Part shown: one piece after another, positions 1 to 64,000 of the stretch
Numbering within the stretch: position 1 is the first letter of the stretch
Layout of the letters: each line of letters opens with the position of its first letter
Assembly: GCF_001590835.1 (NCBI RefSeq)
Contig: NZ_LTAQ01000006.1
Coordinates: forward strand, 52,004 to 116,003
Length of the DNA stretch: 64,000 nucleotides
Direction: 5' to 3'
Origin: Bacillus gaemokensis
GTDB taxonomy: Bacteria > Bacillota > Bacilli > Bacillales > Bacillaceae_G
The notes under the pieces: generated by a model
The model's database searches: none
The model's input: only the letters and a program-made list of their open reading frames with translations
Told to the model about the DNA's origin: nothing
Program-made: the position numbers and the translations under genes

Positions 1-1
1 A

Positions 2-931
2 GGAATTATGGTAATAGATAAAGATGGTCGTATTGGTTTAGTGAACCAAGCTGCTTATGAGATTCTTTCATTGGAAAAAAATCAATCTATAATTGGAGAA
101 TCTATTATAAACATTATTCCTAGTTCTTCTATATTAGAGGTGCTTCGAACTGGTGAAGAACAATTTGATCGCCATTTAGATATAAAGGGACAAGCTGTTA
201 TTGCGAACCGATTACCTATTAAAGTAAAGAACGTGGTAATTGGAGTCGTTTCTAGCTTTCGTTTAAAGGCGGAGATGGATCAACTGACAGAAGAATTATC
301 TCAATCGAAGCGTTATACAGAGGCACTTCGAGCACAGACTCATGAGTATAACAATCTTTTGTATACGCTCTCAGGTCTTATTCAATTAGAATCATATGAT
401 GAAGCATTAGACCTCATACATAAAGAGACTTCAGTATACCAAGATTTTGTTCAGTTTATTATGAAACGTATACAAAATCCTTGGTTAGGTGGCATTTTAA
501 TTGGGTTTTATAATAGAGCTAGGGAGCTGAAAATTGATTTTATTTTAGATCGTGAGAGTAGTTTACAGAAGTTGGCTTCTCATATTGATAGTAATCATGT
601 TGTTTCTATTTTAGGAAACTTAATTACGAATGCATTCGAGGCGGTGGAACATAATCTAGAGAATCATAGAGAAGTTCGACTGTTTGTAACAGATATTGGA
701 GAAGAAATTATAATTGAGATTGAGGATACAGGTCTTGGAGTGGAAGATACAGTAATTACATATATATTTAACAGGGGATTCTCTACGAAGCTAGGAGACA
801 AGCGAGGTTATGGATTAGCTAAGGTAAAAGAATTAGTTGAAGATTTAAATGGAAGCATTACGATTGAAAAAGGGGATCTAGGTGGTGCGTTATTTATTGT
901 AGCATTGCCAAAGGAAAGAGGGGAATTGTAG
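2..931 (+). CDS. citS: CitS/DcuS-family sensor histidine kinase, 5' end cut by window
   Basis: The reading frame is open to the window edge, so the ATG at 8 is not a real start; the sensor and membrane part lie outside. What remains is a PAS domain (VIDKDGRIGLVNQAA), a dimerisation helix with the phospho-acceptor His in RAQTHEYNN, and an HATPase domain with N box (NLITNAFEAVEHN), G1 (DTGLGV) and G2 (RGYGLAKVKELV). This is the architecture of the CitA/DcuS/CitS family that senses external carboxylates. It aligns over this whole part with the full-length kinase at 19457. It overlaps the response regulator by one base, so the pair is co-translated. Assignment to citrate (CitS) is inferred from the convergent citM gene. 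Confidence 0.9.
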   Translation, partial: GIMVIDKDGRIGLVNQAAYEILSLEKNQSIIGESIINIIPSSSILEVLRTGEEQFDRHLDIKGQAVIANRLPIKVKNVVIGVVSSFRLKAEMDQLTEELSQSKRYTEALRAQTHEYNNLLYTLSGLIQLESYDEALDLIHKETSVYQDFVQFIMKRIQNPWLGGILIGFYNRARELKIDFILDRESSLQKLASHIDSNHVVSILGNLITNAFEAVEHNLENHREVRLFVTDIGEEIIIEIEDTGLGVEDTVITYIFNRGFSTKLGDKRGYGLAKVKELVEDLNGSITIEKGDLGGALFIVALPKERGEL

Positions 932-1623
932 TGTCTGAGGGGATTGAAGTATTAATTGTTGAAGATGATATTCGCATCGCAGAGATTCATCGTCGGTTCA
1001 CGGAAAAAGTGAAAGGTTTCAAGGTAATTGGGACTGCAACAACGGGGGAACAAGCGAAAGAGTGGCTAGATCTTGTTAAACCGCAACTTGTGTTACTAGA
1101 TGTGTATTTACCTGATATGCAAGGAACGGAACTGGTTACATATATTCGTCGTAATCTACATGATACGGATATAATTATGATTACCGCTGCATCGGAAGTT
1201 GAAGTTGTTCGACATGCTTTACGAGGCGGTGTATCGGATTATATTGTAAAACCACTTATGTTCGATCGGTTTAGAAGAAGTTTAGAAAACTATCAAAACA
1301 AAATACAGCAATTAAAACAAAATCAGCAATTGTCGTTAGAACAAATTGAACATTTATGGTTCAAAGGAAATGTGGAAATGAATCAAGATGGATATGCTCC
1401 AAAAGGTATAGATCCGTTAACGTTAACTAAAGTTAGAAAGTATGTATCAAAGGTTGGACAAGAAGGTATTACAGCAGAAGTACTAAGCTCAGAAGTCGGA
1501 GTAAGTCGATCGACAGCAAGACGCTACTTAGAGTATTTAATTTCTGAAAAGAAGATTTATGCAGAGCTTATATATGGGAATGTTGGAAGACCAGAACGAA
1601 GATATTTTCAATTTTCTTCATGA
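931..1623 (+). CDS. citT: CitT/DcuR-family response regulator
   Basis: Cytoplasmic two-component response regulator of 230 residues. The receiver domain (about 5-120) shows the acidic pair VEDD, phospho-acceptor Asp in LVLLDVYLP and the conserved Lys in YIVKPL. A linker and a C-terminal helix-turn-helix (GVSRSTARRYLEYL) follow, as in CitT/DcuR/MalR regulators. The start is GTG, sharing its first base with the stop of the kinase. The likely target is the citM promoter on the opposite strand, as in B. subtilis citST-citM; this is inferred. A 14-bp intrinsic terminator follows. Confidence 0.9.
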   Translation: MSEGIEVLIVEDDIRIAEIHRRFTEKVKGFKVIGTATTGEQAKEWLDLVKPQLVLLDVYLPDMQGTELVTYIRRNLHDTDIIMITAASEVEVVRHALRGGVSDYIVKPLMFDRFRRSLENYQNKIQQLKQNQQLSLEQIEHLWFKGNVEMNQDGYAPKGIDPLTLTKVRKYVSKVGQEGITAEVLSSEVGVSRSTARRYLEYLISEKKIYAELIYGNVGRPERRYFQFSS

Positions 1624-1632
1624 ATATGTGAT

Positions 1633-1669
1633 ATAAAAAGTAGAGACTGGTATGATCTCTACTTTTTAT
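1633..1669. terminator. Terminator between convergent citT and citM
   Basis: Perfect 14-bp inverted repeat (1633-1646 with 1656-1669) around a 9-nt loop. Each arm has an A/T run of five, so it can work in both directions for the convergent genes. Confidence 0.85.
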
Positions 1670-1753
1670 CGGAAAGAATATCTATTCACTGTATACTCAC
1701 TGTAAAAACGAAATACCTTTCAAAGAAAGTTCGTCATATCAATCCCTTTAAGG

Positions 1754-3061
1754 CTATATTGGAATGATGCCTGTAATAATACCAACAAATAGCATCACTA
1801 GTGTTGTTCCGACTGCCCAGAGTAAAGTGAAGCGTTGGTGTTCACCAAAATCAACTTTTGCCATTCCAACTAATAAATAAGTAGATGGAACGAGTGGACT
1901 TAATAAGTGAACAGGTTGTCCAAGTAGAGAGGCACGACCCATTTCAGCGGCACTAATTCCATAAGTTGCTGCAGCTTTCGTCAAAATTGGCAATACCCCA
2001 AAATAAAAAGCGTCGTTGGACATAAAGAATGTGAAAGGCATACTTATAATAGCTGTAATAATAGGAAGTTGCGGACCCAGTGCATCGGGAATAAGGGCAA
2101 CTAAGCTTTGAGCCATTGCATCTACCATTTTTGTCCCGGATAAAATTCCTGTGAAAATTCCAGCGGCAAATACTAAAGAAACAACCGCGAGCACGTTTCC
2201 AGCGTGAGAAGCAATACGCTCTTTTTGTTCCTCTAAACTTGGATAATTAATCATAACAGCAATAGCAAAAGCAACTGTAAACAAAACAGGAAGAGGCATG
2301 ATCTCCATAATCAAACAAACGAGAAGAGCTACTGTTAATAAGAAGTTAATCCATAATAATTTTGGCCGTTTATAGCTTGGAACTTCTAAAGTTGCAGCTT
2401 GTTCATCTATTATTGCCTGTTCTTTTTTTGTATATTGTATATTAACAATGCCTAAGCGCTTTCTCTCTTTTTTTCCAAGGAAGTAAGCAACAAAAATCAC
2501 CCATATTGCTCCGCCAATCATTGCTGGAATAAGCGGTGTAAATAGCTGTGAAGCTTCAAGACCAAGTGCGCTCATAACCCTAGCTGTAGGTCCGCCCCAA
2601 GGCGTAAGATTAGTAACCCCAGCTCCTAACATAACAACTCCGGCTAATATAAGCGGATTCATTTCGAGACGTTTATATAGTGGGTACATTGCAGAAATCG
2701 TGATCATATATGTTGTTGTACCATCGCCATCTAGCGAAACAACAATAGTAAGAATGGCTGTACCAACCACAATTTTTAATGGATCACCTTTGACAATTTT
2801 TAAGATTTTACTAATAATTGGATCAAATAATCCACTATCAATCATAATTCCGAAATATAAAATGGCAAACATGAGCATAATACCAGTCGGTGCTAATTTC
2901 TTAATCCCATCTAGCATCATGGGTCCTACATTTGCATAAAACCCCCCAATTAATGCAAAAATAATAGGAATTAATATTAATGCAACTAACGCTGACATGC
3001 GCTTTGTCATAATTAAAAACATAAAGACGAATACCATTATAAATCCTAGTGCAGCTAACAT
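1754..3061 (-). CDS. citM: CitM-family metal-citrate transporter
   Basis: Polytopic membrane protein of 435 residues of the CitMHS family, which imports citrate complexed with divalent metal ions in symport with protons. The N-terminus MLAALGFIMVFVFMFLIMTK and following ALVALILIPIIFALIGG closely resemble B. subtilis CitM. About 11-12 hydrophobic segments are visible. I start at 3061, preceded by GAGGGGG at good distance; a 25-residue upstream extension has no ribosome site. A one-mismatch cre site lies just upstream, suggesting CcpA repression. It is convergent with citST, its probable regulator. The exact metal preference (Mg for CitM, Ca for CitH) cannot be read from the sequence. Confidence 0.88.
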   Translation of the reverse strand: MLAALGFIMVFVFMFLIMTKRMSALVALILIPIIFALIGGFYANVGPMMLDGIKKLAPTGIMLMFAILYFGIMIDSGLFDPIISKILKIVKGDPLKIVVGTAILTIVVSLDGDGTTTYMITISAMYPLYKRLEMNPLILAGVVMLGAGVTNLTPWGGPTARVMSALGLEASQLFTPLIPAMIGGAIWVIFVAYFLGKKERKRLGIVNIQYTKKEQAIIDEQAATLEVPSYKRPKLLWINFLLTVALLVCLIMEIMPLPVLFTVAFAIAVMINYPSLEEQKERIASHAGNVLAVVSLVFAAGIFTGILSGTKMVDAMAQSLVALIPDALGPQLPIITAIISMPFTFFMSNDAFYFGVLPILTKAAATYGISAAEMGRASLLGQPVHLLSPLVPSTYLLVGMAKVDFGEHQRFTLLWAVGTTLVMLFVGIITGIIPI

Positions 3062-3081
3062 GTAATTTCCCCCTCTAAAAA

Positions 3082-3095
3082 TGATTGCGCTTTCA
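3082..3095 (-). promoter_or_regulatory. cre-like CcpA site upstream of citM
   Basis: On the minus strand the 14 bases read TGAAAGCGCAATCA, one mismatch from the Bacillus consensus TGWAANCGNTNWCA. It lies about 20 bases upstream of the citM start, a position suited to carbon catabolite repression. Confidence 0.55.
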
Positions 3096-3316
3096 TAAAG
3101 TGTCAAAAATTCAGAAAAAACTTTTTTGTTTATCATAAACGATGGGATATGGATGGTAAATAATTAGAAAAATAACGTTATTAAATGCATAATTTTCATT
3201 TTGCTCATTTTGTTCACGAGTGTTAGTTTGAATTTTTAAAAATATAATTTGTTTATTACAGGAGTGATAGAATAGATGAGAAAATAGAGAAGAGTGAAGT
3301 AGGGAGTAGATTTTGA

Positions 3317-3571
3317 ATGAAAGCAATGATTGAAGAGATTTATAGCCCGTGTAAAGGGAAAGTAGAAGAAATTTTTGTTGATGAATCATCTTACGTATAT
3401 GAATGGGAAAAACTAATGATGATTCAAAAAAACGATGGTACGGTAGAAGAAATCAAGGTTGGTATAAGTGGACATATACGATCTGTAAATATAGAGATTG
3501 GTCAGGAAATTGATGTAGATACATTGTTACTTAAGTTAGAAGATGATTTGTTAATTACTGGATGTGAATGA
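3317..3571 (+). CDS. Small biotinyl/lipoyl-like domain protein lacking the MKM lysine
   Basis: An 84-residue cytoplasmic protein. Its pattern (YSPCKGKVEEIFVDESSYVYEWEKL, then GISGHIRSVNIEIGQEIDVDTLL) is the two-half barrel of biotinyl/lipoyl attachment domains such as BCCP. The hairpin that normally carries the modified Lys in a M-K-M context reads MIQKNDGTVEEIKV, so there is no canonical attachment motif. It may be an unmodified domain. It starts with ATG after AGGGAG, stands alone, and ends at a strong terminator. The divergent 5' region is shared with citM, so a role with citrate uptake (for example a decarboxylase-like system) is possible but unproven. Confidence 0.6.
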   Translation: MKAMIEEIYSPCKGKVEEIFVDESSYVYEWEKLMMIQKNDGTVEEIKVGISGHIRSVNIEIGQEIDVDTLLLKLEDDLLITGCE

Positions 3572-3574
3572 GAG

Positions 3575-3606
3575 AAGATGTGTAGAAATTGCTACACATC
3601 TTTTTT
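3575..3606 (+). terminator. Intrinsic terminator
   Basis: 11-bp perfect stem (3575-3585 with 3592-3602), 6-nt loop, followed by a run of T. Confidence 0.85.
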
Positions 3607-3726
3607 TATTAAAGGAAATACCATTTATTACAAAAAACACATTATTTTTTCACAAATCTCACACAACTCTTTGATATTCTTCTAAATGAGTAAGTTAATA
3701 GAATTTGATAGAGAAGGGAATTACAT

Positions 3727-5001
3727 ATGAAAATGATTCGATTTTCTTTTCTCTTATTTTTTGGATTACTCTGTATCCCATTTAGTAGTCATGCTGAAGT
3801 GACAATACAATCACAAATTGATGATGCTCCTGTATATGGAACTGTAAAGTTAAAAGATGGTACGTATAATGAAATGATTGAAATATCAAAACCTATTACG
3901 TTGGAAGGAGAGAAAAATACGAAGGTTCGTTTTTGTGGTAATAAACCTATTATTGCATTAAAAGGAGAAAATATTACCGTTAAACGAATAAAAGTAGAGC
4001 AGTGTAAGAATAAAGAAGGAACAGTCGCTATATATGTTGCGGGAGCTGGGCATAATTTAACTGATTTAGACATTCGTACACAACAAATTGGAATTAAGTT
4101 GGAAGATGCTCGGAATACGAAAATCCAGAATAGTAGTATTCAAGGAAAATCTAATGGTAATGGAATTGATTTATGGAAGTCCCATTGGAATCAAATTGAC
4201 AATATTCGAATGAAAGATGTACGAGATGGGATTTATTTAGAGCAAAGTGATAATAATCAAATCGTGAAAAATTCCATTAGGCAATCTCGTTATGGTATTC
4301 ATCTTATGTATTCTGATGGTACGACTGTGGTCGATAATTTATCGCAACATAATATAACGGGTGCGATGATTATGGGCACAAAAAAAACGACTATAAAAGG
4401 AAATCAATTTATAAATAATAGAAGAAATGTTCATGCGCAAGGATTACTCTTGTATGATTCGATAGAAACGGAAGTTATGCAAAATCAAATTGCTAACAAT
4501 AGAGTGGGAATTTATGTTGAAAAGTCGAAAGACAATCAGATTATAAACAACGAAGTCATAAATAACTTTATTGGATTGCAATTTAAAAATACGAATGGGA
4601 ATAAAATATCCGAAAATACCTTTTTAGGTAATGTCAATGAATCACAAGCTACGAAAAGTAAAAATAATGTAATCCATCATAATTATTGGGATGATGCTTT
4701 GAAAGTAGATCTAAATCATACAGGCGTCAGTGCATTACCTTATAAGGCTGATTCATTTTTTTTAGTTTTAACGCAAGATGTTCCTGAATATCAGTTATTT
4801 TTTCAAGCACCAGGGATGCTTGTTTTACAAAATTTAATAAAAATTCCAGATGAATCGATGTTAATTGATGATAAACCAAGTATGAGTATGCAGTTTTCGA
4901 AGATAGCAAGAGCTACAGTAAGTCAATTTGGAGCTTGGATGATTAGTTTAAGTATGTTGCTAGTGGGGAGTATATTGTTCTTTTTAGGGAGGAAGTATTG
5001 A
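3727..5001 (+). CDS. nosD: NosD-like right-handed beta-helix protein
   Basis: A 424-residue exported protein with a signal peptide (about 1-24, ending SSHA), a long series of beta-helix repeats of the carbohydrate-binding/sugar-hydrolase (CASH) type (DNNQIVKNSIRQSRYGIHLMYS and similar), and a C-terminal membrane helix (about 400-420). NosD proteins work with the NosF/NosY ABC transporter in maturation of the copper centre of nitrous oxide reductase. It starts the cluster nosD-nosL-nosY-nosF; its stop overlaps the ATG of nosL. No nosZ is in the window, so its substrate here is uncertain. Confidence 0.85.
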   Translation: MKMIRFSFLLFFGLLCIPFSSHAEVTIQSQIDDAPVYGTVKLKDGTYNEMIEISKPITLEGEKNTKVRFCGNKPIIALKGENITVKRIKVEQCKNKEGTVAIYVAGAGHNLTDLDIRTQQIGIKLEDARNTKIQNSSIQGKSNGNGIDLWKSHWNQIDNIRMKDVRDGIYLEQSDNNQIVKNSIRQSRYGIHLMYSDGTTVVDNLSQHNITGAMIMGTKKTTIKGNQFINNRRNVHAQGLLLYDSIETEVMQNQIANNRVGIYVEKSKDNQIINNEVINNFIGLQFKNTNGNKISENTFLGNVNESQATKSKNNVIHHNYWDDALKVDLNHTGVSALPYKADSFFLVLTQDVPEYQLFFQAPGMLVLQNLIKIPDESMLIDDKPSMSMQFSKIARATVSQFGAWMISLSMLLVGSILFFLGRKY

Positions 5002-5519
5002 TGAGGATAAAACATATTGTATTCGTTATGTGTATGTGTGTAGTATTTGCAGTAGTAGGGTGTGGAAAGAAAGATGTTGAACCAGTTGCAATTGATGAAA
5101 AAAATGATAAGTGTGATGTTTGTAATATGGCAGTAATGGATAATCAATTTGCGACAGAAGTAATTTTGGAAAATGGACAAGCTTTGAAATTTGATGATAT
5201 TGGTTGTATGCATAAATGGATGGACGAAAATAAAAATGAAAAAACAAAAGAAAAATTTGTCCGAGATTATAATACAAAGGGTTGGGTTTCATTAGATAAA
5301 GCTACTTATGTATACGATAAAACAATTAAAACGCCAATGACGTACAATGTAATTTCTTTTAAAGAGAAAAAAGATGCTGAAAGCTTTGTAGCTAAACATA
5401 CTGGAAAAGTTATTTCGTATAAAGAGTTAGCCGATCATAAGTGGGAAATGAATAAAGAAATGATGGGGAAAATGAAGAAAGAACATGGGAAAGAGGGCAG
5501 CACGGGGCACTCCCATTAA
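5001..5519 (+). CDS. nosL: NosL-like copper-binding lipoprotein
   Basis: A 172-residue lipoprotein with lipobox VVGC near residue 20. The NosL core is visible: CDVCNMAVMDNQFATEV with CxxC-x-M, then DDIGCMHKWM, a Cys-Met-His set suited to Cu(I). NosL proteins deliver copper to nitrous oxide reductase. The tail is Lys/Met/His rich (EMMGKMKKEHGK, ending HSH), which could also bind metal. I start at ATG 5001, which overlaps the nosD stop and has GGGAGGAAG upstream; a TTG one codon earlier is unlikely. Confidence 0.88.
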   Translation: MRIKHIVFVMCMCVVFAVVGCGKKDVEPVAIDEKNDKCDVCNMAVMDNQFATEVILENGQALKFDDIGCMHKWMDENKNEKTKEKFVRDYNTKGWVSLDKATYVYDKTIKTPMTYNVISFKEKKDAESFVAKHTGKVISYKELADHKWEMNKEMMGKMKKEHGKEGSTGHSH

Positions 5520-5558
5520 TATGAATCATGGGATTATAGCTTACAAATAAGTTGGATA

Positions 5559-5586
5559 AAAGGCAACCTTAGGCGGTTGTCTTTTT
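5559..5586 (+). terminator. Hairpin with T run between nosL and nosY
   Basis: 10-bp stem (5559-5568 with 5575-5584, one G-U pair) followed by T residues. It may attenuate transcription into nosY-nosF rather than end the operon. Confidence 0.6.
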
Positions 5587-5605
5587 CTATAAAAAGGGTG
5601 ATGAT

Positions 5606-6418
5606 ATGTGGAATATATTATATTCAGAGTGGCGTAGTACAGTAAGAGAAAAGTCTGCATATACATTTTTATTACTCTGGATTGTGATACTCTCTTTATT
5701 ATTTTTGATGGAACGGAATATACCATCCTTAGCAGGATATACAAATACAACGGGAACAATGTTAAACCTGATTTTATATATTATACCTTTATTTATGCTA
5801 ATTGCAGGCTCATTTTCAATTGCAAATGAGCTTGAAAATGGAAAATGGCGCCTTCTATGTACGTATCCTTTAGCAACATCTTCATATGTAATAGGAAAGA
5901 TCACCGGTCAATTTATGGGACAAATTATTATTTTTACACTTAGCTTTGGAAGTAGTGTAATGATTGGATTGTTAAGTGGAAGTATGCTTGAAAGTGGCTG
6001 GATACTAGCGATTTATTTATTTTCTGCTATTCTTATATTCTTTTTTTTAGTTTTAGGCATAGCAATTGGTGCATTTTCTTCGACAAGATGGCAAGGGTTA
6101 GCAATTTCAATTGCAATCTGGTTTTTACTTATTATGATGTGGCCTACAGCAATAATTAGTATTCTTAATCTTGTTCCATATACGATGATAGCACCACTTA
6201 TAAAAGTATTCATGTTTTGTAATCCTGCTGAATTGCTAAGAATTATATTTGTTATTCAATTAGGAGGAGGAGCGGTATTTGGTCAACCCTATGATCAGCT
6301 TTTGATGTTTTTTCAGAGCGGGGAAGCTTTAGTGGTTTTTTTCGTATATGGTGCAGTCTACACAGTAATCTTCTTGTTAATAGCTGTCTGGCGATTAGAA
6401 AGGAGAAGAAACGAATGA
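5606..6418 (+). CDS. nosY: NosY-like ABC transporter permease
   Basis: A 270-residue integral membrane protein with about six transmembrane segments, of the ABC-2 permease type (NosY family). Typical features are LEN-GKWRLLCTYPLATSSYVIGK after the second helix and the ALV-x-F C-terminal end. It pairs with NosF; its stop overlaps the ATG of nosF. The complex is thought to move a sulfur or copper-related compound to NosD outside the cell. Assignment rests on gene order plus family pattern. Confidence 0.85.
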   Translation: MWNILYSEWRSTVREKSAYTFLLLWIVILSLLFLMERNIPSLAGYTNTTGTMLNLILYIIPLFMLIAGSFSIANELENGKWRLLCTYPLATSSYVIGKITGQFMGQIIIFTLSFGSSVMIGLLSGSMLESGWILAIYLFSAILIFFFLVLGIAIGAFSSTRWQGLAISIAIWFLLIMMWPTAIISILNLVPYTMIAPLIKVFMFCNPAELLRIIFVIQLGGGAVFGQPYDQLLMFFQSGEALVVFFVYGAVYTVIFLLIAVWRLERRRNE

Positions 6419-7113
6419 CGATATTGCAAATCGATAGAATTTGTAAGCAGTATAAAAAGAAAACAGCATTATTTCCTACTTCGCTAAAAGGTAGAGCTGG
6501 AGAGTGTATTGTATTATGTGGTGGGAACGGTGCTGGGAAAAGCACGTTTCTTGATATACTAGCTGGAATTTCTTCACCTACATCAGGAATAGTAAAGTTA
6601 CAAGGGATAGAATTGCATAAAGACAGGAAGCAATATGTAACCGAAATTGGCTATATGCCAGATGATTTTCATGCACAACAAACTATGACTGTACAAGAGT
6701 TTCTATCATTCTATGGAGCTTTTCGAAAGGTAGGAAAAGAGAGGATACAAGAGGTAATTACATTAATTGGATTAGAAGGAAAGCAAAGCGAATCCTTACA
6801 CAGGTTATCAAAAGGAATGAGACAAAGGCTTTTATTTGGACAAGCGTGGCTCGCCAATCCTAAATTGCTCTTATTAGATGAACCAACAAATGGTTTAGAT
6901 CCGTATTGGGTAAATGAATTTGTTACATTATTAAAAGATATAAAGAGAAGTGGTACAATCATTGTCTTTTCTACACATATGATGGATGTAGCTGCAGAGG
7001 TTGGAGATGTGGTGCTCTTTATGAATGAAGGTAAGGTTACAAAAGAGATAAGAAATGATGGGAATACGGAAAAATTGATCTTACAATTATTGAAGCTTCA
7101 CCGGAAGAAATAG
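6415..7113 (+). CDS. nosF: NosF-like ABC transporter ATP-binding protein
   Basis: A 232-residue ABC ATPase with Walker A GGNGAGKST, signature LSKGMRQRLLFGQA, Walker B LLLLDEPTNGLDP and switch His in FSTHMMD. It is the energising subunit for NosY and is translationally coupled to it by a 4-base overlap. It closes the nosDLYF unit; a long hairpin follows the stop. Confidence 0.87.
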   Translation: MTILQIDRICKQYKKKTALFPTSLKGRAGECIVLCGGNGAGKSTFLDILAGISSPTSGIVKLQGIELHKDRKQYVTEIGYMPDDFHAQQTMTVQEFLSFYGAFRKVGKERIQEVITLIGLEGKQSESLHRLSKGMRQRLLFGQAWLANPKLLLLDEPTNGLDPYWVNEFVTLLKDIKRSGTIIVFSTHMMDVAAEVGDVVLFMNEGKVTKEIRNDGNTEKLILQLLKLHRKK

Positions 7114-7122
7114 TCCTTCATA

Positions 7123-7173
7123 ATATAATCCAAACAGCTGTTGAATTTTTTTCAACAGCTGTTTGGATTATAT
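7123..7173. terminator. Perfect 23-bp hairpin after nosF
   Basis: Arms 7123-7145 and 7151-7173 pair over 23 bp with a five-T loop. No T run follows the right arm, so it may act as an RNA end stabiliser or a poor terminator. From its end to the next gene at 7417 I see no gene or clear signal. Confidence 0.6.
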
Positions 7174-7416
7174 ACTTGTTCTCGCTTTTGATCATATAGA
7201 CATAGTATATATTAGGAAGCAAGGAATATGTATGAAGAAAAATACTGCTGTTCAAAGTTTTACTTTATGATGTTTATTACAGGTCTTACACGGCTTTATA
7301 TATGAGCGATGAAGAATTTCGGATTCCCTAAAAAATTATAGGAAGTTTTTAAATGTACGTAAGAAGAACGATTTTAACTATGATTATTCCTGAAAAATAG
7401 TGAGGGGAGAACAAAT

Positions 7417-8361
7417 ATGGGGAAAGAATTGTTTGTGACGATTGAAAGTACGTTTACACTTCAAGGAACATTAACAATTCCTACATATTATTCAGAAATA
7501 TATCCAGCAATTTTAGTAATTGGTGGCACTGGAAAAGGAAATCGTGATGGAAATACAGGTCGCTTACAGTTAAACTTATATAAAGATTTAGCTAATTATT
7601 TTACCTCTTTAGGTTTTGCGGTACTTCGTTATGATAAGCGTGGTACTCATAAAAGTAAGGGAGATTATTATGAAGCAGGGGTAACAGATTTTATTGATGA
7701 TGCTACGTTATGGATCAGATTTTTAAAGGAACATCCTTTAATAGATCCAAAATGTGTTATTATTGTTGGACATAGTGAGGGAGCTTTACTTGCACCAGCT
7801 GTCTCTGTAAGGGAATCCGTTGCTGGATTAGTGTTACTTGCTGGTGCAGCGGAGCCATCAAAAGATTTACTTCCAAGACAATTAGATAAAGCGACAATAG
7901 AGCTAGAAACAGCACCTGGATTCATTGGCTGGTTATCTAAAGTATTGAAGATTCCAGAGCGTATAAGAACGAAAAATGAAGAGCTTATGAATAGAGTGGA
8001 AAATTCAACAGAATCTGTTATGCGTATCAAATGTGCAAAAGTAAATGCAAAATGGCTAAGAGAACAGTTACAATATAATGTAGTTACATATTTAGAGCAA
8101 GTATCATGTCCTGTATTAGCAATTACAGGAGACAAGGATATACAAGTACCACCTGAACATGCTAAACTAATTGCTTCATATGTTAATGGTGAAGCAGAGT
8201 GGCATATCATTCCGAACATGAACCATATTTTAAGAAATTATGAACATAAGCATACAATGATTCGATTAAGGAAGGAATATAAGGAGCTTATGGATAAATG
8301 TATTGAAGAAGAGTTATTACATGTAATGAAGGAATGGTTAAAAAAACATTATCTTTCATAG
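7417..8361 (+). CDS. Alpha/beta hydrolase
   Basis: A 314-residue cytoplasmic protein of the alpha/beta hydrolase fold (dienelactone hydrolase/esterase group). The nucleophile elbow is GHSEG (Ser120); the acid is in ITGDKDIQVP and the His in NMNHILRN, in the expected order. An oxyanion-type GGTGKGNRDGN and RYDKRGTHKSKGDYY precede it. The substrate is not evident. It starts with ATG after GAGGGGAG. The next gene follows after 11 bases, so they may be cotranscribed. Confidence 0.85.
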   Translation: MGKELFVTIESTFTLQGTLTIPTYYSEIYPAILVIGGTGKGNRDGNTGRLQLNLYKDLANYFTSLGFAVLRYDKRGTHKSKGDYYEAGVTDFIDDATLWIRFLKEHPLIDPKCVIIVGHSEGALLAPAVSVRESVAGLVLLAGAAEPSKDLLPRQLDKATIELETAPGFIGWLSKVLKIPERIRTKNEELMNRVENSTESVMRIKCAKVNAKWLREQLQYNVVTYLEQVSCPVLAITGDKDIQVPPEHAKLIASYVNGEAEWHIIPNMNHILRNYEHKHTMIRLRKEYKELMDKCIEEELLHVMKEWLKKHYLS

Positions 8362-8372
8362 GAGCTGTAGTT

Positions 8373-9164
8373 GTGAGGAAACAAAAATTTTTATTATTTA
8401 TGTTATTAGGACTTTTAATGATGATAGTAGCTTGTGATAAGCAAGAAGAAGCTGAAACGAAACCAGTTCACGTGAAAAATGAAAAAAAACACGAGAAGAA
8501 GCAGAAGGAAAAAGAAGAAAAAGAAGAAGAGAAGAGTATGAACTTAATGGATAAGCAATTATTGCTTTCCGCAACGCTTGGTGATACAGAAACGGCTATG
8601 AAGTTGATAAAAGATGGAGCAAATATAAATGTAACAGGTGATCAAGGAGAAACACCAATCATGGCAGCGACGTATCACAATCATGTCGAGACAGTAAAAG
8701 CATTGATTGAAGCAGGAGCTGATATTGAATTACAAGATAAAAAACAAGATAATCCGTTTCTTTATGCGAGTACAGAAGGATACGTTGATATTGTGAGGTT
8801 AACGATTGATGCAGGAACGAATACAAGGGAAATCAATCGTTCTGGTGGGACAGCACTTATTCCAGCAGCAGAGAGAGGACAAATAGAAGTTGTAAAAGAG
8901 CTATTAAATCGTACAGATATTGATGTGAATTATAAGAATGATCTTGGCTGGACAGCATTGTTAGAAGCAATTGTGCTTGGCAATGGTAGTGAAAATCATA
9001 AACAAATTGTTCAGCTACTGATTGGTCATGGAGCAGATGTGAACATGGCTGATCGTGAAGGGGTTACGCCTCTGCAGCATGCAGAAAAACGAGGATTTAA
9101 AGAAATTATTAATATGCTAAAGGTAGCAGGCGCAAATGAAATAATAAAACAACCGACAGAATAA
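8373..9164 (+). CDS. Ankyrin-repeat lipoprotein
   Basis: A 263-residue surface lipoprotein. I start at GTG 8373, which has AGGAG eight bases upstream; the earlier in-frame ATG lies inside the previous gene. Lipobox IVAC is followed by a very charged Lys/Glu spacer (about 30-55) and about five ankyrin repeats (for example GETPIMAATYHNHVETVKAL, GWTALLEAI, GVTPLQHAEKRGFKEII). Ankyrin domains bind protein partners; none is suggested here beyond the adjacent hydrolase. Confidence 0.85.
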   Translation: MRKQKFLLFMLLGLLMMIVACDKQEEAETKPVHVKNEKKHEKKQKEKEEKEEEKSMNLMDKQLLLSATLGDTETAMKLIKDGANINVTGDQGETPIMAATYHNHVETVKALIEAGADIELQDKKQDNPFLYASTEGYVDIVRLTIDAGTNTREINRSGGTALIPAAERGQIEVVKELLNRTDIDVNYKNDLGWTALLEAIVLGNGSENHKQIVQLLIGHGADVNMADREGVTPLQHAEKRGFKEIINMLKVAGANEIIKQPTE

Positions 9165-9182
9165 TATAGATTATAAAGAAGA

Positions 9183-9223
9183 AAGACAAGGGCTCAAAAG
9201 TAATGAGCACTTGTCTTTTTTTT
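9183..9223 (+). terminator. Intrinsic terminator
   Basis: 14-base arms with one mismatch (9183-9196 with 9204-9217) and a run of eight T. Confidence 0.85.
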
Positions 9224-9338
9224 GCAGATGACTCTAATCATCCATTAACAGTTTAAGAGTATACTGTTATATTGCTTCCGAAGTAATCCATTTTCTATGT
9301 CCATATTTTGTTTAATTGTAAAAAAAATACAAAGAATA

Positions 9339-9366
9339 TTAACGTGTGATTAACACCTTGTTAACA
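9339..9366 (+). promoter_or_regulatory. PhoP-box-like direct repeats upstream of glpP-ugp
   Basis: Three direct repeats TTAACG, TTAACA and TTAACA begin at 9339, 9350 and 9361, exactly 11 bases apart. This is the known form of Bacillus PhoP binding sites (TT-A/T-ACA repeats with about 5-base spacers). An A/T-rich -10-like stretch (TTAATA) starts 23 bases after the last repeat. It suggests induction of the downstream operon under phosphate limitation. Confidence 0.55.
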
Positions 9367-9442
9367 AATCATCAAAACTAACTTAATAAATGAGTAATAT
9401 AGTAAAGGTAACAAAATAACTAGGGTAGAGAACATTTGAGAA

Positions 9443-9542
9443 CACCCACTTACATAAAACAATCGGTCTATCTTTCTTAAATGGGCTCTAGTTTATAGAG
9501 TTTGTTTAAGAAGGAGGTTGTTCTATGTAAGTTGGTGTTTTT
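9443..9542 (+). promoter_or_regulatory. Long leader hairpin upstream of glpP, possible GlpP-responsive terminator
   Basis: Outer arms 9443-9462 and 9518-9537 match at 18 of 20 bases, inner arms 9471-9481 and 9505-9515 at 10 of 11, with a third small stem CTCTA-GTTTA-TAGAG at the tip. A TGTTTTTG run follows the outer arm. GlpP is an RNA-binding antiterminator acting on such leaders in glpD and glpF, so autoregulation is plausible. Confidence 0.5.
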
Positions 9543-9591
9543 GATTTGATTATATGTGTATTGATGATATGTAAAAAGTTGGAGGGGCGAA

Positions 9592-10161
9592 ATGTTTAAA
9601 GAACCTTACATCGCAATGATAAAAGATTGGAAAAAATATAAGACATTTAAAAGTTTACCTAAGACTGTTTTTCTTATGACGGGTTCAATGCTTGAATTAC
9701 CAGAGCATGTTTATGAATTACAGAAAAATGGACATGATGTATTTTTACATTGTGATTTTATACAGGGGCTAAATACAAACACGGAAGAAGCGCTATTATA
9801 TATTCACGAAGTAATTGGCGCTCAAGGTATTATTTCAACGAAAGGTTCTACCATTCGAAATGCTAATAAGATTGGATTAAAGACCATTCAACGCATTTTC
9901 GTTGTAGATACATTATCTCTCACAAAATCAATCGAGAATTGTAAATTGACAAGGCCAAGTGCGGTGGAAATCATGCCTGGTATTATGCCTTCCATTATTA
10001 AGAAACTAGCAGAGAAATTAGAGTTTCCTATTATTGCAGGTGGATTAATTCAAACGAAAGAAGACGCGGAGATTGCGATTCATGCAGGAGCAAGTGCGAT
10101 TTCAACAAGCCATTGTGAAGTATGGTTACAAGAGCAAAAGGGGGTGCAAACTGATGATTGA
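9592..10161 (+). CDS. glpP: GlpP glycerol-3-phosphate-responsive antiterminator
   Basis: A 189-residue cytoplasmic protein of the GlpP family, a TIM-barrel-like regulator that, with glycerol-3-phosphate bound, prevents termination in glp leader RNAs. Family landmarks are VFLMTGSMLELPEHV, DVFLHCDFIQGL, GIISTKGSTIRNANKIG, RPSAVEIMPGIMP and PIIAGGLIQTKEDAE. The ligand pocket is formed by the DFI, IMPG and AGGLI segments. It starts the ugp operon and overlaps ugpC, and its own leader has a large hairpin. Confidence 0.92.
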   Translation: MFKEPYIAMIKDWKKYKTFKSLPKTVFLMTGSMLELPEHVYELQKNGHDVFLHCDFIQGLNTNTEEALLYIHEVIGAQGIISTKGSTIRNANKIGLKTIQRIFVVDTLSLTKSIENCKLTRPSAVEIMPGIMPSIIKKLAEKLEFPIIAGGLIQTKEDAEIAIHAGASAISTSHCEVWLQEQKGVQTDD

Positions 10162-11251
10162 ATTAAGAAATGTGTCAAAAGTTTATAAAAATGCAAAGGA
10201 AATAGCAGTTGAAGATGTGTCGGTGCAGATTCGAAAAGGAGAGTTTTTTGTTCTAGTCGGCCCTTCTGGTTGTGGGAAAAGTACGTTATTGCGGATGATT
10301 GCAGGTCTAGAAGATATTACTTCTGGGGAGTTGCTTATTAATGAAACTGTTGCGAATAATTTAGATCCTAAAAATCGAAATCTATCAATGGTATTTCAAA
10401 ATTACGCTTTATATCCACATTTGTCTGTAGAAGAAAATATTCTATTTGGCTTAAAGATACGGAAGGTTCCAAAAGCAGAACGACAAAAGCGGTTAATAGA
10501 AGCGGTGGAGATGGTAGGTCTTAAAGAATACGTGAAAATGAAACCAGGTCAATTATCTGGTGGCCAAAGACAACGTGTTGCACTGGCGAGAGCGATTGTT
10601 AGCCAAGCGCCAATCTGTTTAATGGACGAACCCCTTTCTAATTTGGATGCAAAATTGCGTGCTCAAATGCGCATTGAAATTAGAGAAATTCAACAACGAT
10701 TAGGTATTACGATGGTTTACGTCACCCATGATCAAATTGAGGCAATGACTATGGGAGATCGCATCATGGTTTTAAATAAAGGTAGTATACAACAAGTAGG
10801 AACGCCCCTTGATATATATAATCATCCTGCAAATGAGTTTGTTGCAAGTTTTATAGGTTCTCCTTCTATGAATATCAATGATGGAGAAGTTGCTAAAGAA
10901 ATGGGTACATTACGCGTTGGTGAATTGCAAATTCCACTATCTGTAAGACAATTAAAACTGTTACCAAAAGGGAATCTGCGTCTAGGAATTCGTCCTGAAC
11001 ACATCGTATTAGCCGAGGATGGACAAGAAGTTACATTGCAATCTGTTGAAGTATTAGGAAATGAATCAATTTTAAATTTTATAGTAAATAAGAAAATATG
11101 GAGTGCAAAAGTAATTGGACAGCTACTTTTGAAAAAAGGTGACAAAGTAAAATTACTATTTCCTAAAGAGAAATTATGCTTCTTTCGTAATGATACAAAT
11201 GAAAGAATTCAATTAGTAACGGAAGAAGAGTTGAAGGTGGTGGCAAAATAA
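10154..11251 (+). CDS. ugpC: UgpC-type sugar/glycerol-3-phosphate ABC ATPase
   Basis: A 365-residue ATPase of the MalK/UgpC/MsmX family: Walker A GPSGCGKST, Q loop VFQNYALYPH, signature LSGGQRQRVALARA, Walker B CLMDEPLSNLD, switch YVTHDQIEAM, and a C-terminal TOBE/regulatory domain (about 235-360) with LRLGIRPEHI. I start at ATG 10154, which overlaps the glpP stop by eight bases and has AAGGGGGTG upstream. It energises UgpA/UgpE. Confidence 0.92.
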   Translation: MIELRNVSKVYKNAKEIAVEDVSVQIRKGEFFVLVGPSGCGKSTLLRMIAGLEDITSGELLINETVANNLDPKNRNLSMVFQNYALYPHLSVEENILFGLKIRKVPKAERQKRLIEAVEMVGLKEYVKMKPGQLSGGQRQRVALARAIVSQAPICLMDEPLSNLDAKLRAQMRIEIREIQQRLGITMVYVTHDQIEAMTMGDRIMVLNKGSIQQVGTPLDIYNHPANEFVASFIGSPSMNINDGEVAKEMGTLRVGELQIPLSVRQLKLLPKGNLRLGIRPEHIVLAEDGQEVTLQSVEVLGNESILNFIVNKKIWSAKVIGQLLLKKGDKVKLLFPKEKLCFFRNDTNERIQLVTEEELKVVAK

Positions 11252-12183
11252 TGATTGGGATAGGGAAGATACCAGTTCAAACTAGCATTTCGAGAAAGAA
11301 AGCACTATGGAGTAGAACGAGGGATTTACGAACAGGCTTATTATTTTTAGCACCATCTATTTTATTGTTTGCAGTCTTTCTTTTTTATCCATTATTTCGG
11401 ACGATGTACTATAGTTTCTATTTAACAGATGTTCATGGAGAGGCTAATTTATTTGTCGGACTTGAAAATTATCAATATTTATTTTCGGATTCAAGTTTCT
11501 ATCAAAGTGTAAAGTCAACTGTATTATTTGTTTTATACACAGTTCCAACTAGTATTCTATTTGCTTTATTTCTGGCATTAATTGCAAATGAAAAAATAAA
11601 AGGGATTGGATTGTTTCGCGTTTTGTTTTCTTCAACAATGGGGATTTCAGTAGCGGCTAGTGCAGTTATTTGGTTGTTTTTATTTCATCCTAGTGTAGGT
11701 TTATTCAATAACATACTAGGTGCTATGAATCTGCCAGCAATTGCATGGTTAACAAGTCCTGACTGGGCTTTATTTTCGGTATCTGTTACAACAGTCTGGG
11801 TAAATACAGGGTTTGCGTTTTTAGTTATATTAGGTGGTTTACAAAATATTGATCCAGCTTTATATGAGAGTGCATCTATTGATGGTGCTAGCTATTTACA
11901 TAAACTTCGCCGCGTTACATTACCGATGTTATCACCAACTTTATTTTTTATTATAACAGTAACTTTAATTAGCGCATTTCAAAGCTTTGGACAAATCGAT
12001 ATTTTAACACATGGTGGACCAAATGATGCAACGAATCTAATCGTATATTCCATCTATAAAGAAGCCTTTGCAAATCATCAATTTGGTACAGCGAGTGCAC
12101 AGGCGATGGTATTGTTTATTTTTATTTTCGTTGCTACATTACTCCAATTTAAGTTTACAGAGAGAAAGGTGCATTATAAATGA
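11251..12183 (+). CDS. ugpA: UgpA-type ABC transporter permease
   Basis: A 310-residue membrane protein with six transmembrane helices of the binding-protein-dependent transporter family. The EAA loop is ALYESASIDGASYLHKLRRVTLPML. It is the first of two permeases for glycerol-3-phosphate (or a related phosphodiester). Its ATG shares one base with the ugpC stop, and it overlaps ugpE by four bases. Confidence 0.9.
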   Translation: MIGIGKIPVQTSISRKKALWSRTRDLRTGLLFLAPSILLFAVFLFYPLFRTMYYSFYLTDVHGEANLFVGLENYQYLFSDSSFYQSVKSTVLFVLYTVPTSILFALFLALIANEKIKGIGLFRVLFSSTMGISVAASAVIWLFLFHPSVGLFNNILGAMNLPAIAWLTSPDWALFSVSVTTVWVNTGFAFLVILGGLQNIDPALYESASIDGASYLHKLRRVTLPMLSPTLFFIITVTLISAFQSFGQIDILTHGGPNDATNLIVYSIYKEAFANHQFGTASAQAMVLFIFIFVATLLQFKFTERKVHYK

Positions 12184-13001
12184 TCGTTAAAAGATGGAAA
12201 CAACATGTCCTTTTATATACACTGCTCATTATTAGTGCAGCTATGGTCTTTTTCCCAGTTCTATATGCATTTTTGTTAGGTTTTATGACACCTGAAGATA
12301 TTCAAATGAGAAGAGTGTTTCCAACACAATTTACATTCGATAATTTCGTACATATCTTTCAGAAAGTACCGCTGTTCTCTTATTTATACAATAGTTTTAT
12401 TGTGTCTACAGTAGTAATGATGGGACAACTTGTTGTGTCAAGCTTAGCAGCCTATGCATTTGTATTTCTTCATTTTAAAGGAAGAAATTTCATTTTCTTT
12501 TTATTTATTTCAACGATGCTTATTCCGTGGGAAGCAACCATGGTACCAAATTTTTTAACAGTACAACAGTTCGGATGGATTAACACATTTACTGGAATGA
12601 CAGTACCATTTTTCGCAACTGCTTTTGGTATTTTCTTATTACGCCAACATTTTATGACACTTCCAAATGAGTTGAAGGAAGCAGCTTTTATTGAGGGAAT
12701 CGGGCATGTGAAATTTTTATTTCGCATTGTCATTCCATATTGTAAAACGAGTTTTATTACGCTTGGTGTATACAGCTTTTTAACAACGTGGAATATGTAT
12801 TTATGGCCACTTCTTGTCACAAATGATGAAAGAGTGAGAACTGTACAAATTGGTGTGAAGCAACTTCAATCTCAGGAAGTTGCGACAGATTGGGGCAGTG
12901 TGATGGCTGGTGTTACTGTTATTGTTATTCCAACTTTAATTTTACTATTTTTAGGACAGAAACAACTGCAACAAGGATTAACAAAAGGTGCAATTAAATA
13001 A
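12180..13001 (+). CDS. ugpE: UgpE-type ABC transporter permease
   Basis: A 273-residue six-helix permease. Family features are FPVLYAFLLGFMTPEDI, FLISTMLIPWEATMVPNF-like segments and the EAA loop ELKEAAFIEGIGHVKFLFRI, which is close to E. coli UgpE. It forms the membrane channel with UgpA. It is followed after 27 bases by the binding protein gene. Confidence 0.9.
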   Translation: MIVKRWKQHVLLYTLLIISAAMVFFPVLYAFLLGFMTPEDIQMRRVFPTQFTFDNFVHIFQKVPLFSYLYNSFIVSTVVMMGQLVVSSLAAYAFVFLHFKGRNFIFFLFISTMLIPWEATMVPNFLTVQQFGWINTFTGMTVPFFATAFGIFLLRQHFMTLPNELKEAAFIEGIGHVKFLFRIVIPYCKTSFITLGVYSFLTTWNMYLWPLLVTNDERVRTVQIGVKQLQSQEVATDWGSVMAGVTVIVIPTLILLFLGQKQLQQGLTKGAIK

Positions 13002-13028
13002 GCATACATATGAAAAGGTGGGATTGAG

Positions 13029-14405
13029 ATGAGATGTTGGAAAAAGGGTGCTGCTATTATGATGGCAGCGACGATGGCTTTATCAGCCGCCGCTTGTTCA
13101 AGTAGTAAAACAGAGGGGAAATCTGAAGCAAAAGAAAAAGTAGCCCCCGTAGAAAAGAATGGAGATAAAACAGTTATTCGCTTTTGGCATGCGATGGGTG
13201 GCAAAACGCAAGGTGTGTTAGACGGAATTGTTGCAGATTACAATAAATCACAAAATAAATATGAGATAAAAGCCGAATTTCAAGGTTCCTATGAAGAATC
13301 GTTAACGAAGTTTAAAAATATTACTGCATCTAAAGAATCACCAGCTCTCGTTCAGTCTAGCGAAATTACAACAAAATATATGATTGATAGTAAAAAAATT
13401 ACACCAATTGATAGCTGGATCAAAAAAGATAAATATGATACATCGAAATTAGAAAAGGCAATTACAAATTATTACTCCATTGATGGAAAAATGTATTCCA
13501 TGCCATTTAATTCATCTACACCAGTGTTAATTTATAATAAAGACGCCTTTACAAAAGCTGGACTAGATCCAGAAAAAGCACCAAAAACATATGCTGAATT
13601 AAAAGAAGTAGCAAAAAAATTAACAGTTAAAGAAGGCGAAAATGTAAAACAATATGGATTTTCAATGTTAAATTACGGATGGTTCTTTGAAGAACTGTTG
13701 GCGACACAAGGTGGTTTATATGTAGACAAAGAAAACGGACGTAAAGATGCCGCAACGAAAGCTGTATTCAATGGAAAAGAAGGACAAAAAGTATTTGGTT
13801 TATTAGATGAAATGAATAAAGCAGGCACACTAGGAAAGTATGGAGCAAGTTGGGATGATGTTCGTGCTGCTTTCCAATCTGGACAAGTCGCAATGTACTT
13901 AGATTCTTCAGCCGGTGTGAGAGATGTAATTGATTCCTCTAAATTTAATGTGGGTGTAGCATATATTCCATATCCAGAAGATGTGAAGCAAAACGGGGTT
14001 GTTATTGGCGGAGCATCATTATGGATGACCAATATGGTAGCTGAGGAAACACAACAAGGTGCTTGGGACTTTATGAAATATTTAACAAAATCAGATGTCC
14101 AAGCGAAATGGCATACAGCAACAGGGTACTTTTCTATTAACCCGGATGCATACAATGAACCTTTAGTAAAACAACAATATGAAAAATATCCACAGTTAAA
14201 AGTAACAGTAGAACAATTGCAAGCAACAAAACCATCTGTTGCAACACAAGGTGCGCTTATTAGTGTATTTCCGGAATCCCGTGATGCGGTTGTAAAAGCG
14301 TTAGAAGCGATGTATGACGGAAAAGGTAGTAAAGAAGCATTAGATGAAGCAGCAAAAACAACGGATCGGGCGATTAGTATTTCGAATCGGACAAGTCAAA
14401 AATAA
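13029..14405 (+). CDS. ugpB: UgpB-type extracellular solute-binding lipoprotein
   Basis: A 458-residue lipoprotein with signal peptide and lipobox SAAAC. The mature part is a family 1 solute-binding protein with IRFWHAMGGKTQGVLDGIV and VVIGGASLWM, both typical of UgpB. It captures glycerol-3-phosphate or glycerophosphodiesters and passes them to UgpA/E/C. It starts with ATG after AAGGTGGGA. It is the last gene of the operon, before a strong terminator. Substrate rests on similarity and on glpP as operon partner. Confidence 0.88.
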   Translation: MRCWKKGAAIMMAATMALSAAACSSSKTEGKSEAKEKVAPVEKNGDKTVIRFWHAMGGKTQGVLDGIVADYNKSQNKYEIKAEFQGSYEESLTKFKNITASKESPALVQSSEITTKYMIDSKKITPIDSWIKKDKYDTSKLEKAITNYYSIDGKMYSMPFNSSTPVLIYNKDAFTKAGLDPEKAPKTYAELKEVAKKLTVKEGENVKQYGFSMLNYGWFFEELLATQGGLYVDKENGRKDAATKAVFNGKEGQKVFGLLDEMNKAGTLGKYGASWDDVRAAFQSGQVAMYLDSSAGVRDVIDSSKFNVGVAYIPYPEDVKQNGVVIGGASLWMTNMVAEETQQGAWDFMKYLTKSDVQAKWHTATGYFSINPDAYNEPLVKQQYEKYPQLKVTVEQLQATKPSVATQGALISVFPESRDAVVKALEAMYDGKGSKEALDEAAKTTDRAISISNRTSQK

Positions 14406-14445
14406 TAAGAATGGCGTATCTATAAAAAGATACGCCATTCTTATT
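14404..14445. terminator. Terminator after ugpB
   Basis: Perfect 18-bp stem (14404-14421 with 14428-14445), 6-nt loop. The A/T-rich ends may let it act for transcripts from both sides. Confidence 0.8.
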
Positions 14446-14456
14446 ATTTGTTATCT

Positions 14457-14534
14457 CATTTCTTACTTTAAGTATAATTGGTGGTAAGCCTCGCAACTAT
14501 CGAATGAGGTGACGTGAGGATTACAGTGTTGTAA
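14457..14534 (-). repeat. Cassette copy A: solitary Bce-like promoter, no ORF
   Basis: Minus-strand promoter of the dispersed cassette family. The inverted repeat TTACA-N4-TGTAA is at 14521-14534, GTCAC at 14509-14513, TCGATAGTT at 14495-14503 and TATACT at 14471-14476. All four distances equal those in copies B, C and D. Downstream it runs directly into the ugpB terminator; the small ORF is missing. Confidence 0.7.
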
Positions 14535-14565
14535 TGTATAGAATTTCTATTTGAAAAGTTTTTTT

Positions 14566-14598
14566 GTTAAGGGAAAGTTAAGAAACTGATTTCATAAT
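14566..14598 (+). promoter_or_regulatory. Promoter P1 with direct repeat, upstream of permease remnant and two-component system
   Basis: GTTAAGGGAAAGTTAAG (14566-14582) gives TTAAG repeats 11 bases apart, followed after 10 bases by the -10-like CATAAT (14593-14598). The same block with identical spacing occurs at 16918-16949. The pattern is that of an OmpR-type regulator site replacing the -35 box. Confidence 0.6.
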
Positions 14599-14661
14599 AG
14601 GGCTCATATATAGAACATCGGTAGAGAAGAAGGGAGGAACAATTGCGGAAAATAGATTAGT

Positions 14662-14796
14662 ATGACAATTCTGTATTCCCTTCCCGTTACATTACTAGTA
14701 TTTTTATTCTTCTTATTAATAGGAGTTGGTTTTGGAGTATTTCCAGCAAATAAAGCCTCGAAATTGCATCCGATTTAAGCGCTTAGATATGAATGA
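14662..14796 (+). pseudogene. C-terminal remnant of a MacB/FtsX-type ABC permease with nonsense codon
   Basis: The frame from 14662 encodes one membrane helix and then GVFPANKASKLHPI, stop, ALRYE, stop. Intact permeases of this family end in a form like GxYPAxKASKLxPIEALRYE, so the TAA at 14776-14778 stands where a GAA Glu codon is expected, and the frame continues correctly to the normal end. Only about 45 codons survive; the rest of the permease and any ATPase are gone. A short expressed peptide of 38 residues is possible but no good ribosome site precedes the ATG. Confidence 0.7.
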
Positions 14797-14807
14797 AATA
14801 TGATAAT

Positions 14808-14840
14808 AAGAAGCGATCGCATATTGCGGCCGCTTTCTTT
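14808..14840 (+). terminator. Hairpin after the permease remnant
   Basis: GC-rich dyad (14808-14820 with 14826-14839, imperfect at the centre) ending in CTTTCTTTT. It is probably the old terminator of the lost transporter operon. Confidence 0.55.
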
Positions 14841-14940
14841 TGCTATTATAAGAAGTAGTATAATGGATAGAAAAAGAAGTTAATAATTCCTTCACGGATT
14901 AAAGTTTCACTTTATGTTAAATGAAAGGTGAGAAAAGTAG

Positions 14941-15612
14941 ATGCGCTTATTAGTAGTGGAAGATCACGCTCCTTTGTTGGAGTCAATTGTACAGATTTTA
15001 TGCGATGAATTTGAAGTGGATACAGCGATAAATGGAGAAGATGGGTTATTTTTGGCATTGCAAAATATTTACGATGCAATTCTTCTTGATGTCATGATGC
15101 CAGGGATAGATGGTTTTGAAGTCATTCAAAGAATACGTGACGAAAAGATTGAAACTCCTGTCTTGTTTTTAACGGCTAAAGATTCTTTAGAGGATCGAGT
15201 AAAAGGATTAGATTTTGGAGGTGATGATTATCTAGTCAAGCCATTTCAAGCTCCGGAACTGAAAGCGAGAATTCGCGCTCTATTACGCAGAAGTGGTAGT
15301 TTAACAACAAAGCAGACAATCAGGTACCGAGGGATTGAGTTGTTTGGAAAAGACAAAGATATTCAAGTGGATGGTGAAACAATCAAATTAACGTTAAAGC
15401 AATATGAGCTTTTAGAATATCTGATTCAAAATAGCGGGAAAATTTTAACGCGTGAACAAATTTTTGATCGTGTTTGGGGATTTGATTCGGACACGACTGT
15501 AGCGATTGTTGAAGTATATGTGCATCATTTGAGGAAAAAATTAGAGCCATTTGGTTATCAGAAAGATATTCAAACCGTTCGCGGGATTGGATATATATTA
15601 AAAGAACAATGA
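14941..15612 (+). CDS. OmpR-family response regulator
   Basis: A 223-residue regulator: receiver domain (acidic VVEDH, phospho-acceptor Asp in AILLDVMMPG, Lys in LVKPF) and OmpR/PhoB winged helix (TLKQYELLEYLIQNSGKILTREQI, then VEVYVHHLRKKL). It is coupled to the next kinase gene. The direct-repeat promoters at 14566 and 16918 are its best candidate targets, giving autoregulation plus control of the secreted proteins downstream. It resembles the B. subtilis YkoG group, but I do not assign a name. Confidence 0.9.
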   Translation: MRLLVVEDHAPLLESIVQILCDEFEVDTAINGEDGLFLALQNIYDAILLDVMMPGIDGFEVIQRIRDEKIETPVLFLTAKDSLEDRVKGLDFGGDDYLVKPFQAPELKARIRALLRRSGSLTTKQTIRYRGIELFGKDKDIQVDGETIKLTLKQYELLEYLIQNSGKILTREQIFDRVWGFDSDTTVAIVEVYVHHLRKKLEPFGYQKDIQTVRGIGYILKEQ

Positions 15613-15623
15613 AGAGAGGAAGT

Positions 15624-16877
15624 ATGTTTCAAAAAACACGTATTCGTCTTACGATTTTAAATTCATTGGTGTTTATTATATTGATTGGAGTATTAGGGAG
15701 TATTATCTATGTCTATACGTATAATCGTATTTACAATGGTGTAGATACTTCTATAGAAATGTCCAAAGCAAAAGCGTTGAAAGACCCTAGAATGATTTCA
15801 AAAGAGTTTGCTTTCAATAAAGATATACGTATTGGAGATTCACGTATAACAGTGTTGATATGGAAAGGGAAAAAGGAATTCATAGGGATGAAGCCTAGGT
15901 TTCCAGAACCAAACTTTTATGAAGAAAACAAGTCTGAGTTATTTCCGAAAAAATTTGGGGATTTTGAAGATATTGAGATAAAAGGGAGAAGTTTTAGAAC
16001 ATTGGCATTTCAGGGCGATACTGAATTTGGAAAAGTGACGGTTCAATTTGTACGTGATACAACTGCTGAAAGAGATATGTTGCATACGTTATGGTTGATT
16101 CTTATAGTAGGTTGTAGCATAGGAAGCTTATGTGCAATTGGAATCGGATTTTTCTTAGCCGGAAAGGCCCTTGTACCCATTCGAAATTCTTGGGAGAAAC
16201 AGCAACAGTTTGTTTCTGATGCATCACATGAATTACGAACACCACTAGCTGTTATCCAATCGAAAACAGATGTATTGTTTCAGTCACCTTCCGCGACAAT
16301 AGAAGAAAAAGCAATTGATATATCTACAATTGCTAAAGAATGTAGAAGGTTGTCGAAGCTCGTTGCCAATCTATTATTATTAGCGCGTTCAGATTCGAAC
16401 CAAATTGAAATGGATAAAAAGGAGTTTGAATTAGACGAGTTATTGAAGGAAGTAGTAGATCCATATAAGGAAATTGCTGCATACCAAGAAAAAGAGATGA
16501 CAGTGAAAGTGGATTCTAAAATATCATTTATGGGGGATAGAGAAAGAATCCATCAAATGATTGTGATTTTATTAGATAATGCAATGAAATATACGAATGA
16601 GGGTGGAACGATCCAAATCAGCTGCACCCAAACAGGTACATCAACTATCATACAAGTAAAAGATGATGGAATAGGGATTAAGGAAGAAGATATTCCAAAA
16701 CTCTTTGACCGTTTTTATCAAGGGGATAAAGCAAGAACGAAATCAGAAGGAGCGGGATTAGGGCTTTCAATTGCTAGTTGGATTGTAGAAAAACATTATG
16801 GGAAAATAAAAGTAGAGAGTAAGTTTGGAAAAGGTACTTGTTTTGAAGTGATTTTTCCAAAAAATCAAAGAGTATAA
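15624..16877 (+). CDS. Sensor histidine kinase
   Basis: About 417 residues. Two membrane helices (near 12-32 and 155-180) enclose an extracellular domain of about 125 residues; then the H box SDASHELRTPLAVI, N box HQMIVILLDNAMKYT, G1 DDGIGI, F box and G2 GAGLGLSIASWI. I choose ATG 15624 because AGAGGAAG precedes it; ATG 15609, overlapping the regulator stop, lacks a ribosome site and would add five residues. The large sensor domain separates it from BceS-type kinases. Confidence 0.88.
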   Translation: MFQKTRIRLTILNSLVFIILIGVLGSIIYVYTYNRIYNGVDTSIEMSKAKALKDPRMISKEFAFNKDIRIGDSRITVLIWKGKKEFIGMKPRFPEPNFYEENKSELFPKKFGDFEDIEIKGRSFRTLAFQGDTEFGKVTVQFVRDTTAERDMLHTLWLILIVGCSIGSLCAIGIGFFLAGKALVPIRNSWEKQQQFVSDASHELRTPLAVIQSKTDVLFQSPSATIEEKAIDISTIAKECRRLSKLVANLLLLARSDSNQIEMDKKEFELDELLKEVVDPYKEIAAYQEKEMTVKVDSKISFMGDRERIHQMIVILLDNAMKYTNEGGTIQISCTQTGTSTIIQVKDDGIGIKEEDIPKLFDRFYQGDKARTKSEGAGLGLSIASWIVEKHYGKIKVESKFGKGTCFEVIFPKNQRV

Positions 16878-16885
16878 AGAAATTT

Positions 16886-16917
16886 AAGACGACCTTGTTT
16901 TTACAAGGTCGTCTTTT
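16886..16917 (+). terminator. Terminator of the two-component operon
   Basis: 13-bp perfect stem (16886-16898 with 16903-16915) and a T run. The T run directly adjoins the direct repeat of the next promoter. Confidence 0.85.
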
Positions 16918-16949
16918 TTAAGGGAAAGTTAAGAAATATTTTTCATAAT
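16918..16949 (+). promoter_or_regulatory. Promoter P2 with the same direct repeat as P1
   Basis: TTAAGGGAAAGTTAAG (16918-16933), then the -10-like CATAAT at 16944-16949, inside TTTCATAATAGG as in P1. It drives the secreted repeat protein and the C39-like protein. The 16917-17172 leader holds no other clear gene. Confidence 0.6.
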
Positions 16950-17172
16950 AGGATTTACACGGAATGAGAAGGGAAAAAGGAAGATAGAGTAATCCATTGA
17001 TATTCTTCTTAAGAACAGCTTAATTGTTATATTTCTAGTTGGTTAGCCTATTGAAATATATCTTTGATTAGGAATCGAATGGAGCATATCTTTTACGATA
17101 ATGTGGGAAAAATGGAAGAGCAAGTGTATGAGGAGAATTATAGTATGCGAAACATAAAGGAGGAGAGGGAAT

Positions 17173-17997
17173 TTGGAAAAGAAAAAGGTAGTGTCATTAT
17201 TTGTTATTGGAGTCATGAGTTTAAGTGTAATGGGAGGGGCGTCTGCTTCTACAACACCAAAAGGTAAAACGAACTTTGCTCAGCGCAGTAAAGAACAACT
17301 AAATAATGGAAAGATACATACTACACAGACAGAGGAAAAAGCACAAAAACTAGGAATTGAAACAGATGGAAAAGAGCAAATTACTTTAGAAAAGGAAATA
17401 CATGAAACAGAAGTTGATCAGGAAGCAAAGCAGCTAGGAATTCCTACTGAGGGCAAAGGTGTGGGAGTTCTTTCAGAAGAAATTTATGAAGCAAAAGTAA
17501 AACGAGAGGCAGCAAATTTAGGAATAGTGATAGATAATTCATCCATTGTTGATTTAATCAATCAAATTAATGCAATCAAAATAAATAATGAAGCAGATAA
17601 ACTTGAGGTTTCAACAGAAGGAAAAGAGATAGAAGAAATTGCCGAGGAGATTTATGGGACGAAGGTAAAGGAAGAAGCAGCAAATCTAGAGATTTCTCAA
17701 AAAGGGAAAGAGATAGAAGATTTGGCGCAAGAAGTATATGAGAAGAAAGTTCAGGAAGAGGCGAAAAGGTTTCATATTGATTTATATGGTAAAGATATTT
17801 ACCAGGTGCTAAGAGAAATAAATGAGCAAAAAGTGATACAAACGGCAGACGAGCTTGGAATAGATAGAACAAATACAAATATCGAGCAATTAGCAGAAAA
17901 GATAAAAAAGGAGCGGCCTGAAAAAGGAAAAGAGCTTGTCTTTTTACCTATGGTTCAAACGGAAGCGGATGCATTTTATTCTTATTTAACGAATTAA
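17173..17997 (+). CDS. Secreted helical-repeat protein, unknown function
   Basis: A 274-residue protein starting with TTG behind a strong AAGGAGGAGAGG. A signal peptide ends near GGASAS. The mature protein is built of about six repeats of 30-37 residues with the pattern E-A-x-x-L-G-I-x-T-x-G-K-x-I-x-x-L-x-x-E-I-Y-x-x-K-V-x-x-E-A, very rich in Glu and Lys and probably all helical. I do not recognise the family. It lies between a two-component system and a C39-like peptidase; the shared promoter type suggests that the system induces it. Confidence 0.75.
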   Translation: MEKKKVVSLFVIGVMSLSVMGGASASTTPKGKTNFAQRSKEQLNNGKIHTTQTEEKAQKLGIETDGKEQITLEKEIHETEVDQEAKQLGIPTEGKGVGVLSEEIYEAKVKREAANLGIVIDNSSIVDLINQINAIKINNEADKLEVSTEGKEIEEIAEEIYGTKVKEEAANLEISQKGKEIEDLAQEVYEKKVQEEAKRFHIDLYGKDIYQVLREINEQKVIQTADELGIDRTNTNIEQLAEKIKKERPEKGKELVFLPMVQTEADAFYSYLTN

Positions 17998-18018
17998 AAA
18001 GGGCGTGAAGATAGAAGA

Positions 18019-18843
18019 ATGATACGGAATAGGAATATATATATATGTATAGCTATATTGGGAATGCTTATTTGTTTGAGTATATATATGAAAAGTAGAG
18101 ACGTCATTCCTATTACTAAACATGTAGAAAAAGTAAAGAGTATCGTCTCCGATCAACTTGTTCAACAGAAAAGTGATAAAGAGCAACTTGCCATTCCGGT
18201 AGCACAAGGTCAAAAGCAAGGGGGGCCTATGAATATGGATAAGGAAAAAGTATTACTTCAAAATGTACCTTTTATCCAGCAGCGACCTGAGTTAGATAGG
18301 GGGTGTGAAGTAACTAGTCTAGCTATGATGTTACAGTACGCAGGTGCTTCCGTAGATAAGATGAAATTAGCTGATGAAATACCGAAAGTCGCCTTCTCAA
18401 ATGATGGTGTACGTGGTAATCCAAACGAAGGATTTGTAGGGAATATTTATACTTTCTCTGAATCAGGATACGGTGTGTATCACGAGCCACTTTTTCAGTT
18501 AGCGAATAAATATTTACTGAATCGAGCTGTTGACTTAACAGATGAAAATATAAATGAAATTTATAAAACGGTAAGAGAGGGCAAGCCGGTTGTGATGATT
18601 ACAAATGCCACATATGCCCCATTAGATGAAGATGAATTTAGTACATGGGAAACAGACACAGGCGATGTTTCTATTACGTACAATGAACATTGTGTTCTTC
18701 TTATTGGCTATGATAAGGACTCAGTTTATATCCATGATCCGCTTAGTGATACACCAGGTGTAAGTGTTCCGCGCGAAAACTTTGAACGGGCATGGGTGCA
18801 AATGGGGAGTCAAGCTATTAGTTATGTAAGAGATCCTAAATAA
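18019..18843 (+). CDS. Membrane-anchored C39-like (peptidase_C39_2) protein
   Basis: A 274-residue protein with an N-terminal membrane anchor (about 7-24) and an extracellular papain-like domain of the C39_2/YvpB type. The catalytic Cys is in DRGCEVTSLAMML, the His in YNEHCVLLIGYD and the following Asp/Asn in YIHDPLSD. Such domains cleave or bind peptides at the cell surface. It follows the repeat protein by 21 bases and is probably cotranscribed; the repeat protein might be its substrate or partner (inferred). Confidence 0.82.
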   Translation: MIRNRNIYICIAILGMLICLSIYMKSRDVIPITKHVEKVKSIVSDQLVQQKSDKEQLAIPVAQGQKQGGPMNMDKEKVLLQNVPFIQQRPELDRGCEVTSLAMMLQYAGASVDKMKLADEIPKVAFSNDGVRGNPNEGFVGNIYTFSESGYGVYHEPLFQLANKYLLNRAVDLTDENINEIYKTVREGKPVVMITNATYAPLDEDEFSTWETDTGDVSITYNEHCVLLIGYDKDSVYIHDPLSDTPGVSVPRENFERAWVQMGSQAISYVRDPK

Positions 18844-18912
18844 AATAGAAAGGAAATGGAATAGACGAGAGAGAAGTTCTATTACTTTAAACTATTTTAA
18901 AGGGGAAGAGAT

Positions 18913-19041
18913 ATGGAACTAGGTTTAAAAAGAGAAAGTGATGATATAGTACATTCACTTTTTCAGGAAAAAATAAGAGGAACTCAGCATATTTATTATA
19001 CTGAATTCCTCTTATTTTTGTTGAGTATACGAGAGAGATAA
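18913..19041 (+). CDS. Possible 42-residue ORF running through a terminator
   Basis: ATG at 18913 follows AGGGGAAGAG. The frame reads MELGLKRESDDIV and ends in FLLFLLSIRER, but its second half is the terminator hairpin 18972-19016 and the edge of cassette B. It may be a decayed gene or chance. Confidence 0.25.
   Translation: MELGLKRESDDIVHSLFQEKIRGTQHIYYTEFLLFLLSIRER
18972..19021 (+). terminator. Terminator after the C39-like gene
   Basis: 16-base arms with one mismatch (18972-18987 with 19001-19016) followed by TTTTG. Confidence 0.75.
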
Positions 19042-19115
19042 GGGATCAAAATAATGATGAAATCTTATCTCCTCTTATTGTCTTGTACGATTCGTAATGA
19101 ATATCCCTCGCTTCA

Positions 19116-19199
19116 TTATTTGTTCAACTCCATTGCAACTTGTTTTCCGTTTACGAAAACTTTTACCACAGCTACTACAACTTCCATCACTTTTTTCAT
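19116..19199 (-). CDS. 27-residue peptide of cassette B
   Basis: Encodes MKKVMEVVVAVVKVFVNG then KQVAMELNK. AAGGAGAGATGAG sits at ideal distance before the ATG. Compared with copy C, nearly all differences are third-base synonymous changes (one Lys/Glu change), which argues for a translated peptide. There is no signal peptide; the first half is an alternating Val-rich strand, the second half NGKQVAMELNK is polar. I do not recognise a family. Confidence 0.65.
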   Translation of the reverse strand: MKKVMEVVVAVVKVFVNGKQVAMELNK

Positions 19200-19239
19200 T
19201 TCTCATCTCTCCTTGTTTTTTGTTTCATTTCTTACCTTT

Positions 19240-19303
19240 AGTATAAGGGAGAGCATATAGAGTAACTATCGAATTGGGTGACAGGTAGATTACAGTCTTG
19301 TAA
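19240..19303 (-). promoter_or_regulatory. Bce-like regulated promoter of cassette B
   Basis: TATACT at the -10 position, no good -35 (TAGTTA), and upstream blocks GTCAC and TTACA-N4-TGTAA at fixed distances. The inverted repeat starts 50 bases beyond the -10 in all four copies. This is the layout of an activator-dependent promoter. Confidence 0.6.
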
Positions 19304-19456
19304 GAATAAACTATGCGTAGAGAATTTTTTTAAAAAATGACATAAGATAAGTAAGGGTGACAATCGTATTTATTCAAAAATATTGTATTAGTACAAAAGA
19401 ATAAGTAAGATAGATGTCGCATGTAATATAGAAGAAATAAGGGAGAAAATAAAGGG

Positions 19457-21064
19457 ATGAGGAAAAGAAAAAAGTTGTTAAGTTTATGGAAAACGATTAC
19501 ATTGCTAGTGTGTACTGTTGTCGCGTTTTCTTTACTTGTAACAGATATTTTAATCAGTCATAATGTCGAGCGTACGACAGAAGAAGGCCAAGCAGAAAAA
19601 GCAAAAACGATTGCACATATTGTGGCAAGTTCACCACTTGTAATAGATGCTTTAACAGGAAGAAAAGATGCATATGAAATTCAAACATATGCAAATCGAG
19701 TATTAAAAAATACAGATGTTCAATTTATCGTGGTCATGGATATGAATGGTATTCGAAAATCTCACCCAAATCCTCAGAAAATTGGTCATCATTTTGTAGG
19801 GGGAGATGAAGGGATAGCCTTGAAGGGAAAAGAACATGTATCAATGGCTGAAGGAACTTTAGGGATCTCTATGCGAGTGTTTGTACCTATCTTTTCTGAA
19901 GACAGAGAACAGATAGGGGTTGTTGCTGTTGGCATTTCAGCTGATAATGTGCATGAGAAGATAAAAGAGAGCAGACACATTATTTATATCGGCGTTGGTG
20001 TAGGGATCTTAGTTGGGATTATAGGTGCTATTTTATTAGCTAGACATATTAAGAAAATCTTATTTGGTCTCGAACCTAGTGAAATCGCAAAGATTTTAGA
20101 AGAACGGAATACGATGCTACAATCTGTCAAAGAGGGAGTTATTGCTGTTGATAAAGAGGCGAGGGTTACTTTAATCAATAACGAAGCAAAACGGCTATTT
20201 AAGAAAAGTGGAATTGAGGAAAATTTTATTGGTAAAGATGTTGAGAAATATATGCCTAACTCATGTATAAAAGAAGTGTTACAAACCGGGGAAGCGCAAT
20301 TACATGAAGAACAGAATCTTTACGGAGTTACAATTGTTACGAATCGAGTTCCTTTATATGTTAAAGGAGAAATCGTTGGCGTAATTGCGACGTTTCGTGA
20401 TAAAACAGAAATTAGGAAATTAGCAGAGCAGTTAACGGGTATTCGACTTTATGCAGAAGCGCTCAGGGCACAATCTCACGAATTTATGAATAAAATGCAT
20501 GTTGTATTAGGTTTGACACATATGAAACAATATGAAGAATTAGAGAAATATGTTAGTAGTATGGTGTCAGAGCATCAATATGAAATTGGTGGGGTAATGC
20601 GGAAAATCAAAAATCCTGTGTTTGCAGGATTTTTGCTGGGCAAACTTAGTTATGCAAGGGAAAAGAATATACAGCTTATCGTCAGTGAAGATTCTTATTT
20701 GCCAGAGTCGTATGATGAAAGTATTATTCATGAACTTATTACAATTGTCGGTAATTTAATCAATAATGCATTAGATGCAGTGATGAATTGTGAATATAAG
20801 CGAGTACATGTTTCTATTCAATATCAGGATAAATTGATTATCATAGTTAAAGATACAGGATATGGAATCCAGAAAGAAGAAATGGACAAAGTATTTGTTA
20901 AAGGGTATTCCACAAAAGGAGAAAATCGAGGGTATGGCTTATATCTTATAAATGATAGTCTAAAGCGAATAAATGGAAACATCCATGTCGATTCACTATT
21001 AGGAAAGGGAACAACGATAACAATTGAAATACCATACAAAAGTAGGGATGAGATAGGAACATGA
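19457..21064 (+). CDS. CitA/DcuS-family sensor kinase for malate or citrate
   Basis: A 535-residue kinase: membrane helix (about 12-32), extracellular single-Cache sensor (about 35-170, with KSHPNPQKIGHHFVGGDEG and ISMRVFVPIF), second helix (about 175-195), PAS domain, H in RAQSHEFMNKMHV, N box NLINNALDAVMN and G2 RGYGLYLIND. The Cache domain of this family binds C4-dicarboxylates or citrate. The gene overlaps its regulator by four bases, and a 2-hydroxycarboxylate symporter and malic enzyme follow. This is the B. subtilis malK-malR-maeN order, so malate is the likeliest ligand. Confidence 0.9.
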   Translation: MRKRKKLLSLWKTITLLVCTVVAFSLLVTDILISHNVERTTEEGQAEKAKTIAHIVASSPLVIDALTGRKDAYEIQTYANRVLKNTDVQFIVVMDMNGIRKSHPNPQKIGHHFVGGDEGIALKGKEHVSMAEGTLGISMRVFVPIFSEDREQIGVVAVGISADNVHEKIKESRHIIYIGVGVGILVGIIGAILLARHIKKILFGLEPSEIAKILEERNTMLQSVKEGVIAVDKEARVTLINNEAKRLFKKSGIEENFIGKDVEKYMPNSCIKEVLQTGEAQLHEEQNLYGVTIVTNRVPLYVKGEIVGVIATFRDKTEIRKLAEQLTGIRLYAEALRAQSHEFMNKMHVVLGLTHMKQYEELEKYVSSMVSEHQYEIGGVMRKIKNPVFAGFLLGKLSYAREKNIQLIVSEDSYLPESYDESIIHELITIVGNLINNALDAVMNCEYKRVHVSIQYQDKLIIIVKDTGYGIQKEEMDKVFVKGYSTKGENRGYGLYLINDSLKRINGNIHVDSLLGKGTTITIEIPYKSRDEIGT

Positions 21065-21768
21065 TCAAAGTTTTGATTGTAGAAGATGATCCGATGGTAG
21101 CAATGTTAAATAAGCATTATTTAGAGCAAGTAGGAGGATTTGAACTTGTTCATACAGCTAATTCCGTGAAAGAAGCAGTAGAGATACTAAAGAAATCGTC
21201 TATAGATTTCATATTGCTTGATATTTTTATGCCTGGTGATACAGGATTTGAATTGTTACTGCATATTCGAAATCAAGAAAAAGAAATTGATGTTATGATG
21301 ATTTCAGCTGTGCATGATATGGGGAGTATAAAAAAAGCGTTACAATATGGAGTTGTTGATTATTTAATTAAACCATTTACATTTGAAAGGTTTAAAGAGG
21401 CACTAACTGCGTATCGAGAAAAGTTTATATTTATGAAAGAACAGCAAAAAATTAGCCAATCTGAATTAGATACGTTAATTTTACAAAAAGAAAAAGTGGA
21501 AATTTATGTGGATAAAGAACTTCCAAAAGGATTAACAAAGCAAACATTACAGTTGATTTGGAAGCAAATAGAATCACTTCATGGACAAGCATTTACAACG
21601 GATGAAATGGCGCAATTAGTTGGAATATCAAGGGTTTCTATTCGAAAGTACGTAATGTTTTTAACTGAAATTGGGGTTTTAGAAGATGAAATGGTTTATC
21701 AACATGTCGGAAGACCGGTAAGTAAACTACGATGCATTGACTATAATAAAATAAATCTGTACGTATAA
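21061..21768 (+). CDS. CitT/MalR-family response regulator
   Basis: A 235-residue regulator with receiver domain (VEDDP, Asp in FILLDIFMPGD, Lys in YLIKPF) and a C-terminal helix-turn-helix (MAQLVGISRVSIRKYVMFL). It is cotranslated with the kinase, and probably activates the symporter gene 120 bases downstream. It is a paralogue of the regulator at 931. Confidence 0.9.
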   Translation: MIKVLIVEDDPMVAMLNKHYLEQVGGFELVHTANSVKEAVEILKKSSIDFILLDIFMPGDTGFELLLHIRNQEKEIDVMMISAVHDMGSIKKALQYGVVDYLIKPFTFERFKEALTAYREKFIFMKEQQKISQSELDTLILQKEKVEIYVDKELPKGLTKQTLQLIWKQIESLHGQAFTTDEMAQLVGISRVSIRKYVMFLTEIGVLEDEMVYQHVGRPVSKLRCIDYNKINLYV

Positions 21769-21799
21769 GCGGCTTATATAAGTCGCTTATACTTTTTTT
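21763..21799 (+). terminator. Terminator after the response regulator
   Basis: 14-base arms (21763-21776 with 21779-21792, one G-U pair) that include the stop codon, followed by seven T. Confidence 0.8.
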
Positions 21800-21844
21800 A
21801 GTTACAAAATCAGTTACAAAACTTACAAAAACTATTTTTACTAT

Positions 21845-21858
21845 TGAAAGCGTTTTAA
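21845..21858 (+). promoter_or_regulatory. cre-like site before the symporter
   Basis: TGAAAGCGTTTTAA, one mismatch from TGWAANCGNTNWCA, 33 bases before the start codon. It points to catabolite repression of the symporter-malic enzyme unit. Confidence 0.6.
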
Positions 21859-21890
21859 TATTATAAACAAGAATATAAGGGGGTGCCTAT

Positions 21891-23237
21891 ATGGGGATTC
21901 AAAAAAATGTGGAAGCGGTATCATCCGTGGGGACAGCAAGGATGGAACAAGAATCTTTTGTTTCGAAAATCATGAATATTAAAATTGGTGTTATACCTTT
22001 ACCATTATATATCGTATTAGCAGCTATTATTTATGGAGCATCTGTATATAATAAATTGCCTGCTGATATGATTGGTGGATTTGCAGTCATTATGATTATG
22101 GGGATTTTCTTAGGTGACATTGGAATGAGAATTCCGATTTTAAAAAATATTGGTGGACCAGCAATTCTCTCATTATTTATTCCATCATTACTTGTATTTT
22201 TTAATTGGATGAACCCAGCTTCAATGGAAGCTGCTACTATGTTAATGAAAAAGTCGAACTTTTTATATTTATATATTTCTTGTTTAGTAGTAGGAAGTAT
22301 TTTAGGAATGAATCGTAAAGTGTTAGTACAAGGATTTGTTCGAATGTTTATTCCTTTAGTTGTAGGGACACTTGCTTCAGTGGCCGTTGGATTGTTAGTC
22401 GGATCATTATTTGGATTTGAAATGAAACAGACATTTTTCTTTATTATTGTGCCGATCGTGAGTGGGGGTATAGGTGAAGGGATTTTACCACTTTCCTTAG
22501 CTTACAGCGATATTTTGAATGAATCTTCTGCAACATTTGTATCACAGCTTATTCCTGCAGCTATTATCGGAAATATGTTTGCGATTGTAAGTGCAGGATA
22601 TATGAAACGTCTAGGTGAAAAAAGACCAGAGCTTAGCGGTAATGGCGTACTAGTAAAAACAGATAATCAAGCAGAGTTATTAAAAGAACAAAATACAGAA
22701 AAACCAATTGATTTCTCATTAATGGGAGCAGGTTTATTAATTGCATGTACATTCTTTATCTTTGGAGGATTTGCTTCTAAGTTTATTGGTATTCCAGGAG
22801 CAATCATTATGATCTTTTCTGCAGCAATTGTGAAATACTTTAAATTAATGCCAGCAAAAATGGAGCAAGGGGCATTTCATTTATACAAATTTATTTCGAA
22901 AAACTTAACGTGGCCATTAATGGTTGGTTTGGGATTGTTATACATTCCGTTAAAAGACGTAGCAGCTGTTCTTTCAGTTGGATATGTTGTTGTGTGCGCA
23001 TCAGTGGTAATTACAATGATTGTATCTGGTTTCCTTATTGGAAAAGTAATGAAAATGTACCCAGTTGAGTCTGCAATTGTGACAGGATGCCATAGCGGAT
23101 TAGGTGGAACTGGAGATGTTGCAATTTTATCAGCTTCAAATCGTATGGAATTAATGCCATTCGCACAAATTTCCACGCGTTTGGGCGGCGCTGCAATGGT
23201 CGTAACAGCGACAATTTTATTGAAAATGTTTTCGTAA
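21891..23237 (+). CDS. 2-hydroxycarboxylate transporter (MaeN/CimH type)
   Basis: A 448-residue membrane protein of the 2HCT family, Na or H symporters for malate, citrate or both. The two family re-entrant loops with GG-rich motifs are visible: SGGIGEGILPLSLAY and SGLGGTGDVAILSAS, each followed by conserved helices. Length equals B. subtilis MaeN. The start ATG follows AAGGGGGTG. With the adjacent MalKR-like pair and malic enzyme, malate is the probable substrate, but CimH-like citrate/malate transport cannot be excluded. Confidence 0.9.
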   Translation: MGIQKNVEAVSSVGTARMEQESFVSKIMNIKIGVIPLPLYIVLAAIIYGASVYNKLPADMIGGFAVIMIMGIFLGDIGMRIPILKNIGGPAILSLFIPSLLVFFNWMNPASMEAATMLMKKSNFLYLYISCLVVGSILGMNRKVLVQGFVRMFIPLVVGTLASVAVGLLVGSLFGFEMKQTFFFIIVPIVSGGIGEGILPLSLAYSDILNESSATFVSQLIPAAIIGNMFAIVSAGYMKRLGEKRPELSGNGVLVKTDNQAELLKEQNTEKPIDFSLMGAGLLIACTFFIFGGFASKFIGIPGAIIMIFSAAIVKYFKLMPAKMEQGAFHLYKFISKNLTWPLMVGLGLLYIPLKDVAAVLSVGYVVVCASVVITMIVSGFLIGKVMKMYPVESAIVTGCHSGLGGTGDVAILSASNRMELMPFAQISTRLGGAAMVVTATILLKMFS

Positions 23238-23248
23238 TTTATCATCAT

Positions 23249-23282
23249 ACAAGCTAGCTATGTAAAGACGTAGCTAGCTTGT
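23249..23282 (+). other. Intercistronic hairpin
   Basis: Perfect 12-bp stem (23249-23260 with 23271-23282) with no T run, between symporter and malic enzyme genes. Probably an mRNA processing or stability element. Confidence 0.5.
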
Positions 23283-23305
23283 CAAATTAGGAGGAGTTTA
23301 TTTAT

Positions 23306-24517
23306 ATGTTAGAAAGTCAAATTAAGGAGCGTTCATTACTGCTCCATAAAGAACTGGTTGGGAAAATTGAAATTACTAGTAAGGTAGAAGTGAATTCAGC
23401 AGATGATTTAAGTTTGACATATACACCGGGAGTAGCTGAGTCTTGTAAAGCGATTGCAGCAGATGAAGAAACAGCTTACGACTATACAGCACGCGGTAAT
23501 CTGGTTGCAGTTGTTTCAGATGGAACAGCAGTACTTGGATTAGGTGATATTGGACCGAAAGCGGCTATGCCTGTTATGGAAGGGAAATCTATTTTATTTA
23601 AAAAGTTTGCGAATGTGGATGCGTTTCCATTGTGCCTAGGAACGAAAGATGTAGATGAAATCGTTACCCTTGTGAAAAATTTAGAGCCTACATTTGCCGG
23701 AATTAATTTAGAAGATATTGCGGCACCACGTTGTTTTGAAATCGAAAAGCGATTAAAGGAAGAAACGAATATTCCGGTGTTTCATGATGACCAACATGGA
23801 ACAGCAATCGTTGTTTTAGCTGCGGTTATTAATGCTTTAAAAGTTGTAAATAAACAGATGAATAAAGTGAAAATTGTCATTAATGGTGCTGGATCTGCGG
23901 GGATAGCGATTGGGAAATTATTATTAAAAGCAGGGGCACAGCATATTACATTAGTAAGTTTAGAAGGAATTGTTTGTGAGGGCGAACCATGGATGAATTC
24001 GGCACAATTAGAGATTTCAAAAGAAACAAATCGTGAACATATACGTGGAACATTACAAGAAGCAATTCGTGAATCAGATATCTTTATTGGTGTATCTGCC
24101 CCTAATGTATTAACAAAAGAGCTTGTGCAGACAATGAATAAAAAACCAATTGTGTTTGCAATGGCGAATCCAATTCCAGAAATATTCCCAGAAGATGCAC
24201 TGCAGGCTGGGGCAGCGGTTGTTGGAACAGGACGTTCTGATTTTCCAAACCAGGTAAATAATGTATTAGCATTCCCTGGGATATTCCGTGGTGCATTAGA
24301 TGTACGTGCAACAGATGTTACAGAAGAAATGAAATTAGCTGCCGCATACGGAATCGCGAACATCATTACGGATGAAGAAAGAAATGAAAATTATGTAATT
24401 CCAAATCCGTTGGACAAAAGAGTTGTCCCAAGTGTGGCAGCTGCAGTAGCAAAAGCAGCTATTGAATCAGGTGTGGCACAAATACAAAAGATGCCAAGCT
24501 ATTCTATAGAGCAATAA
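23306..24517 (+). CDS. Malic enzyme (NAD(P)-dependent malate dehydrogenase, decarboxylating)
   Basis: A 403-residue cytoplasmic enzyme that converts malate to pyruvate and CO2. The N-terminal malic domain shows LSLTYTPGVAESCKAI, the metal-binding NLEDIAAPRCFEIE and FHDDQHGTAIV; the Rossmann domain shows VINGAGSAGIAIGKLLL; the region FAMANPIPEI and VVGTGRSDFPNQVNNVLAFPG closes the site. The size matches the short bacterial class (YtsJ/MaeB N-terminal type). It completes the malate uptake and use module. Confidence 0.93.
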   Translation: MLESQIKERSLLLHKELVGKIEITSKVEVNSADDLSLTYTPGVAESCKAIAADEETAYDYTARGNLVAVVSDGTAVLGLGDIGPKAAMPVMEGKSILFKKFANVDAFPLCLGTKDVDEIVTLVKNLEPTFAGINLEDIAAPRCFEIEKRLKEETNIPVFHDDQHGTAIVVLAAVINALKVVNKQMNKVKIVINGAGSAGIAIGKLLLKAGAQHITLVSLEGIVCEGEPWMNSAQLEISKETNREHIRGTLQEAIRESDIFIGVSAPNVLTKELVQTMNKKPIVFAMANPIPEIFPEDALQAGAAVVGTGRSDFPNQVNNVLAFPGIFRGALDVRATDVTEEMKLAAAYGIANIITDEERNENYVIPNPLDKRVVPSVAAAVAKAAIESGVAQIQKMPSYSIEQ

Positions 24518-24552
24518 AAAAACAGTGTCACCTTTTGTAAGACACTGCTTTT
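24517..24552 (+). terminator. Terminator after malic enzyme
   Basis: Stem CAGTGTC/GACACTG (24523-24529 with 24541-24547), flanked by an A run and T residues. Confidence 0.75.
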
Positions 24553-24555
24553 AAA

Positions 24556-24828
24556 AAGGGAGATAAGGCATCAAAATAATGATGAAACCTTATCTCTTTT
24601 TATGTGATGATACAATTCATAATGAATTTTCCTCGTTTCATTATTTATTCAACTCCATCGCAACTTGCTTTCCGTTTACGAAAACCTCTACCACTGCAAC
24701 TACAACTTCCATCACTTTTTTCATATCTCATCTCTCCTTGTTTGTTGTTTCATTTCTTACTTTTAGTATAAGGGAGAGATAGGGATACAACTATCGAAGC
24801 ACGTGACATAGAAATTACATTGTCGTAA
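24556..24828 (-). repeat. Mini-gene cassette copy C
   Basis: Complete minus-strand unit: inverted repeat (TTACG-N4-TGTAA on the minus strand) at 24815-24828, GTCAC at 24803-24807, TCGATAGTT at 24789-24797, TATACT at 24765-24770, the ORF, and a terminator GAGATAAGG/CCTTATCTC at 24560-24596. It fills the gap between malic enzyme and the DUF4871 gene. Confidence 0.8.
24641..24724 (-). CDS. 27-residue peptide of cassette C
   Basis: Encodes MKKVMEVVVAVVEVFVNG then KQVAMELNK, preceded by AAGGAGAGATGAG. It differs from the copy B peptide at one residue (Glu for Lys at 13) although the DNA differs at several third positions. That pattern indicates selection on the peptide. Confidence 0.65.
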   Translation of the reverse strand: MKKVMEVVVAVVEVFVNGKQVAMELNK

Positions 24829-24836
24829 GGAATGAA

Positions 24837-25376
24837 TTAAGTTTTGTCATCTTGTTCTACGTTGATAACAATTTGCTCATAATATTTCTCATCAATATAT
24901 ACATTTAATACCCAGAGTCCAGAGGAGGGAAGTGACATAAGTAAAGGCATTTCTTTTATACTAGAATTGATTGAATTAGATGAATTCCAAATTTGCTTAG
25001 AATTTTCATTTTGAAAGAGTACGGGAGTTGGAACTGTAGATCCTTGTTTTAAAGCGATAATGGAGAATTTTCCAGCTGGCATTTTGGGATCGAGGAAGAA
25101 CCACATGTGCTCAGTTGTTTCATTAGAAATAAATGAACTGTCTGCAATAGCAATTTTCCCTTCAATTCCTTTCATTGGCGTTTTTCCTTCTACAAATGAA
25201 GGACTTTCTTCCCAGTTCACATCCTTTAAGACGCTAAGGTGAAAAAACGAGGGTACATTTGTTTGAGGATTCGAAGCTTCAATTATTTCTTTTCTTGGTG
25301 CTTGGGAATCTTGTTGTATTGCAGCACATCCAGTGATGAGACAGGAGAACAGTAGCACAGTTCCAATATTTTTCAT
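24837..25376 (-). CDS. DUF4871-type lipoprotein
   Basis: A 179-residue lipoprotein with lipobox LITGC. The mature part (FHLSVLKDVNWEESPSFVEG, EHMWFFLDPKMPAGKFSIIA, GLWVLNVYIDEKYYEQIVI) matches what I recall of the DUF4871 family found in Bacillus (YhfM-like), an immunoglobulin-like surface domain of unknown role. Its 3' end lies nine bases from the promoter of cassette C. Confidence 0.7.
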   Translation of the reverse strand: MKNIGTVLLFSCLITGCAAIQQDSQAPRKEIIEASNPQTNVPSFFHLSVLKDVNWEESPSFVEGKTPMKGIEGKIAIADSSFISNETTEHMWFFLDPKMPAGKFSIIALKQGSTVPTPVLFQNENSKQIWNSSNSINSSIKEMPLLMSLPSSGLWVLNVYIDEKYYEQIVINVEQDDKT

Positions 25377-25451
25377 TTTGCCACACTCCTATTTTTCGTT
25401 GTTAGTGTAAGTGTATTTGCTAGAAGACGGGACAATTCCTTTTAAATGATA

Positions 25452-25487
25452 AAAAGAGGTCGTAAGTTTAGTACGACCTCTTTTGAC
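25452..25487 (-). terminator. Terminator of the EamA transporter gene
   Basis: 13-bp stem (25452-25464 with 25472-25484) with an A run on the plus strand that becomes a T run for the minus transcript. Confidence 0.8.
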
Positions 25488-25490
25488 ATT

Positions 25491-26423
25491 TCATATTTGT
25501 TCAGTGGTAAATGTAGGCTTTGTTTCTTTTTCAGGCATTGTTAAGAAAATAACAGCAAGAATGATACATACCCCGCCTAATAGTTGATAGGCGCCAAAAG
25601 ATTCATTTAACCAAGTGATGGAAACGACTGCTGCTACAAGTGGTTCAATGCTAGATAAAATACTTGTTTCTGTTGCTGATAAATATTTTAGGCTCCCGAT
25701 ATAAAGAAGGAAAGAGAGCGTCCCACTTATAATAATAAGAATGAGCATAGAGAATGTTTGGAATGTAAAAGTTTGCGAAAGATGATTCCACTGGAAAGAG
25801 CGATTGCAAATAAGAAGTGCAATGCCTCCAATTAACATCCCCCAGCCGATAATGAGAGTCGTCCCCCATTTTTTTATAAGGGAAGCAGGATGAAGCGTAT
25901 AAAAGGCAAAGCCAATTGCGGTTAGCAATCCAAATATAATCGCTTCTTTAGATAAGACGATATTTTCAATTGAACCATTCGTAATGATGAAGTATGTTCC
26001 TGTTAGTGCAGCTGTAATTGCTAATATTTGCATGGCAGCAGGGAACTTTTTATGTTCAAATGCAACGTAAATAGTAATCAGGACAGGGCCGAGAAATTGA
26101 AAGAGTGTTGCGGTAACCGCGTTACTAATATGAACGGTTTCAATAAAAGCGTATTGTGCGCCAAGCATGCCAAGAATCGAGAAAATTATAAGTTGTACAA
26201 AATGAAGCGGATGTTTCCAAATCCGGAAGATGTTTTGTTTTTTTACGAGTAAGAAACATAAAATAAAGATCCCAGCAAGCAATAGGCGAATCGTTAAAAA
26301 GTCGATAGATGATACCACAGTATTTTGAAAAAGCCACTGAATCATAGGTCCTGATAATCCCCATAAAGTAGCACCTGTAATAATCATTATAAGTCCAAGG
26401 CGTCTGTTATTTTGCATACTCAT
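25491..26423 (-). CDS. EamA/DMT-family transporter
   Basis: A 310-residue membrane protein with two EamA domains and about ten helices (GLIMIITGATLWGLSGP at the start; GTLSFLLYIGSLKYLSATETSILSSIEPLVA in the second half). Such proteins export amino acids or metabolites. I start at ATG 26423 after GAAAGGAG; the long upstream frame extends into the divergent gene and is not coding. It is divergent from a MocR regulator, an arrangement like B. subtilis ycxC-ycxD. Confidence 0.85.
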   Translation of the reverse strand: MSMQNNRRLGLIMIITGATLWGLSGPMIQWLFQNTVVSSIDFLTIRLLLAGIFILCFLLVKKQNIFRIWKHPLHFVQLIIFSILGMLGAQYAFIETVHISNAVTATLFQFLGPVLITIYVAFEHKKFPAAMQILAITAALTGTYFIITNGSIENIVLSKEAIIFGLLTAIGFAFYTLHPASLIKKWGTTLIIGWGMLIGGIALLICNRSFQWNHLSQTFTFQTFSMLILIIISGTLSFLLYIGSLKYLSATETSILSSIEPLVAAVVSITWLNESFGAYQLLGGVCIILAVIFLTMPEKETKPTFTTEQI

Positions 26424-26486
26424 GATGCTCCTTTCATGGATTGATTTTTTTAGATTTACATGATAAAAGGAATTATATATAACTTC

Positions 26487-26506
26487 TGGTACTGTAAAAA
26501 GTATCA
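26487..26506. promoter_or_regulatory. Candidate MocR operator
   Basis: TGGTAC and GTATCA, inverted with one mismatch, lie in the short divergent region between the transporter and MocR genes. Position fits a regulator site, but the evidence is only the dyad. Confidence 0.3.
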
Positions 26507-26536
26507 AGTATATCTTTTTTAAGGGGGTCAGATTCT

Positions 26537-27931
26537 GTGTTAGAATTAACACCAAGTTTGAATCCAAAGAAAAAAAAGCCATTGTATGTACAGCTATATG
26601 AGTATATAAAAACGGAAATAAAAATGGGGAAAATCGTTCCTTTGACAAAGCTCCCTGCAAAAAGAAAGTTAGCGATGTATTTGCAAGTAAGTAAAAATAC
26701 AGTAGAAGCAGCATATGAACAACTTCTTGCCGAAGGGTATATTGAATCAGTTTCGCGTAAGGGCTATTTTGTATGTGAAATGGAACAAATGATACATGCA
26801 AAAGACAAAGAAGAATTTGTAAAAGAAGTAGCGTTTAGGGAACGGAAATATAAATATGATTTTACGCAAACTGGTGTGGATGCTGATTCTTTTCCATTCA
26901 CTGTATATAGAAAAATTACAAATGAGGTATGGCAACTAGAAAATAAAGAATTACTTTTTCTGGGACATCCTCAAGGTGAATTGAATTTGCGTGAAGAAAT
27001 AGCCAAATATTTATATGAATCTAGAGGGGTACGTTGTTCTGCTAGTCAGATTATACTAGGAGCGGGAACACAATTTTTAATAAGGATATTGTTTCAGTTA
27101 TTAAAAGGAAGTCATTATGCAGTAGAAAATCCAGGGTATCACCGAAAATTAGTTACGTTTGAGCAAGGTGAGCAGAATGTTCAGATGTTGTCACTGGATG
27201 ACGAGGGAATTTGTATTTCAGATTTAGAAAATAGTAATGCAAATGTTGTATTTGTTACACCATCCCATCAATTTCCATGCGGAATGATTATGCCAATCAC
27301 AAGGCGGATGCAACTCTTGCAGTGGGCAGAGCAAGAGCAAGGAAGATATATTATTGAGGATGACTACGATAGTGAATTTCGTTATTCAGGAAAGCCGATA
27401 CCAGCATTACAAGGGCTTGATTCAAAGGGGAAAGTCATTTATATGGGTACATTTTCAAAGGCATTACTGCCATCATTACGAATGAGCTATATGGTTTTGC
27501 CAAAAACGTTAATCGAATTGTATCAAACACAATATTTGTTCTATACACAAAGTGTTTCAAGAATGGATCAAGAAATCATTAGAAGGTTTTTAAACGAAGG
27601 ACACTGGGAAAGACATATTCATAAAATGCGGGTTGTGTATCGGAAGAAGAGAGATATTCTTGTTTCGGCAATTGAAAAATATTTTTCTAATAGGGTGGAC
27701 GTGATAGGAGAAGATTCTGGTTTACATATTTTATTAAAGGTCGATAACGGAATGGTAGAAGAGGAATTAATTGAAAGAGCGGCTGAAAGTAGTATAAAAA
27801 TATATCCAGTTTCAATGTATTACAAAGAGGGAAGCATTCCAAAAAATACGATTTTACTTGGATTTGCTATTTTATTAGAGGAAGAGATTGAAGATGCGAT
27901 TCGATTATTATATAAGGCATGGTTTTTGTAA
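26537..27931 (+). CDS. MocR-family transcriptional regulator (GntR HTH plus aminotransferase fold)
   Basis: A 464-residue fusion: GntR winged helix (about 10-75, with LPAKRKLAMYLQVSKNTVEAAY) and a fold type I aminotransferase domain (about 110-460). PLP-site residues are seen in TPSHQFPCGMIMP, IIEDDYDSEFRY and the Schiff-base Lys in GTFSKALLPSLRM. Such regulators bind PLP with an amino compound as effector. It starts with GTG after AAGGGGG. Likely target: the divergent EamA gene. Confidence 0.9.
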   Translation: MLELTPSLNPKKKKPLYVQLYEYIKTEIKMGKIVPLTKLPAKRKLAMYLQVSKNTVEAAYEQLLAEGYIESVSRKGYFVCEMEQMIHAKDKEEFVKEVAFRERKYKYDFTQTGVDADSFPFTVYRKITNEVWQLENKELLFLGHPQGELNLREEIAKYLYESRGVRCSASQIILGAGTQFLIRILFQLLKGSHYAVENPGYHRKLVTFEQGEQNVQMLSLDDEGICISDLENSNANVVFVTPSHQFPCGMIMPITRRMQLLQWAEQEQGRYIIEDDYDSEFRYSGKPIPALQGLDSKGKVIYMGTFSKALLPSLRMSYMVLPKTLIELYQTQYLFYTQSVSRMDQEIIRRFLNEGHWERHIHKMRVVYRKKRDILVSAIEKYFSNRVDVIGEDSGLHILLKVDNGMVEEELIERAAESSIKIYPVSMYYKEGSIPKNTILLGFAILLEEEIEDAIRLLYKAWFL

Positions 27932-27948
27932 AAGTAGGAGGGAATTAG

Positions 27949-28281
27949 GTGCAACAAGTTATTGAAAGAGTACGTGGGAATAAAAGAATACAGAATATCA
28001 TTATTATTGCTGGATTCATGAGCATATTGCTAGGACCGGAGGAGTTAAATATATATACAGGTGTTTTGTACAGTATCATATTGGGGGTTATTGTGTATAT
28101 TTCAAGTTATTTATACCTAGCCCGATCATGGAAAGGTATTGTCTATTCAGCAGGTGCAGTATTCATTATCGCTGCTCTTTACGGAATTTTTATAATGTTT
28201 TTCCCGGAAGTGCATTATATAGGAGTCATAATTATTGTTGGAGTAGTGGGCTTTATATTTACATATTTTGTTGGAAAATGA
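27949..28281 (+). CDS. Small four-helix membrane protein, unknown
   Basis: A 110-residue protein starting with GTG behind TAGGAGGG, 17 bases after the MocR gene, so probably cotranscribed. Four hydrophobic segments are visible (IIIIAGFMSILLG, GVLYSIILGVIVYISSYLYL, GIVYSAGAVFIIAALYGIF, HYIGVIIIVGVVGFIFTYFV). I do not recognise a family. Confidence 0.7.
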   Translation: MQQVIERVRGNKRIQNIIIIAGFMSILLGPEELNIYTGVLYSIILGVIVYISSYLYLARSWKGIVYSAGAVFIIAALYGIFIMFFPEVHYIGVIIIVGVVGFIFTYFVGK

Positions 28282-28312
28282 AAAACATCCTCATGTATGT
28301 GAGGATGTTTTT
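28281..28312. terminator. Bidirectional terminator
   Basis: Perfect 13-bp stem (28281-28293 with 28300-28312) between convergent genes, with A and T runs at both ends. Confidence 0.85.
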
Positions 28313-28313
28313 A

Positions 28314-28826
28314 TTACTTTTCTTCATCTAAGAATAAAACCATATGCTCTTCGTCCCAATATTGACCGTTATATTTTAATGAACGCTCTTGAACACCGAA
28401 TGTTTTAAATCCTAATGATTCATAAAGTTTCTTTGCACCGTCGTTTCCGACAACAACATCAAGCATAACTTGTTCTACTTCTAACTTTTTTGCAAGTTCA
28501 ATACATGCCTTGATAAGGGATTTTCCTGCTCCAAGTCCACGGGCTTTTGGAGATACATATACTGAACCAATCTTTGCTTTATGTCCTTGTTTTACGTATG
28601 GTTTCGTTTCCAGTGTTGCGACCCCAATAAGCTTCTCATCTTTAAACGCACCAAGTGTGTAGTTTTCGTCTTGTGCCAATTTTTGTGCCTTATATTCGAT
28701 TGGACACTCTTTATTAATAATATCTTCATAAGAAGAACTAAAAGCTTCAGGATTTTGTTTTAATCCTTCTACGCGAAGTTCTAAATAAATTTCTGCTTCT
28801 TGCTTTGTTAATACATGGATTTCCAA
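28314..28826 (-). CDS. GNAT-family N-acetyltransferase
   Basis: A 170-residue acetyl-CoA-dependent transferase. The acetyl-CoA loop is VSPKARGLGAGKSLI and the last motif VGNDGAKKLYESLGFK. I place the start at TTG 28826 (protein MEIHVLTKQEAE), since GGAGGG precedes it well and the paralogue at 32007 begins at the same residue; a GTG nine bases earlier is too close to the ribosome site. The acceptor substrate is unknown. It is about 70 percent identical to the gene at 32007. Confidence 0.85.
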   Translation of the reverse strand: MEIHVLTKQEAEIYLELRVEGLKQNPEAFSSSYEDIINKECPIEYKAQKLAQDENYTLGAFKDEKLIGVATLETKPYVKQGHKAKIGSVYVSPKARGLGAGKSLIKACIELAKKLEVEQVMLDVVVGNDGAKKLYESLGFKTFGVQERSLKYNGQYWDEEHMVLFLDEEK

Positions 28827-28968
28827 GTATATCACCCTCCAAATCGTTGCCAGTTGTAATTACATTTTATATTGAAATAAGAATAATTTCAAAAGGTCAG
28901 CTTGTATTTAGTAGATTTTATTAGTTTTTACGTTCTTTTTGCATCGATATTCGTTATTTAAATAATAG

Positions 28969-28995
28969 CACCAGCAGTTTTTGGAACCACTGGTG
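28969..28995 (-). terminator. Weak hairpin after the kinase gene
   Basis: CACCAG/CTGGTG arms (28969-28974 with 28990-28995) downstream of the minus-strand kinase; no good T run. Confidence 0.3.
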
Positions 28996-29009
28996 ATGTA
29001 AGCTCTATA

Positions 29010-30386
29010 TTATTTGATTGGTAATTCAATCATAAATTCTGTTCCAATCCCTAATGCACTTTGTACCCGAATGGAGCCACTATGTAGCTCCACAATCTCT
29101 TTTGCAACAGCGAGTCCAATTCCTTTGCCACCTGTGGCTCTAGTCCGTGATTTATCGACTCGATAAAAGCGATCGAAAATATGGGGAATATCTTCTTTAG
29201 GAATACCTTCTCCTTCATCTTGCACACATATAGTAAAAGTATTCTCATTTGTAAGTACATACATTGTAATAATGGAATGCTCACGAGAATGTTGATAGGC
29301 GTTGTGTAGTATATTTAACATTACTTGTTCCATACGGCGTTCATCCATACAAACCTCTAGATCCTCTGCATATGGGAACTCAATTTTCATTTGTTTTTTA
29401 GCAAGTGTTGTTTTTGTTTTTTCAATCATTCGTTCTAGAAACGGATGAAGTAGCATTTTCTGCTTTTTAATAATAAATTGATGTTGTTCTAACTGAGCAA
29501 GATCAAATAAATCTTGCACGAGCTCTGTTATACTATCAGTTTCATCTTCGATAATTTGTAAATATTCTTCGCGCTCTTCTTTTGATAAAGAATCTCTTTT
29601 TGCAACTTTCGCGTAGCCCTTCATATAAGTAAGGGGGGTGAGAAGTTCATGAGCAACACTAGCTAGAAATTCATTTCGTTCTTTTTTCATATAGGTTAAT
29701 TCACTTGATAATTCCTCAATGGTTGTCGCTAAACTACCAAGCTCATCATTACGTTTAATACCTAATTTAATCGGTTTATTTAGCTTTAACATTTTTTCTG
29801 TTGCTCGTTTCATTTTAATGAGTGGATCGGTAATGACACGAGAAAAGATGAAGACAGAAATAGTAGTTAAAAGAAGGGTTAATATACCGATAATAATGAA
29901 TTGATGTGTTAAACGAAGAATCATTTTTTCTAAGAAGGCGGTATCTAAAAACATATGGACATATCCAGTGACCTGCGCATTAATTATGATTGGACTTGCT
30001 GTTGAGATGAATTTCGATGTCTTCCAATTTTTTTCAATCATCGTTCCATTTCTTGAAATGGATTGTATTTTGTAAGCAAGTTGTTTTTTCATATCTTTTG
30101 TTACAGTATCTGAAGCAGCTAAAATTTGTCCATTGGTGTCTGTTATGACTAATGTTGTATCTGAAGTGGAGTGAGATTCCGCTGTAATAGCGCGTTCAAA
30201 GGCGCGTGGACCATAGCGATTTTCAATACGGTCACGATATCGATTTCCTTTCTCTAAAAGGGCGTTTGTTTCTTCATCGATACGCATTTTAGCAAGACTT
30301 GTATGAAAAGATACAAAGGCTATTGTTTCAATACATAAAGCTAATATTAAAAAGTATGTACCGATTTTGAGGGAAAGTTTGTTCAT
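29010..30386 (-). CDS. Sensor histidine kinase with HAMP domain
   Basis: A 458-residue kinase: membrane helices near 8-28 and 160-185 enclosing an extracellular domain of about 130 residues, HAMP linker (about 185-235), H box LASVAHELLTPLTYMKGY, N box EQVMLNILHNAYQHS, G1 DEGEGI and G2 GGKGIGLAVAKEIV. It is the second gene of a unit with the response regulator, 66 bases downstream. The signal is unknown. Confidence 0.9.
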   Translation of the reverse strand: MNKLSLKIGTYFLILALCIETIAFVSFHTSLAKMRIDEETNALLEKGNRYRDRIENRYGPRAFERAITAESHSTSDTTLVITDTNGQILAASDTVTKDMKKQLAYKIQSISRNGTMIEKNWKTSKFISTASPIIINAQVTGYVHMFLDTAFLEKMILRLTHQFIIIGILTLLLTTISVFIFSRVITDPLIKMKRATEKMLKLNKPIKLGIKRNDELGSLATTIEELSSELTYMKKERNEFLASVAHELLTPLTYMKGYAKVAKRDSLSKEEREEYLQIIEDETDSITELVQDLFDLAQLEQHQFIIKKQKMLLHPFLERMIEKTKTTLAKKQMKIEFPYAEDLEVCMDERRMEQVMLNILHNAYQHSREHSIITMYVLTNENTFTICVQDEGEGIPKEDIPHIFDRFYRVDKSRTRATGGKGIGLAVAKEIVELHSGSIRVQSALGIGTEFMIELPIK

Positions 30387-30415
30387 TTTTTCACCATACC
30401 TTTATTTCATATAAA

Positions 30416-30446
30416 TGGTCAGTGGTATGAATTTCCCCACTGACCA
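30416..30446 (-). other. Hairpin between regulator and kinase genes
   Basis: TGGTCAGTGG and CCACTGACCA pair perfectly (30416-30425 with 30437-30446) within the 66-base gap. It could reduce kinase expression relative to the regulator. Confidence 0.5.
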
Positions 30447-30452
30447 AAATTA

Positions 30453-31124
30453 TCATTCACTTTTCCATTTATAACCTACTTTGTAGATGGTTTCTAAGTA
30501 TTGTTCGATAGGAAAGTCTTGCTTTCGTAGTTTATCTCGAATATTACGGATATGTGAATCAACAGTACGATATTCGATATCGGTTTGATATCCCCATATT
30601 TTTTCAATTAAGTCATCACGACTATAAGCGCGGTTCGTATTTTGTAAAAACAGTCCTAGTAATGAAAACTCGATAGGTGTAAGAGGAATTTTTTCATTGT
30701 AAACAGTAACAGTATGTTTTGTCTTATCCCATTCAATACCATTGAAGCTTACAAATCCATCCTTTTTCGTTCGGCGCAATACAGCTTCAATTCGTGCAAC
30801 GAGTACTTGTTCATCAAAAGGTTTTGTAATATAGTCATCAGCACCTATAGTAAGCCCCTTTACCATATCGTAGTTTTGATTACGAGCTGTTAACATAATG
30901 ATTGGGACATTACATATTTGACGTATTTGATAACACGTATCCCATCCATCCATGTTTGGCATCATGACATCTAACAAAATGATATCAAAGTCTTTTTGCT
31001 GAATTAGTTCAAGAGCTTCGATGCCAGAAGTGGCTTTCATACAAAAATAGCCACGTGGGCTTAAAAATAAATCTAATAATCGCAACATACGTTCTTCATC
31101 ATCTACTAATAAAATTTTTATCAT
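30453..31124 (-). CDS. OmpR-family response regulator
   Basis: A 223-residue regulator: receiver (VDDEERML, Asp in IILLDVMMPN, Lys in YITKPF) and OmpR winged helix (PLTPIEFSLLGLFLQNTNRAYSRDDLIEKIWG, then VDSHIRNIRDKL). I use ATG 31124 because the upstream GTG at 31136 overlaps the ribosome site GAGGTG. Partner of the kinase at 29010. Target genes are not evident; the paralogous acetyltransferases flank the pair. Confidence 0.9.
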   Translation of the reverse strand: MIKILLVDDEERMLRLLDLFLSPRGYFCMKATSGIEALELIQQKDFDIILLDVMMPNMDGWDTCYQIRQICNVPIIMLTARNQNYDMVKGLTIGADDYITKPFDEQVLVARIEAVLRRTKKDGFVSFNGIEWDKTKHTVTVYNEKIPLTPIEFSLLGLFLQNTNRAYSRDDLIEKIWGYQTDIEYRTVDSHIRNIRDKLRKQDFPIEQYLETIYKVGYKWKSE

Positions 31125-31324
31125 ATTTTTGTGCACCTCAAAACATTCATTCTACTTTGTATAGTGTACATGAAAATGATAAAAAACTCTGTTTATGTGA
31201 TTGAATTGCAGAGGATTTTTTCTACCAAAGCAATTGACATAAAAAATGCACTACTTTTGCACAACTCTCTTTTATAATAGAGAACGTAGCGACACAAAAT
31301 ACCCTATGTTGCGACATAACGTCA

Positions 31325-31347
31325 TGTCATTTTATTATAAAATGACA
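31325..31347. repeat. Palindrome in the upstream region of the regulator
   Basis: TGTCATTTT-ATTAT-AAAATGACA, a perfect 9-bp dyad. It might be an operator or an RNA hairpin. The stretch 31137-31300 otherwise shows no gene. Confidence 0.4.
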
Positions 31348-31365
31348 ATTCCATTCTATTGTGTA

Positions 31366-31436
31366 TGTGAGATAGTGAGGATTTTCGTATTCACCTCGCA
31401 TCGGATAAGGAAAAATTCCTATCTCACACTTTTTTT
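31366..31436 (+). ncRNA. Candidate small structured RNA or attenuator
   Basis: A 10-bp stem TGTGAGATAG/CTATCTCACA (31366-31375 with 31419-31428) encloses a 43-nt region with a smaller GAGG/CCTC stem and is followed by a run of seven T. It lies 24 bases before the GTG of the small membrane peptide gene, so it could be a leader attenuator or an independent RNA. No known family is recognised. Confidence 0.35.
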
Positions 31437-31459
31437 ATTTCTATAAAGGGGACATACAC

Positions 31460-31582
31460 GTGAGTAAAAAAGAAGAGTATTCACAAAAAGAAAAGCAAGA
31501 GCGTAATGCTGTTGTGATGTGCATTGCAGTATCTATGCTAATTATTGTAGCGTGTACAAATAAAATTTTCGGGATTCTATAA
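31460..31582 (+). CDS. 40-residue single-helix membrane peptide
   Basis: GTG start behind AAAGGGGA, then a charged N-terminus (MSKKEEYSQKEKQER) and one hydrophobic helix (VVMCIAVSMLIIVACTN) ending KIFGIL. A strong terminator follows eight bases later. Good translation signals and an isolated transcription unit support a real small gene; function unknown. Confidence 0.6.
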   Translation: MSKKEEYSQKEKQERNAVVMCIAVSMLIIVACTNKIFGIL

Positions 31583-31591
31583 TAGATAATA

Positions 31592-31632
31592 AAAACTCGT
31601 TGTTTCCTTTTGAGAAACAACGAGTTTTTTTG
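31592..31632 (+). terminator. Terminator after the 40-residue gene
   Basis: 15-bp perfect stem (31592-31606 with 31614-31628) and a T run. Confidence 0.85.
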
Positions 31633-31664
31633 TTAGATAAGGGATCAAAAAATGATAGAAGCGT

Positions 31665-31754
31665 TTATACAATAAACCAAGGGAGAACAGCTAAGCCGGA
31701 TGTTACAATTACTGTACCGCAAATTAAAAAGATAAGATGTTTGTTCTGTTTCAT
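31665..31754 (-). CDS. 29-residue membrane peptide, second ORF of cassette D
   Basis: ATG 31754 follows GAAGGAGACTGT. The peptide begins MKQNKHLIFLICGTVIVTSG and ends LAVLPWFIV, a single membrane helix. It begins 17 bases after the stop of the 24-residue ORF and has no counterpart in copies B or C. Confidence 0.5.
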   Translation of the reverse strand: MKQNKHLIFLICGTVIVTSGLAVLPWFIV

Positions 31755-31771
31755 GTTACAGTCTCCTTCAA

Positions 31772-31846
31772 CTATTGATTTAATTTCATTGCTACTGATT
31801 TTCCATTTATTATTACTTCTACGATTGCTCCCATTATTTCTATCAT
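31772..31846 (-). pseudogene. Frameshifted cassette peptide of copy D
   Basis: Encodes MIEIMGAIVEVIINGKSVAM then KLNQ, clearly aligned to residues 4-27 of the B and C peptides. The normal ATG (31854) is followed by Lys-Lys-stop because one G is missing after the A run. Translation could restart at ATG 31846, but that is 17 bases from the ribosome site. Either a broken copy or one with a shorter product. Confidence 0.45.
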
Positions 31847-32006
31847 TTTTTCATCACTTATCTCTCCTTGTTGTCATTTCGTATTTTCAGTATAGCGAAG
31901 AAGCAGGAATAGAACGATCGATAAAGGTGACATGAATATTACATTGTTGTAAGAAAAAAGCACCTTCATTATGAAAGGGTGCTTTAAAAAAATCGATGCT
32001 GAATTA

Positions 32007-32513
32007 TTAGTCATTCAAAAATAAAACCATATGTTCTTCATCCCAATATTGTCCGTTGTGTTTTAAAGAACGTTCTTGAACGCCATATGTTTGAAAACCA
32101 AGCGATTTGTATAGTTTTTTTGCAGCTTCATTTCCGGCCACAACATCAAGCAGGAGTTGTTCGACATGTAATTTATGAGCATTTTCAATAATAGCTTTAA
32201 TTAAAGCTCGTCCAGCGCCAAGGCCGCGTACTTTAGGGGAGACATAAACAGAGCCGATTTTCGCTTTATGCTCTTGTTTAATAAATGGTTTTGTTTCTAA
32301 AGTAGCGATTCCAATTAAATCGTTATCTTTAAACACACCGATTGTATATTTATCTGGGTTAGCTAAACGTTTTGCCATTGCAGCAACAGGATCTTCATGT
32401 TTTAGTACGTCTTCATAAGAGGAGCTAAAAGCTTCAGGGTTCTTTGTTAAGCCTTCCATACAAACTTTCAAATAAATTTTTGCATCCTCTTGTGTTAATA
32501 AACGAATTTCCAT
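32007..32513 (-). CDS. GNAT-family N-acetyltransferase, paralogue of 28314
   Basis: A 168-residue acetyltransferase starting with ATG after GAGGAGG. It contains VSPKVRGLGAGRALI, VAGNEAAKKLYKSLGF and the C-terminal YWDEEHMVLFL shared with the gene at 28314. The two probably arose by duplication. The substrate is unknown. Confidence 0.85.
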   Translation of the reverse strand: MEIRLLTQEDAKIYLKVCMEGLTKNPEAFSSSYEDVLKHEDPVAAMAKRLANPDKYTIGVFKDNDLIGIATLETKPFIKQEHKAKIGSVYVSPKVRGLGAGRALIKAIIENAHKLHVEQLLLDVVAGNEAAKKLYKSLGFQTYGVQERSLKHNGQYWDEEHMVLFLND

Positions 32514-32689
32514 ATCGGTAACCTCCTCAGTTTATCCTGCTCTATAGGAAAATAGGTACGCCCCTTTCCTATTTAAAGTAGGGGGTATAATCCGTAAGAG
32601 TCTGATGGTCATATTGATAGAATATCTACTGTGTATTTATAAACATATTCTGTGCTTATTCTTTCTTAATTTGTAAAAGAATAAAGAGA

Positions 32690-32815
32690 TATATGCGGGG
32701 AAGACAGGTATCCTCATTTATCCCGCTATTTGCGGGCTGTAATACTCCTACCTCAAAATTCAGCGAAAGCAAAGACGTTAGGTGGGAGATAAACTGCCCG
32801 TAAAAGCCTTCACTT
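32690..32815. repeat. Structured intergenic element, B. cereus dispersed-repeat (bcr) like
   Basis: GC-richer block with nested dyads: CCCGC-TATTT-GCGGG (32722-32736), CGGGC (32733-32737) with GCCCG (32796-32800), and CTCCTACCT (32745-32753) with AGGTGGGAG (32780-32788). The wording around CAGCGAAAGCAAAG recalls bcr repeats of this group, from memory only. No second copy is seen in the window. The rest of 32514-32927 shows nothing else. Confidence 0.45.
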
Positions 32816-32927
32816 TATTTTTTAGTGATTCACCTTATGTAATGAAATTATATATTAACTTTATTAACTATTCAACGATTAAATATATTACATTTTTATA
32901 ACTAAAAACGACTCCCATGTAAAGGAG

Positions 32928-33737
32928 TCATTTGTTTTCCTCTTTATATCCTTCAATCCGTTCTGGATGAGTATAAATGTTACAAGAGTCATTCCGAATA
33001 AATCCAACAACTGTAATACCTAAATCATGAGCAAGTTGTAATGCTAATTTTGTTGGAGCTGATTTGGAAAGAATAATTTCACAACCTATTTTGGAAACTT
33101 TCAGCAAAATTTCAGATGAAATTCGGCCGCTAAATGCAATGATTTTCCCTTGGATAGATATATTGTTACGTAAGCAATGACCATATATTTTGTCTAATGC
33201 ATTATGTCTTCCAATATCCATTCTTGATAGGAGGATGGTATTTTGATTACAAAGAGCGGTATTATGAACGCCACCTGTTTGCCGAAATGTAGTAGAAGAT
33301 TGTTGTAAAGTATTCATTAAATAAAAGCATTCTTCTGGAGTTAATGTTACATGTATATCACTGAATTTTTTTGCTTTTGCTGCATCGTTTACAAAAACAA
33401 ATCCTTGTCTACTTTTTCCACAACAAGAAGTAACATATCGTTTATTATATAGAGTTTGATAAAGTGGATTGACTTGCGACGCTTTCACATGAACGACCCC
33501 TGTTTCTTGCTGTATCCATAATTCATCAATATGTTTATAGGAAGCGATAATCCCTTCAGAAATTAAAAATCCTATTACCATATCTTCAATATAATTTGGA
33601 GTACATACAACTGTTACATACTCTTCACCGTTTAATTTAATCGTTACAGGAGATTCTGTAACAATTTCATCTTCTTGTTTGAAGAATACTCCGGCCTTAT
33701 AACGTACCATTTTATATGTTTCTTGGACAGGATCCAT
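32928..33737 (-). CDS. fdhD: FdhD, formate dehydrogenase sulfurtransferase
   Basis: A 269-residue cytoplasmic protein that passes sulfur to the molybdenum cofactor of formate dehydrogenase. It shows VTVVCTPNYIEDMVIGFLISEGII, the Cys pair in VTSCCGKSRQG, GGVHNTALC, DIGRHNALDKIYG and FSGRISSEILLKVSKIGCEI, all typical of FdhD. I start at ATG 33737 after AAGGGGAAA; the longer frame lacks a ribosome site. It is divergent from the formate dehydrogenase gene. Confidence 0.93.
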   Translation of the reverse strand: MDPVQETYKMVRYKAGVFFKQEDEIVTESPVTIKLNGEEYVTVVCTPNYIEDMVIGFLISEGIIASYKHIDELWIQQETGVVHVKASQVNPLYQTLYNKRYVTSCCGKSRQGFVFVNDAAKAKKFSDIHVTLTPEECFYLMNTLQQSSTTFRQTGGVHNTALCNQNTILLSRMDIGRHNALDKIYGHCLRNNISIQGKIIAFSGRISSEILLKVSKIGCEIILSKSAPTKLALQLAHDLGITVVGFIRNDSCNIYTHPERIEGYKEENK

Positions 33738-33811
33738 ATTATTTTCCCCTTTATATGTATTTTTCTTCCTATTCATCATAAAACATTGAAAAAATAAAAG
33801 CATCTGTTATC

Positions 33812-33995
33812 TATATAAATCCATTTTGATTTTTCAATATATAAGTCACTGCTATGAAGACAAAAGATGATCGCTACTAGTTCTCTCTTTTTGTTTTAAC
33901 TTGGCATGGGACTAAAAAAGGAACTGACCGCTTCTATGCATGGCTGGATGCTCTCTCCCACCTAAAAAGAAAGGTTTATGTTTGTTTTTCAGTTT
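33812..33995. repeat. Inverted-repeat element, copy 1
   Basis: About 184 bases found again in opposite orientation at 39712-39891. The best conserved blocks are ATATAAATCCATTTTGATTT, TTGTTTTAACTTGGCATGGG, GACCGCTTCTATGCATGGCT and CTCCCACCTAAAAAGAAAGG; other parts differ. No ORF. It lies in the divergent region between fdhD and the formate dehydrogenase gene. The following 33996-34208 contains an A/T-rich promoter region only. Confidence 0.75.
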
Positions 33996-34208
33996 CTCTA
34001 TATTATTTGGTTATTATTGTATATTTAAGATATAATAGGGTAGTAGAATAGTGTCATTTTAAGGATTTCGTAGTATACCTTATAGCATCAAGAATCGGCT
34101 TCTAAGATAGGATTTCAACAGAGCGTTTCAAAAAAATGTACAGCAATATAGTTTTGAAAACGGATTCAAAAATGTATTGTACAGTTAGGTGTAAGGAGAG
34201 GGGAAACT

Positions 34209-37151
34209 ATGACAGAACAAACAGTTCGTGTAACCATAGATGGAAAAGAATTTCTTTCATCTGGTGAAAAAACGATACTGCAATTATTTAATGAGAGTAA
34301 ACTAGAGCATCCACAAATTTGCCATGTACCAGAGGTAGATCCCATTCAAACTTGTGATACATGTATTGTGGAAGTGGACGGCAAGCTAATGCGTGCTTGT
34401 TCAACAAAATTAGCAGATGGTATGCATATTGAAAGAAAATCAGCACGTGCCCATGAAGCTCAAACAGAGGCAATGGATCGTTTATTAGAGAATCATTTAT
34501 TGTATTGTACAGTGTGTGATAACAATAATGGTAACTGTAAAGTTCATAATACGGTGCACATGATGGGGATTGAAGAGCAGAAATATCCATATGAACCGAA
34601 AGTTAGTGCTAGTGAAGTGGATATGTCTCATCCGTTTTACCGTTATGATCCAAACCAATGTATAGCTTGTGGTCAATGTGTAGAAGTGTGTCAAAACCTA
34701 CAAGTGAATGAAACATTATCAATTGATTGGAGTTTAGATCGTCCTCGTGTTATTTGGGATAGTGGTGTGAGTATTAATGATTCATCTTGTGTGAGTTGTG
34801 GTCAATGTGTAACAGTATGTCCATGTAATGCATTAATGGAAAAAACAATGCTAGGGGAAGCTGGTTTTATGACTGGTTTGAAACCAGCTGTACTAGACCC
34901 AATGATTGATTTTGTAAAGGACGTAGAGCCTGGATATAGTAGTATTTTAGCGGTTTCAGAAGTGGAATCTGCAATGCGTGAAACGAAGATTAATAAGACG
35001 AAAACAGTGTGTACATTTTGCGGTGTTGGTTGTTCGTTCGAAGTATGGACGAAAGATCGTCAAATTTTAAAAGTGCAACCTGTATCGGACGCACCAGTAA
35101 ATGGGATTTCGACATGTGTAAAAGGGAAATTCGGCTGGGATTTTGTAAACAGTGAAGACCGCATTACGAAACCGCTGATTCGTCAAGGAGATATGTTCGT
35201 TGAAGCATCATGGGAAGAAGCTTTAGAGGTCGTTGCATCTAATATGCAACATATTAAATCAGAATATGGTAGTGATGCATTTGGCTTCATTTCTTCTTCA
35301 AAAGTAACAAATGAAGAAAATTACCTCATGCAAAAACTAGCTCGTCAAATATATGGAACAAATAATGTAGATAACTGTTCTCGTTATTGTCAATCTCCAG
35401 CAACAGATGGGTTATTTAAAACTGTTGGTATGGGTGGTGACGCTGGGACAGTGAAAGATATTGCTGAAGCAGGACTTGTCATTATTGTTGGTGCAAATCC
35501 AACAGAAGGACACCCAGTACTAGCGACTCGTGTAAAACGTGCTCATAAATTACATGAGCAAAAATTAATTGTAGCAGATCTTCGTAAACATGAGATGGCC
35601 GAACGTGCTGACATGTTCGTTCACCCGCGCCAAGGAACTGATTATGTTTGGCTTGCTGGTATAACAAAATATATTATTGATCAAGGTTGGCATGATAAAA
35701 CATTCTTAGATGAAAATGTGAAGAACTTTGATGAATATAACAAAATGTTAGAGAAATATACACTTGGTTATACAGAAAATATTACGGGGATTTCTAAAGA
35801 TACGTTAAAAGAAATGGCTCGTATGGTATACGAAGCAGATGGTACTTGTGTACTTTGGGGTATGGGAGTTACGCAAAATACGGGCGGAAGTACAACATCA
35901 GCAGCAATTTCAAACCTACTTCTCGTAACAGGTAACTATCGTCGCCCTGGTGCAGGTGCATATCCACTCCGCGGACATAATAATGTACAAGGTGCTTGTG
36001 ATATGGCAACATTACCAAACTGGCTTCCTGGTTACCAAGCGGTATCTGATGATACATCACGTGCGAAATTTGAAAAAGCATACGGTACTACAATTCCGAA
36101 AGAGCCCGGCTTAAATAATATTGCGATGCTAATTGCAGCGGAAGAAGGAAAGCTGCGTGGTATGTATGTCATGGGAGAAGAAATGGCTTTAGTGGATTCC
36201 AATGCGAATCATGTACAGCATATTTTAGCGAATCTAGATTTCCTTGTCGTTCAGGACATGTTCTTATCTAAAACAGCCCGCTTTGCTGATGTTATTTTAC
36301 CAGCGGCACCAAGTTTAGAAAAAGAGGGGACATTTACAAATACAGAACGTCGTATTCAAAGGTTATATGAAGTAATGCCGCCGCTAGCTGATTCTAAACC
36401 TGACTGGTGGATCCTGCAAAAAGTGGCTCGTGCGCTTGGCGGAGATTGGAACTATGAGAACCCAAGTGAAATTATGGATGAAATCGCCTCATTGACACCA
36501 CTTTACTCACAAGCAACGTATGATCGTTTAGAGGGATGGAACAGTTTATGTTGGGGTAGCCATGACGGTAGCGATACACCATTATTATATGTGGATGGTT
36601 TCAACTTCCCGGATAAAAAAGCACGCTTATCATTAGATGAATGGATACCACCAGTGGTAGCTCCAGAAGACTATGATTTACTTTTAAATAACGGTCGTAT
36701 GCTAGAACATTTCCATGAAGGAAATATGACAAATAAATCAGTAGGAATCTTATCTAAAATTTCTGAGGTATTTGTTGAAATCTCGCCAGAACTTGCGACA
36801 GAGCGAAATGTAAAAGATGGTGGTCTTGTAGAGCTCACATCACCGTTTGGAAAAATAAAAGTGCAGGCGCTTATCACAGACCGTGTGACTGGTAATGAAC
36901 TATATTTACCGATGCACGCAACAGTGAATGAAGAAGCAATTAATATTTTAACAGGAACAGCGACAGATCTTTATACGTGTACGCCAGCTTATAAACAAAC
37001 GATGGTGAAAATGCGGGTACTACGTGAAAAAGGAAATCGCCCGTTACCAGCTTCAAACCCAAGAGATAAAAAACGTCATCCACAAAATGGTGTTGAGATT
37101 CAGCAGAAATGGCAGCGAAAACAATACGTATCACTTGTGGATCAGAACTAG
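34209..37151 (+). CDS. fdhA: Formate dehydrogenase-like molybdopterin oxidoreductase, alpha subunit
   Basis: A 980-residue cytoplasmic protein. In order: 2Fe-2S ferredoxin domain (CHVPEVDPIQTCDTC, about 1-80), His-Cys cluster (HLLYCTVCDNNNGNC), two 4Fe-4S clusters (CIACGQCVEVC; CVSCGQCVTVCPC), the molybdopterin 4Fe-4S domain (CTFCGVGCSFEVW) and the catalytic and dinucleotide-binding domains. The position of the active-site Sec/Cys is Cys394 in NVDNCSRYCQSPATDG, so this is a Cys enzyme. It resembles B. subtilis YjgC/YrhE. The following DUF1641 gene and divergent fdhD support a formate dehydrogenase role. It starts with ATG after AGGAGAGGGG. Confidence 0.9.
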   Translation: MTEQTVRVTIDGKEFLSSGEKTILQLFNESKLEHPQICHVPEVDPIQTCDTCIVEVDGKLMRACSTKLADGMHIERKSARAHEAQTEAMDRLLENHLLYCTVCDNNNGNCKVHNTVHMMGIEEQKYPYEPKVSASEVDMSHPFYRYDPNQCIACGQCVEVCQNLQVNETLSIDWSLDRPRVIWDSGVSINDSSCVSCGQCVTVCPCNALMEKTMLGEAGFMTGLKPAVLDPMIDFVKDVEPGYSSILAVSEVESAMRETKINKTKTVCTFCGVGCSFEVWTKDRQILKVQPVSDAPVNGISTCVKGKFGWDFVNSEDRITKPLIRQGDMFVEASWEEALEVVASNMQHIKSEYGSDAFGFISSSKVTNEENYLMQKLARQIYGTNNVDNCSRYCQSPATDGLFKTVGMGGDAGTVKDIAEAGLVIIVGANPTEGHPVLATRVKRAHKLHEQKLIVADLRKHEMAERADMFVHPRQGTDYVWLAGITKYIIDQGWHDKTFLDENVKNFDEYNKMLEKYTLGYTENITGISKDTLKEMARMVYEADGTCVLWGMGVTQNTGGSTTSAAISNLLLVTGNYRRPGAGAYPLRGHNNVQGACDMATLPNWLPGYQAVSDDTSRAKFEKAYGTTIPKEPGLNNIAMLIAAEEGKLRGMYVMGEEMALVDSNANHVQHILANLDFLVVQDMFLSKTARFADVILPAAPSLEKEGTFTNTERRIQRLYEVMPPLADSKPDWWILQKVARALGGDWNYENPSEIMDEIASLTPLYSQATYDRLEGWNSLCWGSHDGSDTPLLYVDGFNFPDKKARLSLDEWIPPVVAPEDYDLLLNNGRMLEHFHEGNMTNKSVGILSKISEVFVEISPELATERNVKDGGLVELTSPFGKIKVQALITDRVTGNELYLPMHATVNEEAINILTGTATDLYTCTPAYKQTMVKMRVLREKGNRPLPASNPRDKKRHPQNGVEIQQKWQRKQYVSLVDQN

Positions 37152-37163
37152 GGGGCGAAGAAA

Positions 37164-37646
37164 GTGGCAAAAGAAATTACATTGATTCAAAAAAAAGTTA
37201 TAACAGAAGAAGAAAAGAGACAACAGTTATCAGATGAGCTGTTAACACAATTAGCTGAAAACCGTGAAGCAGTTGAGGAAACGATGCAGTTATTAGCACA
37301 GTTACAGCAAGCGGGTATATTAGACGCGGCAATCAGTTTGCTTGCTGCGAAAGAAGATGTTTCTAAAATTGCTGTGGAGCAATTGAATCGTGACCCAGTA
37401 AAGAATGCATTAAATAATATGCTGGGAGCAGGAGAAGCATTATCTTCTGTTGATCCAGAAGTAACAAAACAAGTAACGTCGAGTTTAGTTACGGGATTAC
37501 AATTTGCAACAGACGAATTAAAAAAAGGAAAAAAGACAAAAGTTATGGATTTCTTTAAAGTATTAAAAGATCCTGATATTAATAGGGCCATTACATTTGG
37601 TTTTAGCTTTTTAAAAGCATTTGGACAAGGGTTAGAGAAAAAATAA
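37164..37646 (+). CDS. DUF1641 protein associated with formate dehydrogenase
   Basis: A 160-residue soluble, mainly helical protein starting with GTG. ELLTQLAENREAVEETMQLLAQLQQAGILD, DPVKNALNNMLGAGEAL and the C-terminal FLKAFGQGLEKK match the DUF1641 (YjgD/YrhD) family, which is nearly always next to this formate dehydrogenase. It follows fdhA by 12 bases and shares its transcript. Its exact role (assembly or electron transfer partner) is not established to my knowledge. Confidence 0.85.
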   Translation: MAKEITLIQKKVITEEEKRQQLSDELLTQLAENREAVEETMQLLAQLQQAGILDAAISLLAAKEDVSKIAVEQLNRDPVKNALNNMLGAGEALSSVDPEVTKQVTSSLVTGLQFATDELKKGKKTKVMDFFKVLKDPDINRAITFGFSFLKAFGQGLEKK

Positions 37647-37650
37647 AAGG

Positions 37651-37689
37651 AAAAAGAGTGATGGAGGAGTAGACATCACTCTTTTTTTT
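37651..37689 (+). terminator. Terminator of the fdh operon
   Basis: 13-bp perfect stem (37651-37663 with 37674-37686) and a run of eight T. Confidence 0.87.
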
Positions 37690-37802
37690 GTGAATGTATA
37701 AGAGTATTCATGTTAAGCGGAATATATTATGATAAAAAAGATGGATTTAGAATGGAAATATGGAATCCATCTCAAATATAGTTTTAGAATTTGGAGGAAT
37801 AT

Positions 37803-39674
37803 ATGCTACACCGTAAAAGATTATCTATACCAGGAGTCATGAAACATTCCTTTCAAACAGTGCAATTTGCTTTTTGGAATGTGCTGGCATTTCAACTGGT
37901 TTATAAATTATTAGCCGCGATTGTGTTTATACCATTATTTGGTATTATTTTTAATAAGTTATTATACTGGGGTGGCTATGCAAATGCGACAAATGATGAA
38001 TTGCTAGCTTTTTTGCAAACCCCGTATGGAATCACAGCCATTGTAATTTTATCCATATTGGCACTGTTTCTCATTTTTACAGAATTTGCGGTGCTCATTA
38101 TTATTTCGTATTTTGCACATAAAAGGCAAAAGGTGAGATTGCGTCCAATTTTGTATAAAACGGTAACATATTTACCTTCTCTTTTCACATATTGCTTGCC
38201 GGGATTTATTTTGTATGCTGTTGTTTTGTTACCTCTTTTAAGTATGGGGTATAAATCTGCACTAATCCCTGAAATCCAAATTCCAAATTTCATTACAGGT
38301 GAATTGCTAAAAACGACAATGGGGCAAGTAGGTTATTACACTTTCTTTGGTGTAGTCGCGTATTTGAATCTTCGTTGGATCTTTGTTTTACCTATTATAG
38401 TGTTAGAAGAAAAACCATTTCGCATAGCTGCACGTAAAAGTGCAAGCTTAGTAAAAGAGAGCTTTTTTAAAATTTTGTTCTTTTTAGTTGGCTGTTTTAT
38501 CTCGATAGGGATTGTGTTTGTTTTATTTATGGCGATGTACTTATTGTTCTTATGGGGCGTTTATGAATTTACAAATCCGAAAGGAACATTCGCCGTATTA
38601 GCTGAATCTACTCTATCTGTATTTTTAACGAGTACATTGTATTTGTTTAGCTTTATTGTAACGCCTTTTTATATTATGGCATTGACAAGACTTTATTTAC
38701 AAAAAGTCCCGGTGGAAGATGTTTTGTTAGAAGAAGGCTTAGATTATTCAAAAACAAAAGCGGATAAATGTTTCTTTAAAAAGCACCGGTTCAAATTTAT
38801 AGGTGTTTATATTGTTGGTGTGTTCACAGTAGGTATGGTAGTTGCGTTCATTGTAACGTTTATTACGAATTCATATAAAGAACCAGTGATTATGGCGCAT
38901 CGTGGATATATTTCCAAAGGAGTCGAAAATACGAAAGAGGCAGTACAGGGTGCGATTGATGCAAAAGCAGACTATGCTGAAATTGATGTATTGCAAACAA
39001 AAGATGGTGAATTGGCAGTGATACATGATTTGAAATTAAAGCGTCTTGCCAATGCTAATGTACATGTATCAGATTTAACCATGGATGAGCTTCGAAAGTT
39101 AACACTTAGTCAAGATGGACTTTCAGGGAAAATTAGTACGCTGGATGAGATTATTAAGCTTGCAAATGGCAAAATCAAGCTCAATATAGAAGTAAAACTA
39201 CATGGAAATGAAAAAGATTTTGTAAAAAAAGTATTAAAAACAATCAAGGACAATGACTTTGAAAAACAATGTGTAATTCAAACATTACATTATCCGCTCA
39301 TTAAAGAATTTAAGCGTGCAAATCCTGATATAAAAGTAGGATATATTTTATATGCAAGTAGAGCAAATTTAAAATTTGTTCAAGCAGATTTCTATGTGGC
39401 AGAAGAATATATGTTAAATAAACGTTTAGTAAAATCAGCACGAAAATTAAATAAACCAATTTATGTATGGACTGTAAATGATATGGAGAATTTAAAGAAA
39501 TATTATAAGCTCAATATAGATGGGATTATTACGGATTATCCTGAGGATGCACAAGAAACGATTAAGATGATGAAAGAACAAGAAGAAAATGAAACGGATA
39601 TGTTTGAGAAGATTACAGAAACAACGGAAGATTTATTTTCAAAGTTATTTATGAGTTACCCAGCTGCCGGTTAA
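37803..39674 (+). CDS. Membrane glycerophosphodiester phosphodiesterase
   Basis: A 623-residue protein. The N-terminal half has about seven or eight membrane helices (GDPD-associated membrane domain, to about 360); the C-terminal domain is a GDPD TIM barrel with the HRG motif in VIMAHRGYISKGVENT, EIDVLQTKDGELAVIHD, NIEVKLH and YVWTVNDMENLKKYYKLNIDGIITDYP. It hydrolyses glycerophosphodiesters to glycerol-3-phosphate and an alcohol, probably at the cell surface. I start at ATG 37803 after TTGGAGGA; the TTG 12 bases earlier is part of the ribosome site. Confidence 0.88.
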   Translation: MLHRKRLSIPGVMKHSFQTVQFAFWNVLAFQLVYKLLAAIVFIPLFGIIFNKLLYWGGYANATNDELLAFLQTPYGITAIVILSILALFLIFTEFAVLIIISYFAHKRQKVRLRPILYKTVTYLPSLFTYCLPGFILYAVVLLPLLSMGYKSALIPEIQIPNFITGELLKTTMGQVGYYTFFGVVAYLNLRWIFVLPIIVLEEKPFRIAARKSASLVKESFFKILFFLVGCFISIGIVFVLFMAMYLLFLWGVYEFTNPKGTFAVLAESTLSVFLTSTLYLFSFIVTPFYIMALTRLYLQKVPVEDVLLEEGLDYSKTKADKCFFKKHRFKFIGVYIVGVFTVGMVVAFIVTFITNSYKEPVIMAHRGYISKGVENTKEAVQGAIDAKADYAEIDVLQTKDGELAVIHDLKLKRLANANVHVSDLTMDELRKLTLSQDGLSGKISTLDEIIKLANGKIKLNIEVKLHGNEKDFVKKVLKTIKDNDFEKQCVIQTLHYPLIKEFKRANPDIKVGYILYASRANLKFVQADFYVAEEYMLNKRLVKSARKLNKPIYVWTVNDMENLKKYYKLNIDGIITDYPEDAQETIKMMKEQEENETDMFEKITETTEDLFSKLFMSYPAAG

Positions 39675-39692
39675 ATACTGGTAGCTTTTTTT
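39662..39692 (+). terminator. Terminator overlapping the GDPD stop
   Basis: AGCTGCCGG with CTGGTAGCT (39662-39670 with 39678-39686, two G-U pairs), then seven T. Confidence 0.75.
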
Positions 39693-39711
39693 ACTATATA
39701 AGTACAAATTG

Positions 39712-39891
39712 AAAAACTGATATAAAACCTTTCTTTTTAGGTGGGAGAGTGCATCCAGCCATGCATAGAAGCGGTCAGATCCTTTTTCTGCCCCATGCCA
39801 AGTTAAAACAAAGAGAGAAAACGAGTGCAGGTCCCCTTTTGTTCTTTATAGCAGCGACTTATATGCCTGCAAATCAAAATGGATTTATATA
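39712..39891. repeat. Inverted-repeat element, copy 2
   Basis: Reverse complement of the element at 33812-33995, ending in GGATTTATATA. The pair brackets the fdhA, DUF1641 and GDPD genes (5.7 kb). No ORF and no transposase. The remaining 39892-40236 is A/T-rich, with the ald promoter, a cre-like site and a short A/T dyad at 40189-40211. Confidence 0.75.
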
Positions 39892-40122
39892 AAAAGAATA
39901 TAGTTCTAAAATATTACAGGGAATAGGAAGTGTATATGTATGCGATTTGTATTGATTTTTCACATTGTTATATTATTGTCAAATAATAAGTGATTAGCAT
40001 GCGATTTCTAAACTTATAATAAAAATAGAATGATTGGTAATTAGAATATAAGAATACCCCTTATGAAATAAAGTTTGTTATATTTACACTATTCCAAATA
40101 TATAAACTTTATTATTTTAGTA

Positions 40123-40136
40123 TGTTAGCGTTTTCA
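40123..40136 (+). promoter_or_regulatory. cre-like site upstream of ald
   Basis: TGTTAGCGTTTTCA, one mismatch from the cre consensus, about 100 bases before the start codon. Confidence 0.45.
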
Positions 40137-40236
40137 TAATTTTTAAGTTATGCTAGAATAAGGACATAAGTTATTAATTATTATAAAAAGAAAAAAGAAT
40201 TTCTTTTTTCTGTTAATTATAAGGGGGCATTTCATT

Positions 40237-41370
40237 ATGCGTATTGGGGTACCAACAGAAATTAAAAATAACGAAAACCGTGTGGCAATGACACCAGCTG
40301 GTGTTGTGCATTTAGTTCGCAATAATCACGAAGTATTCATTCAAAAGGGTGCAGGTTTAGGATCTGGTTTTACAGATGCGGAGTATGTTGAAGCAGGAGC
40401 TAAAATTGTTGATACAGCTGAAGAAGCTTGGAACATGGATATGGTTATGAAAGTTAAGGAACCAATTGAAAGCGAATACAAACACTTTAGCGAAGGTTTA
40501 ATCTTATTCACATATTTACACTTAGCTCCAGAACCAGAATTGACAAAAGCACTAATTGAAAAGAAAGTTGTTTCTATTGCTTATGAAACAGTACAATTAG
40601 AAAACCGTTCTTTACCATTACTTGCACCTATGAGTGAAGTAGCTGGTCGTATGTCTGCACAAATTGGTGCACAATTCCTTGAGAAAAACAAAGGCGGCAA
40701 AGGTATCCTACTTGCAGGTGTTCCAGGGGTAAAACGTGGTAAAGTAACAATTATCGGTGGTGGACAAGCTGGTACAAATGCTGCTAAAATTGCAGTTGGA
40801 CTAGGTGCGGATGTAACAATCATCGACTTAAGTGCAGAACGTCTTCGTCAGTTAGATGACATTTTCGGTAACCAAGTAAAAACTTTAATGTCTAATCCAT
40901 ACAATATTGCAGAAGCTGTAAAAGAATCTGATCTTGTAATCGGTGCGGTATTAATTCCAGGTGCAAAAGCGCCAAAACTTGTAACAGAAGAAATGATTAA
41001 ATCAATGGAACCAGGTTCTGTTGTAGTAGATATCGCAATTGACCAAGGTGGTATTTTCGAAACAACTGATCGTATTACAACTCATGATAACCCAACTTAT
41101 GAAAAACACGGCGTTGTTCATTATGCAGTTGCAAACATGCCTGGTGCAGTTCCACGTACATCAACTCTTGCATTAACAAACGTAACAGTGCCATATGCAG
41201 TGCAAATTGCAAACAAAGGCTACAAAGAAGCTTGCCTAGGCAACTCTGCATTATTAAAAGGTATTAATACACTAGATGGTTATGTAACATTTGAAGCAGT
41301 TGCAGAAGCTCATGGTGTAGAATACAAAGGTGCAAAAGAATTATTAGAAGCAGAAACGGTATCTTGCTAA
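40237..41370 (+). CDS. ald: Alanine dehydrogenase
   Basis: A 377-residue NAD-dependent enzyme converting L-alanine to pyruvate and ammonia. Features: [20 protein letters not shown], substrate-binding Lys in [25 protein letters not shown], the nucleotide-binding [23 protein letters not shown] and the [18 protein letters not shown] segment. Length is normal for Ald. It starts with ATG after AAGGGGGCA. The next gene encodes an amino-acid permease, so alanine uptake and use may be joined. Confidence 0.96.
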
Positions 41371-41419
41371 TTGAAGCATAATACAAAAAACAATCGAACA
41401 ATATTTTATACAACACGAT

Positions 41420-41450
41420 AAGAGCTAAGAGAGAAGACCTCTTAGCTCTT
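41420..41450 (+). other. Hairpin between ald and permease
   Basis: Perfect 12-bp stem (41420-41431 with 41439-41450) without a real T run. It may lower read-through or stabilise ald mRNA. Confidence 0.5.
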
Positions 41451-41473
41451 CTTAGTAAAAGGGGGCATACATC

Positions 41474-42889
41474 GTGGCCAACCTATTTAAAAAGAAATCC
41501 GTTACGCAGCTGTTAGGGGAAAGTAAAAGTAAGACTTTATCCAAAACTTTAGGGGCATTCGACCTAACAATGCTAGGGATTGGTGCGATAATTGGTACAG
41601 GAGTTCTTGTATTAACTGGATTAGTAGCAGCAAGAGATGCTGGTCCAGCAGTTATTTTTTCATTTATGATTGCAGCAATTGTTTGTGGTTTTGCAGCATT
41701 ATGTTATGCAGAAGTTGCGTCTACACTTCCGGTATCAGGTAGTGTGTACACATATTCATACGCAACAATCGGTGAGTTTGTAGCCCATTTAATGGGATGG
41801 ACGTTACTATCGGTATACGTTGTAACAACAGCAGCAGTAGCTGGTGGATGGACAGGTTACTTCCATAACTTAGTGAGTGGATTTGGTTTAGAAATCCCGA
41901 AAGCACTGTTAACGATTCCATCACAAGGTGGTATTGTGAACTTGCCAGCAGTGATTATTACACTAGTGTTAACATTGCTATTATCACGTGGTACGAAAGA
42001 GAGTAAACGCGTGAATAACGCAATGGTATTAATCAAAATTGGTATTGTTGTCCTATTTCTTGCTGTTGGTGTATTCTATGTGAAACCAGAAAACTGGGTT
42101 CCATTTGCACCATACGGATTAAGTGGGATTTTTGCTGGAGGAGCAGCTGTATTTTTTGCCTTCTTAGGTTTTGATGCACTAGCAACTTCAGCTGAAGAAG
42201 TGAAAAATCCACAGCGTGATTTACCAATTGGTATTATTGCTTCATTAATCATTTGTACAATCATTTATATTGCAGTTTGTCTTGTAATGACTGGTATGGT
42301 TTCTTATAAGGAATTAGATGTACCAGAAGCTATGGCTTATGTATTAGAAGTTGTCGGACAAGATAAAGTAGCAGGTATCATTGCAATTGGAGCTGTAATT
42401 GGTATTATGGCTGTCATTTTCGCATACATCTATGCAACAACACGTGTATTCTTTGCAATGAGTCGTGATGGTTTGTTGCCAAAATCTTTTGCGAAAATCA
42501 ACGAAAAAACAGAGGCACCAACGTTTTCAACTTGGTTAACGGGAATCGGTAGTGCTTTAATTGCTGGATTTATCGATTTAAAAGAATTGTCAAACTTAGC
42601 GAATATTGGAGCACTATTAACATTTGCGATGGTTGGTGTATCAGTTATCATTCTTCGTAAAACACACCCGAAGTTACAGCGTGGATTTATGGTTCCACTT
42701 GTACCGACTTTGCCGATTATTTCAATTGTATGCTGCTTATTCTTAATGGTAAACTTACCGTTAACAACATGGATATACTTCGGTATTTGGTTAGCAATTG
42801 GAGTAGTTGTATACTTTGTTTATTCGAAAAAACACAGTCATCTAAAAGAAGATGGAAGTTCGCAAGATAGCTTGGAAGAAGCTAATTAA
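41474..42889 (+). CDS. APC-family amino-acid permease
   Basis: A 471-residue membrane protein with 12-13 helices. LTMLGIGAIIGTGVLVLTG in helix 1 is the conserved unwound segment of cationic-type amino-acid transporters; FFAFLGFDALATSAEEVKNPQRDLP is the other family signature. It resembles B. subtilis YfnA. It starts with GTG after AGGGGGCA, 103 bases after ald. Substrate not determined by sequence; alanine is suggested by context. Confidence 0.88.
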   Translation: MANLFKKKSVTQLLGESKSKTLSKTLGAFDLTMLGIGAIIGTGVLVLTGLVAARDAGPAVIFSFMIAAIVCGFAALCYAEVASTLPVSGSVYTYSYATIGEFVAHLMGWTLLSVYVVTTAAVAGGWTGYFHNLVSGFGLEIPKALLTIPSQGGIVNLPAVIITLVLTLLLSRGTKESKRVNNAMVLIKIGIVVLFLAVGVFYVKPENWVPFAPYGLSGIFAGGAAVFFAFLGFDALATSAEEVKNPQRDLPIGIIASLIICTIIYIAVCLVMTGMVSYKELDVPEAMAYVLEVVGQDKVAGIIAIGAVIGIMAVIFAYIYATTRVFFAMSRDGLLPKSFAKINEKTEAPTFSTWLTGIGSALIAGFIDLKELSNLANIGALLTFAMVGVSVIILRKTHPKLQRGFMVPLVPTLPIISIVCCLFLMVNLPLTTWIYFGIWLAIGVVVYFVYSKKHSHLKEDGSSQDSLEEAN

Positions 42890-42904
42890 GGGGATATAAT
42901 GTTG

Positions 42905-42940
42905 GCCTTGTGCGTTTAGGGAGCGCGCAAGGCTTTTTGT
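42905..42940 (+). terminator. Terminator after the permease
   Basis: 10-bp GC-rich stem with one mismatch (42905-42914 with 42924-42933) and T run. Confidence 0.8.
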
Positions 42941-43011
42941 TTTGAGAAAAGAAGGAGAAAGGTAGAATTCTGTAAAAATTTGTATGTTGGAATATGCAAA
43001 GGGGTGAAAGA

Positions 43012-43572
43012 ATGGCTGTAAAAGATGAACTGAAAATTGTTGTTGGTGCAGGAGAATTTAATAATAATCCAGGATGGTTACATACGAGCGAGGAAGAATT
43101 AAATTTATTGAAACGGAAAGATTGGATGCAGAGATTTGCTCCTAACTCTTTAGCGGTAATTTTAGCAGAACATGTGTGGGAACATCTATCGTATGAAGAG
43201 GGAGTAGAGGCAGCGAAAGTTTGTCATGAGTTTTTAATGCCAGGTGGTTATATACGGTGTGCTGTTCCGGATAGCTTTTTCCCAGATGAAGAATACCAAG
43301 AGGGAGTAAAAGTGGGAGGACCAGGACCGTTGGATCATCCAGCAGCAAGCCATAAAATTGTCCATAATTATAAAACGATGATATCCATGTTTGAGATTGC
43401 AGGATTTCAAGTGAGACTTTTAGAATATTGTGACGAAAATGGTGTATTTCATTATAACGATTGGGATGAAAAAGAAGGGTTCATTTATCGTTCAAAACGA
43501 TTTGATCATAGAAATCAGGATGGAAAGTTAGGATTTGCTTCGTTAATTGTTGATGCAGTGAAAGCTGAATAA
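43012..43572 (+). CDS. Predicted SAM-dependent methyltransferase-like protein
   Basis: A 186-residue soluble protein. IVVGAGEFNNNPGWLHTSEEELN, AVILAEHVWEHLSYEEG and CHEFLMPGGYIRCAVPDSFFPD are those of a small methyltransferase-type family (COG4627-like, from memory). The usual SAM GxGxG loop is reduced to GAGEFNN, so catalytic activity is uncertain. I start at ATG 43012 behind AAGGGGTG; the ATG at 42994 lacks a ribosome site. Single-gene unit. Confidence 0.65.
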   Translation: MAVKDELKIVVGAGEFNNNPGWLHTSEEELNLLKRKDWMQRFAPNSLAVILAEHVWEHLSYEEGVEAAKVCHEFLMPGGYIRCAVPDSFFPDEEYQEGVKVGGPGPLDHPAASHKIVHNYKTMISMFEIAGFQVRLLEYCDENGVFHYNDWDEKEGFIYRSKRFDHRNQDGKLGFASLIVDAVKAE

Positions 43573-43584
43573 ATCAGGAACAAG

Positions 43585-43624
43585 AGGATGTACGAGAGGA
43601 TGAAGACTTTCGTACATCCTTTTT
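43585..43624 (+). terminator. Terminator
   Basis: 11-bp perfect stem (43585-43595 with 43610-43620) and five T. Confidence 0.82.
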
Positions 43625-43715
43625 GCATGAAGAGTATAATGGATGCGGAGAATACGTTATATACGTTTCATTTTAAATGTGAACAAAATGTTCGAAAAAT
43701 TTAGCGTGTATTTTA

Positions 43716-43778
43716 TTGACACATATGAATAGACGCTCATATAATAAAAGTATAAGATATATGAACAATTGTTCATAT
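43716..43778 (+). promoter_or_regulatory. Promoter and ArsR-type operators for the cadC-cadA unit
   Basis: TTGACA (43716-43721) and TATAAT (43740-43745) with an 18-base spacer form a near-consensus sigma-A promoter. Within the spacer is an imperfect dyad ATATGA...TCATAT (43723-43742). Just downstream is a perfect 20-base palindrome ATATGAACAATTGTTCATAT (43759-43778), the classic SmtB/CadC operator form. A further weak dyad, TGAACA-AAA-TGTTCG, lies near 43680. Confidence 0.75.
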
Positions 43779-43802
43779 GTTCAAATAAAGAGGTGAGCTA
43801 TA

Positions 43803-44180
43803 ATGGCTGGAAATAAATTAGAAACAAATCAAGAAACATGTTTGCAAACAATAATTCATGAGGAAGTCGTTGATCAAGTAAAGCAAACAATCCCAAATGA
43901 TGAGAGTTTAAGTAAAGTAGCAGAGTTATTCAAAGTATTAGGTGACCGCACACGTACGAGAATTTTACACGCGTTATTTGAAGCGGAAATGTGTGTATGT
44001 GACTTAGCTTATTTACTCGGAATGACACAATCATCTATTTCCCATCAACTACGTGTATTGAAGCAAGCAAAACTTGTAAAAAACCGTAAAGAAGGAAAAG
44101 TTGTTTATTATTCATTAGCTGATCATCATGTAATCCATATCTTTGAGCAAGCATTTGAGCACGTAAACGAGGAAGAATAA
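43803..44180 (+). CDS. cadC: CadC/CzrA-like ArsR-family metal repressor
   Basis: A 125-residue winged-helix repressor. The helix-turn-helix is DLAYLLGMTQSSISHQLRVLK. Cys residues in AEMCVCDLA (alpha-3 or ELCVCD motif) with an N-terminal Cys (ETCLQT) match the Cd/Pb thiolate site of CadC, while DHHVIHIFEQAFEHVNE carries the alpha-5 Zn site residues. It should release the upstream operators on metal binding and free cadA expression. It precedes the ATPase by 27 bases. Confidence 0.85.
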   Translation: MAGNKLETNQETCLQTIIHEEVVDQVKQTIPNDESLSKVAELFKVLGDRTRTRILHALFEAEMCVCDLAYLLGMTQSSISHQLRVLKQAKLVKNRKEGKVVYYSLADHHVIHIFEQAFEHVNEEE

Positions 44181-44207
44181 AAAAGAGAAGCACAAGGAGG
44201 GAGAAAG

Positions 44208-46574
44208 ATGGCGGAAGCACTAGTGAAACGAAAACTTGTGTTAGATGGATTAGATTGTGCGAACTGTGCGATGAAAATTGAAAAAGGAGTTGGAGGATTA
44301 GAGGGTGTCTCCTCTTGTTCTGTGAACTTCGCAACAAAGACAATGATTTTAGAAACAGAGCAAAATAAAGAAAATAACGTTGTTGCTAACGCGAAACAAC
44401 TTGTCACGAAATTAGAACCACACATTAAGGTGCAGGAAGAACAAAAAACAAAAGCCGCAAAAGAAGTATTTGTGTTAGATGGATTAGATTGCGCAAATTG
44501 TGCAATGAAGATTGAAACAAAGGTAAAGGAAATGCCCACGGTTTCAGCGGCGACTGTTGATTTTGTATCGAAGAAATTAAAAATAGAAGTTGCAAATAAA
44601 AAAGAACTTGAAACGACAGTACAAGATATAAAAAATATTGTGCATAAGTTAGAGCCAGATGTAAAAGTTGTCAGAGAAGAAGGAACAGGTCATGATCATG
44701 GACATAGTCACGATCATGGTGAAGGAAATGTGAAGAAAATGCTATGGCGCTTAGCGATCGGTGGTATTTTAACTGGAATCGCTGCACTAGCAGGATTACC
44801 ACAAATGATGACAATTTCACTTTTTGTTGTTGCGTATTTACTGATTGGTGGAGATATCGTTTGGCGCGCTATAAGAAATATAACACGCGGTCAAGTATTT
44901 GATGAAAACTTCTTAATGGCAGTTGCAACACTAGGGGCATTTGCAATTAAACAATATCCAGAAGCAGTTGCTGTTATGCTATTTTATCAAGTAGGTGAGT
45001 TATTCCAAAGTATTGCGGTGAATCGTTCTCGAAAATCAATCACTTCCTTGATGGATATTCGTCCCGATTATGCGAACGTTAAGATGGGAAACGAAACAAA
45101 ACAAGTCTCTCCAGAAGATGTACAAATTGGAGATTATATTATTGTTAAGCCTGGCGAAAAAGTACCATTAGATGGGAAAGTAGTTGAAGGAGCGTCGATG
45201 GTTGATACTTCAGCATTAACAGGTGAATCTGTACCGCGTGAAGTGGAAGTTGGTAATGATGTATTAAGTGGTTTTGTAAATCAAAATGGTGTATTAACGA
45301 TTGAAGTAACAAAAGAATTTGGTGAGTCAACTGTATCGAAAATTTTAGATTTAGTACAAAATGCGAGTAGTAAAAAGGCGCCGACAGAAAACTTTATTAC
45401 GAAATTTGCACGTTACTACACTCCGATTGTAGTTATTACAGCAGCGGCATTAGCGTTTATCCCACCTCTTATTTTAGAAGGAGCGACATTCTCAGATTGG
45501 GTTTATCGTGCATTAGTATTCCTTGTTATTTCTTGTCCATGTGCATTAGTTGTATCCATTCCCCTTGGATTCTTTGGTGGTATTGGTGGGGCATCTAAAA
45601 GTGGTATTTTAGTCAAAGGAAGTAACTATTTAGAAGCGTTAAATGATGTGAAATATATTGTATTTGATAAAACAGGAACATTAACAAAAGGTGTCTTTAA
45701 AGTAACAAAGATGAAACCAAATGGAACAACTACGAACGAAGAGCTTCTTGAATATGCAGCATTTGCAGAAGTGTATTCAAACCATCCAATTGCACAATCC
45801 ATTCGAAGTGCATATGGAAATTCAATTGATGAAAATATCATTGAAGATTATAGTGAAATTTCTGGTCATGGTACAGTTGTAAAAGTACAAGGGAAAGAAA
45901 TCTTTGCGGGTAATGCAAAATTAATGAAAAAAGAAAATATTACATTCGAGCAACCTCAAACAGTAGGGACACTTGTTCATATTGCTGTAGATGGTGCATA
46001 CGCTGGTTATATTGTGATATCGGATGAAGTGAAAGAGGATTCAAAACAAGCGATCCGAAAGTTAAAAGAGCTTGGTATTAAGAAAACAGTTATGTTAACA
46101 GGTGATGCGAAGTTAGTTGGCGAAGCGGTTGGTAAGGAGCTTGGGTTAGATGAAGTTCATGCTGAATTATTGCCACAGCAAAAAGTAGAAGAAATTGAAA
46201 AAATTGATGCAGCAAAACAAGCAAAAGAGAAAATTGCTTTCGTTGGTGACGGTATTAATGATACACCAGTATTAGCAAGAGCTGATGTTGGGATTGCGAT
46301 GGGTGGCTTAGGGTCTGATGCAGCTATTGAAGCGGCAGATATTGTAATCATGACAGATGAGCCTTCAAAAATTGCAACGGCTGTTAAAATAGCTAAACGT
46401 ACACGTAACATTGTGTGGCAAAATATTATCTTTGCACTTGGTGTAAAAGGTCTTGTTTTATTACTTGGTGCATTTGGGATTGCAACAATGTGGGAAGCTG
46501 TTTTTTCAGATGTTGGTGTTACATTAATCGCAGTATTAAATGCGATGCGTGTACTGAGAGTGAAAAACTTATAA
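44208..46574 (+). CDS. cadA: Cd/Zn/Co-exporting P1B-type ATPase
   Basis: A 788-residue membrane pump. Two N-terminal HMA domains with LDGLDCANCAMKIE; a His-rich linker (GHDHGHSHDHGEG); membrane metal motif SCPCALVVS; phosphorylation DKTGTLTKG; ATP site GDGINDTP; HP motif in SNHPIAQS. The DCANC form of the HMA site, with an acidic residue before Cys, is typical of Zn/Cd pumps rather than copper pumps. It forms an operon with the CadC-like repressor. Confidence 0.9.
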   Translation: MAEALVKRKLVLDGLDCANCAMKIEKGVGGLEGVSSCSVNFATKTMILETEQNKENNVVANAKQLVTKLEPHIKVQEEQKTKAAKEVFVLDGLDCANCAMKIETKVKEMPTVSAATVDFVSKKLKIEVANKKELETTVQDIKNIVHKLEPDVKVVREEGTGHDHGHSHDHGEGNVKKMLWRLAIGGILTGIAALAGLPQMMTISLFVVAYLLIGGDIVWRAIRNITRGQVFDENFLMAVATLGAFAIKQYPEAVAVMLFYQVGELFQSIAVNRSRKSITSLMDIRPDYANVKMGNETKQVSPEDVQIGDYIIVKPGEKVPLDGKVVEGASMVDTSALTGESVPREVEVGNDVLSGFVNQNGVLTIEVTKEFGESTVSKILDLVQNASSKKAPTENFITKFARYYTPIVVITAAALAFIPPLILEGATFSDWVYRALVFLVISCPCALVVSIPLGFFGGIGGASKSGILVKGSNYLEALNDVKYIVFDKTGTLTKGVFKVTKMKPNGTTTNEELLEYAAFAEVYSNHPIAQSIRSAYGNSIDENIIEDYSEISGHGTVVKVQGKEIFAGNAKLMKKENITFEQPQTVGTLVHIAVDGAYAGYIVISDEVKEDSKQAIRKLKELGIKKTVMLTGDAKLVGEAVGKELGLDEVHAELLPQQKVEEIEKIDAAKQAKEKIAFVGDGINDTPVLARADVGIAMGGLGSDAAIEAADIVIMTDEPSKIATAVKIAKRTRNIVWQNIIFALGVKGLVLLLGAFGIATMWEAVFSDVGVTLIAVLNAMRVLRVKNL

Positions 46575-46576
46575 AA

Positions 46577-46615
46577 AATAAAAAGAGAGGCGTAATGCTT
46601 CTCTTTTTATTTTTG
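46577..46615. terminator. Bidirectional terminator
   Basis: 15-base stem with one mismatch (46577-46591 with 46597-46611) between convergent cadA and pncB; it reaches into the 3' end of pncB. Confidence 0.82.
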
Positions 46616-48070
46616 TATATTTTTTGCAACTTGATTTCGCACAGTTTGAATGTAATTCATTTTATGATCCCAGCATTCTTGACTTAAATCTACAGGGTAT
46701 TCTTCCGGATTTAAAGTTCTCATATACTCTTCCCAAAACAGTGATAAGCTGCTTTCTGTGTATGCTTGAATGTCTAATATGTCAGGGAGTTGATATGTCC
46801 TTTTACCATTTATAAAAATATCATGGTGTAGCTCTCGTGCTTCAAAATTTGTTACAAATTTACTAATATACGTATGAACAGGATGGAACATTTTTAAACG
46901 TTCTTCCTTCTGTGGCTCTTCTGATTCTAAAGCGATATAATCACCTTCTGCATGACTGTTAACGCGATTAATGATTCGATAAATGCGCTTTAGTCCTGGT
47001 GTTGTAATTTTTTCGGGATTAGAAGAGATTTTAATCGTATCATTTAATGTACCATTTGCATCTTCAATGGCAACTAATTTATACACAGCACCTAATGCAG
47101 GTTGTTCAAAAGAGGTGATAAGTTTTGTTCCAACGCCCCACACATCAATTTTTGCCCCTTGAGATTTTAAGTGCATAATTGTATATTCATCTAAATCGCT
47201 AGAAGCGATGATTTTTGTGTTTGTAAATCCAGCTTCATCAAGTAGCTTTCTTGCCTCCTTTGATAAATAAGCCATATCACCACTATCAAGACGGATACCA
47301 TAAAAATCAATGCGTTCTCCAAATTCTTTTGCGACGCGAATGGCATTTGGTACACCGGATTTTAATGTGTCATATGTATCGACAAGAAAAACACATTTTT
47401 TATGTGTTTCAGCGTATTTTTTAAATGCAACATATTCATCACGATACGCTTGAACAAAGGAATGTGCATGTGTACCAGCTACGGGAATGCCAAAGCGTTT
47501 TCCGGCGCGGACGTTACTTGTAGAAGAAAATCCACCGATAAAGGCTGCGCGTGTCCCCCAAAGAGCGGCATCGAATTCATGGGCACGGCGTGTGCCGAAT
47601 TCTAACAGTTCATCGTTGTTGGCTGCATGTTTCATCCGTGCGGCTTTTGTAGCAATTAATGTTTGGTAATTCACAATATTTAATAGGGCTGTTTCAATAA
47701 TTTGTGCTTCGCCAAGTGGTGCATCAACACGCAATAATGGTTCGTTATTAAAAACAACTTCCCCTTCTTGCATACCGCGAATGGTTCCTGTGAATTTCAT
47801 ATTTTGTAAATAGTGAAGGAATGCTTCTTCAAATTGTAGTTCTTTCAAATAGGAAATATCACTTTTGGTAAAACGAAAATTTTCTATGTACTCTATAATT
47901 TTTTCAAGACCAGCAAAAATGGCATAGCCATTTTCAAATGGAAGCTTCCGAAAATATAAATCAAAAACAGAACGGCGATCATGAATGCCGTCTTTCCAAT
48001 ATGTATAAGCCATGTTGATTTGGTATAAATCTGTATGTAAGGCGTAACTATCGTCTTTATAATGATTCAT
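46607..48070 (-). CDS. pncB: Nicotinate phosphoribosyltransferase
   Basis: A 487-residue cytoplasmic enzyme of NAD salvage that joins nicotinate and PRPP. Seen: LHTDLYQINMAYTYWKDG, catalytic-loop DFGTRRAHE-like segment (LLEFGTRRAHEFDAALWG), GGFSSTSNVRAGKRFGIPVAGTHAHSFVQ, DTYDTLKSGVPNAI, GIRLDSGDMAYLSKE and VWGVGTKLITSFEQPALGAVYKL. Length is normal for the long bacterial form. It starts with ATG after GGAGGTG. It stands alone on the minus strand. Confidence 0.95.
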   Translation of the reverse strand: MNHYKDDSYALHTDLYQINMAYTYWKDGIHDRRSVFDLYFRKLPFENGYAIFAGLEKIIEYIENFRFTKSDISYLKELQFEEAFLHYLQNMKFTGTIRGMQEGEVVFNNEPLLRVDAPLGEAQIIETALLNIVNYQTLIATKAARMKHAANNDELLEFGTRRAHEFDAALWGTRAAFIGGFSSTSNVRAGKRFGIPVAGTHAHSFVQAYRDEYVAFKKYAETHKKCVFLVDTYDTLKSGVPNAIRVAKEFGERIDFYGIRLDSGDMAYLSKEARKLLDEAGFTNTKIIASSDLDEYTIMHLKSQGAKIDVWGVGTKLITSFEQPALGAVYKLVAIEDANGTLNDTIKISSNPEKITTPGLKRIYRIINRVNSHAEGDYIALESEEPQKEERLKMFHPVHTYISKFVTNFEARELHHDIFINGKRTYQLPDILDIQAYTESSLSLFWEEYMRTLNPEEYPVDLSQECWDHKMNYIQTVRNQVAKNIQK

Positions 48071-48098
48071 TGCGAAAACACCTCCGTAATTTGGTTAT

Positions 48099-48128
48099 AG
48101 TATACCAATTTTTGGTCCTTTATGCCAA
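48099..48128 (-). promoter_or_regulatory. pncB promoter with dyad
   Basis: On the minus strand TTGGCA (48123-48128) and TATACT (48099-48104) with an 18-base spacer. The -10 lies inside an imperfect dyad TTGGT...ACCAA (48091-48108), possibly a repressor site. The rest of 48129-48386 is A/T-rich and should contain the nprR promoter; I see no gene there. Confidence 0.55.
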
Positions 48129-48386
48129 AGAGGATCTTTTTACTAAGAAATATTGGGGATTATTATGGTAAAGAGATAAATGAAAGTGGCTAGATAGTGA
48201 TTAAGCAAGTAGTAAGCAAAATTAAGCTTGCTCAGAATCCTTTTCTAGCATAAATATTGGTGGTTAAAGTTGGAATGAAATGAATTTAATAAAAAATATT
48301 TAGAAAGTTTACATTTATCAATTTATATTTTTGGCATTTTTATGTATTATTAAAGTAGTGAGGGTAAATGAGAATGGAGGAGGGCA

Positions 48387-49655
48387 ATGCAACAAACATT
48401 AGAAAAAATCGGCAAACAAGTTTTTTATAAACGACTGCAGCAAAAAATGACACAGGAAGAATTATGTCAGGGCATTTGTTCCGTCTCATATTTAAGTAAG
48501 ATTGAAAATGGAAAGATAGAAGCATCGGAGGAAATTCTACAGTTGCTCTGTACGAGGTTAGAGATTGCTGTGACGGATTTGAGAGATGTGGAAGAAGAAG
48601 TGAAAGAAAAGCTGGATGAATGGTTAAATGCATTGGTTCATTTAGACAAGCAGCAGGTTGAACGTATATATAATGAGTTGCAAGCTGAAATGCAGCATGT
48701 TTTAGATTTTGAAATCATAAATTATTATAATCTGTTGTATACACGATATTTAATTATGAAACGGGATCTTCCAGCGCTTGAAGAGGAACTAGAGAAATTA
48801 AAGAAGATGTATAAGAAGTATTCGCCGTTTCAGAAGCTGTTGTATACGTATAGTAGAGCATTAATGTATTTCATGAAGCATAGATACAAAGCCTCACTTG
48901 AATGCTTGATCCAAGCAGAGTTAATGGCGAAAGAGCAAGGTTATTATGAGACGGGAATTTATTATAATTTAGCGCTTGTTTATAGCTATTTAGAGATTGA
49001 TCATATGGCATTATACTTTGCTAATATTGCATTAGAAGGCTTTCGGAGTGAATATAGGTTTCGGAATGTAATTAATTGTCAATTGGTTATTGCTTTTAGT
49101 TATATTCGGAAAAAGCAATATAGTGAAGCGTTAGAAATGTATAATAATATTTTAAGAGAAGCAATTTCTTTTGCTGATAAAGACATTATTACATCAATTG
49201 CATTAAATAATATGGGGTATTTACATTATCATAAAAAAGATTATAAAAAAGCAAAAGAATATTATCTGCAGTGTTTACAGTACAAAAAAGAAGAAGATTT
49301 TAATTATATTGATGCTGTATATGAAATTTCTTTGCAGTGTGTTCAATTGCAAGAGTTTGAAGAGGCAAGAGAGTGGATTGAAAGAGGGATAACTGCTGCG
49401 AAAAAAGATGAAAGATATAAAAGCATGTTGTATTTATTATTAATACTTCAATATAAATACTTTGAGAAAAAAGAAGTATATAAAAGATTTTTAGAAGTAG
49501 AAGCTGTTCCTTTTTTTAAAACGGAGGAAAATACAAAAGATTTGAAGAAAGTCTATTTAGAATTAGCAGAATGCTTTGAAGAATTATTAGAATTCAAAGA
49601 AAGTAGTCGCTATTATAAAATGGCTGTAAATTTATTAGAAGAAGGAGGAAGTTAA
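48387..49655 (+). CDS. nprR: NprR, RRNPP quorum-sensing regulator
   Basis: A 422-residue cytoplasmic regulator: N-terminal XRE-type helix-turn-helix (QQKMTQEELCQGICSVSYLSKIENGKIEAS, about 5-65) and nine or so TPR repeats (ALNNMGYLHYHKKDYKKAKEYY and others). NprR binds the imported NprX heptapeptide and activates nprA and other extracellular enzyme genes at the onset of sporulation. The nprX gene begins one base after its stop and nprA follows, the standard B. cereus group order. Confidence 0.93.
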   Translation: MQQTLEKIGKQVFYKRLQQKMTQEELCQGICSVSYLSKIENGKIEASEEILQLLCTRLEIAVTDLRDVEEEVKEKLDEWLNALVHLDKQQVERIYNELQAEMQHVLDFEIINYYNLLYTRYLIMKRDLPALEEELEKLKKMYKKYSPFQKLLYTYSRALMYFMKHRYKASLECLIQAELMAKEQGYYETGIYYNLALVYSYLEIDHMALYFANIALEGFRSEYRFRNVINCQLVIAFSYIRKKQYSEALEMYNNILREAISFADKDIITSIALNNMGYLHYHKKDYKKAKEYYLQCLQYKKEEDFNYIDAVYEISLQCVQLQEFEEAREWIERGITAAKKDERYKSMLYLLLILQYKYFEKKEVYKRFLEVEAVPFFKTEENTKDLKKVYLELAECFEELLEFKESSRYYKMAVNLLEEGGS

Positions 49656-49656
49656 T

Positions 49657-49779
49657 ATGAAAAAAGTAATTATTAGTGGATTTGTATTGATGGCGCTTTT
49701 GGTTGCTGTACTAGAACCGCAATATGGTTGGAGACCAGATATGTCTGCTGAAAAAATAAATACGGTAGTAAACATATAG
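49657..49779 (+). CDS. nprX: NprX pre-pro signalling peptide
   Basis: A 40-residue precursor: charged start MKKVIISG, hydrophobic secretion segment FVLMALLVAVL, then a C-terminal part EPQYGWRPDMSAEKINTVV. The well-known signal SKPDIVG aligns to WRPDMSA, keeping the central (K/R)-P-D. The gene uses GAAGGAGGAAG, inside the nprR end, as ribosome site and begins one base after nprR. The mature peptide should be released outside, re-imported by oligopeptide permease and bound by NprR. Confidence 0.85.
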   Translation: MKKVIISGFVLMALLVAVLEPQYGWRPDMSAEKINTVVNI

Positions 49780-49780
49780 C

Positions 49781-49831
49781 AAATATTGAGAAAGGCCCTT
49801 TCCAAATCGGAAAGGGCCTTTCTCAATATTT
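49781..49831 (+). terminator. Terminator after nprX
   Basis: Perfect 23-bp stem (49781-49803 with 49809-49831), five-base loop; ends in ATTTG. It separates nprRX from nprA. Confidence 0.85.
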
Positions 49832-49914
49832 GTTCCCCAAAATTCTACAAAACTTGAGAAAAAATATATTTGAATTTTTAGTATATTAATAATGAAAACT
49901 TAGTGCTAATATAA

Positions 49915-51660
<1,746 letters not shown>

Positions 51661-51681
51661 TTTTCACTCCCCTTTATATAG

Positions 51682-51715
51682 AATAAAAAAGGAGCATAAT
51701 AGCTCCTTTTTTATT
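51682..51715. terminator. Bidirectional terminator
   Basis: About 13-bp stem (51682-51694 with 51702-51715) with A and T runs between convergent nprA and the TVP38-type gene. Confidence 0.8.
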
Positions 51716-52259
51716 TTTTCTTCCACTTTTTCCATATATACAATACCCCAATGCAACCAGCAATCGTTATAATCCATTTTGCTTCACTTGTCCCATTCAT
51801 AACATGGTATGCAGAATACACTTCAATAAGCAATGCAGGTATTTTTCCTATTGTACTTGCAATACTGAAAGAGAATAATGACATTTTTCCTAAAGCTGCG
51901 AATAAAGTGATGATGCTCGATGGAATAAATGGAACAAGGCGAAAAGATAGAACGAGTAAAAATGCCTCTTTACCTTGTACATAAAGAAGACGCTCTACTT
52001 TTGGATGGTTATTGACTTTGTTATGTGCAAATTTTTGCAAACCTAGTCGATAGAAATAAAAGGAAACAATTGCTCCTAATGCTTCACCAGTAATTGATAT
52101 GATCGTTCCGTCTGTTAAACCAAAAAGCTGTATATTGATTGCAGTTAAAAATATGCTTGGAATAAAACCAGCTAAGCTAATGATGATATTGAATAAAATG
52201 CTAAGTGGGATTGCAATTGTGTAATGCTCTGTAAGTAAATCACGAATCATTTCTTGCAT
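51711..52259 (-). CDS. TVP38/TMEM64 (DedA-like) membrane protein
   Basis: A 182-residue membrane protein with five or six helices. The SNARE-associated/DedA core is seen: AGFIPSIFLTAINIQLFGLTDG, GEALGAIVSFYFYRLG and VLSFRLVPFIPSSIITLFAALGKMS. Family members are thought to move lipids across the membrane. I start at ATG 52259 behind AAAGGAT; the longer frame lacks a start signal and reaches the CsoR operator. Divergent from csoR. Confidence 0.82.
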   Translation of the reverse strand: MQEMIRDLLTEHYTIAIPLSILFNIIISLAGFIPSIFLTAINIQLFGLTDGTIISITGEALGAIVSFYFYRLGLQKFAHNKVNNHPKVERLLYVQGKEAFLLVLSFRLVPFIPSSIITLFAALGKMSLFSFSIASTIGKIPALLIEVYSAYHVMNGTSEAKWIITIAGCIGVLYIWKKWKKK

Positions 52260-52349
52260 ATAGTTATATCCTTTTGCTTTTTTTAGCATTACACCATATT
52301 TAGGGCATATAGGCAAGTGTGGATTTTTTAAATTTTTATAAGTAAACAC

Positions 52350-52379
52350 TTGAAAATTCATACCCCTTACGGGTATAAT
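52350..52379 (+). promoter_or_regulatory. CsoR-controlled promoter
   Basis: TTGAAA (52350-52355) and TATAAT (52374-52379), 18-base spacer. The spacer contains the CsoR-type operator ATACCCCTTACGGGTAT (52360-52376), which overlaps the -10, so bound CsoR blocks polymerase. Confidence 0.8.
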
Positions 52380-52403
52380 GTATGCATAGGAGGGGGTATA
52401 TTG

Positions 52404-52706
52404 ATGGATCATTGCTCAAATCAAGAAAAGATGGTTCCACGAACGGATGAAGAAATTGAGAAAGTTGTAAAACGGTTGAAAAGAATTGAAGGTCAGGTTC
52501 GCGGTATACAAAAGATGGTTGAAGACAATCGCTATTGTGTAGATGTGCTTATCCAAGTTTCTGCAGTGCAAGCAGCGTTAAATAAAGTAGGTTTCTCATT
52601 GTTAGAGCGTCATACAAATCATTGTGTTGCCAAAGCTATTCAAGAAGGTAATGGAGATGCATCTATTCAAGAGTTGATGAAAGTCATCAAACAGTTCTCA
52701 AAATAG
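52404..52706 (+). CDS. csoR: CsoR copper-sensing repressor
   Basis: A 100-residue all-helical repressor. The Cu(I) site residues Cys, His and Cys are in DNRYCVDVL and [10 protein letters not shown]; the DNA-contact region is [21 protein letters not shown] start at ATG 52404 after AGGAGGGGG; an upstream frame would read through the promoter. It controls csoR-copA-copZ. Confidence 0.93.
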
Positions 52707-52722
52707 AAGGGAGACGAACTGT

Positions 52723-55113
52723 ATGAGTAAAACAAAACAAATAACGGTTGGTATTGATGGAATGACTTGTTCGGCTTGTTCCGCCAGAATTGAGAAGGTG
52801 TTAAATAAACTAGATGGTGTAGAAGCAAATGTGAATTTAGCGATGGAACAAGCGACAGTTCAATATGATGAAGATGAACAATCTTTAGAGGTAATTACAA
52901 ATCGTATTGAAAAATTAGGATATGAAGTTCGAACAAAAAAAGTAAATCTAGATATTGAAGGGATGACATGTGCTGCATGTTCAAATCGGATTGAAAAAGT
53001 AATTGGTAAAATGGAAGGAATCGAAAGTATTACGGTTAATCTGGCGATGAACACTGTAACAGTCGTATATAAAGACGGTCTTATTACAATAGAAGATATT
53101 TTAGAAAAAATAACGAAAATAGGTTATAAAGGTAAGCTTCAAGATGAGTATGGACCTAATAAAAAAGAAGAGCAATTAAAAAGGAAACAAAAACAACTGT
53201 TTCTGTCTATTCTGTTATCATTACCGCTCCTTTATACAATGGTAGCACATATGCCTTTTGAAACGGGATTACCGATGCCGCATTTTTTAATGAATCCATG
53301 GGTGCAGCTACTATTTGCAACGCCAGTACAATTCTATATAGGTTCTCAATTTTATATCGGAGCATACCGTTCATTGAGAAATAAAAGTGCAAATATGGAT
53401 GTCCTTGTCGTACTTGGTACATCAGCGGCATATTTTTATAGTCTTTATGAAGGATTGAAAACATTACAAAATCCGTCTTACTCACCACAGCTTTATTTTG
53501 AAACGAGCGCAGTGCTTATTACATTAATTCTTGTCGGAAAATATTTTGAAGCAGTTGCGAAGGGAAGAACGACAGAAGCCATTTCGAAATTATTAAGTTT
53601 ACAAGCAAAAGAAGCCCTTGTCATCCGTGAAGGGAAGGAAATGCTGATTCCGATTGAAAGTGTTGTTATTGGAGACACGATTGTGGTAAAACCAGGTGGA
53701 AAAATACCTGTAGACGGTATAGTGTTATCAGGTATATCTGCAGTTGATGAAGCGATGATTACAGGTGAATCTATCCCTGTTGAAAAGCAATCTGGAGATG
53801 CTTTAATAGGAGCAACGATTAATAAAAATGGTACATTAACAATGCGTGCTGAAAAGGTCGGAAAAAATACAGCACTTGCGAGTATTATTAAAATTGTAGA
53901 AGAAGCGCAAGGATCAAAAGCGCCGATTCAGCGTATGGCAGATACAATTTCTGGTATATTCGTCCCGATTGTTGTAGCTGTTGCTGCAATTGCCTTTTTC
54001 GTTTGGTACTTTGCAATTACTCCGCAAAATTTACCGCAATCACTTGAAGTTGCTATAGCGGTATTGGTAATCGCTTGTCCTTGTGCGCTTGGTCTTGCAA
54101 CGCCAACCTCTATCATGGTTGGAACTGGAAAAGGGGCTGAGAAAGGTATCCTCTTTAAAGGTGGAGAGTATTTAGAAGCAACACATAAAATTAATGCTGT
54201 TTTATTAGATAAAACAGGCACTGTTACAAAGGGAAAACCAGAAGTGACGGATGTAATGAGCTTGCAAGATGATATGTTTATACTTGCTGCTTCTGCTGAA
54301 AATGTTTCGGAACATCCATTAGCATCTGCAATTGTAGAATATGGAAAGCAAAAAGAAATCAATTTATTACCTGTAGAAGAATTTCGTGCAGTACCTGGAC
54401 ACGGGATTGAAGCCATTATAGAAGATAAATCAGTTATTATTGGAACTCGAAAATTAATGAGTGAACACGGTGTTAATATAGCAGAATATGAGGACGTAAT
54501 GAGCAAGCATGAAGCGGACGGAAAAACGGTTATGCTTGTAGCGATTGCAGATCAATTTGCAGGAATGATTTCTGTTGCGGATACGATAAAAGAAAGTTCA
54601 AAAGAAGCGATTCATGCGATGAAATCTTCTGGGATTGCTGTTTACATGGTAACAGGTGATAATAGCCGAACTGCAGAAGCGATTGCGAAGCAGGTAGGTA
54701 TTGAACATGTGTACGCGGAAGTATTACCAGAACAAAAAGCGAATATTGTGGAACAATTACAGCAGCAAGGTAAGAAAGTAGCAATGGTTGGCGATGGGAT
54801 TAACGATGCGCCAGCATTAGCAAAAGCAGATATTGGAATGGCAATTGGAACAGGGGCAGATGTAGCGATTGAAGCTGCAGACGTTACACTAGTTGGAGGA
54901 GACTTAGGACATATTCCACAAGCGATTGATTTAAGTCAAAAAACGATGAAAAATATCCGTCAAAATTTATTTTGGGCTCTATTTTATAATGCGATTGGTA
55001 TACCAATCGCGGCAAGTGGTCTATTAGAATCTTGGGTAGCGGGTGCAGCGATGGCATTTAGTTCTGTTTCGGTTGTAACGAATGCTCTTCGATTGAAGCG
55101 TGTTAAAATCTAA
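52723..55113 (+). CDS. copA: CopA copper-exporting P1B-type ATPase
   Basis: A 796-residue membrane pump. Two HMA domains ([13 protein letters not shown] and [13 protein letters not shown]), membrane CPC motif in [18 protein letters not shown], phosphorylation site [11 protein letters not shown] motif in SEHPLASAI and [10 protein letters not shown]. The C-terminal helices with [12 protein letters not shown] and [16 protein letters not shown] are those of Cu(I) pumps. It exports Cu(I) supplied by CopZ. Confidence 0.95.
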
Positions 55114-55207
55114 AGTGAAGATAATTTTTTAGGGTGGTGTAACTTACTATAGGTGGCACTATCCATAAATAATAAATAAAAGGATTATAATTGAGGAGGA
55201 ATTAGAA

Positions 55208-55411
55208 ATGAATGTAATATTAAATGTGCAAGGAATGACATGTAATCATTGTAAAATGGCTGTGACAGGTGCATTGCAAGAATTAGCAGGGGTAAATAGC
55301 GTTGAAGTTGCATTACAAGCAGGTACAGTAACTGTTGAATATGATGAAGAAAAAGTAAATCTAGAGCAGTTGAAAGATACGATTGAAGAGCAAGGATACG
55401 ATATTGTATAA
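55208..55411 (+). CDS. copZ: CopZ copper chaperone
   Basis: A 67-residue HMA-fold protein with the Cu(I) motif GMTCNHCKMAV. It hands Cu(I) to CopA. It starts with ATG after GAGGAGGAA, 94 bases after copA. Confidence 0.95.
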   Translation: MNVILNVQGMTCNHCKMAVTGALQELAGVNSVEVALQAGTVTVEYDEEKVNLEQLKDTIEEQGYDIV

Positions 55412-55456
55412 AGTTGGATTGCTGTTAATTAGGTAAATATTCATACAGGAACAATA

Positions 55457-55498
55457 AGAAAAAGCGTGTAGGATTTTATGATTCTACTCGCTTTTTTA
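55457..55498 (+). terminator. Terminator of the cop operon
   Basis: Imperfect stem (AAAAAGCG-GTAG with CTAC-CGCTTTTT) followed by T residues. Confidence 0.75.
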
Positions 55499-55554
55499 CA
55501 TGTAAAATTGACTTTTTGTGAAGTTACGATAATAATCATGAAAGAGGTGATATG

Positions 55555-56073
55555 ATGAAACGAATAGGTAGCATTTTCTTTAGTACATTGCTTGCAATGA
55601 TTCTTATTTTAAGTGGTTGTGTAGGAAAAGAACAGAAAAACGCGAATTCGAAAGAAAATAGTTCAACATCAGTAGAGAAAATTAATAATAACATTTTAGA
55701 TGAAATGGAAGGCCCACCGAAAAATGGTCATACAATAGAACGGCATGTTGGAAAAACAGAAGAGCAGTTAAAGGAACGGTTACGTACAGACAAAGTATCA
55801 GCTGCAAGTACATACTACGATAAAGAAACGGCAACAAAAGCGGTAAAAGATAGTTTAAAGCAACATGAGAAGGAAATTGAAAAGTGGTTACAGAATTCGA
55901 AAGAAAATCGTCTTGTATTAAATACGAAGCATTCATTTCCTGTTGGAAAAACAGTATTAAAGAAAAATATGAGTGTAAAAGACAAGCTTGTTAATACAGT
56001 TACTGTTTTAGCGAGAGATAAGTCAGGGGAATTAGGATTTAAGATCATTACTTCCTATCCATCGGATAAATAA
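55555..56073 (+). CDS. Lipoprotein with C-terminal RNase A-like (CdiA-CT type) toxin domain
   Basis: A 172-residue lipoprotein: signal peptide, lipobox LSGC, a Ser/Asn-rich spacer (about 22-55), then a domain starting with GHTIERHVGKTEEQLKERL, continuing with AASTYYDKETATKAVKDSL and ending in FKIITSYPSDK. This pattern matches the bacterial RNase A-like domain known from contact-dependent inhibition toxins: His in the first helix, the AST-Y/F element and the final T-x-YP strand. It would cleave RNA. I prefer ATG 55555, since GAGGTG is too close to the ATG at 55552. The next gene is a probable immunity protein. Confidence 0.72.
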   Translation: MKRIGSIFFSTLLAMILILSGCVGKEQKNANSKENSSTSVEKINNNILDEMEGPPKNGHTIERHVGKTEEQLKERLRTDKVSAASTYYDKETATKAVKDSLKQHEKEIEKWLQNSKENRLVLNTKHSFPVGKTVLKKNMSVKDKLVNTVTVLARDKSGELGFKIITSYPSDK

Positions 56074-56088
56074 GAAAGGGGGAGTAGT

Positions 56089-56361
56089 ATGTATCCAACA
56101 CTACAGTATTTTTTTAAAGCATATTGTACGTTAAGTGTGCATGAAGAGGAAATAATCAGTGTAATGACGGAGTTTTTGGAGCAAGAGGAACCAGAAACTG
56201 TTGCGAAATTGCAACAGGAGTTACTACATATCCAAAAGAAAGAAGCATGGGAAGACGGATGTGAATTAGCTGCTAAAAAAGGAAACCGTATATGGTCTTT
56301 AGAAGAAACAAAAAATCATATAGAGACATTTATACAGTTACTACAAAACAAAAAGGCGTGA
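56089..56361 (+). CDS. Probable immunity protein for the RNase A-like toxin (CdiI-like)
   Basis: A 90-residue acidic, soluble helical protein (YPTLQYFFKAYCTLSVHEEE, FLEQEEPETVAKLQQELLHI, DGCELAAKKGNRIWSLEET). It resembles contact-dependent inhibition immunity proteins as I recall them: an N-terminal LxxxFxAYxxxD/E helix and the W-x-x-E-E-T end. It starts 15 bases after the toxin with AAGGGGGAG, so the two are cotranscribed. It should stay in the cytoplasm and neutralise the toxin there. Confidence 0.68.
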   Translation: MYPTLQYFFKAYCTLSVHEEEIISVMTEFLEQEEPETVAKLQQELLHIQKKEAWEDGCELAAKKGNRIWSLEETKNHIETFIQLLQNKKA

Positions 56362-56378
56362 TGAATCACGCCTTTTTG
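56349..56378. terminator. Bidirectional terminator
   Basis: Perfect 13-bp stem (56349-56361 with 56366-56378), 4-base loop, shared by the convergent immunity and VanW genes and including both stop codons. Confidence 0.85.
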
Positions 56379-57619
56379 TATACACTTTTTGAAATTTGTC
56401 CATTTGAGATGACTTGCCCATTTTGTGTTACTTTTTTATGTGTGACTGCGGTAATTTTATTTTCAGTCTCACCAATTACTTTTGATGAAATTTCTACATT
56501 CTTCCCAGTTGGTGTACCGAAAATACGTGTAGTTATACTACTACCAGTAGAGAATGCTTGAATATAAATATATTTGCCTGTATTATTTTTGAATTTTAAA
56601 TCAGGACCATAATCTGCTACAGCAGCATCTTGCCCAAGTGGTAAATAATGAACAGGCATAGAGTGATTACTACGAGCAACAACTCCTAAATCAGCACGTA
56701 AAGCTGCGCTGTATAGAGTACTACTTACTTGGCAAACACCTCCACCAGCACTTTGGACAACTTTTCCTTGTAAGTATACAGCAGCCGATTTATAACCGTG
56801 TGCTGCATCTGTAATGCCAACACGCCCGTTGAAGCTAAATGTTTCATCAGGTGCCACGATTGCTCCACTTAAAGTATTAGCCGATTTATTTACATTAAAT
56901 GATTGGTTTCCATTCCGACCGGCCATAGGAGTAGAATATTCAGCAATAACTTCTGTGATGCCCATATTTTGTATATCTTCTGTAGAGCGTTCTGGTTTTA
57001 TGGAGGCAATCGGGAGTTTAATATCTTGTGTACCCGCAGCGATAGCTTTGGTAGTTAAGTCTTTTAATTGTTCTTTATCAATTTTTTCACCATTTTGACT
57101 TTGACTAATATTTATGGTTGTTCCTGAAATACTTAATTCTGCGTTTATAGGTTTTTTAAGGGCATCATTGTATTTTTCTTTCATAAAAGCATCGTAAGTA
57201 GCAGTATTTAACTGTGGTTTTAATGTATATTCGCGTGTTAATTCGCCACTTTCAGCTTGTTTTCGCATTTTATAGCGATTCATAATATTTCCATTTTGTT
57301 CTTTAAAAATATTTTTTACAATATCTTTTTCTTTATATTCTACACCTAGATCTTTCCACGTATAAGTTTGTGTGCTGTCTTGGAATGTATAGTTGAGAGA
57401 TTTTTTGTTTAATTCATCTACTTTTTGTTGAATAACTTCTTGAACCTCTTCTTTGCTCTTACCATCAAGAGAAGTACCTTCAAATGTAGTATGTGGCAAT
57501 ACAGTTGTATCAAGTTGTTTGTTTAATTTAGATACGTATTGATAACCACCAATGCCACCTGCGCAAAGTAATATACCACCAACGACAGCGGAACCGATAA
57601 GTAAGTTACGTAACTTCAT
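56366..57619 (-). CDS. VanW-family (YoaR-like) exported protein
   Basis: A 417-residue protein with one N-terminal membrane anchor (about 7-27), a region with peptidoglycan-binding type 4 pattern (about 40-225) and a VanW domain (about 225-360: GRNGNQSFNVNKSANTLSGAIVAPDETFSFN, GYKSAAVYLQGKVVQSAGGGVCQVSSTLYSAAL, HSMPVHYLPLGQDAAV). It ends with a G5-like tail. The cell-surface role is not established. It starts with ATG after GGGGGGAAAT. The next minus-strand upstream gene encodes an LCP protein. Confidence 0.88.
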   Translation of the reverse strand: MKLRNLLIGSAVVGGILLCAGGIGGYQYVSKLNKQLDTTVLPHTTFEGTSLDGKSKEEVQEVIQQKVDELNKKSLNYTFQDSTQTYTWKDLGVEYKEKDIVKNIFKEQNGNIMNRYKMRKQAESGELTREYTLKPQLNTATYDAFMKEKYNDALKKPINAELSISGTTINISQSQNGEKIDKEQLKDLTTKAIAAGTQDIKLPIASIKPERSTEDIQNMGITEVIAEYSTPMAGRNGNQSFNVNKSANTLSGAIVAPDETFSFNGRVGITDAAHGYKSAAVYLQGKVVQSAGGGVCQVSSTLYSAALRADLGVVARSNHSMPVHYLPLGQDAAVADYGPDLKFKNNTGKYIYIQAFSTGSSITTRIFGTPTGKNVEISSKVIGETENKITAVTHKKVTQNGQVISNGQISKSVYKKA

Positions 57620-57805
57620 TTATTTCCCCCCCAAAAAAATGAATATATAAAGTTATATGTATTCTGTTTTTCACGTATGAATGATGAAAATAGTATTATG
57701 CATGTACTAGTATACTATTTTTTCAACTTCCGGTGTAATATTTTTATAAAAAATGTTACACTTCTGTAATATTTGTCTCTTTTTGTCATTATTTGCGAAA
57801 AAATT

Positions 57806-57850
57806 ATAATAAAAAGGCTGCTGAAAAAATTCTAGCAGCCTTTTTATTAT
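57806..57850 (-). terminator. Terminator of the LCP gene
   Basis: 17-bp stem (57806-57822 with 57834-57850) with A run on the plus strand, overlapping the 3' end of the LCP gene. Confidence 0.82.
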
Positions 57851-58860
57851 AATTTTTTATGCTCAGTTTTATTCGTAACACCAAGATGTTGCTTTAAAGT
57901 TGTAGATATATCATGGACGCTTTTTTCATCCGGAATGTAGTAATAGGTACCACCAATATATTTATCGTCACCTTTTACTTGAAGCTTATCCATTTTTAAG
58001 TTTGAGCCCATTGAACTTTTTGTAATTGTCATTATGTCGTCAAACGTCAAGTTTGTTTTTAAATCATGATTCACAGCATCTAATAAGCCACCAATTTTAT
58101 TAAGAGAGTTTATTGATAATGCCTTTTGGGCAGTGGCTTCTAAAACAAGTTGTTGGCGTTGACCTCGCATATAATCGCTATCGATATGACGAGTTCTTGC
58201 TAAAGCAAGTGCTTCCTCACCATTTAAATGTTGAAGCCCTTTTTGTAGATGAATGGCATCTGGTTCATCTTTGCTGTTTTGCTCTGTGAATTCAACAGGG
58301 ACGTTTACATCGATACCACCGAGAGAATCGACAATTTTCATAAATGATTTAAAGTTAAATTTAACATAGTAGTCAACAGGAACATTTAAAAGGTTCTCAA
58401 CTGTATCAATTGTGCTATCCACACCACCGAATACGTGAGCATGAGTAATTTTATCTTGTTTATCACGTGATTTAATATATACGCGGGAGTCACGTGGTAT
58501 ACTAACAAGCTTTACAGATTTATCGCTTTTATTGATTGTGGCAAGTAATAGTGCATCTGTACGTATTGCTTTGCCATACTCTTTTTCGCGAATATCACTT
58601 TCGTCAACACCCATAATGAGGACGGATATATTATCTGTCATAGGTTTAACAGCTTTTTCACGTTTATTGGATTTATCGCCCCTGTCTAATTCAGAATATG
58701 CATTATTAACAATTGATTTCGCTTTACTATATATGTGGAAGAAATAGCTTCCGCCACCGATTGTTACAACGAGTAATGGGATCAGAATGAACCAAAGCAG
58801 GCGCCTTCTTTTTACGCGCTTCTTTGAGGTGTTGTTATTTTTTTCGACATCAGAATTCAT
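57847..58860 (-). CDS. LytR-CpsA-Psr (LCP) family protein
   Basis: A 337-residue membrane-anchored enzyme: cytoplasmic Lys/Arg-rich start, helix about 22-42, then the LCP domain (NISVLIMGVDESDIREKEYGKAIRTDALLLATINK, SIPRDSRVYI, ITHAHVFGGVDSTIDTVENLLNVPVDYYVKFNF, EALALARTRHIDSDYMRGQRQQ). LCP proteins join teichoic acids or other glycopolymers to peptidoglycan, using Arg and Asp residues seen here to hold the polyprenyl phosphate. Confidence 0.92.
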   Translation of the reverse strand: MNSDVEKNNNTSKKRVKRRRLLWFILIPLLVVTIGGGSYFFHIYSKAKSIVNNAYSELDRGDKSNKREKAVKPMTDNISVLIMGVDESDIREKEYGKAIRTDALLLATINKSDKSVKLVSIPRDSRVYIKSRDKQDKITHAHVFGGVDSTIDTVENLLNVPVDYYVKFNFKSFMKIVDSLGGIDVNVPVEFTEQNSKDEPDAIHLQKGLQHLNGEEALALARTRHIDSDYMRGQRQQLVLEATAQKALSINSLNKIGGLLDAVNHDLKTNLTFDDIMTITKSSMGSNLKMDKLQVKGDDKYIGGTYYYIPDEKSVHDISTTLKQHLGVTNKTEHKKL

Positions 58861-58975
58861 TATTTGTTCTCCTTTGGATCTTTCAATTTGTATATTTTCT
58901 TATAGTGAATATATCAGATGCATTATAAGAAAATATTGTACGCTAAACATAAGTTGTTGTACATGTATAAAAAAT

Positions 58976-59003
58976 AGATGTCCCGATTATTTATGAGACA
59001 TCC
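58976..59003 (-). terminator. Terminator of the nucleoside transporter gene
   Basis: Short imperfect hairpin (GATGTC...GACATC) between nupC and the LCP gene, with a T-rich stretch on the minus transcript. Confidence 0.5.
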
Positions 59004-59057
59004 ATTCGTTATTATATAGAAAAAGCATGAATAAAAAAAGAATTAAATTTTACCTGC

Positions 59058-60236
59058 TTATAGCATAATACTTACGATAATTGCAGATAAGATGCTGACA
59101 AGTGTTGCACCGTACAATAATTTTAAACCGAAGCGAGCAACCACATTGCCCTGTTCTTCATTTAATCCTTTTACAGCACCTGAAATAATGCCAATAGAAG
59201 AGAAATTCGCAAAGGATACGAGAAAGACAGAGATAATACCTACTGTGCGTGGAGTGAGGATATTTGCGAGTTTGCTGAGTTCCATCATGGCTACAAACTC
59301 ATTCGTTACAAGCTTTGTAGCCATGATACTTCCTGCTGCAACAATTTCTTTACTTGGCACACCAATAAGAAATGCAATGGGAGAGAAGATATATCCAAGT
59401 ATCTGCTGAAATGTAATACCAAAGATAAGGTAGAATAAATCATTGATGCAGCTAATGAGAGCAACAAAGCCAATTAGCATAGCACCGACAACAATAGCGA
59501 CGCGAAATCCATCGAGAATATATTCTCCTAGCATTTCAAAAAAGGTTTGCTTATCACCTTTAATCTCTAAAATATCCTCTTCTTCTTTCACATCGTAGGG
59601 ATTGATAATGAGTACGATAATAAAGCCGCTAAATAAGTTTAAGACAAGTGCTGTTACGACATATTTTGGTTCAATCATCGTCATATAAGCACCAACGATT
59701 GACATGGATACGGTTGACATGGCAGAAGCACAAAGTGTATAAAGTCTATGCTTTGGTATCTTTGCAAGCTGTTTCTTTACAGTAATAAATACTTCTGATT
59801 GACCTACTATAGCTGAGGCAACAGCGTTATAGGATTCCAATTTACCAAGACCGTTTATTTTGCTGAGGAAAAAACCAATCCAGCGAATACAGAATGGAAG
59901 TATTTTGAAATGTTGTAAAATACCAATTAAGACGGAGATAAAGACAATTGGCAACAGTACATTGATGAAAAATGGCATTTCGCCTTTGTTCGTAATGCCA
60001 CCAAATACGAAATTTACGCCAGATGCAGCATAGTCCAATAATTTCGTAAATAAATTAGAAACCGCTGTTACAAGCACAAGACCAATTTCCGTATTTAATA
60101 GTAAATAGGTTAAAATCAACTGTATAAAAAGCATAATGAAAATTGGTTTGAATTTAATATGCTTTTTATTATTGCTGGCAATATAGGCTAGAAAGAAAAC
60201 AACAACAAGACCGAGAAAAAAAGTAACAAATCTCAT
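59058..60236 (-). CDS. nupC: NupC-family concentrative nucleoside transporter
   Basis: A 392-residue membrane protein with nine or ten helices. CNT landmarks: [70 protein letters not shown] and [22 protein letters not shown]. It imports nucleosides with Na or H. It starts with ATG after AGGAGGCTAAT. Confidence 0.92.
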
Positions 60237-60328
60237 AATTAGCCTCCTAAAAGAGATATTCTGTTACATAGGCTTTTCATTTTAAAGGAGAATATGCATG
60301 TTTGATAAAGAGAGGAATGAAGGAAAGA

Positions 60329-60715
60329 ATGAATATATCTAGAGTACATCATATCGCAATTATTTGTTCTGATTATAGGTTATCTAAAAAATTTTATACA
60401 AGAATATTAGGGTTTAAAGTCCTAAATGAAGTGTACAGAAAAGAAAGGGATTCTTATAAGTTAGATTTATGTGTAGGAGAACAATATCAAATTGAATTAT
60501 TTTCATTTCCAAATCCACCAAAACGTCCGAGCTTTCCTGAAGCAGCGGGTCTTAGACATTTGGCATTTGAGGTTAAGGATATACAGGAGGCGGTACAACA
60601 TTTAAACCAATATGGGGTTGAGACTGAACCAATTCGCATTGATGAAATAACGGGAAAACGGTTTGTATTTTTTCAAGATCCGGATGGTTTACCGTTAGAG
60701 TTATATGAGCGTTAA
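60329..60715 (+). CDS. VOC/glyoxalase-family protein (YaeR-like)
   Basis: A 128-residue metalloenzyme-fold protein with RVHHIAIICSDYRLSKKFYTRILGFKV, QIELFSFPNPPKRPSFPEAAGLRHLAFEV and FFQDPDGLPLELYE. The metal ligands His, Glu, His and Glu are in place. Reaction unknown; related to YaeR. I use ATG 60329 after GAAGGAAAG; the TTG at 60302 and ATG at 60317 have worse signals. Confidence 0.85.
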   Translation: MNISRVHHIAIICSDYRLSKKFYTRILGFKVLNEVYRKERDSYKLDLCVGEQYQIELFSFPNPPKRPSFPEAAGLRHLAFEVKDIQEAVQHLNQYGVETEPIRIDEITGKRFVFFQDPDGLPLELYER

Positions 60716-60830
60716 AAATTGGGGAATTTTATATAGGTTTGCTTTTTGACAAATGAAGAAACTAAAAGCAAAGTGAAACTTCTTTTAAAAAGGAGGTGTA
60801 ACTTTAGCTAAGAAAAGCTAAAGGTGTTCT

Positions 60831-62141
60831 TTGGAAATTACTAAATTAATGACGGTAGCTCTTCTTATTGCATTAACTGGTTTTTTTGTGGCAGTTGAAT
60901 TTGCAATTATAAAGGTGCGTAGTAGTCGAATAGATCAGCTTGTAGGAGAAGGAAAACGTGGGGCATTGGCAGCGAAGAAAGTAATATCAAATTTAGATGG
61001 ATATTTATCAGCATGTCAACTCGGGATTACCATTACAGCTCTAGGATTAGGCTGGTTAGGTGAGCCTACTATAAAACATATGCTAGAGCCTGTATTGATA
61101 AATAGTTTATTTTCACCGGCAGTTGCAAGTACGGTTTCATTTATTATTGCATTCGCAGTTATTACCTTTTTACATGTGGTAATCGGCGAGTTGGCCCCAA
61201 AAACATTTGCGATTCAAAAAGCAGAGCAAGTAAGTTTGTTATTATCTAAACCACTTATTTATTTTTACCGGGTTATGTATCCGTTTATTTGGGCTTTAAA
61301 TGGATCAGCACGTCTTGTGACAAGTCTATTTGGACTACATCCTGCTTCTGAACATGAGATTGCACATTCGGAAGAAGAATTACGACTTATTTTATCTGAG
61401 AGTTATGAAAGTGGAGAGATTAATCAAGCTGAATTTAAATATGTAAATAATATTTTTGAATTTGATAATAGAGTGGCAAAAGAAATTATGGTTCCACGTA
61501 TTGAAATTGTGGGTCTATATGAAGATGAACCATTTGAAACACATATTAAAATAATTGGGCAAGAAATGTATACGAGGTATCCTGTATTTGGTGAAGATAA
61601 AGATGAAATTATTGGGATGGTTAATGTAAAAGATTTATTTATTCGTTATATGGATGGCGACCGGAAGGAAGAATGCTCTATCATGCCGTATACAAGACCT
61701 GTTATTGAAGTGTTGGAAAATATTCCGATTCATGATTTGTTATTGCAGATGCAAAAAAGAAGAATTCCTCTTGCTGTTTTATACGACGAATATGGGGGAA
61801 CAGCAGGTATTGTGACACTTGAAGATATTCTAGAAGAAATTGTTGGTGAAATTCGTGATGAATATGATGAGGATGAATATCCGCCTGTTGAGCATATAAG
61901 CGAAACGTGTAAAATTGTAGATGGAAAAGTACTTATTAGTGAAGTGAATGATTTATTTGGATTACATTTAGTCGCAAATGATGTAGATACGATTGGTGGT
62001 TGGATTATGGTGCAAAAACAGACAGTTACTGAGGGAGATGTCATGGAGACAAATGGATGGGTTTTCAAGATTATTGAAAAAGATATGCACCAAATTAAAC
62101 GAGTAGAGATAAAGAAAATCGAGGGGGAAGTAGTTGTTTAA
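60831..62141 (+). CDS. CNNM/CorC-type (HlyC/CorC family) membrane protein
   Basis: A 436-residue protein: DUF21 membrane domain with four helices (GFFVAVEFAIIKVRSSRIDQL, GITITALGLGWLGEPTI, VVIGELAPKTFAIQKAE), two CBS domains (about 200-330; VPRIEIVGLYEDEPFE and YDEYGGTAGIVTLEDILEEIVGEI) and a C-terminal CorC/HlyC domain. Family members export Mg or other divalent ions. It starts with TTG after AAGGTG. A small dyad TTTAGCT-AAGAA-AAGCTAAA sits directly upstream. Confidence 0.88.
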   Translation: MEITKLMTVALLIALTGFFVAVEFAIIKVRSSRIDQLVGEGKRGALAAKKVISNLDGYLSACQLGITITALGLGWLGEPTIKHMLEPVLINSLFSPAVASTVSFIIAFAVITFLHVVIGELAPKTFAIQKAEQVSLLLSKPLIYFYRVMYPFIWALNGSARLVTSLFGLHPASEHEIAHSEEELRLILSESYESGEINQAEFKYVNNIFEFDNRVAKEIMVPRIEIVGLYEDEPFETHIKIIGQEMYTRYPVFGEDKDEIIGMVNVKDLFIRYMDGDRKEECSIMPYTRPVIEVLENIPIHDLLLQMQKRRIPLAVLYDEYGGTAGIVTLEDILEEIVGEIRDEYDEDEYPPVEHISETCKIVDGKVLISEVNDLFGLHLVANDVDTIGGWIMVQKQTVTEGDVMETNGWVFKIIEKDMHQIKRVEIKKIEGEVVV

Positions 62142-62355
62142 TTAGAGGTGCACGGGGGGGGCCTTACTGTTAATGAGATGGAAGGATGGATTAGGGATCC
62201 ACTTTTATAGAAAAGATATTATTGTTTGCGCTTTCAAGAGAGCTACTATATAGTGAAGGGGAAAATGGAAATATGTTTCGTGTCTTATCAAAATCATATT
62301 TTCATAGGAAAAATTTCAAGCCATTGAGCTAGAATGAAAAGTATAGGTGATGAAA

Positions 62356-63789
62356 ATGATTGTAAAGAAAGACATACGTATTGAAAAAGATTTTTTAGGT
62401 GAAAAGGAATTACCAAACGCAGCATACTATGGTGTTCAAACATTGCGAGCTGTAGAAAATTTTCCAATAACAGGATATCATGTCCATACTTCACTCATTA
62501 CTGCAATGGCAATTGTTAAGAAAGCGGCAGCACTTGCGAATATGGAGACTGGATATTTACAAAACAATATTGGAAAAGAAATTGCAGAAGCTGCTCAGGA
62601 AATTATAGATGGGAAATTCCATGATCAGTTTATTGTCGATCCAATTCAGGGCGGTGCAGGAACTTCAATTAACATGAATACAAACGAAGTAATTGCAAAC
62701 CGGGCATTAGAACTGATGGGATTTGAAAAAGGAAATTATGCGATTATTAGTCCAAATACGCATGTAAACATGGCGCAATCAACAAATGATGCGTTTCCAA
62801 CAGGAATTCATATTGCGACGCTTATGATGTTAGAGAAACTTCTTATTACTATGGAAGCACTTCATCTTGCGTTTACAGATAAAGCAACAGAATTTAATCA
62901 TGTAATTAAAATGGGACGTACGCATTTGCAGGATGCAGTTCCAATTCGTCTTGGACAAGAATTTGAAGCATATAGCCGTGTACTAGAGCGTGATATAAAA
63001 CGTATTAGACAGTCACGTCAACATTTATATGAAGTAAATATGGGAGCAACGGCTGTTGGAACAGGATTAAATGCGAATCCTACTTATATCGAGCAAGTTG
63101 TAAAACATTTACGAAATCTTAGTGGATTTCCACTTGTTGGTGCAGAGCATTTAGTTGATGCAACACAAAATACAGATGCATATACGGAAGTATCTGCATC
63201 GCTCAAAGTATGTATGATGAACATGTCTAAAATTGCAAATGATTTACGTATTATGGCATCTGGTCCGCGTGTTGGGTTAGCTGAAATTCAATTACCAGCT
63301 CGTCAACCTGGGTCGTCTATTATGCCAGGGAAAGTAAATCCAGTTATGGCGGAAGTTGTGAATCAAGTTGCTTTTCAGGTTATTGGAAATGATCATACAA
63401 TTTGTTTAGCATCAGAAGCAGGACAATTAGAATTGAATGTAATGGAACCGGTATTAGTATTTAATTTAATTCAGTCCATTAGCATTATGAATAATGCATT
63501 TCGTGTATTCCGTGAATATTGTATTAAAGGGATTACTGCAAATGAAGAATTGTTAAAACAATATGTTGAAAAAAGCGTCGGAATTATTACAGCGGTAAAT
63601 CCTCATATTGGATATGAAGCAGCATCTCGTATTGCGCGTGAAGCAATTGAAACAGGAAAGTCAGTTCGTGAGCTTTGCTTAGAACATGGTGTCTTAACAG
63701 AGAAAGAACTTGATATTATTTTGGATCCATATGAAATGACGCATCCTGAAATAGCTGGTGCATCTTTATTAAAAAATAAAAAATCTTGA
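62356..63789 (+). CDS. aspA: Aspartate ammonia-lyase
   Basis: A 477-residue cytoplasmic enzyme converting aspartate to fumarate and ammonia. Features: AAYYGVQTLRAVENFPI, GAGTSINMNTNEVIANRALE, THVNMAQSTNDAFPTGIH, GRTHLQDAVPIRLGQE and the superfamily signature GSSIMPGKVNPVMAEVVNQ with the catalytic Ser. I use ATG 62356, as AGGTGATG is at a normal distance; the GTG at 62347 lies too near. The 205 bases before it show no clear feature. Confidence 0.94.
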   Translation: MIVKKDIRIEKDFLGEKELPNAAYYGVQTLRAVENFPITGYHVHTSLITAMAIVKKAAALANMETGYLQNNIGKEIAEAAQEIIDGKFHDQFIVDPIQGGAGTSINMNTNEVIANRALELMGFEKGNYAIISPNTHVNMAQSTNDAFPTGIHIATLMMLEKLLITMEALHLAFTDKATEFNHVIKMGRTHLQDAVPIRLGQEFEAYSRVLERDIKRIRQSRQHLYEVNMGATAVGTGLNANPTYIEQVVKHLRNLSGFPLVGAEHLVDATQNTDAYTEVSASLKVCMMNMSKIANDLRIMASGPRVGLAEIQLPARQPGSSIMPGKVNPVMAEVVNQVAFQVIGNDHTICLASEAGQLELNVMEPVLVFNLIQSISIMNNAFRVFREYCIKGITANEELLKQYVEKSVGIITAVNPHIGYEAASRIAREAIETGKSVRELCLEHGVLTEKELDIILDPYEMTHPEIAGASLLKNKKS

Positions 63790-63812
63790 TACGTATGTAT
63801 CAGGATTTTTTA
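63780..63812 (+). terminator. Terminator after aspA
   Basis: Imperfect stem AATC-TGATAC with GTATCA-GATT followed by six T; overlaps the last codons. Confidence 0.75.
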
Positions 63813-63848
63813 GAGTGTGTGGAAACCCTTTAGGGTTTCCAACACTCT
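63812..63848. repeat. Palindrome after aspA
   Basis: AGAGTGT and GGAAACCCTTTAGGGTTTCC-type dyad (9 bp perfect core, outer arms AGAGTGT/ACACTCT). No T run follows. Role unclear. Confidence 0.5.
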
Positions 63849-63908
63849 GATTAAGATTTAAGGTCAAAGGTATCGAAATCGCAAAAAAATGATAAAAATA
63901 CAAAAAAC

Positions 63909-63954
63909 AGCCCTTCATTTGACCCTTTTTGGTCAGGTGAAGGGCTATTTTTTT
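63909..63954. terminator. Terminator at the right edge
   Basis: 16-base arms with G-U pairs (63909-63924 with 63931-63946), A run on the left and T run on the right. It could end a minus-strand gene entering from beyond the window. Confidence 0.75.
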
Positions 63955-64000
63955 CATGTTTTGACAAGTTGCGGTGAGATATGCCTGCATTTGGACAGAC
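63954..64000 (-). CDS. Possible 3' end of a gene beyond the window
   Basis: On the minus strand one frame is open from the window edge and stops at TGA (63954-63956), just before the terminator. Only 15 codons are visible, so no product can be named and the frame may be chance. Confidence 0.2.
   Translation of the reverse strand, partial: LSKCRHISPQLVKT

What the first reader, a model, noticed from the sequence alone, without database searches (positions are those of the whole stretch)
14457..31952. Family of four dispersed mini-gene cassettes with one strict promoter architecture
Seen: at 14457-14534, 19030-19303, 24556-24828 and 31632-31952, all on the minus strand. Measured from the start of the inverted repeat TTACA-N4-TGTAA, the -10 TATACT is 50 bases away, GTCAC 12 bases and the TCGATAGTT block 26 bases in every copy. 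Between these blocks the bases differ, so the blocks are selected. Three copies carry a 24-27 residue ORF with a strong ribosome site, and two also a terminator. Known: TNACA-N4-TGTAA is, from memory, the binding motif of BceR-type response regulators that answer antimicrobial peptides. Inference: the cassettes are a regulon of tiny peptides induced by cell-envelope or peptide-antibiotic stress.
Basis: partly seen in the sequence, partly recalled or inferred. Interest (0 to 1): 0.82.

Follow-up and report, generated by a model that had tools for sequence, protein, structure and literature searches.

The report
Tiny peptide genes under antibiotic-stress promoters
Four look-alike promoters in this bacterial sequence, three of them driving tiny peptide genes, have the layout of the promoters that switch on peptide-antibiotic resistance pumps, so the tiny peptides are probably an overlooked part of that defence.

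Summary
Four minus-strand promoters share TTACR-N4-TGTAAT-N6-GTCAC-N5-TCGATMGTT-N18-TATACT; the 31-base core occurs four times, chance 0.00. Copies 2-4 carry 27-, 27- and 24-aa ORFs of one peptide family; copy 1 has no ORF. The BceR-type reading is supported by a test independent of the cassettes: a matrix from 15 bceAB-type promoters, found through BceB homology in other genomes, ranks these four sites 1-4 in the window (22.8-32.9; next 8.7). In 199 genomes the four-block pattern hits 20 places (reversed control 0); 15 of 19 readable ones precede bceAB-type genes. Of 13 peptide relatives found, 8 have the same promoter. The peptide looks translated (copies 2/3: pS 0.37, pN 0.02) and matched no family searched. 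New: in the window copies the ribosome-binding/start region can pair with the mRNA's 3' end (0/300 shuffles each); this is not general in relatives. The peptide's activity is unknown; most likely it acts at the membrane in the Bce response. The window's own genome and BceRS could not be examined.

The parts
14471..14534 (-). Copy 1 promoter: TTACA-N4-TGTAAT, GTCAC, TCGATAGTT, TATACT; no ORF follows
   Evidence: (matrix score 22.8)
14401..14448 (-). Hairpin terminator directly after copy 1 promoter; terminator-like on both strands, shared with the solute-binding-protein gene on the other strand
   Evidence: 22-nt perfect stem
19240..19303 (-). Copy 2 promoter, four blocks plus TATACT
   Evidence: 30.9
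19116..19199 (-). Copy 2 peptide, 27 aa MKKVMEVVVAVVKVFVNGKQVAMELNK, preceded by AAGGAGAG
19031..19063 (-). Copy 2 3'-end segment complementary to the ribosome-binding/start region
   Evidence: (0/300 shuffles)
18972..19016 (-). Hairpin terminator after copy 2
24765..24828 (-). Copy 3 promoter, four blocks (first arm TTACG) plus TATACT, 8 bases after the stop codon of the DUF4871 gene
   Evidence: 26.1
24641..24724 (-). Copy 3 peptide, 27 aa MKKVMEVVVAVVEVFVNGKQVAMELNK
24555..24591 (-). Copy 3 3'-end segment complementary to the ribosome-binding/start region; also the 3' side of a local hairpin (24555-24601)
   Evidence: (0/300)
31889..31952 (-). Copy 4 promoter, four blocks (TCGATCGTT) plus TATACT
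   Evidence: 32.9
31772..31846 (-). Copy 4 peptide, 24 aa MIEIMGAIVEVIINGKSVAMKLNQ; its start overlaps the stop of a 3-codon ORF that begins behind the ribosome site
31665..31754 (-). Copy 4 second ORF, 29 aa hydrophobic, preceded by GGAGA
31635..31660 (-). Copy 4 3' arm, complementary to 31838-31863 (26 nt, 92%)
   Evidence: (0/300)
31591..31629 (-). Hairpin terminator after copy 4

Best explanation
The four elements are promoters activated by a BceR-type response regulator, the kind that answers bacitracin, lantibiotics and related peptide antibiotics through an intramembrane-sensing kinase and a BceAB transporter. The regulator would bind TTACR-N4-TGTAAT and the adjoining repeats spaced 11 bases apart, and recruit sigma-A polymerase at the TCGATMGTT/TATACT core. 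Three copies then express a conserved 24-27-residue hydrophobic, mildly amphipathic peptide (roughly MKKxxEhhhAhhEVhhNGKxVAxxLN). Copy 1 is a promoter without the peptide, a remnant or a source of a very short RNA. The peptide most likely acts at the membrane as an accessory or feedback factor of the Bce response. In this lineage its translation may be damped by pairing of the ribosome site with the 3' end of the finished mRNA. Shown by sequence: the promoters, their match to bceAB-type promoters, the peptide family, purifying selection between copies 2 and 3, and the RNA complementarity. Inferred: induction, binding, peptide location and role, and the effect of the RNA pairing.
For: Core motif 4 vs 0.00 expected. 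Among 24 BceB-matching places in 12 of 13 genomes, found by protein (L151 and L155 are pieces of one gene), 15 have the repeat in the 1.5 kb upstream at <=1 mismatch (opposite-strand control 0 of 24); 8 of those 15 have a TCGATA-like block (>=4 of 6) exactly at offset 31, where no other offset from 26 to 59 exceeds 3; 7 of 15 have a TATACT-like box (>=5 of 6) at 58 or 59. The matrix from those 15 ranks the four window sites first (22.8-32.9, next 8.7; best of 20 random windows 20.6). Pattern with all blocks: 20 matches in 18 of 199 genomes, control 0; 15 of 19 readable ones precede bceAB-type genes. A separate architecture pattern hit a full bceRS-bceAB locus in G081. In six carrier genomes there are 52 matches vs 4 in the reversed control. 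Peptide relatives: 13 places, 8 with the promoter (scores 14.9-33.2), including three in one genome. Copies 2/3: about 6 synonymous vs 1 nonsynonymous change.
Against: The window's genome is not held, so its BceRS/BceAB and the rest of the motif's distribution are unseen; none of the three two-component pairs near the cassettes looks BceRS-like (kinases of 422, 458 and 535 aa; by size only). The inverted repeat alone is near chance in the window. 9 of 24 BceB-matching places lack the motif, and 7 of the 15 with it lack a good TCGATA block. Five of 13 peptide relatives have no such promoter, so peptide and regulon are separable. TGTNAY-N5-TGTNAY also resembles the WalR box. Copy 4's 24-aa ORF starts far from its ribosome site. 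No expression data.
Confidence: 0.78

Rival explanations
1. The promoters belong to the WalR (YycF) cell-wall regulon, since TGTNAN-N5-TGTNAN resembles the WalR box TGTWAH-N5-TGTWAH (recalled).
For: Direct repeats 11 bases apart; one match of the architecture lies before an NlpC/P60 hydrolase with a PcsB coiled-coil domain in G211, a typical WalR-type target (recalled).
Against: All four window copies have C where the WalR box wants A/T (GTCAC). The inverted TTACA arm, the TCGATAGTT block and the -10 spacing are those of bceAB-type promoters; 15 of 19 readable pattern hits lie before bceAB-type genes.
Confidence: 0.1
2. The cassettes are type I toxin-like genes: a stress-induced membrane peptide whose full-length mRNA hides its ribosome site by long-distance 5'-3' pairing until processed.
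For: Start region pairs with the 3' end in all three coding window copies (0/300 shuffles each; folds; 26-nt arms in copy 4). Copy 4 differs from copies 2/3 on both sides of the stem at one pair (G-C against A-U), and both arms differ in length by one base (alignment). Small multi-copy hydrophobic peptides fit.
Against: No antisense RNA promoter stands out: promoter-like sites in the region number 63 against 72.5 in shuffles. The pairing is at or near chance in 11 of 13 relatives (exceptions L102 5/300 and L104 20/300; L100 27/300). Whole-RNA fold z-scores are modest, -2.0 to -2.8. The three copies are paralogues, and an inverted repeat can homogenise by itself. Toxicity untested.
Confidence: 0.2
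3. The peptides are stand-alone partners of a BceAB-type transporter, as VraH is for VraDE.
For: VraH is a small transmembrane protein that forms a complex with a Bce-type transporter (PMC5786555, passages). Other tiny hydrophobic ORFs sit under the same promoters: 30 aa just before bceA in L161/L162, 42 aa in L118/L119, 46 aa in L171, 23 aa in L207.
Against: The window peptide is not in a transporter operon and is not a clear transmembrane segment (best 19-residue hydropathy 1.09-1.75 in eight family members).
Confidence: 0.3
4. The cassettes are short mobile repeats (like the bcr elements of the B. cereus group, recalled) whose promoter-like blocks are incidental.
For: Four dispersed copies within 17.5 kb; three in one other genome, two of them 8 kb apart.
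Against: Spacers diverge while blocks stay; bceAB-type promoters share the blocks; copies 2/3 show purifying selection for the peptide; no Rfam match in the window; no match in plasmids by similarity or in viral contigs to the exact core.
Confidence: 0.05

Closest known systems
BceRS-BceAB modules of Firmicutes (BceR-type promoters; relatives GraR, VirR, PsdR/ApsR)
   Same: Inverted repeat TNACA-N4-TGTNA upstream of a sigma-A-like -10, plus the second repeat and TCGATAGTT block at the same offsets as in many bceAB-type promoters found here. PMC10858260 gives AnnTTACnAnnnnGTnAG for the Bce-type sites of L. paracasei (passages); PMC3128592 says BceR and VirR were shown to bind inverted repeats (passages).
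   Different: Targets here are lone genes for tiny peptides, not transporters; half-sites are TGTAAT/GTCAC rather than the TGTAAG/TGAAAG common.
VraH of Staphylococcus aureus VraDEH
   Same: Small hydrophobic protein in a Bce-type response (PMC5786555, passages).
   Different: VraH is a transmembrane partner of the VraDE transporter; the peptide here is borderline as a membrane segment and not linked to a transporter gene. The two sequences were not compared.
Type I toxin mRNAs such as hok and aapA (long-distance 5'-3' pairing)
   Same: Ribosome site paired with the mRNA 3' end in the window copies; mechanism described in PMC6733600 (passages).
   Different: No antitoxin RNA found; pairing not general in relatives; toxicity unknown.
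WalR (YycF) regulon
   Same: Repeats TGTNAN spaced 11 bases.
   Different: Half-site departs from TGTWAH (recalled); arrangement follows bceAB-type promoters.

Membership tests
BceR-type regulated promoters | Inverted repeat TNACA-N4-TGTNA upstream of the core promoter | tested here: met
   present in copies 1, 2, 4; TTACG in copy 3. Alone it is near chance in the window (5 vs 2.28 expected)
BceR-type regulated promoters | Same block layout as bceAB-type promoters | tested here: met
   Matrix from 15 such promoters ranks the four sites 1-4; 15 of 19 readable pattern hits elsewhere precede bceAB-type genes
BceR-type regulated promoters | BceRS-BceAB in the same genome | not testable with these tools
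   Own genome not held; 12 of 13 genomes searched for a BceB homologue had one
BceR-type regulated promoters | Dependence on BceR and induction by peptide antibiotics | not testable with these tools
   Needs experiment
WalR regulon | TGTWAH-N5-TGTWAH (recalled) | tested here: not met
   Second half-site is (T/C)GTCAC in all four copies
Type I toxin-antitoxin | Long-distance pairing hiding the ribosome site | tested here: met
   0/300 shuffles in copies 2, 3, 4; not general in 13 relatives. Prediction only
Type I toxin-antitoxin | Antisense antitoxin RNA | tested here: inconclusive
   Promoter-like sites 63 vs 72.5 in shuffles; nothing stands out
Type I toxin-antitoxin | Peptide toxic when expressed alone | not testable with these tools
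   Needs experiment
VraH | Transmembrane helix and operon with a Bce-type transporter | tested here: not met
   No transporter gene directly behind copies 2-4; hydropathy borderline
Known peptide families | Match to a curated profile | tested here: not met
   NCBIfam (two members), Pfam at E<=5, PHROGs (one of 7 members, E 0.27), PDB sequences (best E 0.26)
Rfam RNA families | Gathering-score match in the window | tested here: not met
   none

The most novel reading that the evidence does not exclude
A new family of tiny peptides forms a separate, multi-copy output arm of Bce-type antibiotic-stress signalling, and in this lineage each mRNA limits its own translation by 3'-end capture of the ribosome site, so that a peptide-antibiotic signal yields a short, self-ending pulse of a membrane-active peptide (for dormancy, membrane repair or feedback on the sensor).
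Probability: 0.25. Interest if true: 0.8.

Novelty: new variant of a known kind. Interest (0 to 1): 0.62.

Why it matters
Bce-type systems are usually described as a loop of sensor, regulator and transporter. Here the same promoter code is attached to free-standing genes of 24-35 residues, too short for ordinary gene calling, in at least seven genomes counting the window. If they are induced as predicted, transcriptomes of antimicrobial-peptide stress in these bacteria have an overlooked set of targets, and resistance or tolerance may be tuned by peptides that have not been studied. My library searches listed no paper on such peptides by title or abstract; subscription papers, notably de Been et al. 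2008 on B. cereus regulator sites (seen only as a cited reference), were not read.

Tried and rejected
Rejected or dead ends: (1) exact core motif in genome contigs and viral contigs: none; plasmids by similarity: none. The best malic enzymes in genome contigs are 72-73% identical, so the window's species group is apparently not in that collection. (2) HssR control was considered because the first relative (G070) lies beside an HssRS/HrtBA-like operon; dropped because I saw no such neighbours at the other cassettes. The labels HssRS/HrtBA are recalled. (3) WalR: see rivals. (4) LexA, Spo0A, PhoP, Fnr and PlcR boxes were considered from memory only and did not seem to fit. (5) A hairpin-loop anti-ribosome-site in L179-L181 looked suggestive, but the duplex test was at chance (143, 267 and 54 of 300). 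(6) Protein structure prediction never ran: machine busy. (7) First order-wide scan: 7 of 397 genomes hit at <=2 mismatches against 10 hits of the reversed control, so the scan as a whole showed no excess; only the one-mismatch hit in G070 was followed, and inspection showed the peptide. At 3 mismatches in ten genomes 6 of 10 hit, which I take as chance. Genome sets overlap and are not independent samples. In one search one of 20 loci (L168, contig end) could not be read and was dropped from the count. In one search two of the 52 matches are the same palindromic place in G285. SdpC-like (L113) and nucleotidyltransferase (L115) names are recalled, not tested.
Full report
What is there. Four promoters lie on the minus strand at 14471-14534, 19240-19303, 24765-24828 and 31889-31952. 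Each reads TTACR-N4-TGTAAT-N6-GTCAC-N5-TCGATMGTT-N18-TATACT, followed by a shared TAMGAAATGA (by eye). The 31-base core pattern occurs exactly four times in the window with 0.00 expected, and no further match appears at three mismatches. The inverted repeat alone is near chance, 5 matches against 2.28. Copies 2 and 3 encode 27-residue peptides differing at one residue; copy 4 encodes a 24-residue relative and a second, 29-residue hydrophobic ORF. Copy 1 has no ORF and runs into a perfect 22-bp hairpin. A profile search of all six frames of the window finds only these three peptides. The peptide has no convincing match in NCBIfam, Pfam, PHROGs or PDB sequences, and the window has no Rfam match.

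Is the peptide real? Copies 2 and 3 differ by about 6 synonymous and 1 nonsynonymous change (pS 0.37, pN 0.02). A profile of the window peptides plus the first relative found 8 places in 8 of 348 genomes of the order at E<=0.01. A wider profile found two more in one of those genomes, in a family scan of 19 genomes at E<=0.05, and three more in a class scan of 348 genomes at E<=0.01. That is 13 relatives outside the window. Eight of the 13 carry the four-block promoter, starting 97-124 bases before the matched start, scoring 14.9-33.2 on the bceAB-type matrix; the other five score below 0. Four of those five lie near prfC (gene name by recall) and one before a likely transglycosylase gene (L104/L111, by eye). 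One genome, G285, has three cassettes, two of them 8 kb apart, so multi-copy dispersal is not peculiar to the window.

What turns the promoters on. I asked which known genes have this promoter. The architecture pattern with the -10 box matched 12 places in 11 of 299 genomes and none in the reversed control. Downstream were three peptide cassettes; a complete bceRS-bceAB locus (L124; FtsX permease, response regulator and kinase by Pfam; its kinase shows two membrane segments with a very short loop, by eye); a PAP2 phosphatase (PF01569); a transglycosylase, an NlpC/P60 hydrolase and a CAAX-type protease; two 42-residue hydrophobic ORFs; and two others. Next, BceB homologues were sought by protein in 13 genomes: 12 of 13 genomes, 24 places, at least two of which (L151, L155) are pieces of one gene. 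In the 1.5 kb upstream, 15 of 24 had the repeat at <=1 mismatch, against 0 of 24 on the opposite-strand control; 8 of these 15 had a TCGATA-like hexamer at exactly offset 31 (no other offset from 26 to 59 exceeded 3), and 7 of 15 a TATACT-like box at 58 or 59. Two of them, in G209 and G160, contain TCGATAGTT letter for letter. In G285 both the cassette and one bceB-type site show TCTATGG, as if the block had drifted together.

A matrix built from those 15 promoters alone ranks the four window sites 1 to 4, at 32.9, 30.9, 26.1 and 22.8, with the fifth at 8.7; the best site in 20 random windows reached 20.6 at most, mean 10.2. Searching with all four blocks gave 20 matches in 18 of 199 genomes, 0 in the control. 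Of the 19 that could be read, 15 lie before bceAB-type genes, two before peptides of this family, one before a 46-residue ORF and one before other short ORFs (assignments by eye from the translations). In six carrier genomes a looser pattern matched 52 times against 4 in the control. I examined 15 of the 30 loci returned there: downstream genes included BceAB, a transglycosylase, DUF418 and HlyD-type proteins, an uncharacterised lipoprotein (PF17294) and a 23-residue hydrophobic ORF; two (L192, L197) looked like chance hits. PMC10858260 (passages) and PMC3128592 (passages) describe Bce-type sites as inverted repeats of similar form.

In the predicted transcripts of copies 2, 3 and 4, the stretch from the ribosome site through the first codons pairs with a segment near the 3' end. 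Duplex energies are below all 300 dinucleotide shuffles in each copy (z -4.6, -4.7, -5.2). In copy 4 the arms are 26 nt and 92% complementary. Compared with copies 2/3, copy 4 shows an A-U pair where they have G-C, and both arms differ in length by one base (alignment, read by eye), as if pairing had been kept while the reading frame changed; there the 24-residue ORF begins inside the stop of a three-codon ORF, which would suit re-initiation (inference). Counter-evidence: whole-RNA z-scores are only -2.0 to -2.8; in 13 relatives the duplex is at or near chance in 11, with 5/300 in L102 and 20/300 in L104; the copies are paralogues; and a local hairpin competes in copy 3. So this is a lineage feature at best. 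It resembles the 5'-3' capture of aapA and hok messages (PMC6733600, passages), but no antisense RNA promoter stands out.

What the peptide may do. It has a hydrophobic, mildly amphipathic first half, in most members with glutamates seven residues apart, then an NG/DG/EG turn and a more polar end; hydropathy is below or at the edge of a transmembrane segment. Together with the other tiny hydrophobic ORFs under the same promoters, the likeliest role is a membrane-associated accessory or feedback factor of the Bce response. VraH, a small membrane protein working with the Bce-type transporter VraDE (PMC5786555, passages), is the nearest precedent in action; membership is not claimed. A toxin-like role cannot be excluded.

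Limits. The window's genome and its BceRS genes could not be examined, the species is unconfirmed, and no expression data were available. That no paper describes these peptides rests on listings of searches in an open-access library only.

Noticed in passing
14640-14800, plus strand: Reading frame MTILYSLPVTLLVFLFFLLIGVGFGVFPANKASKLHPI, then a stop and ALRYE, looks by eye like the broken C-terminal end of an FtsX/MacB-type permease between copy 1 and the two-component genes 14941-16877.
   Followed up: partly
28314-28835 and 32007-32513, minus strand: Two closely similar GNAT acetyltransferase genes (by eye) flank the two-component pair 29010-31136; copy 4 lies just after the second.
   Followed up: no
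L107-L110 (four genomes): A second branch of the peptide (e.g. MKDALRLTLTVVEVMINGKKFVYELN) sits near a prfC-like gene with no BceR-type promoter; three of the four have a TTGTAGGGGAGTGATG leader.
   Followed up: partly
L118, L119, L161, L162, L171, L207: Other tiny hydrophobic ORFs (42, 42, 30, 30, 46, 23 aa), unlike the window peptide by eye, under the same promoter type; the two 30-aa ones directly precede bceA.
   Followed up: partly
L106 10068-10655 and L208: A lipoprotein (PF17294 in L208) lies behind a BceR-type site in G070; a similar protein by eye lies behind the peptide in G209.
   Followed up: partly
L179, L180, L181: The terminator loop carries UCUCCUCA, complementary to the ribosome site UGAGGAGA, but the duplex test was at chance.
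   Followed up: yes
17173-17997, plus strand: Predicted protein made of imperfect repeats (roughly EAxxLGIxxxGKEIEELAEEIYxxKVKEEA).
   Followed up: no
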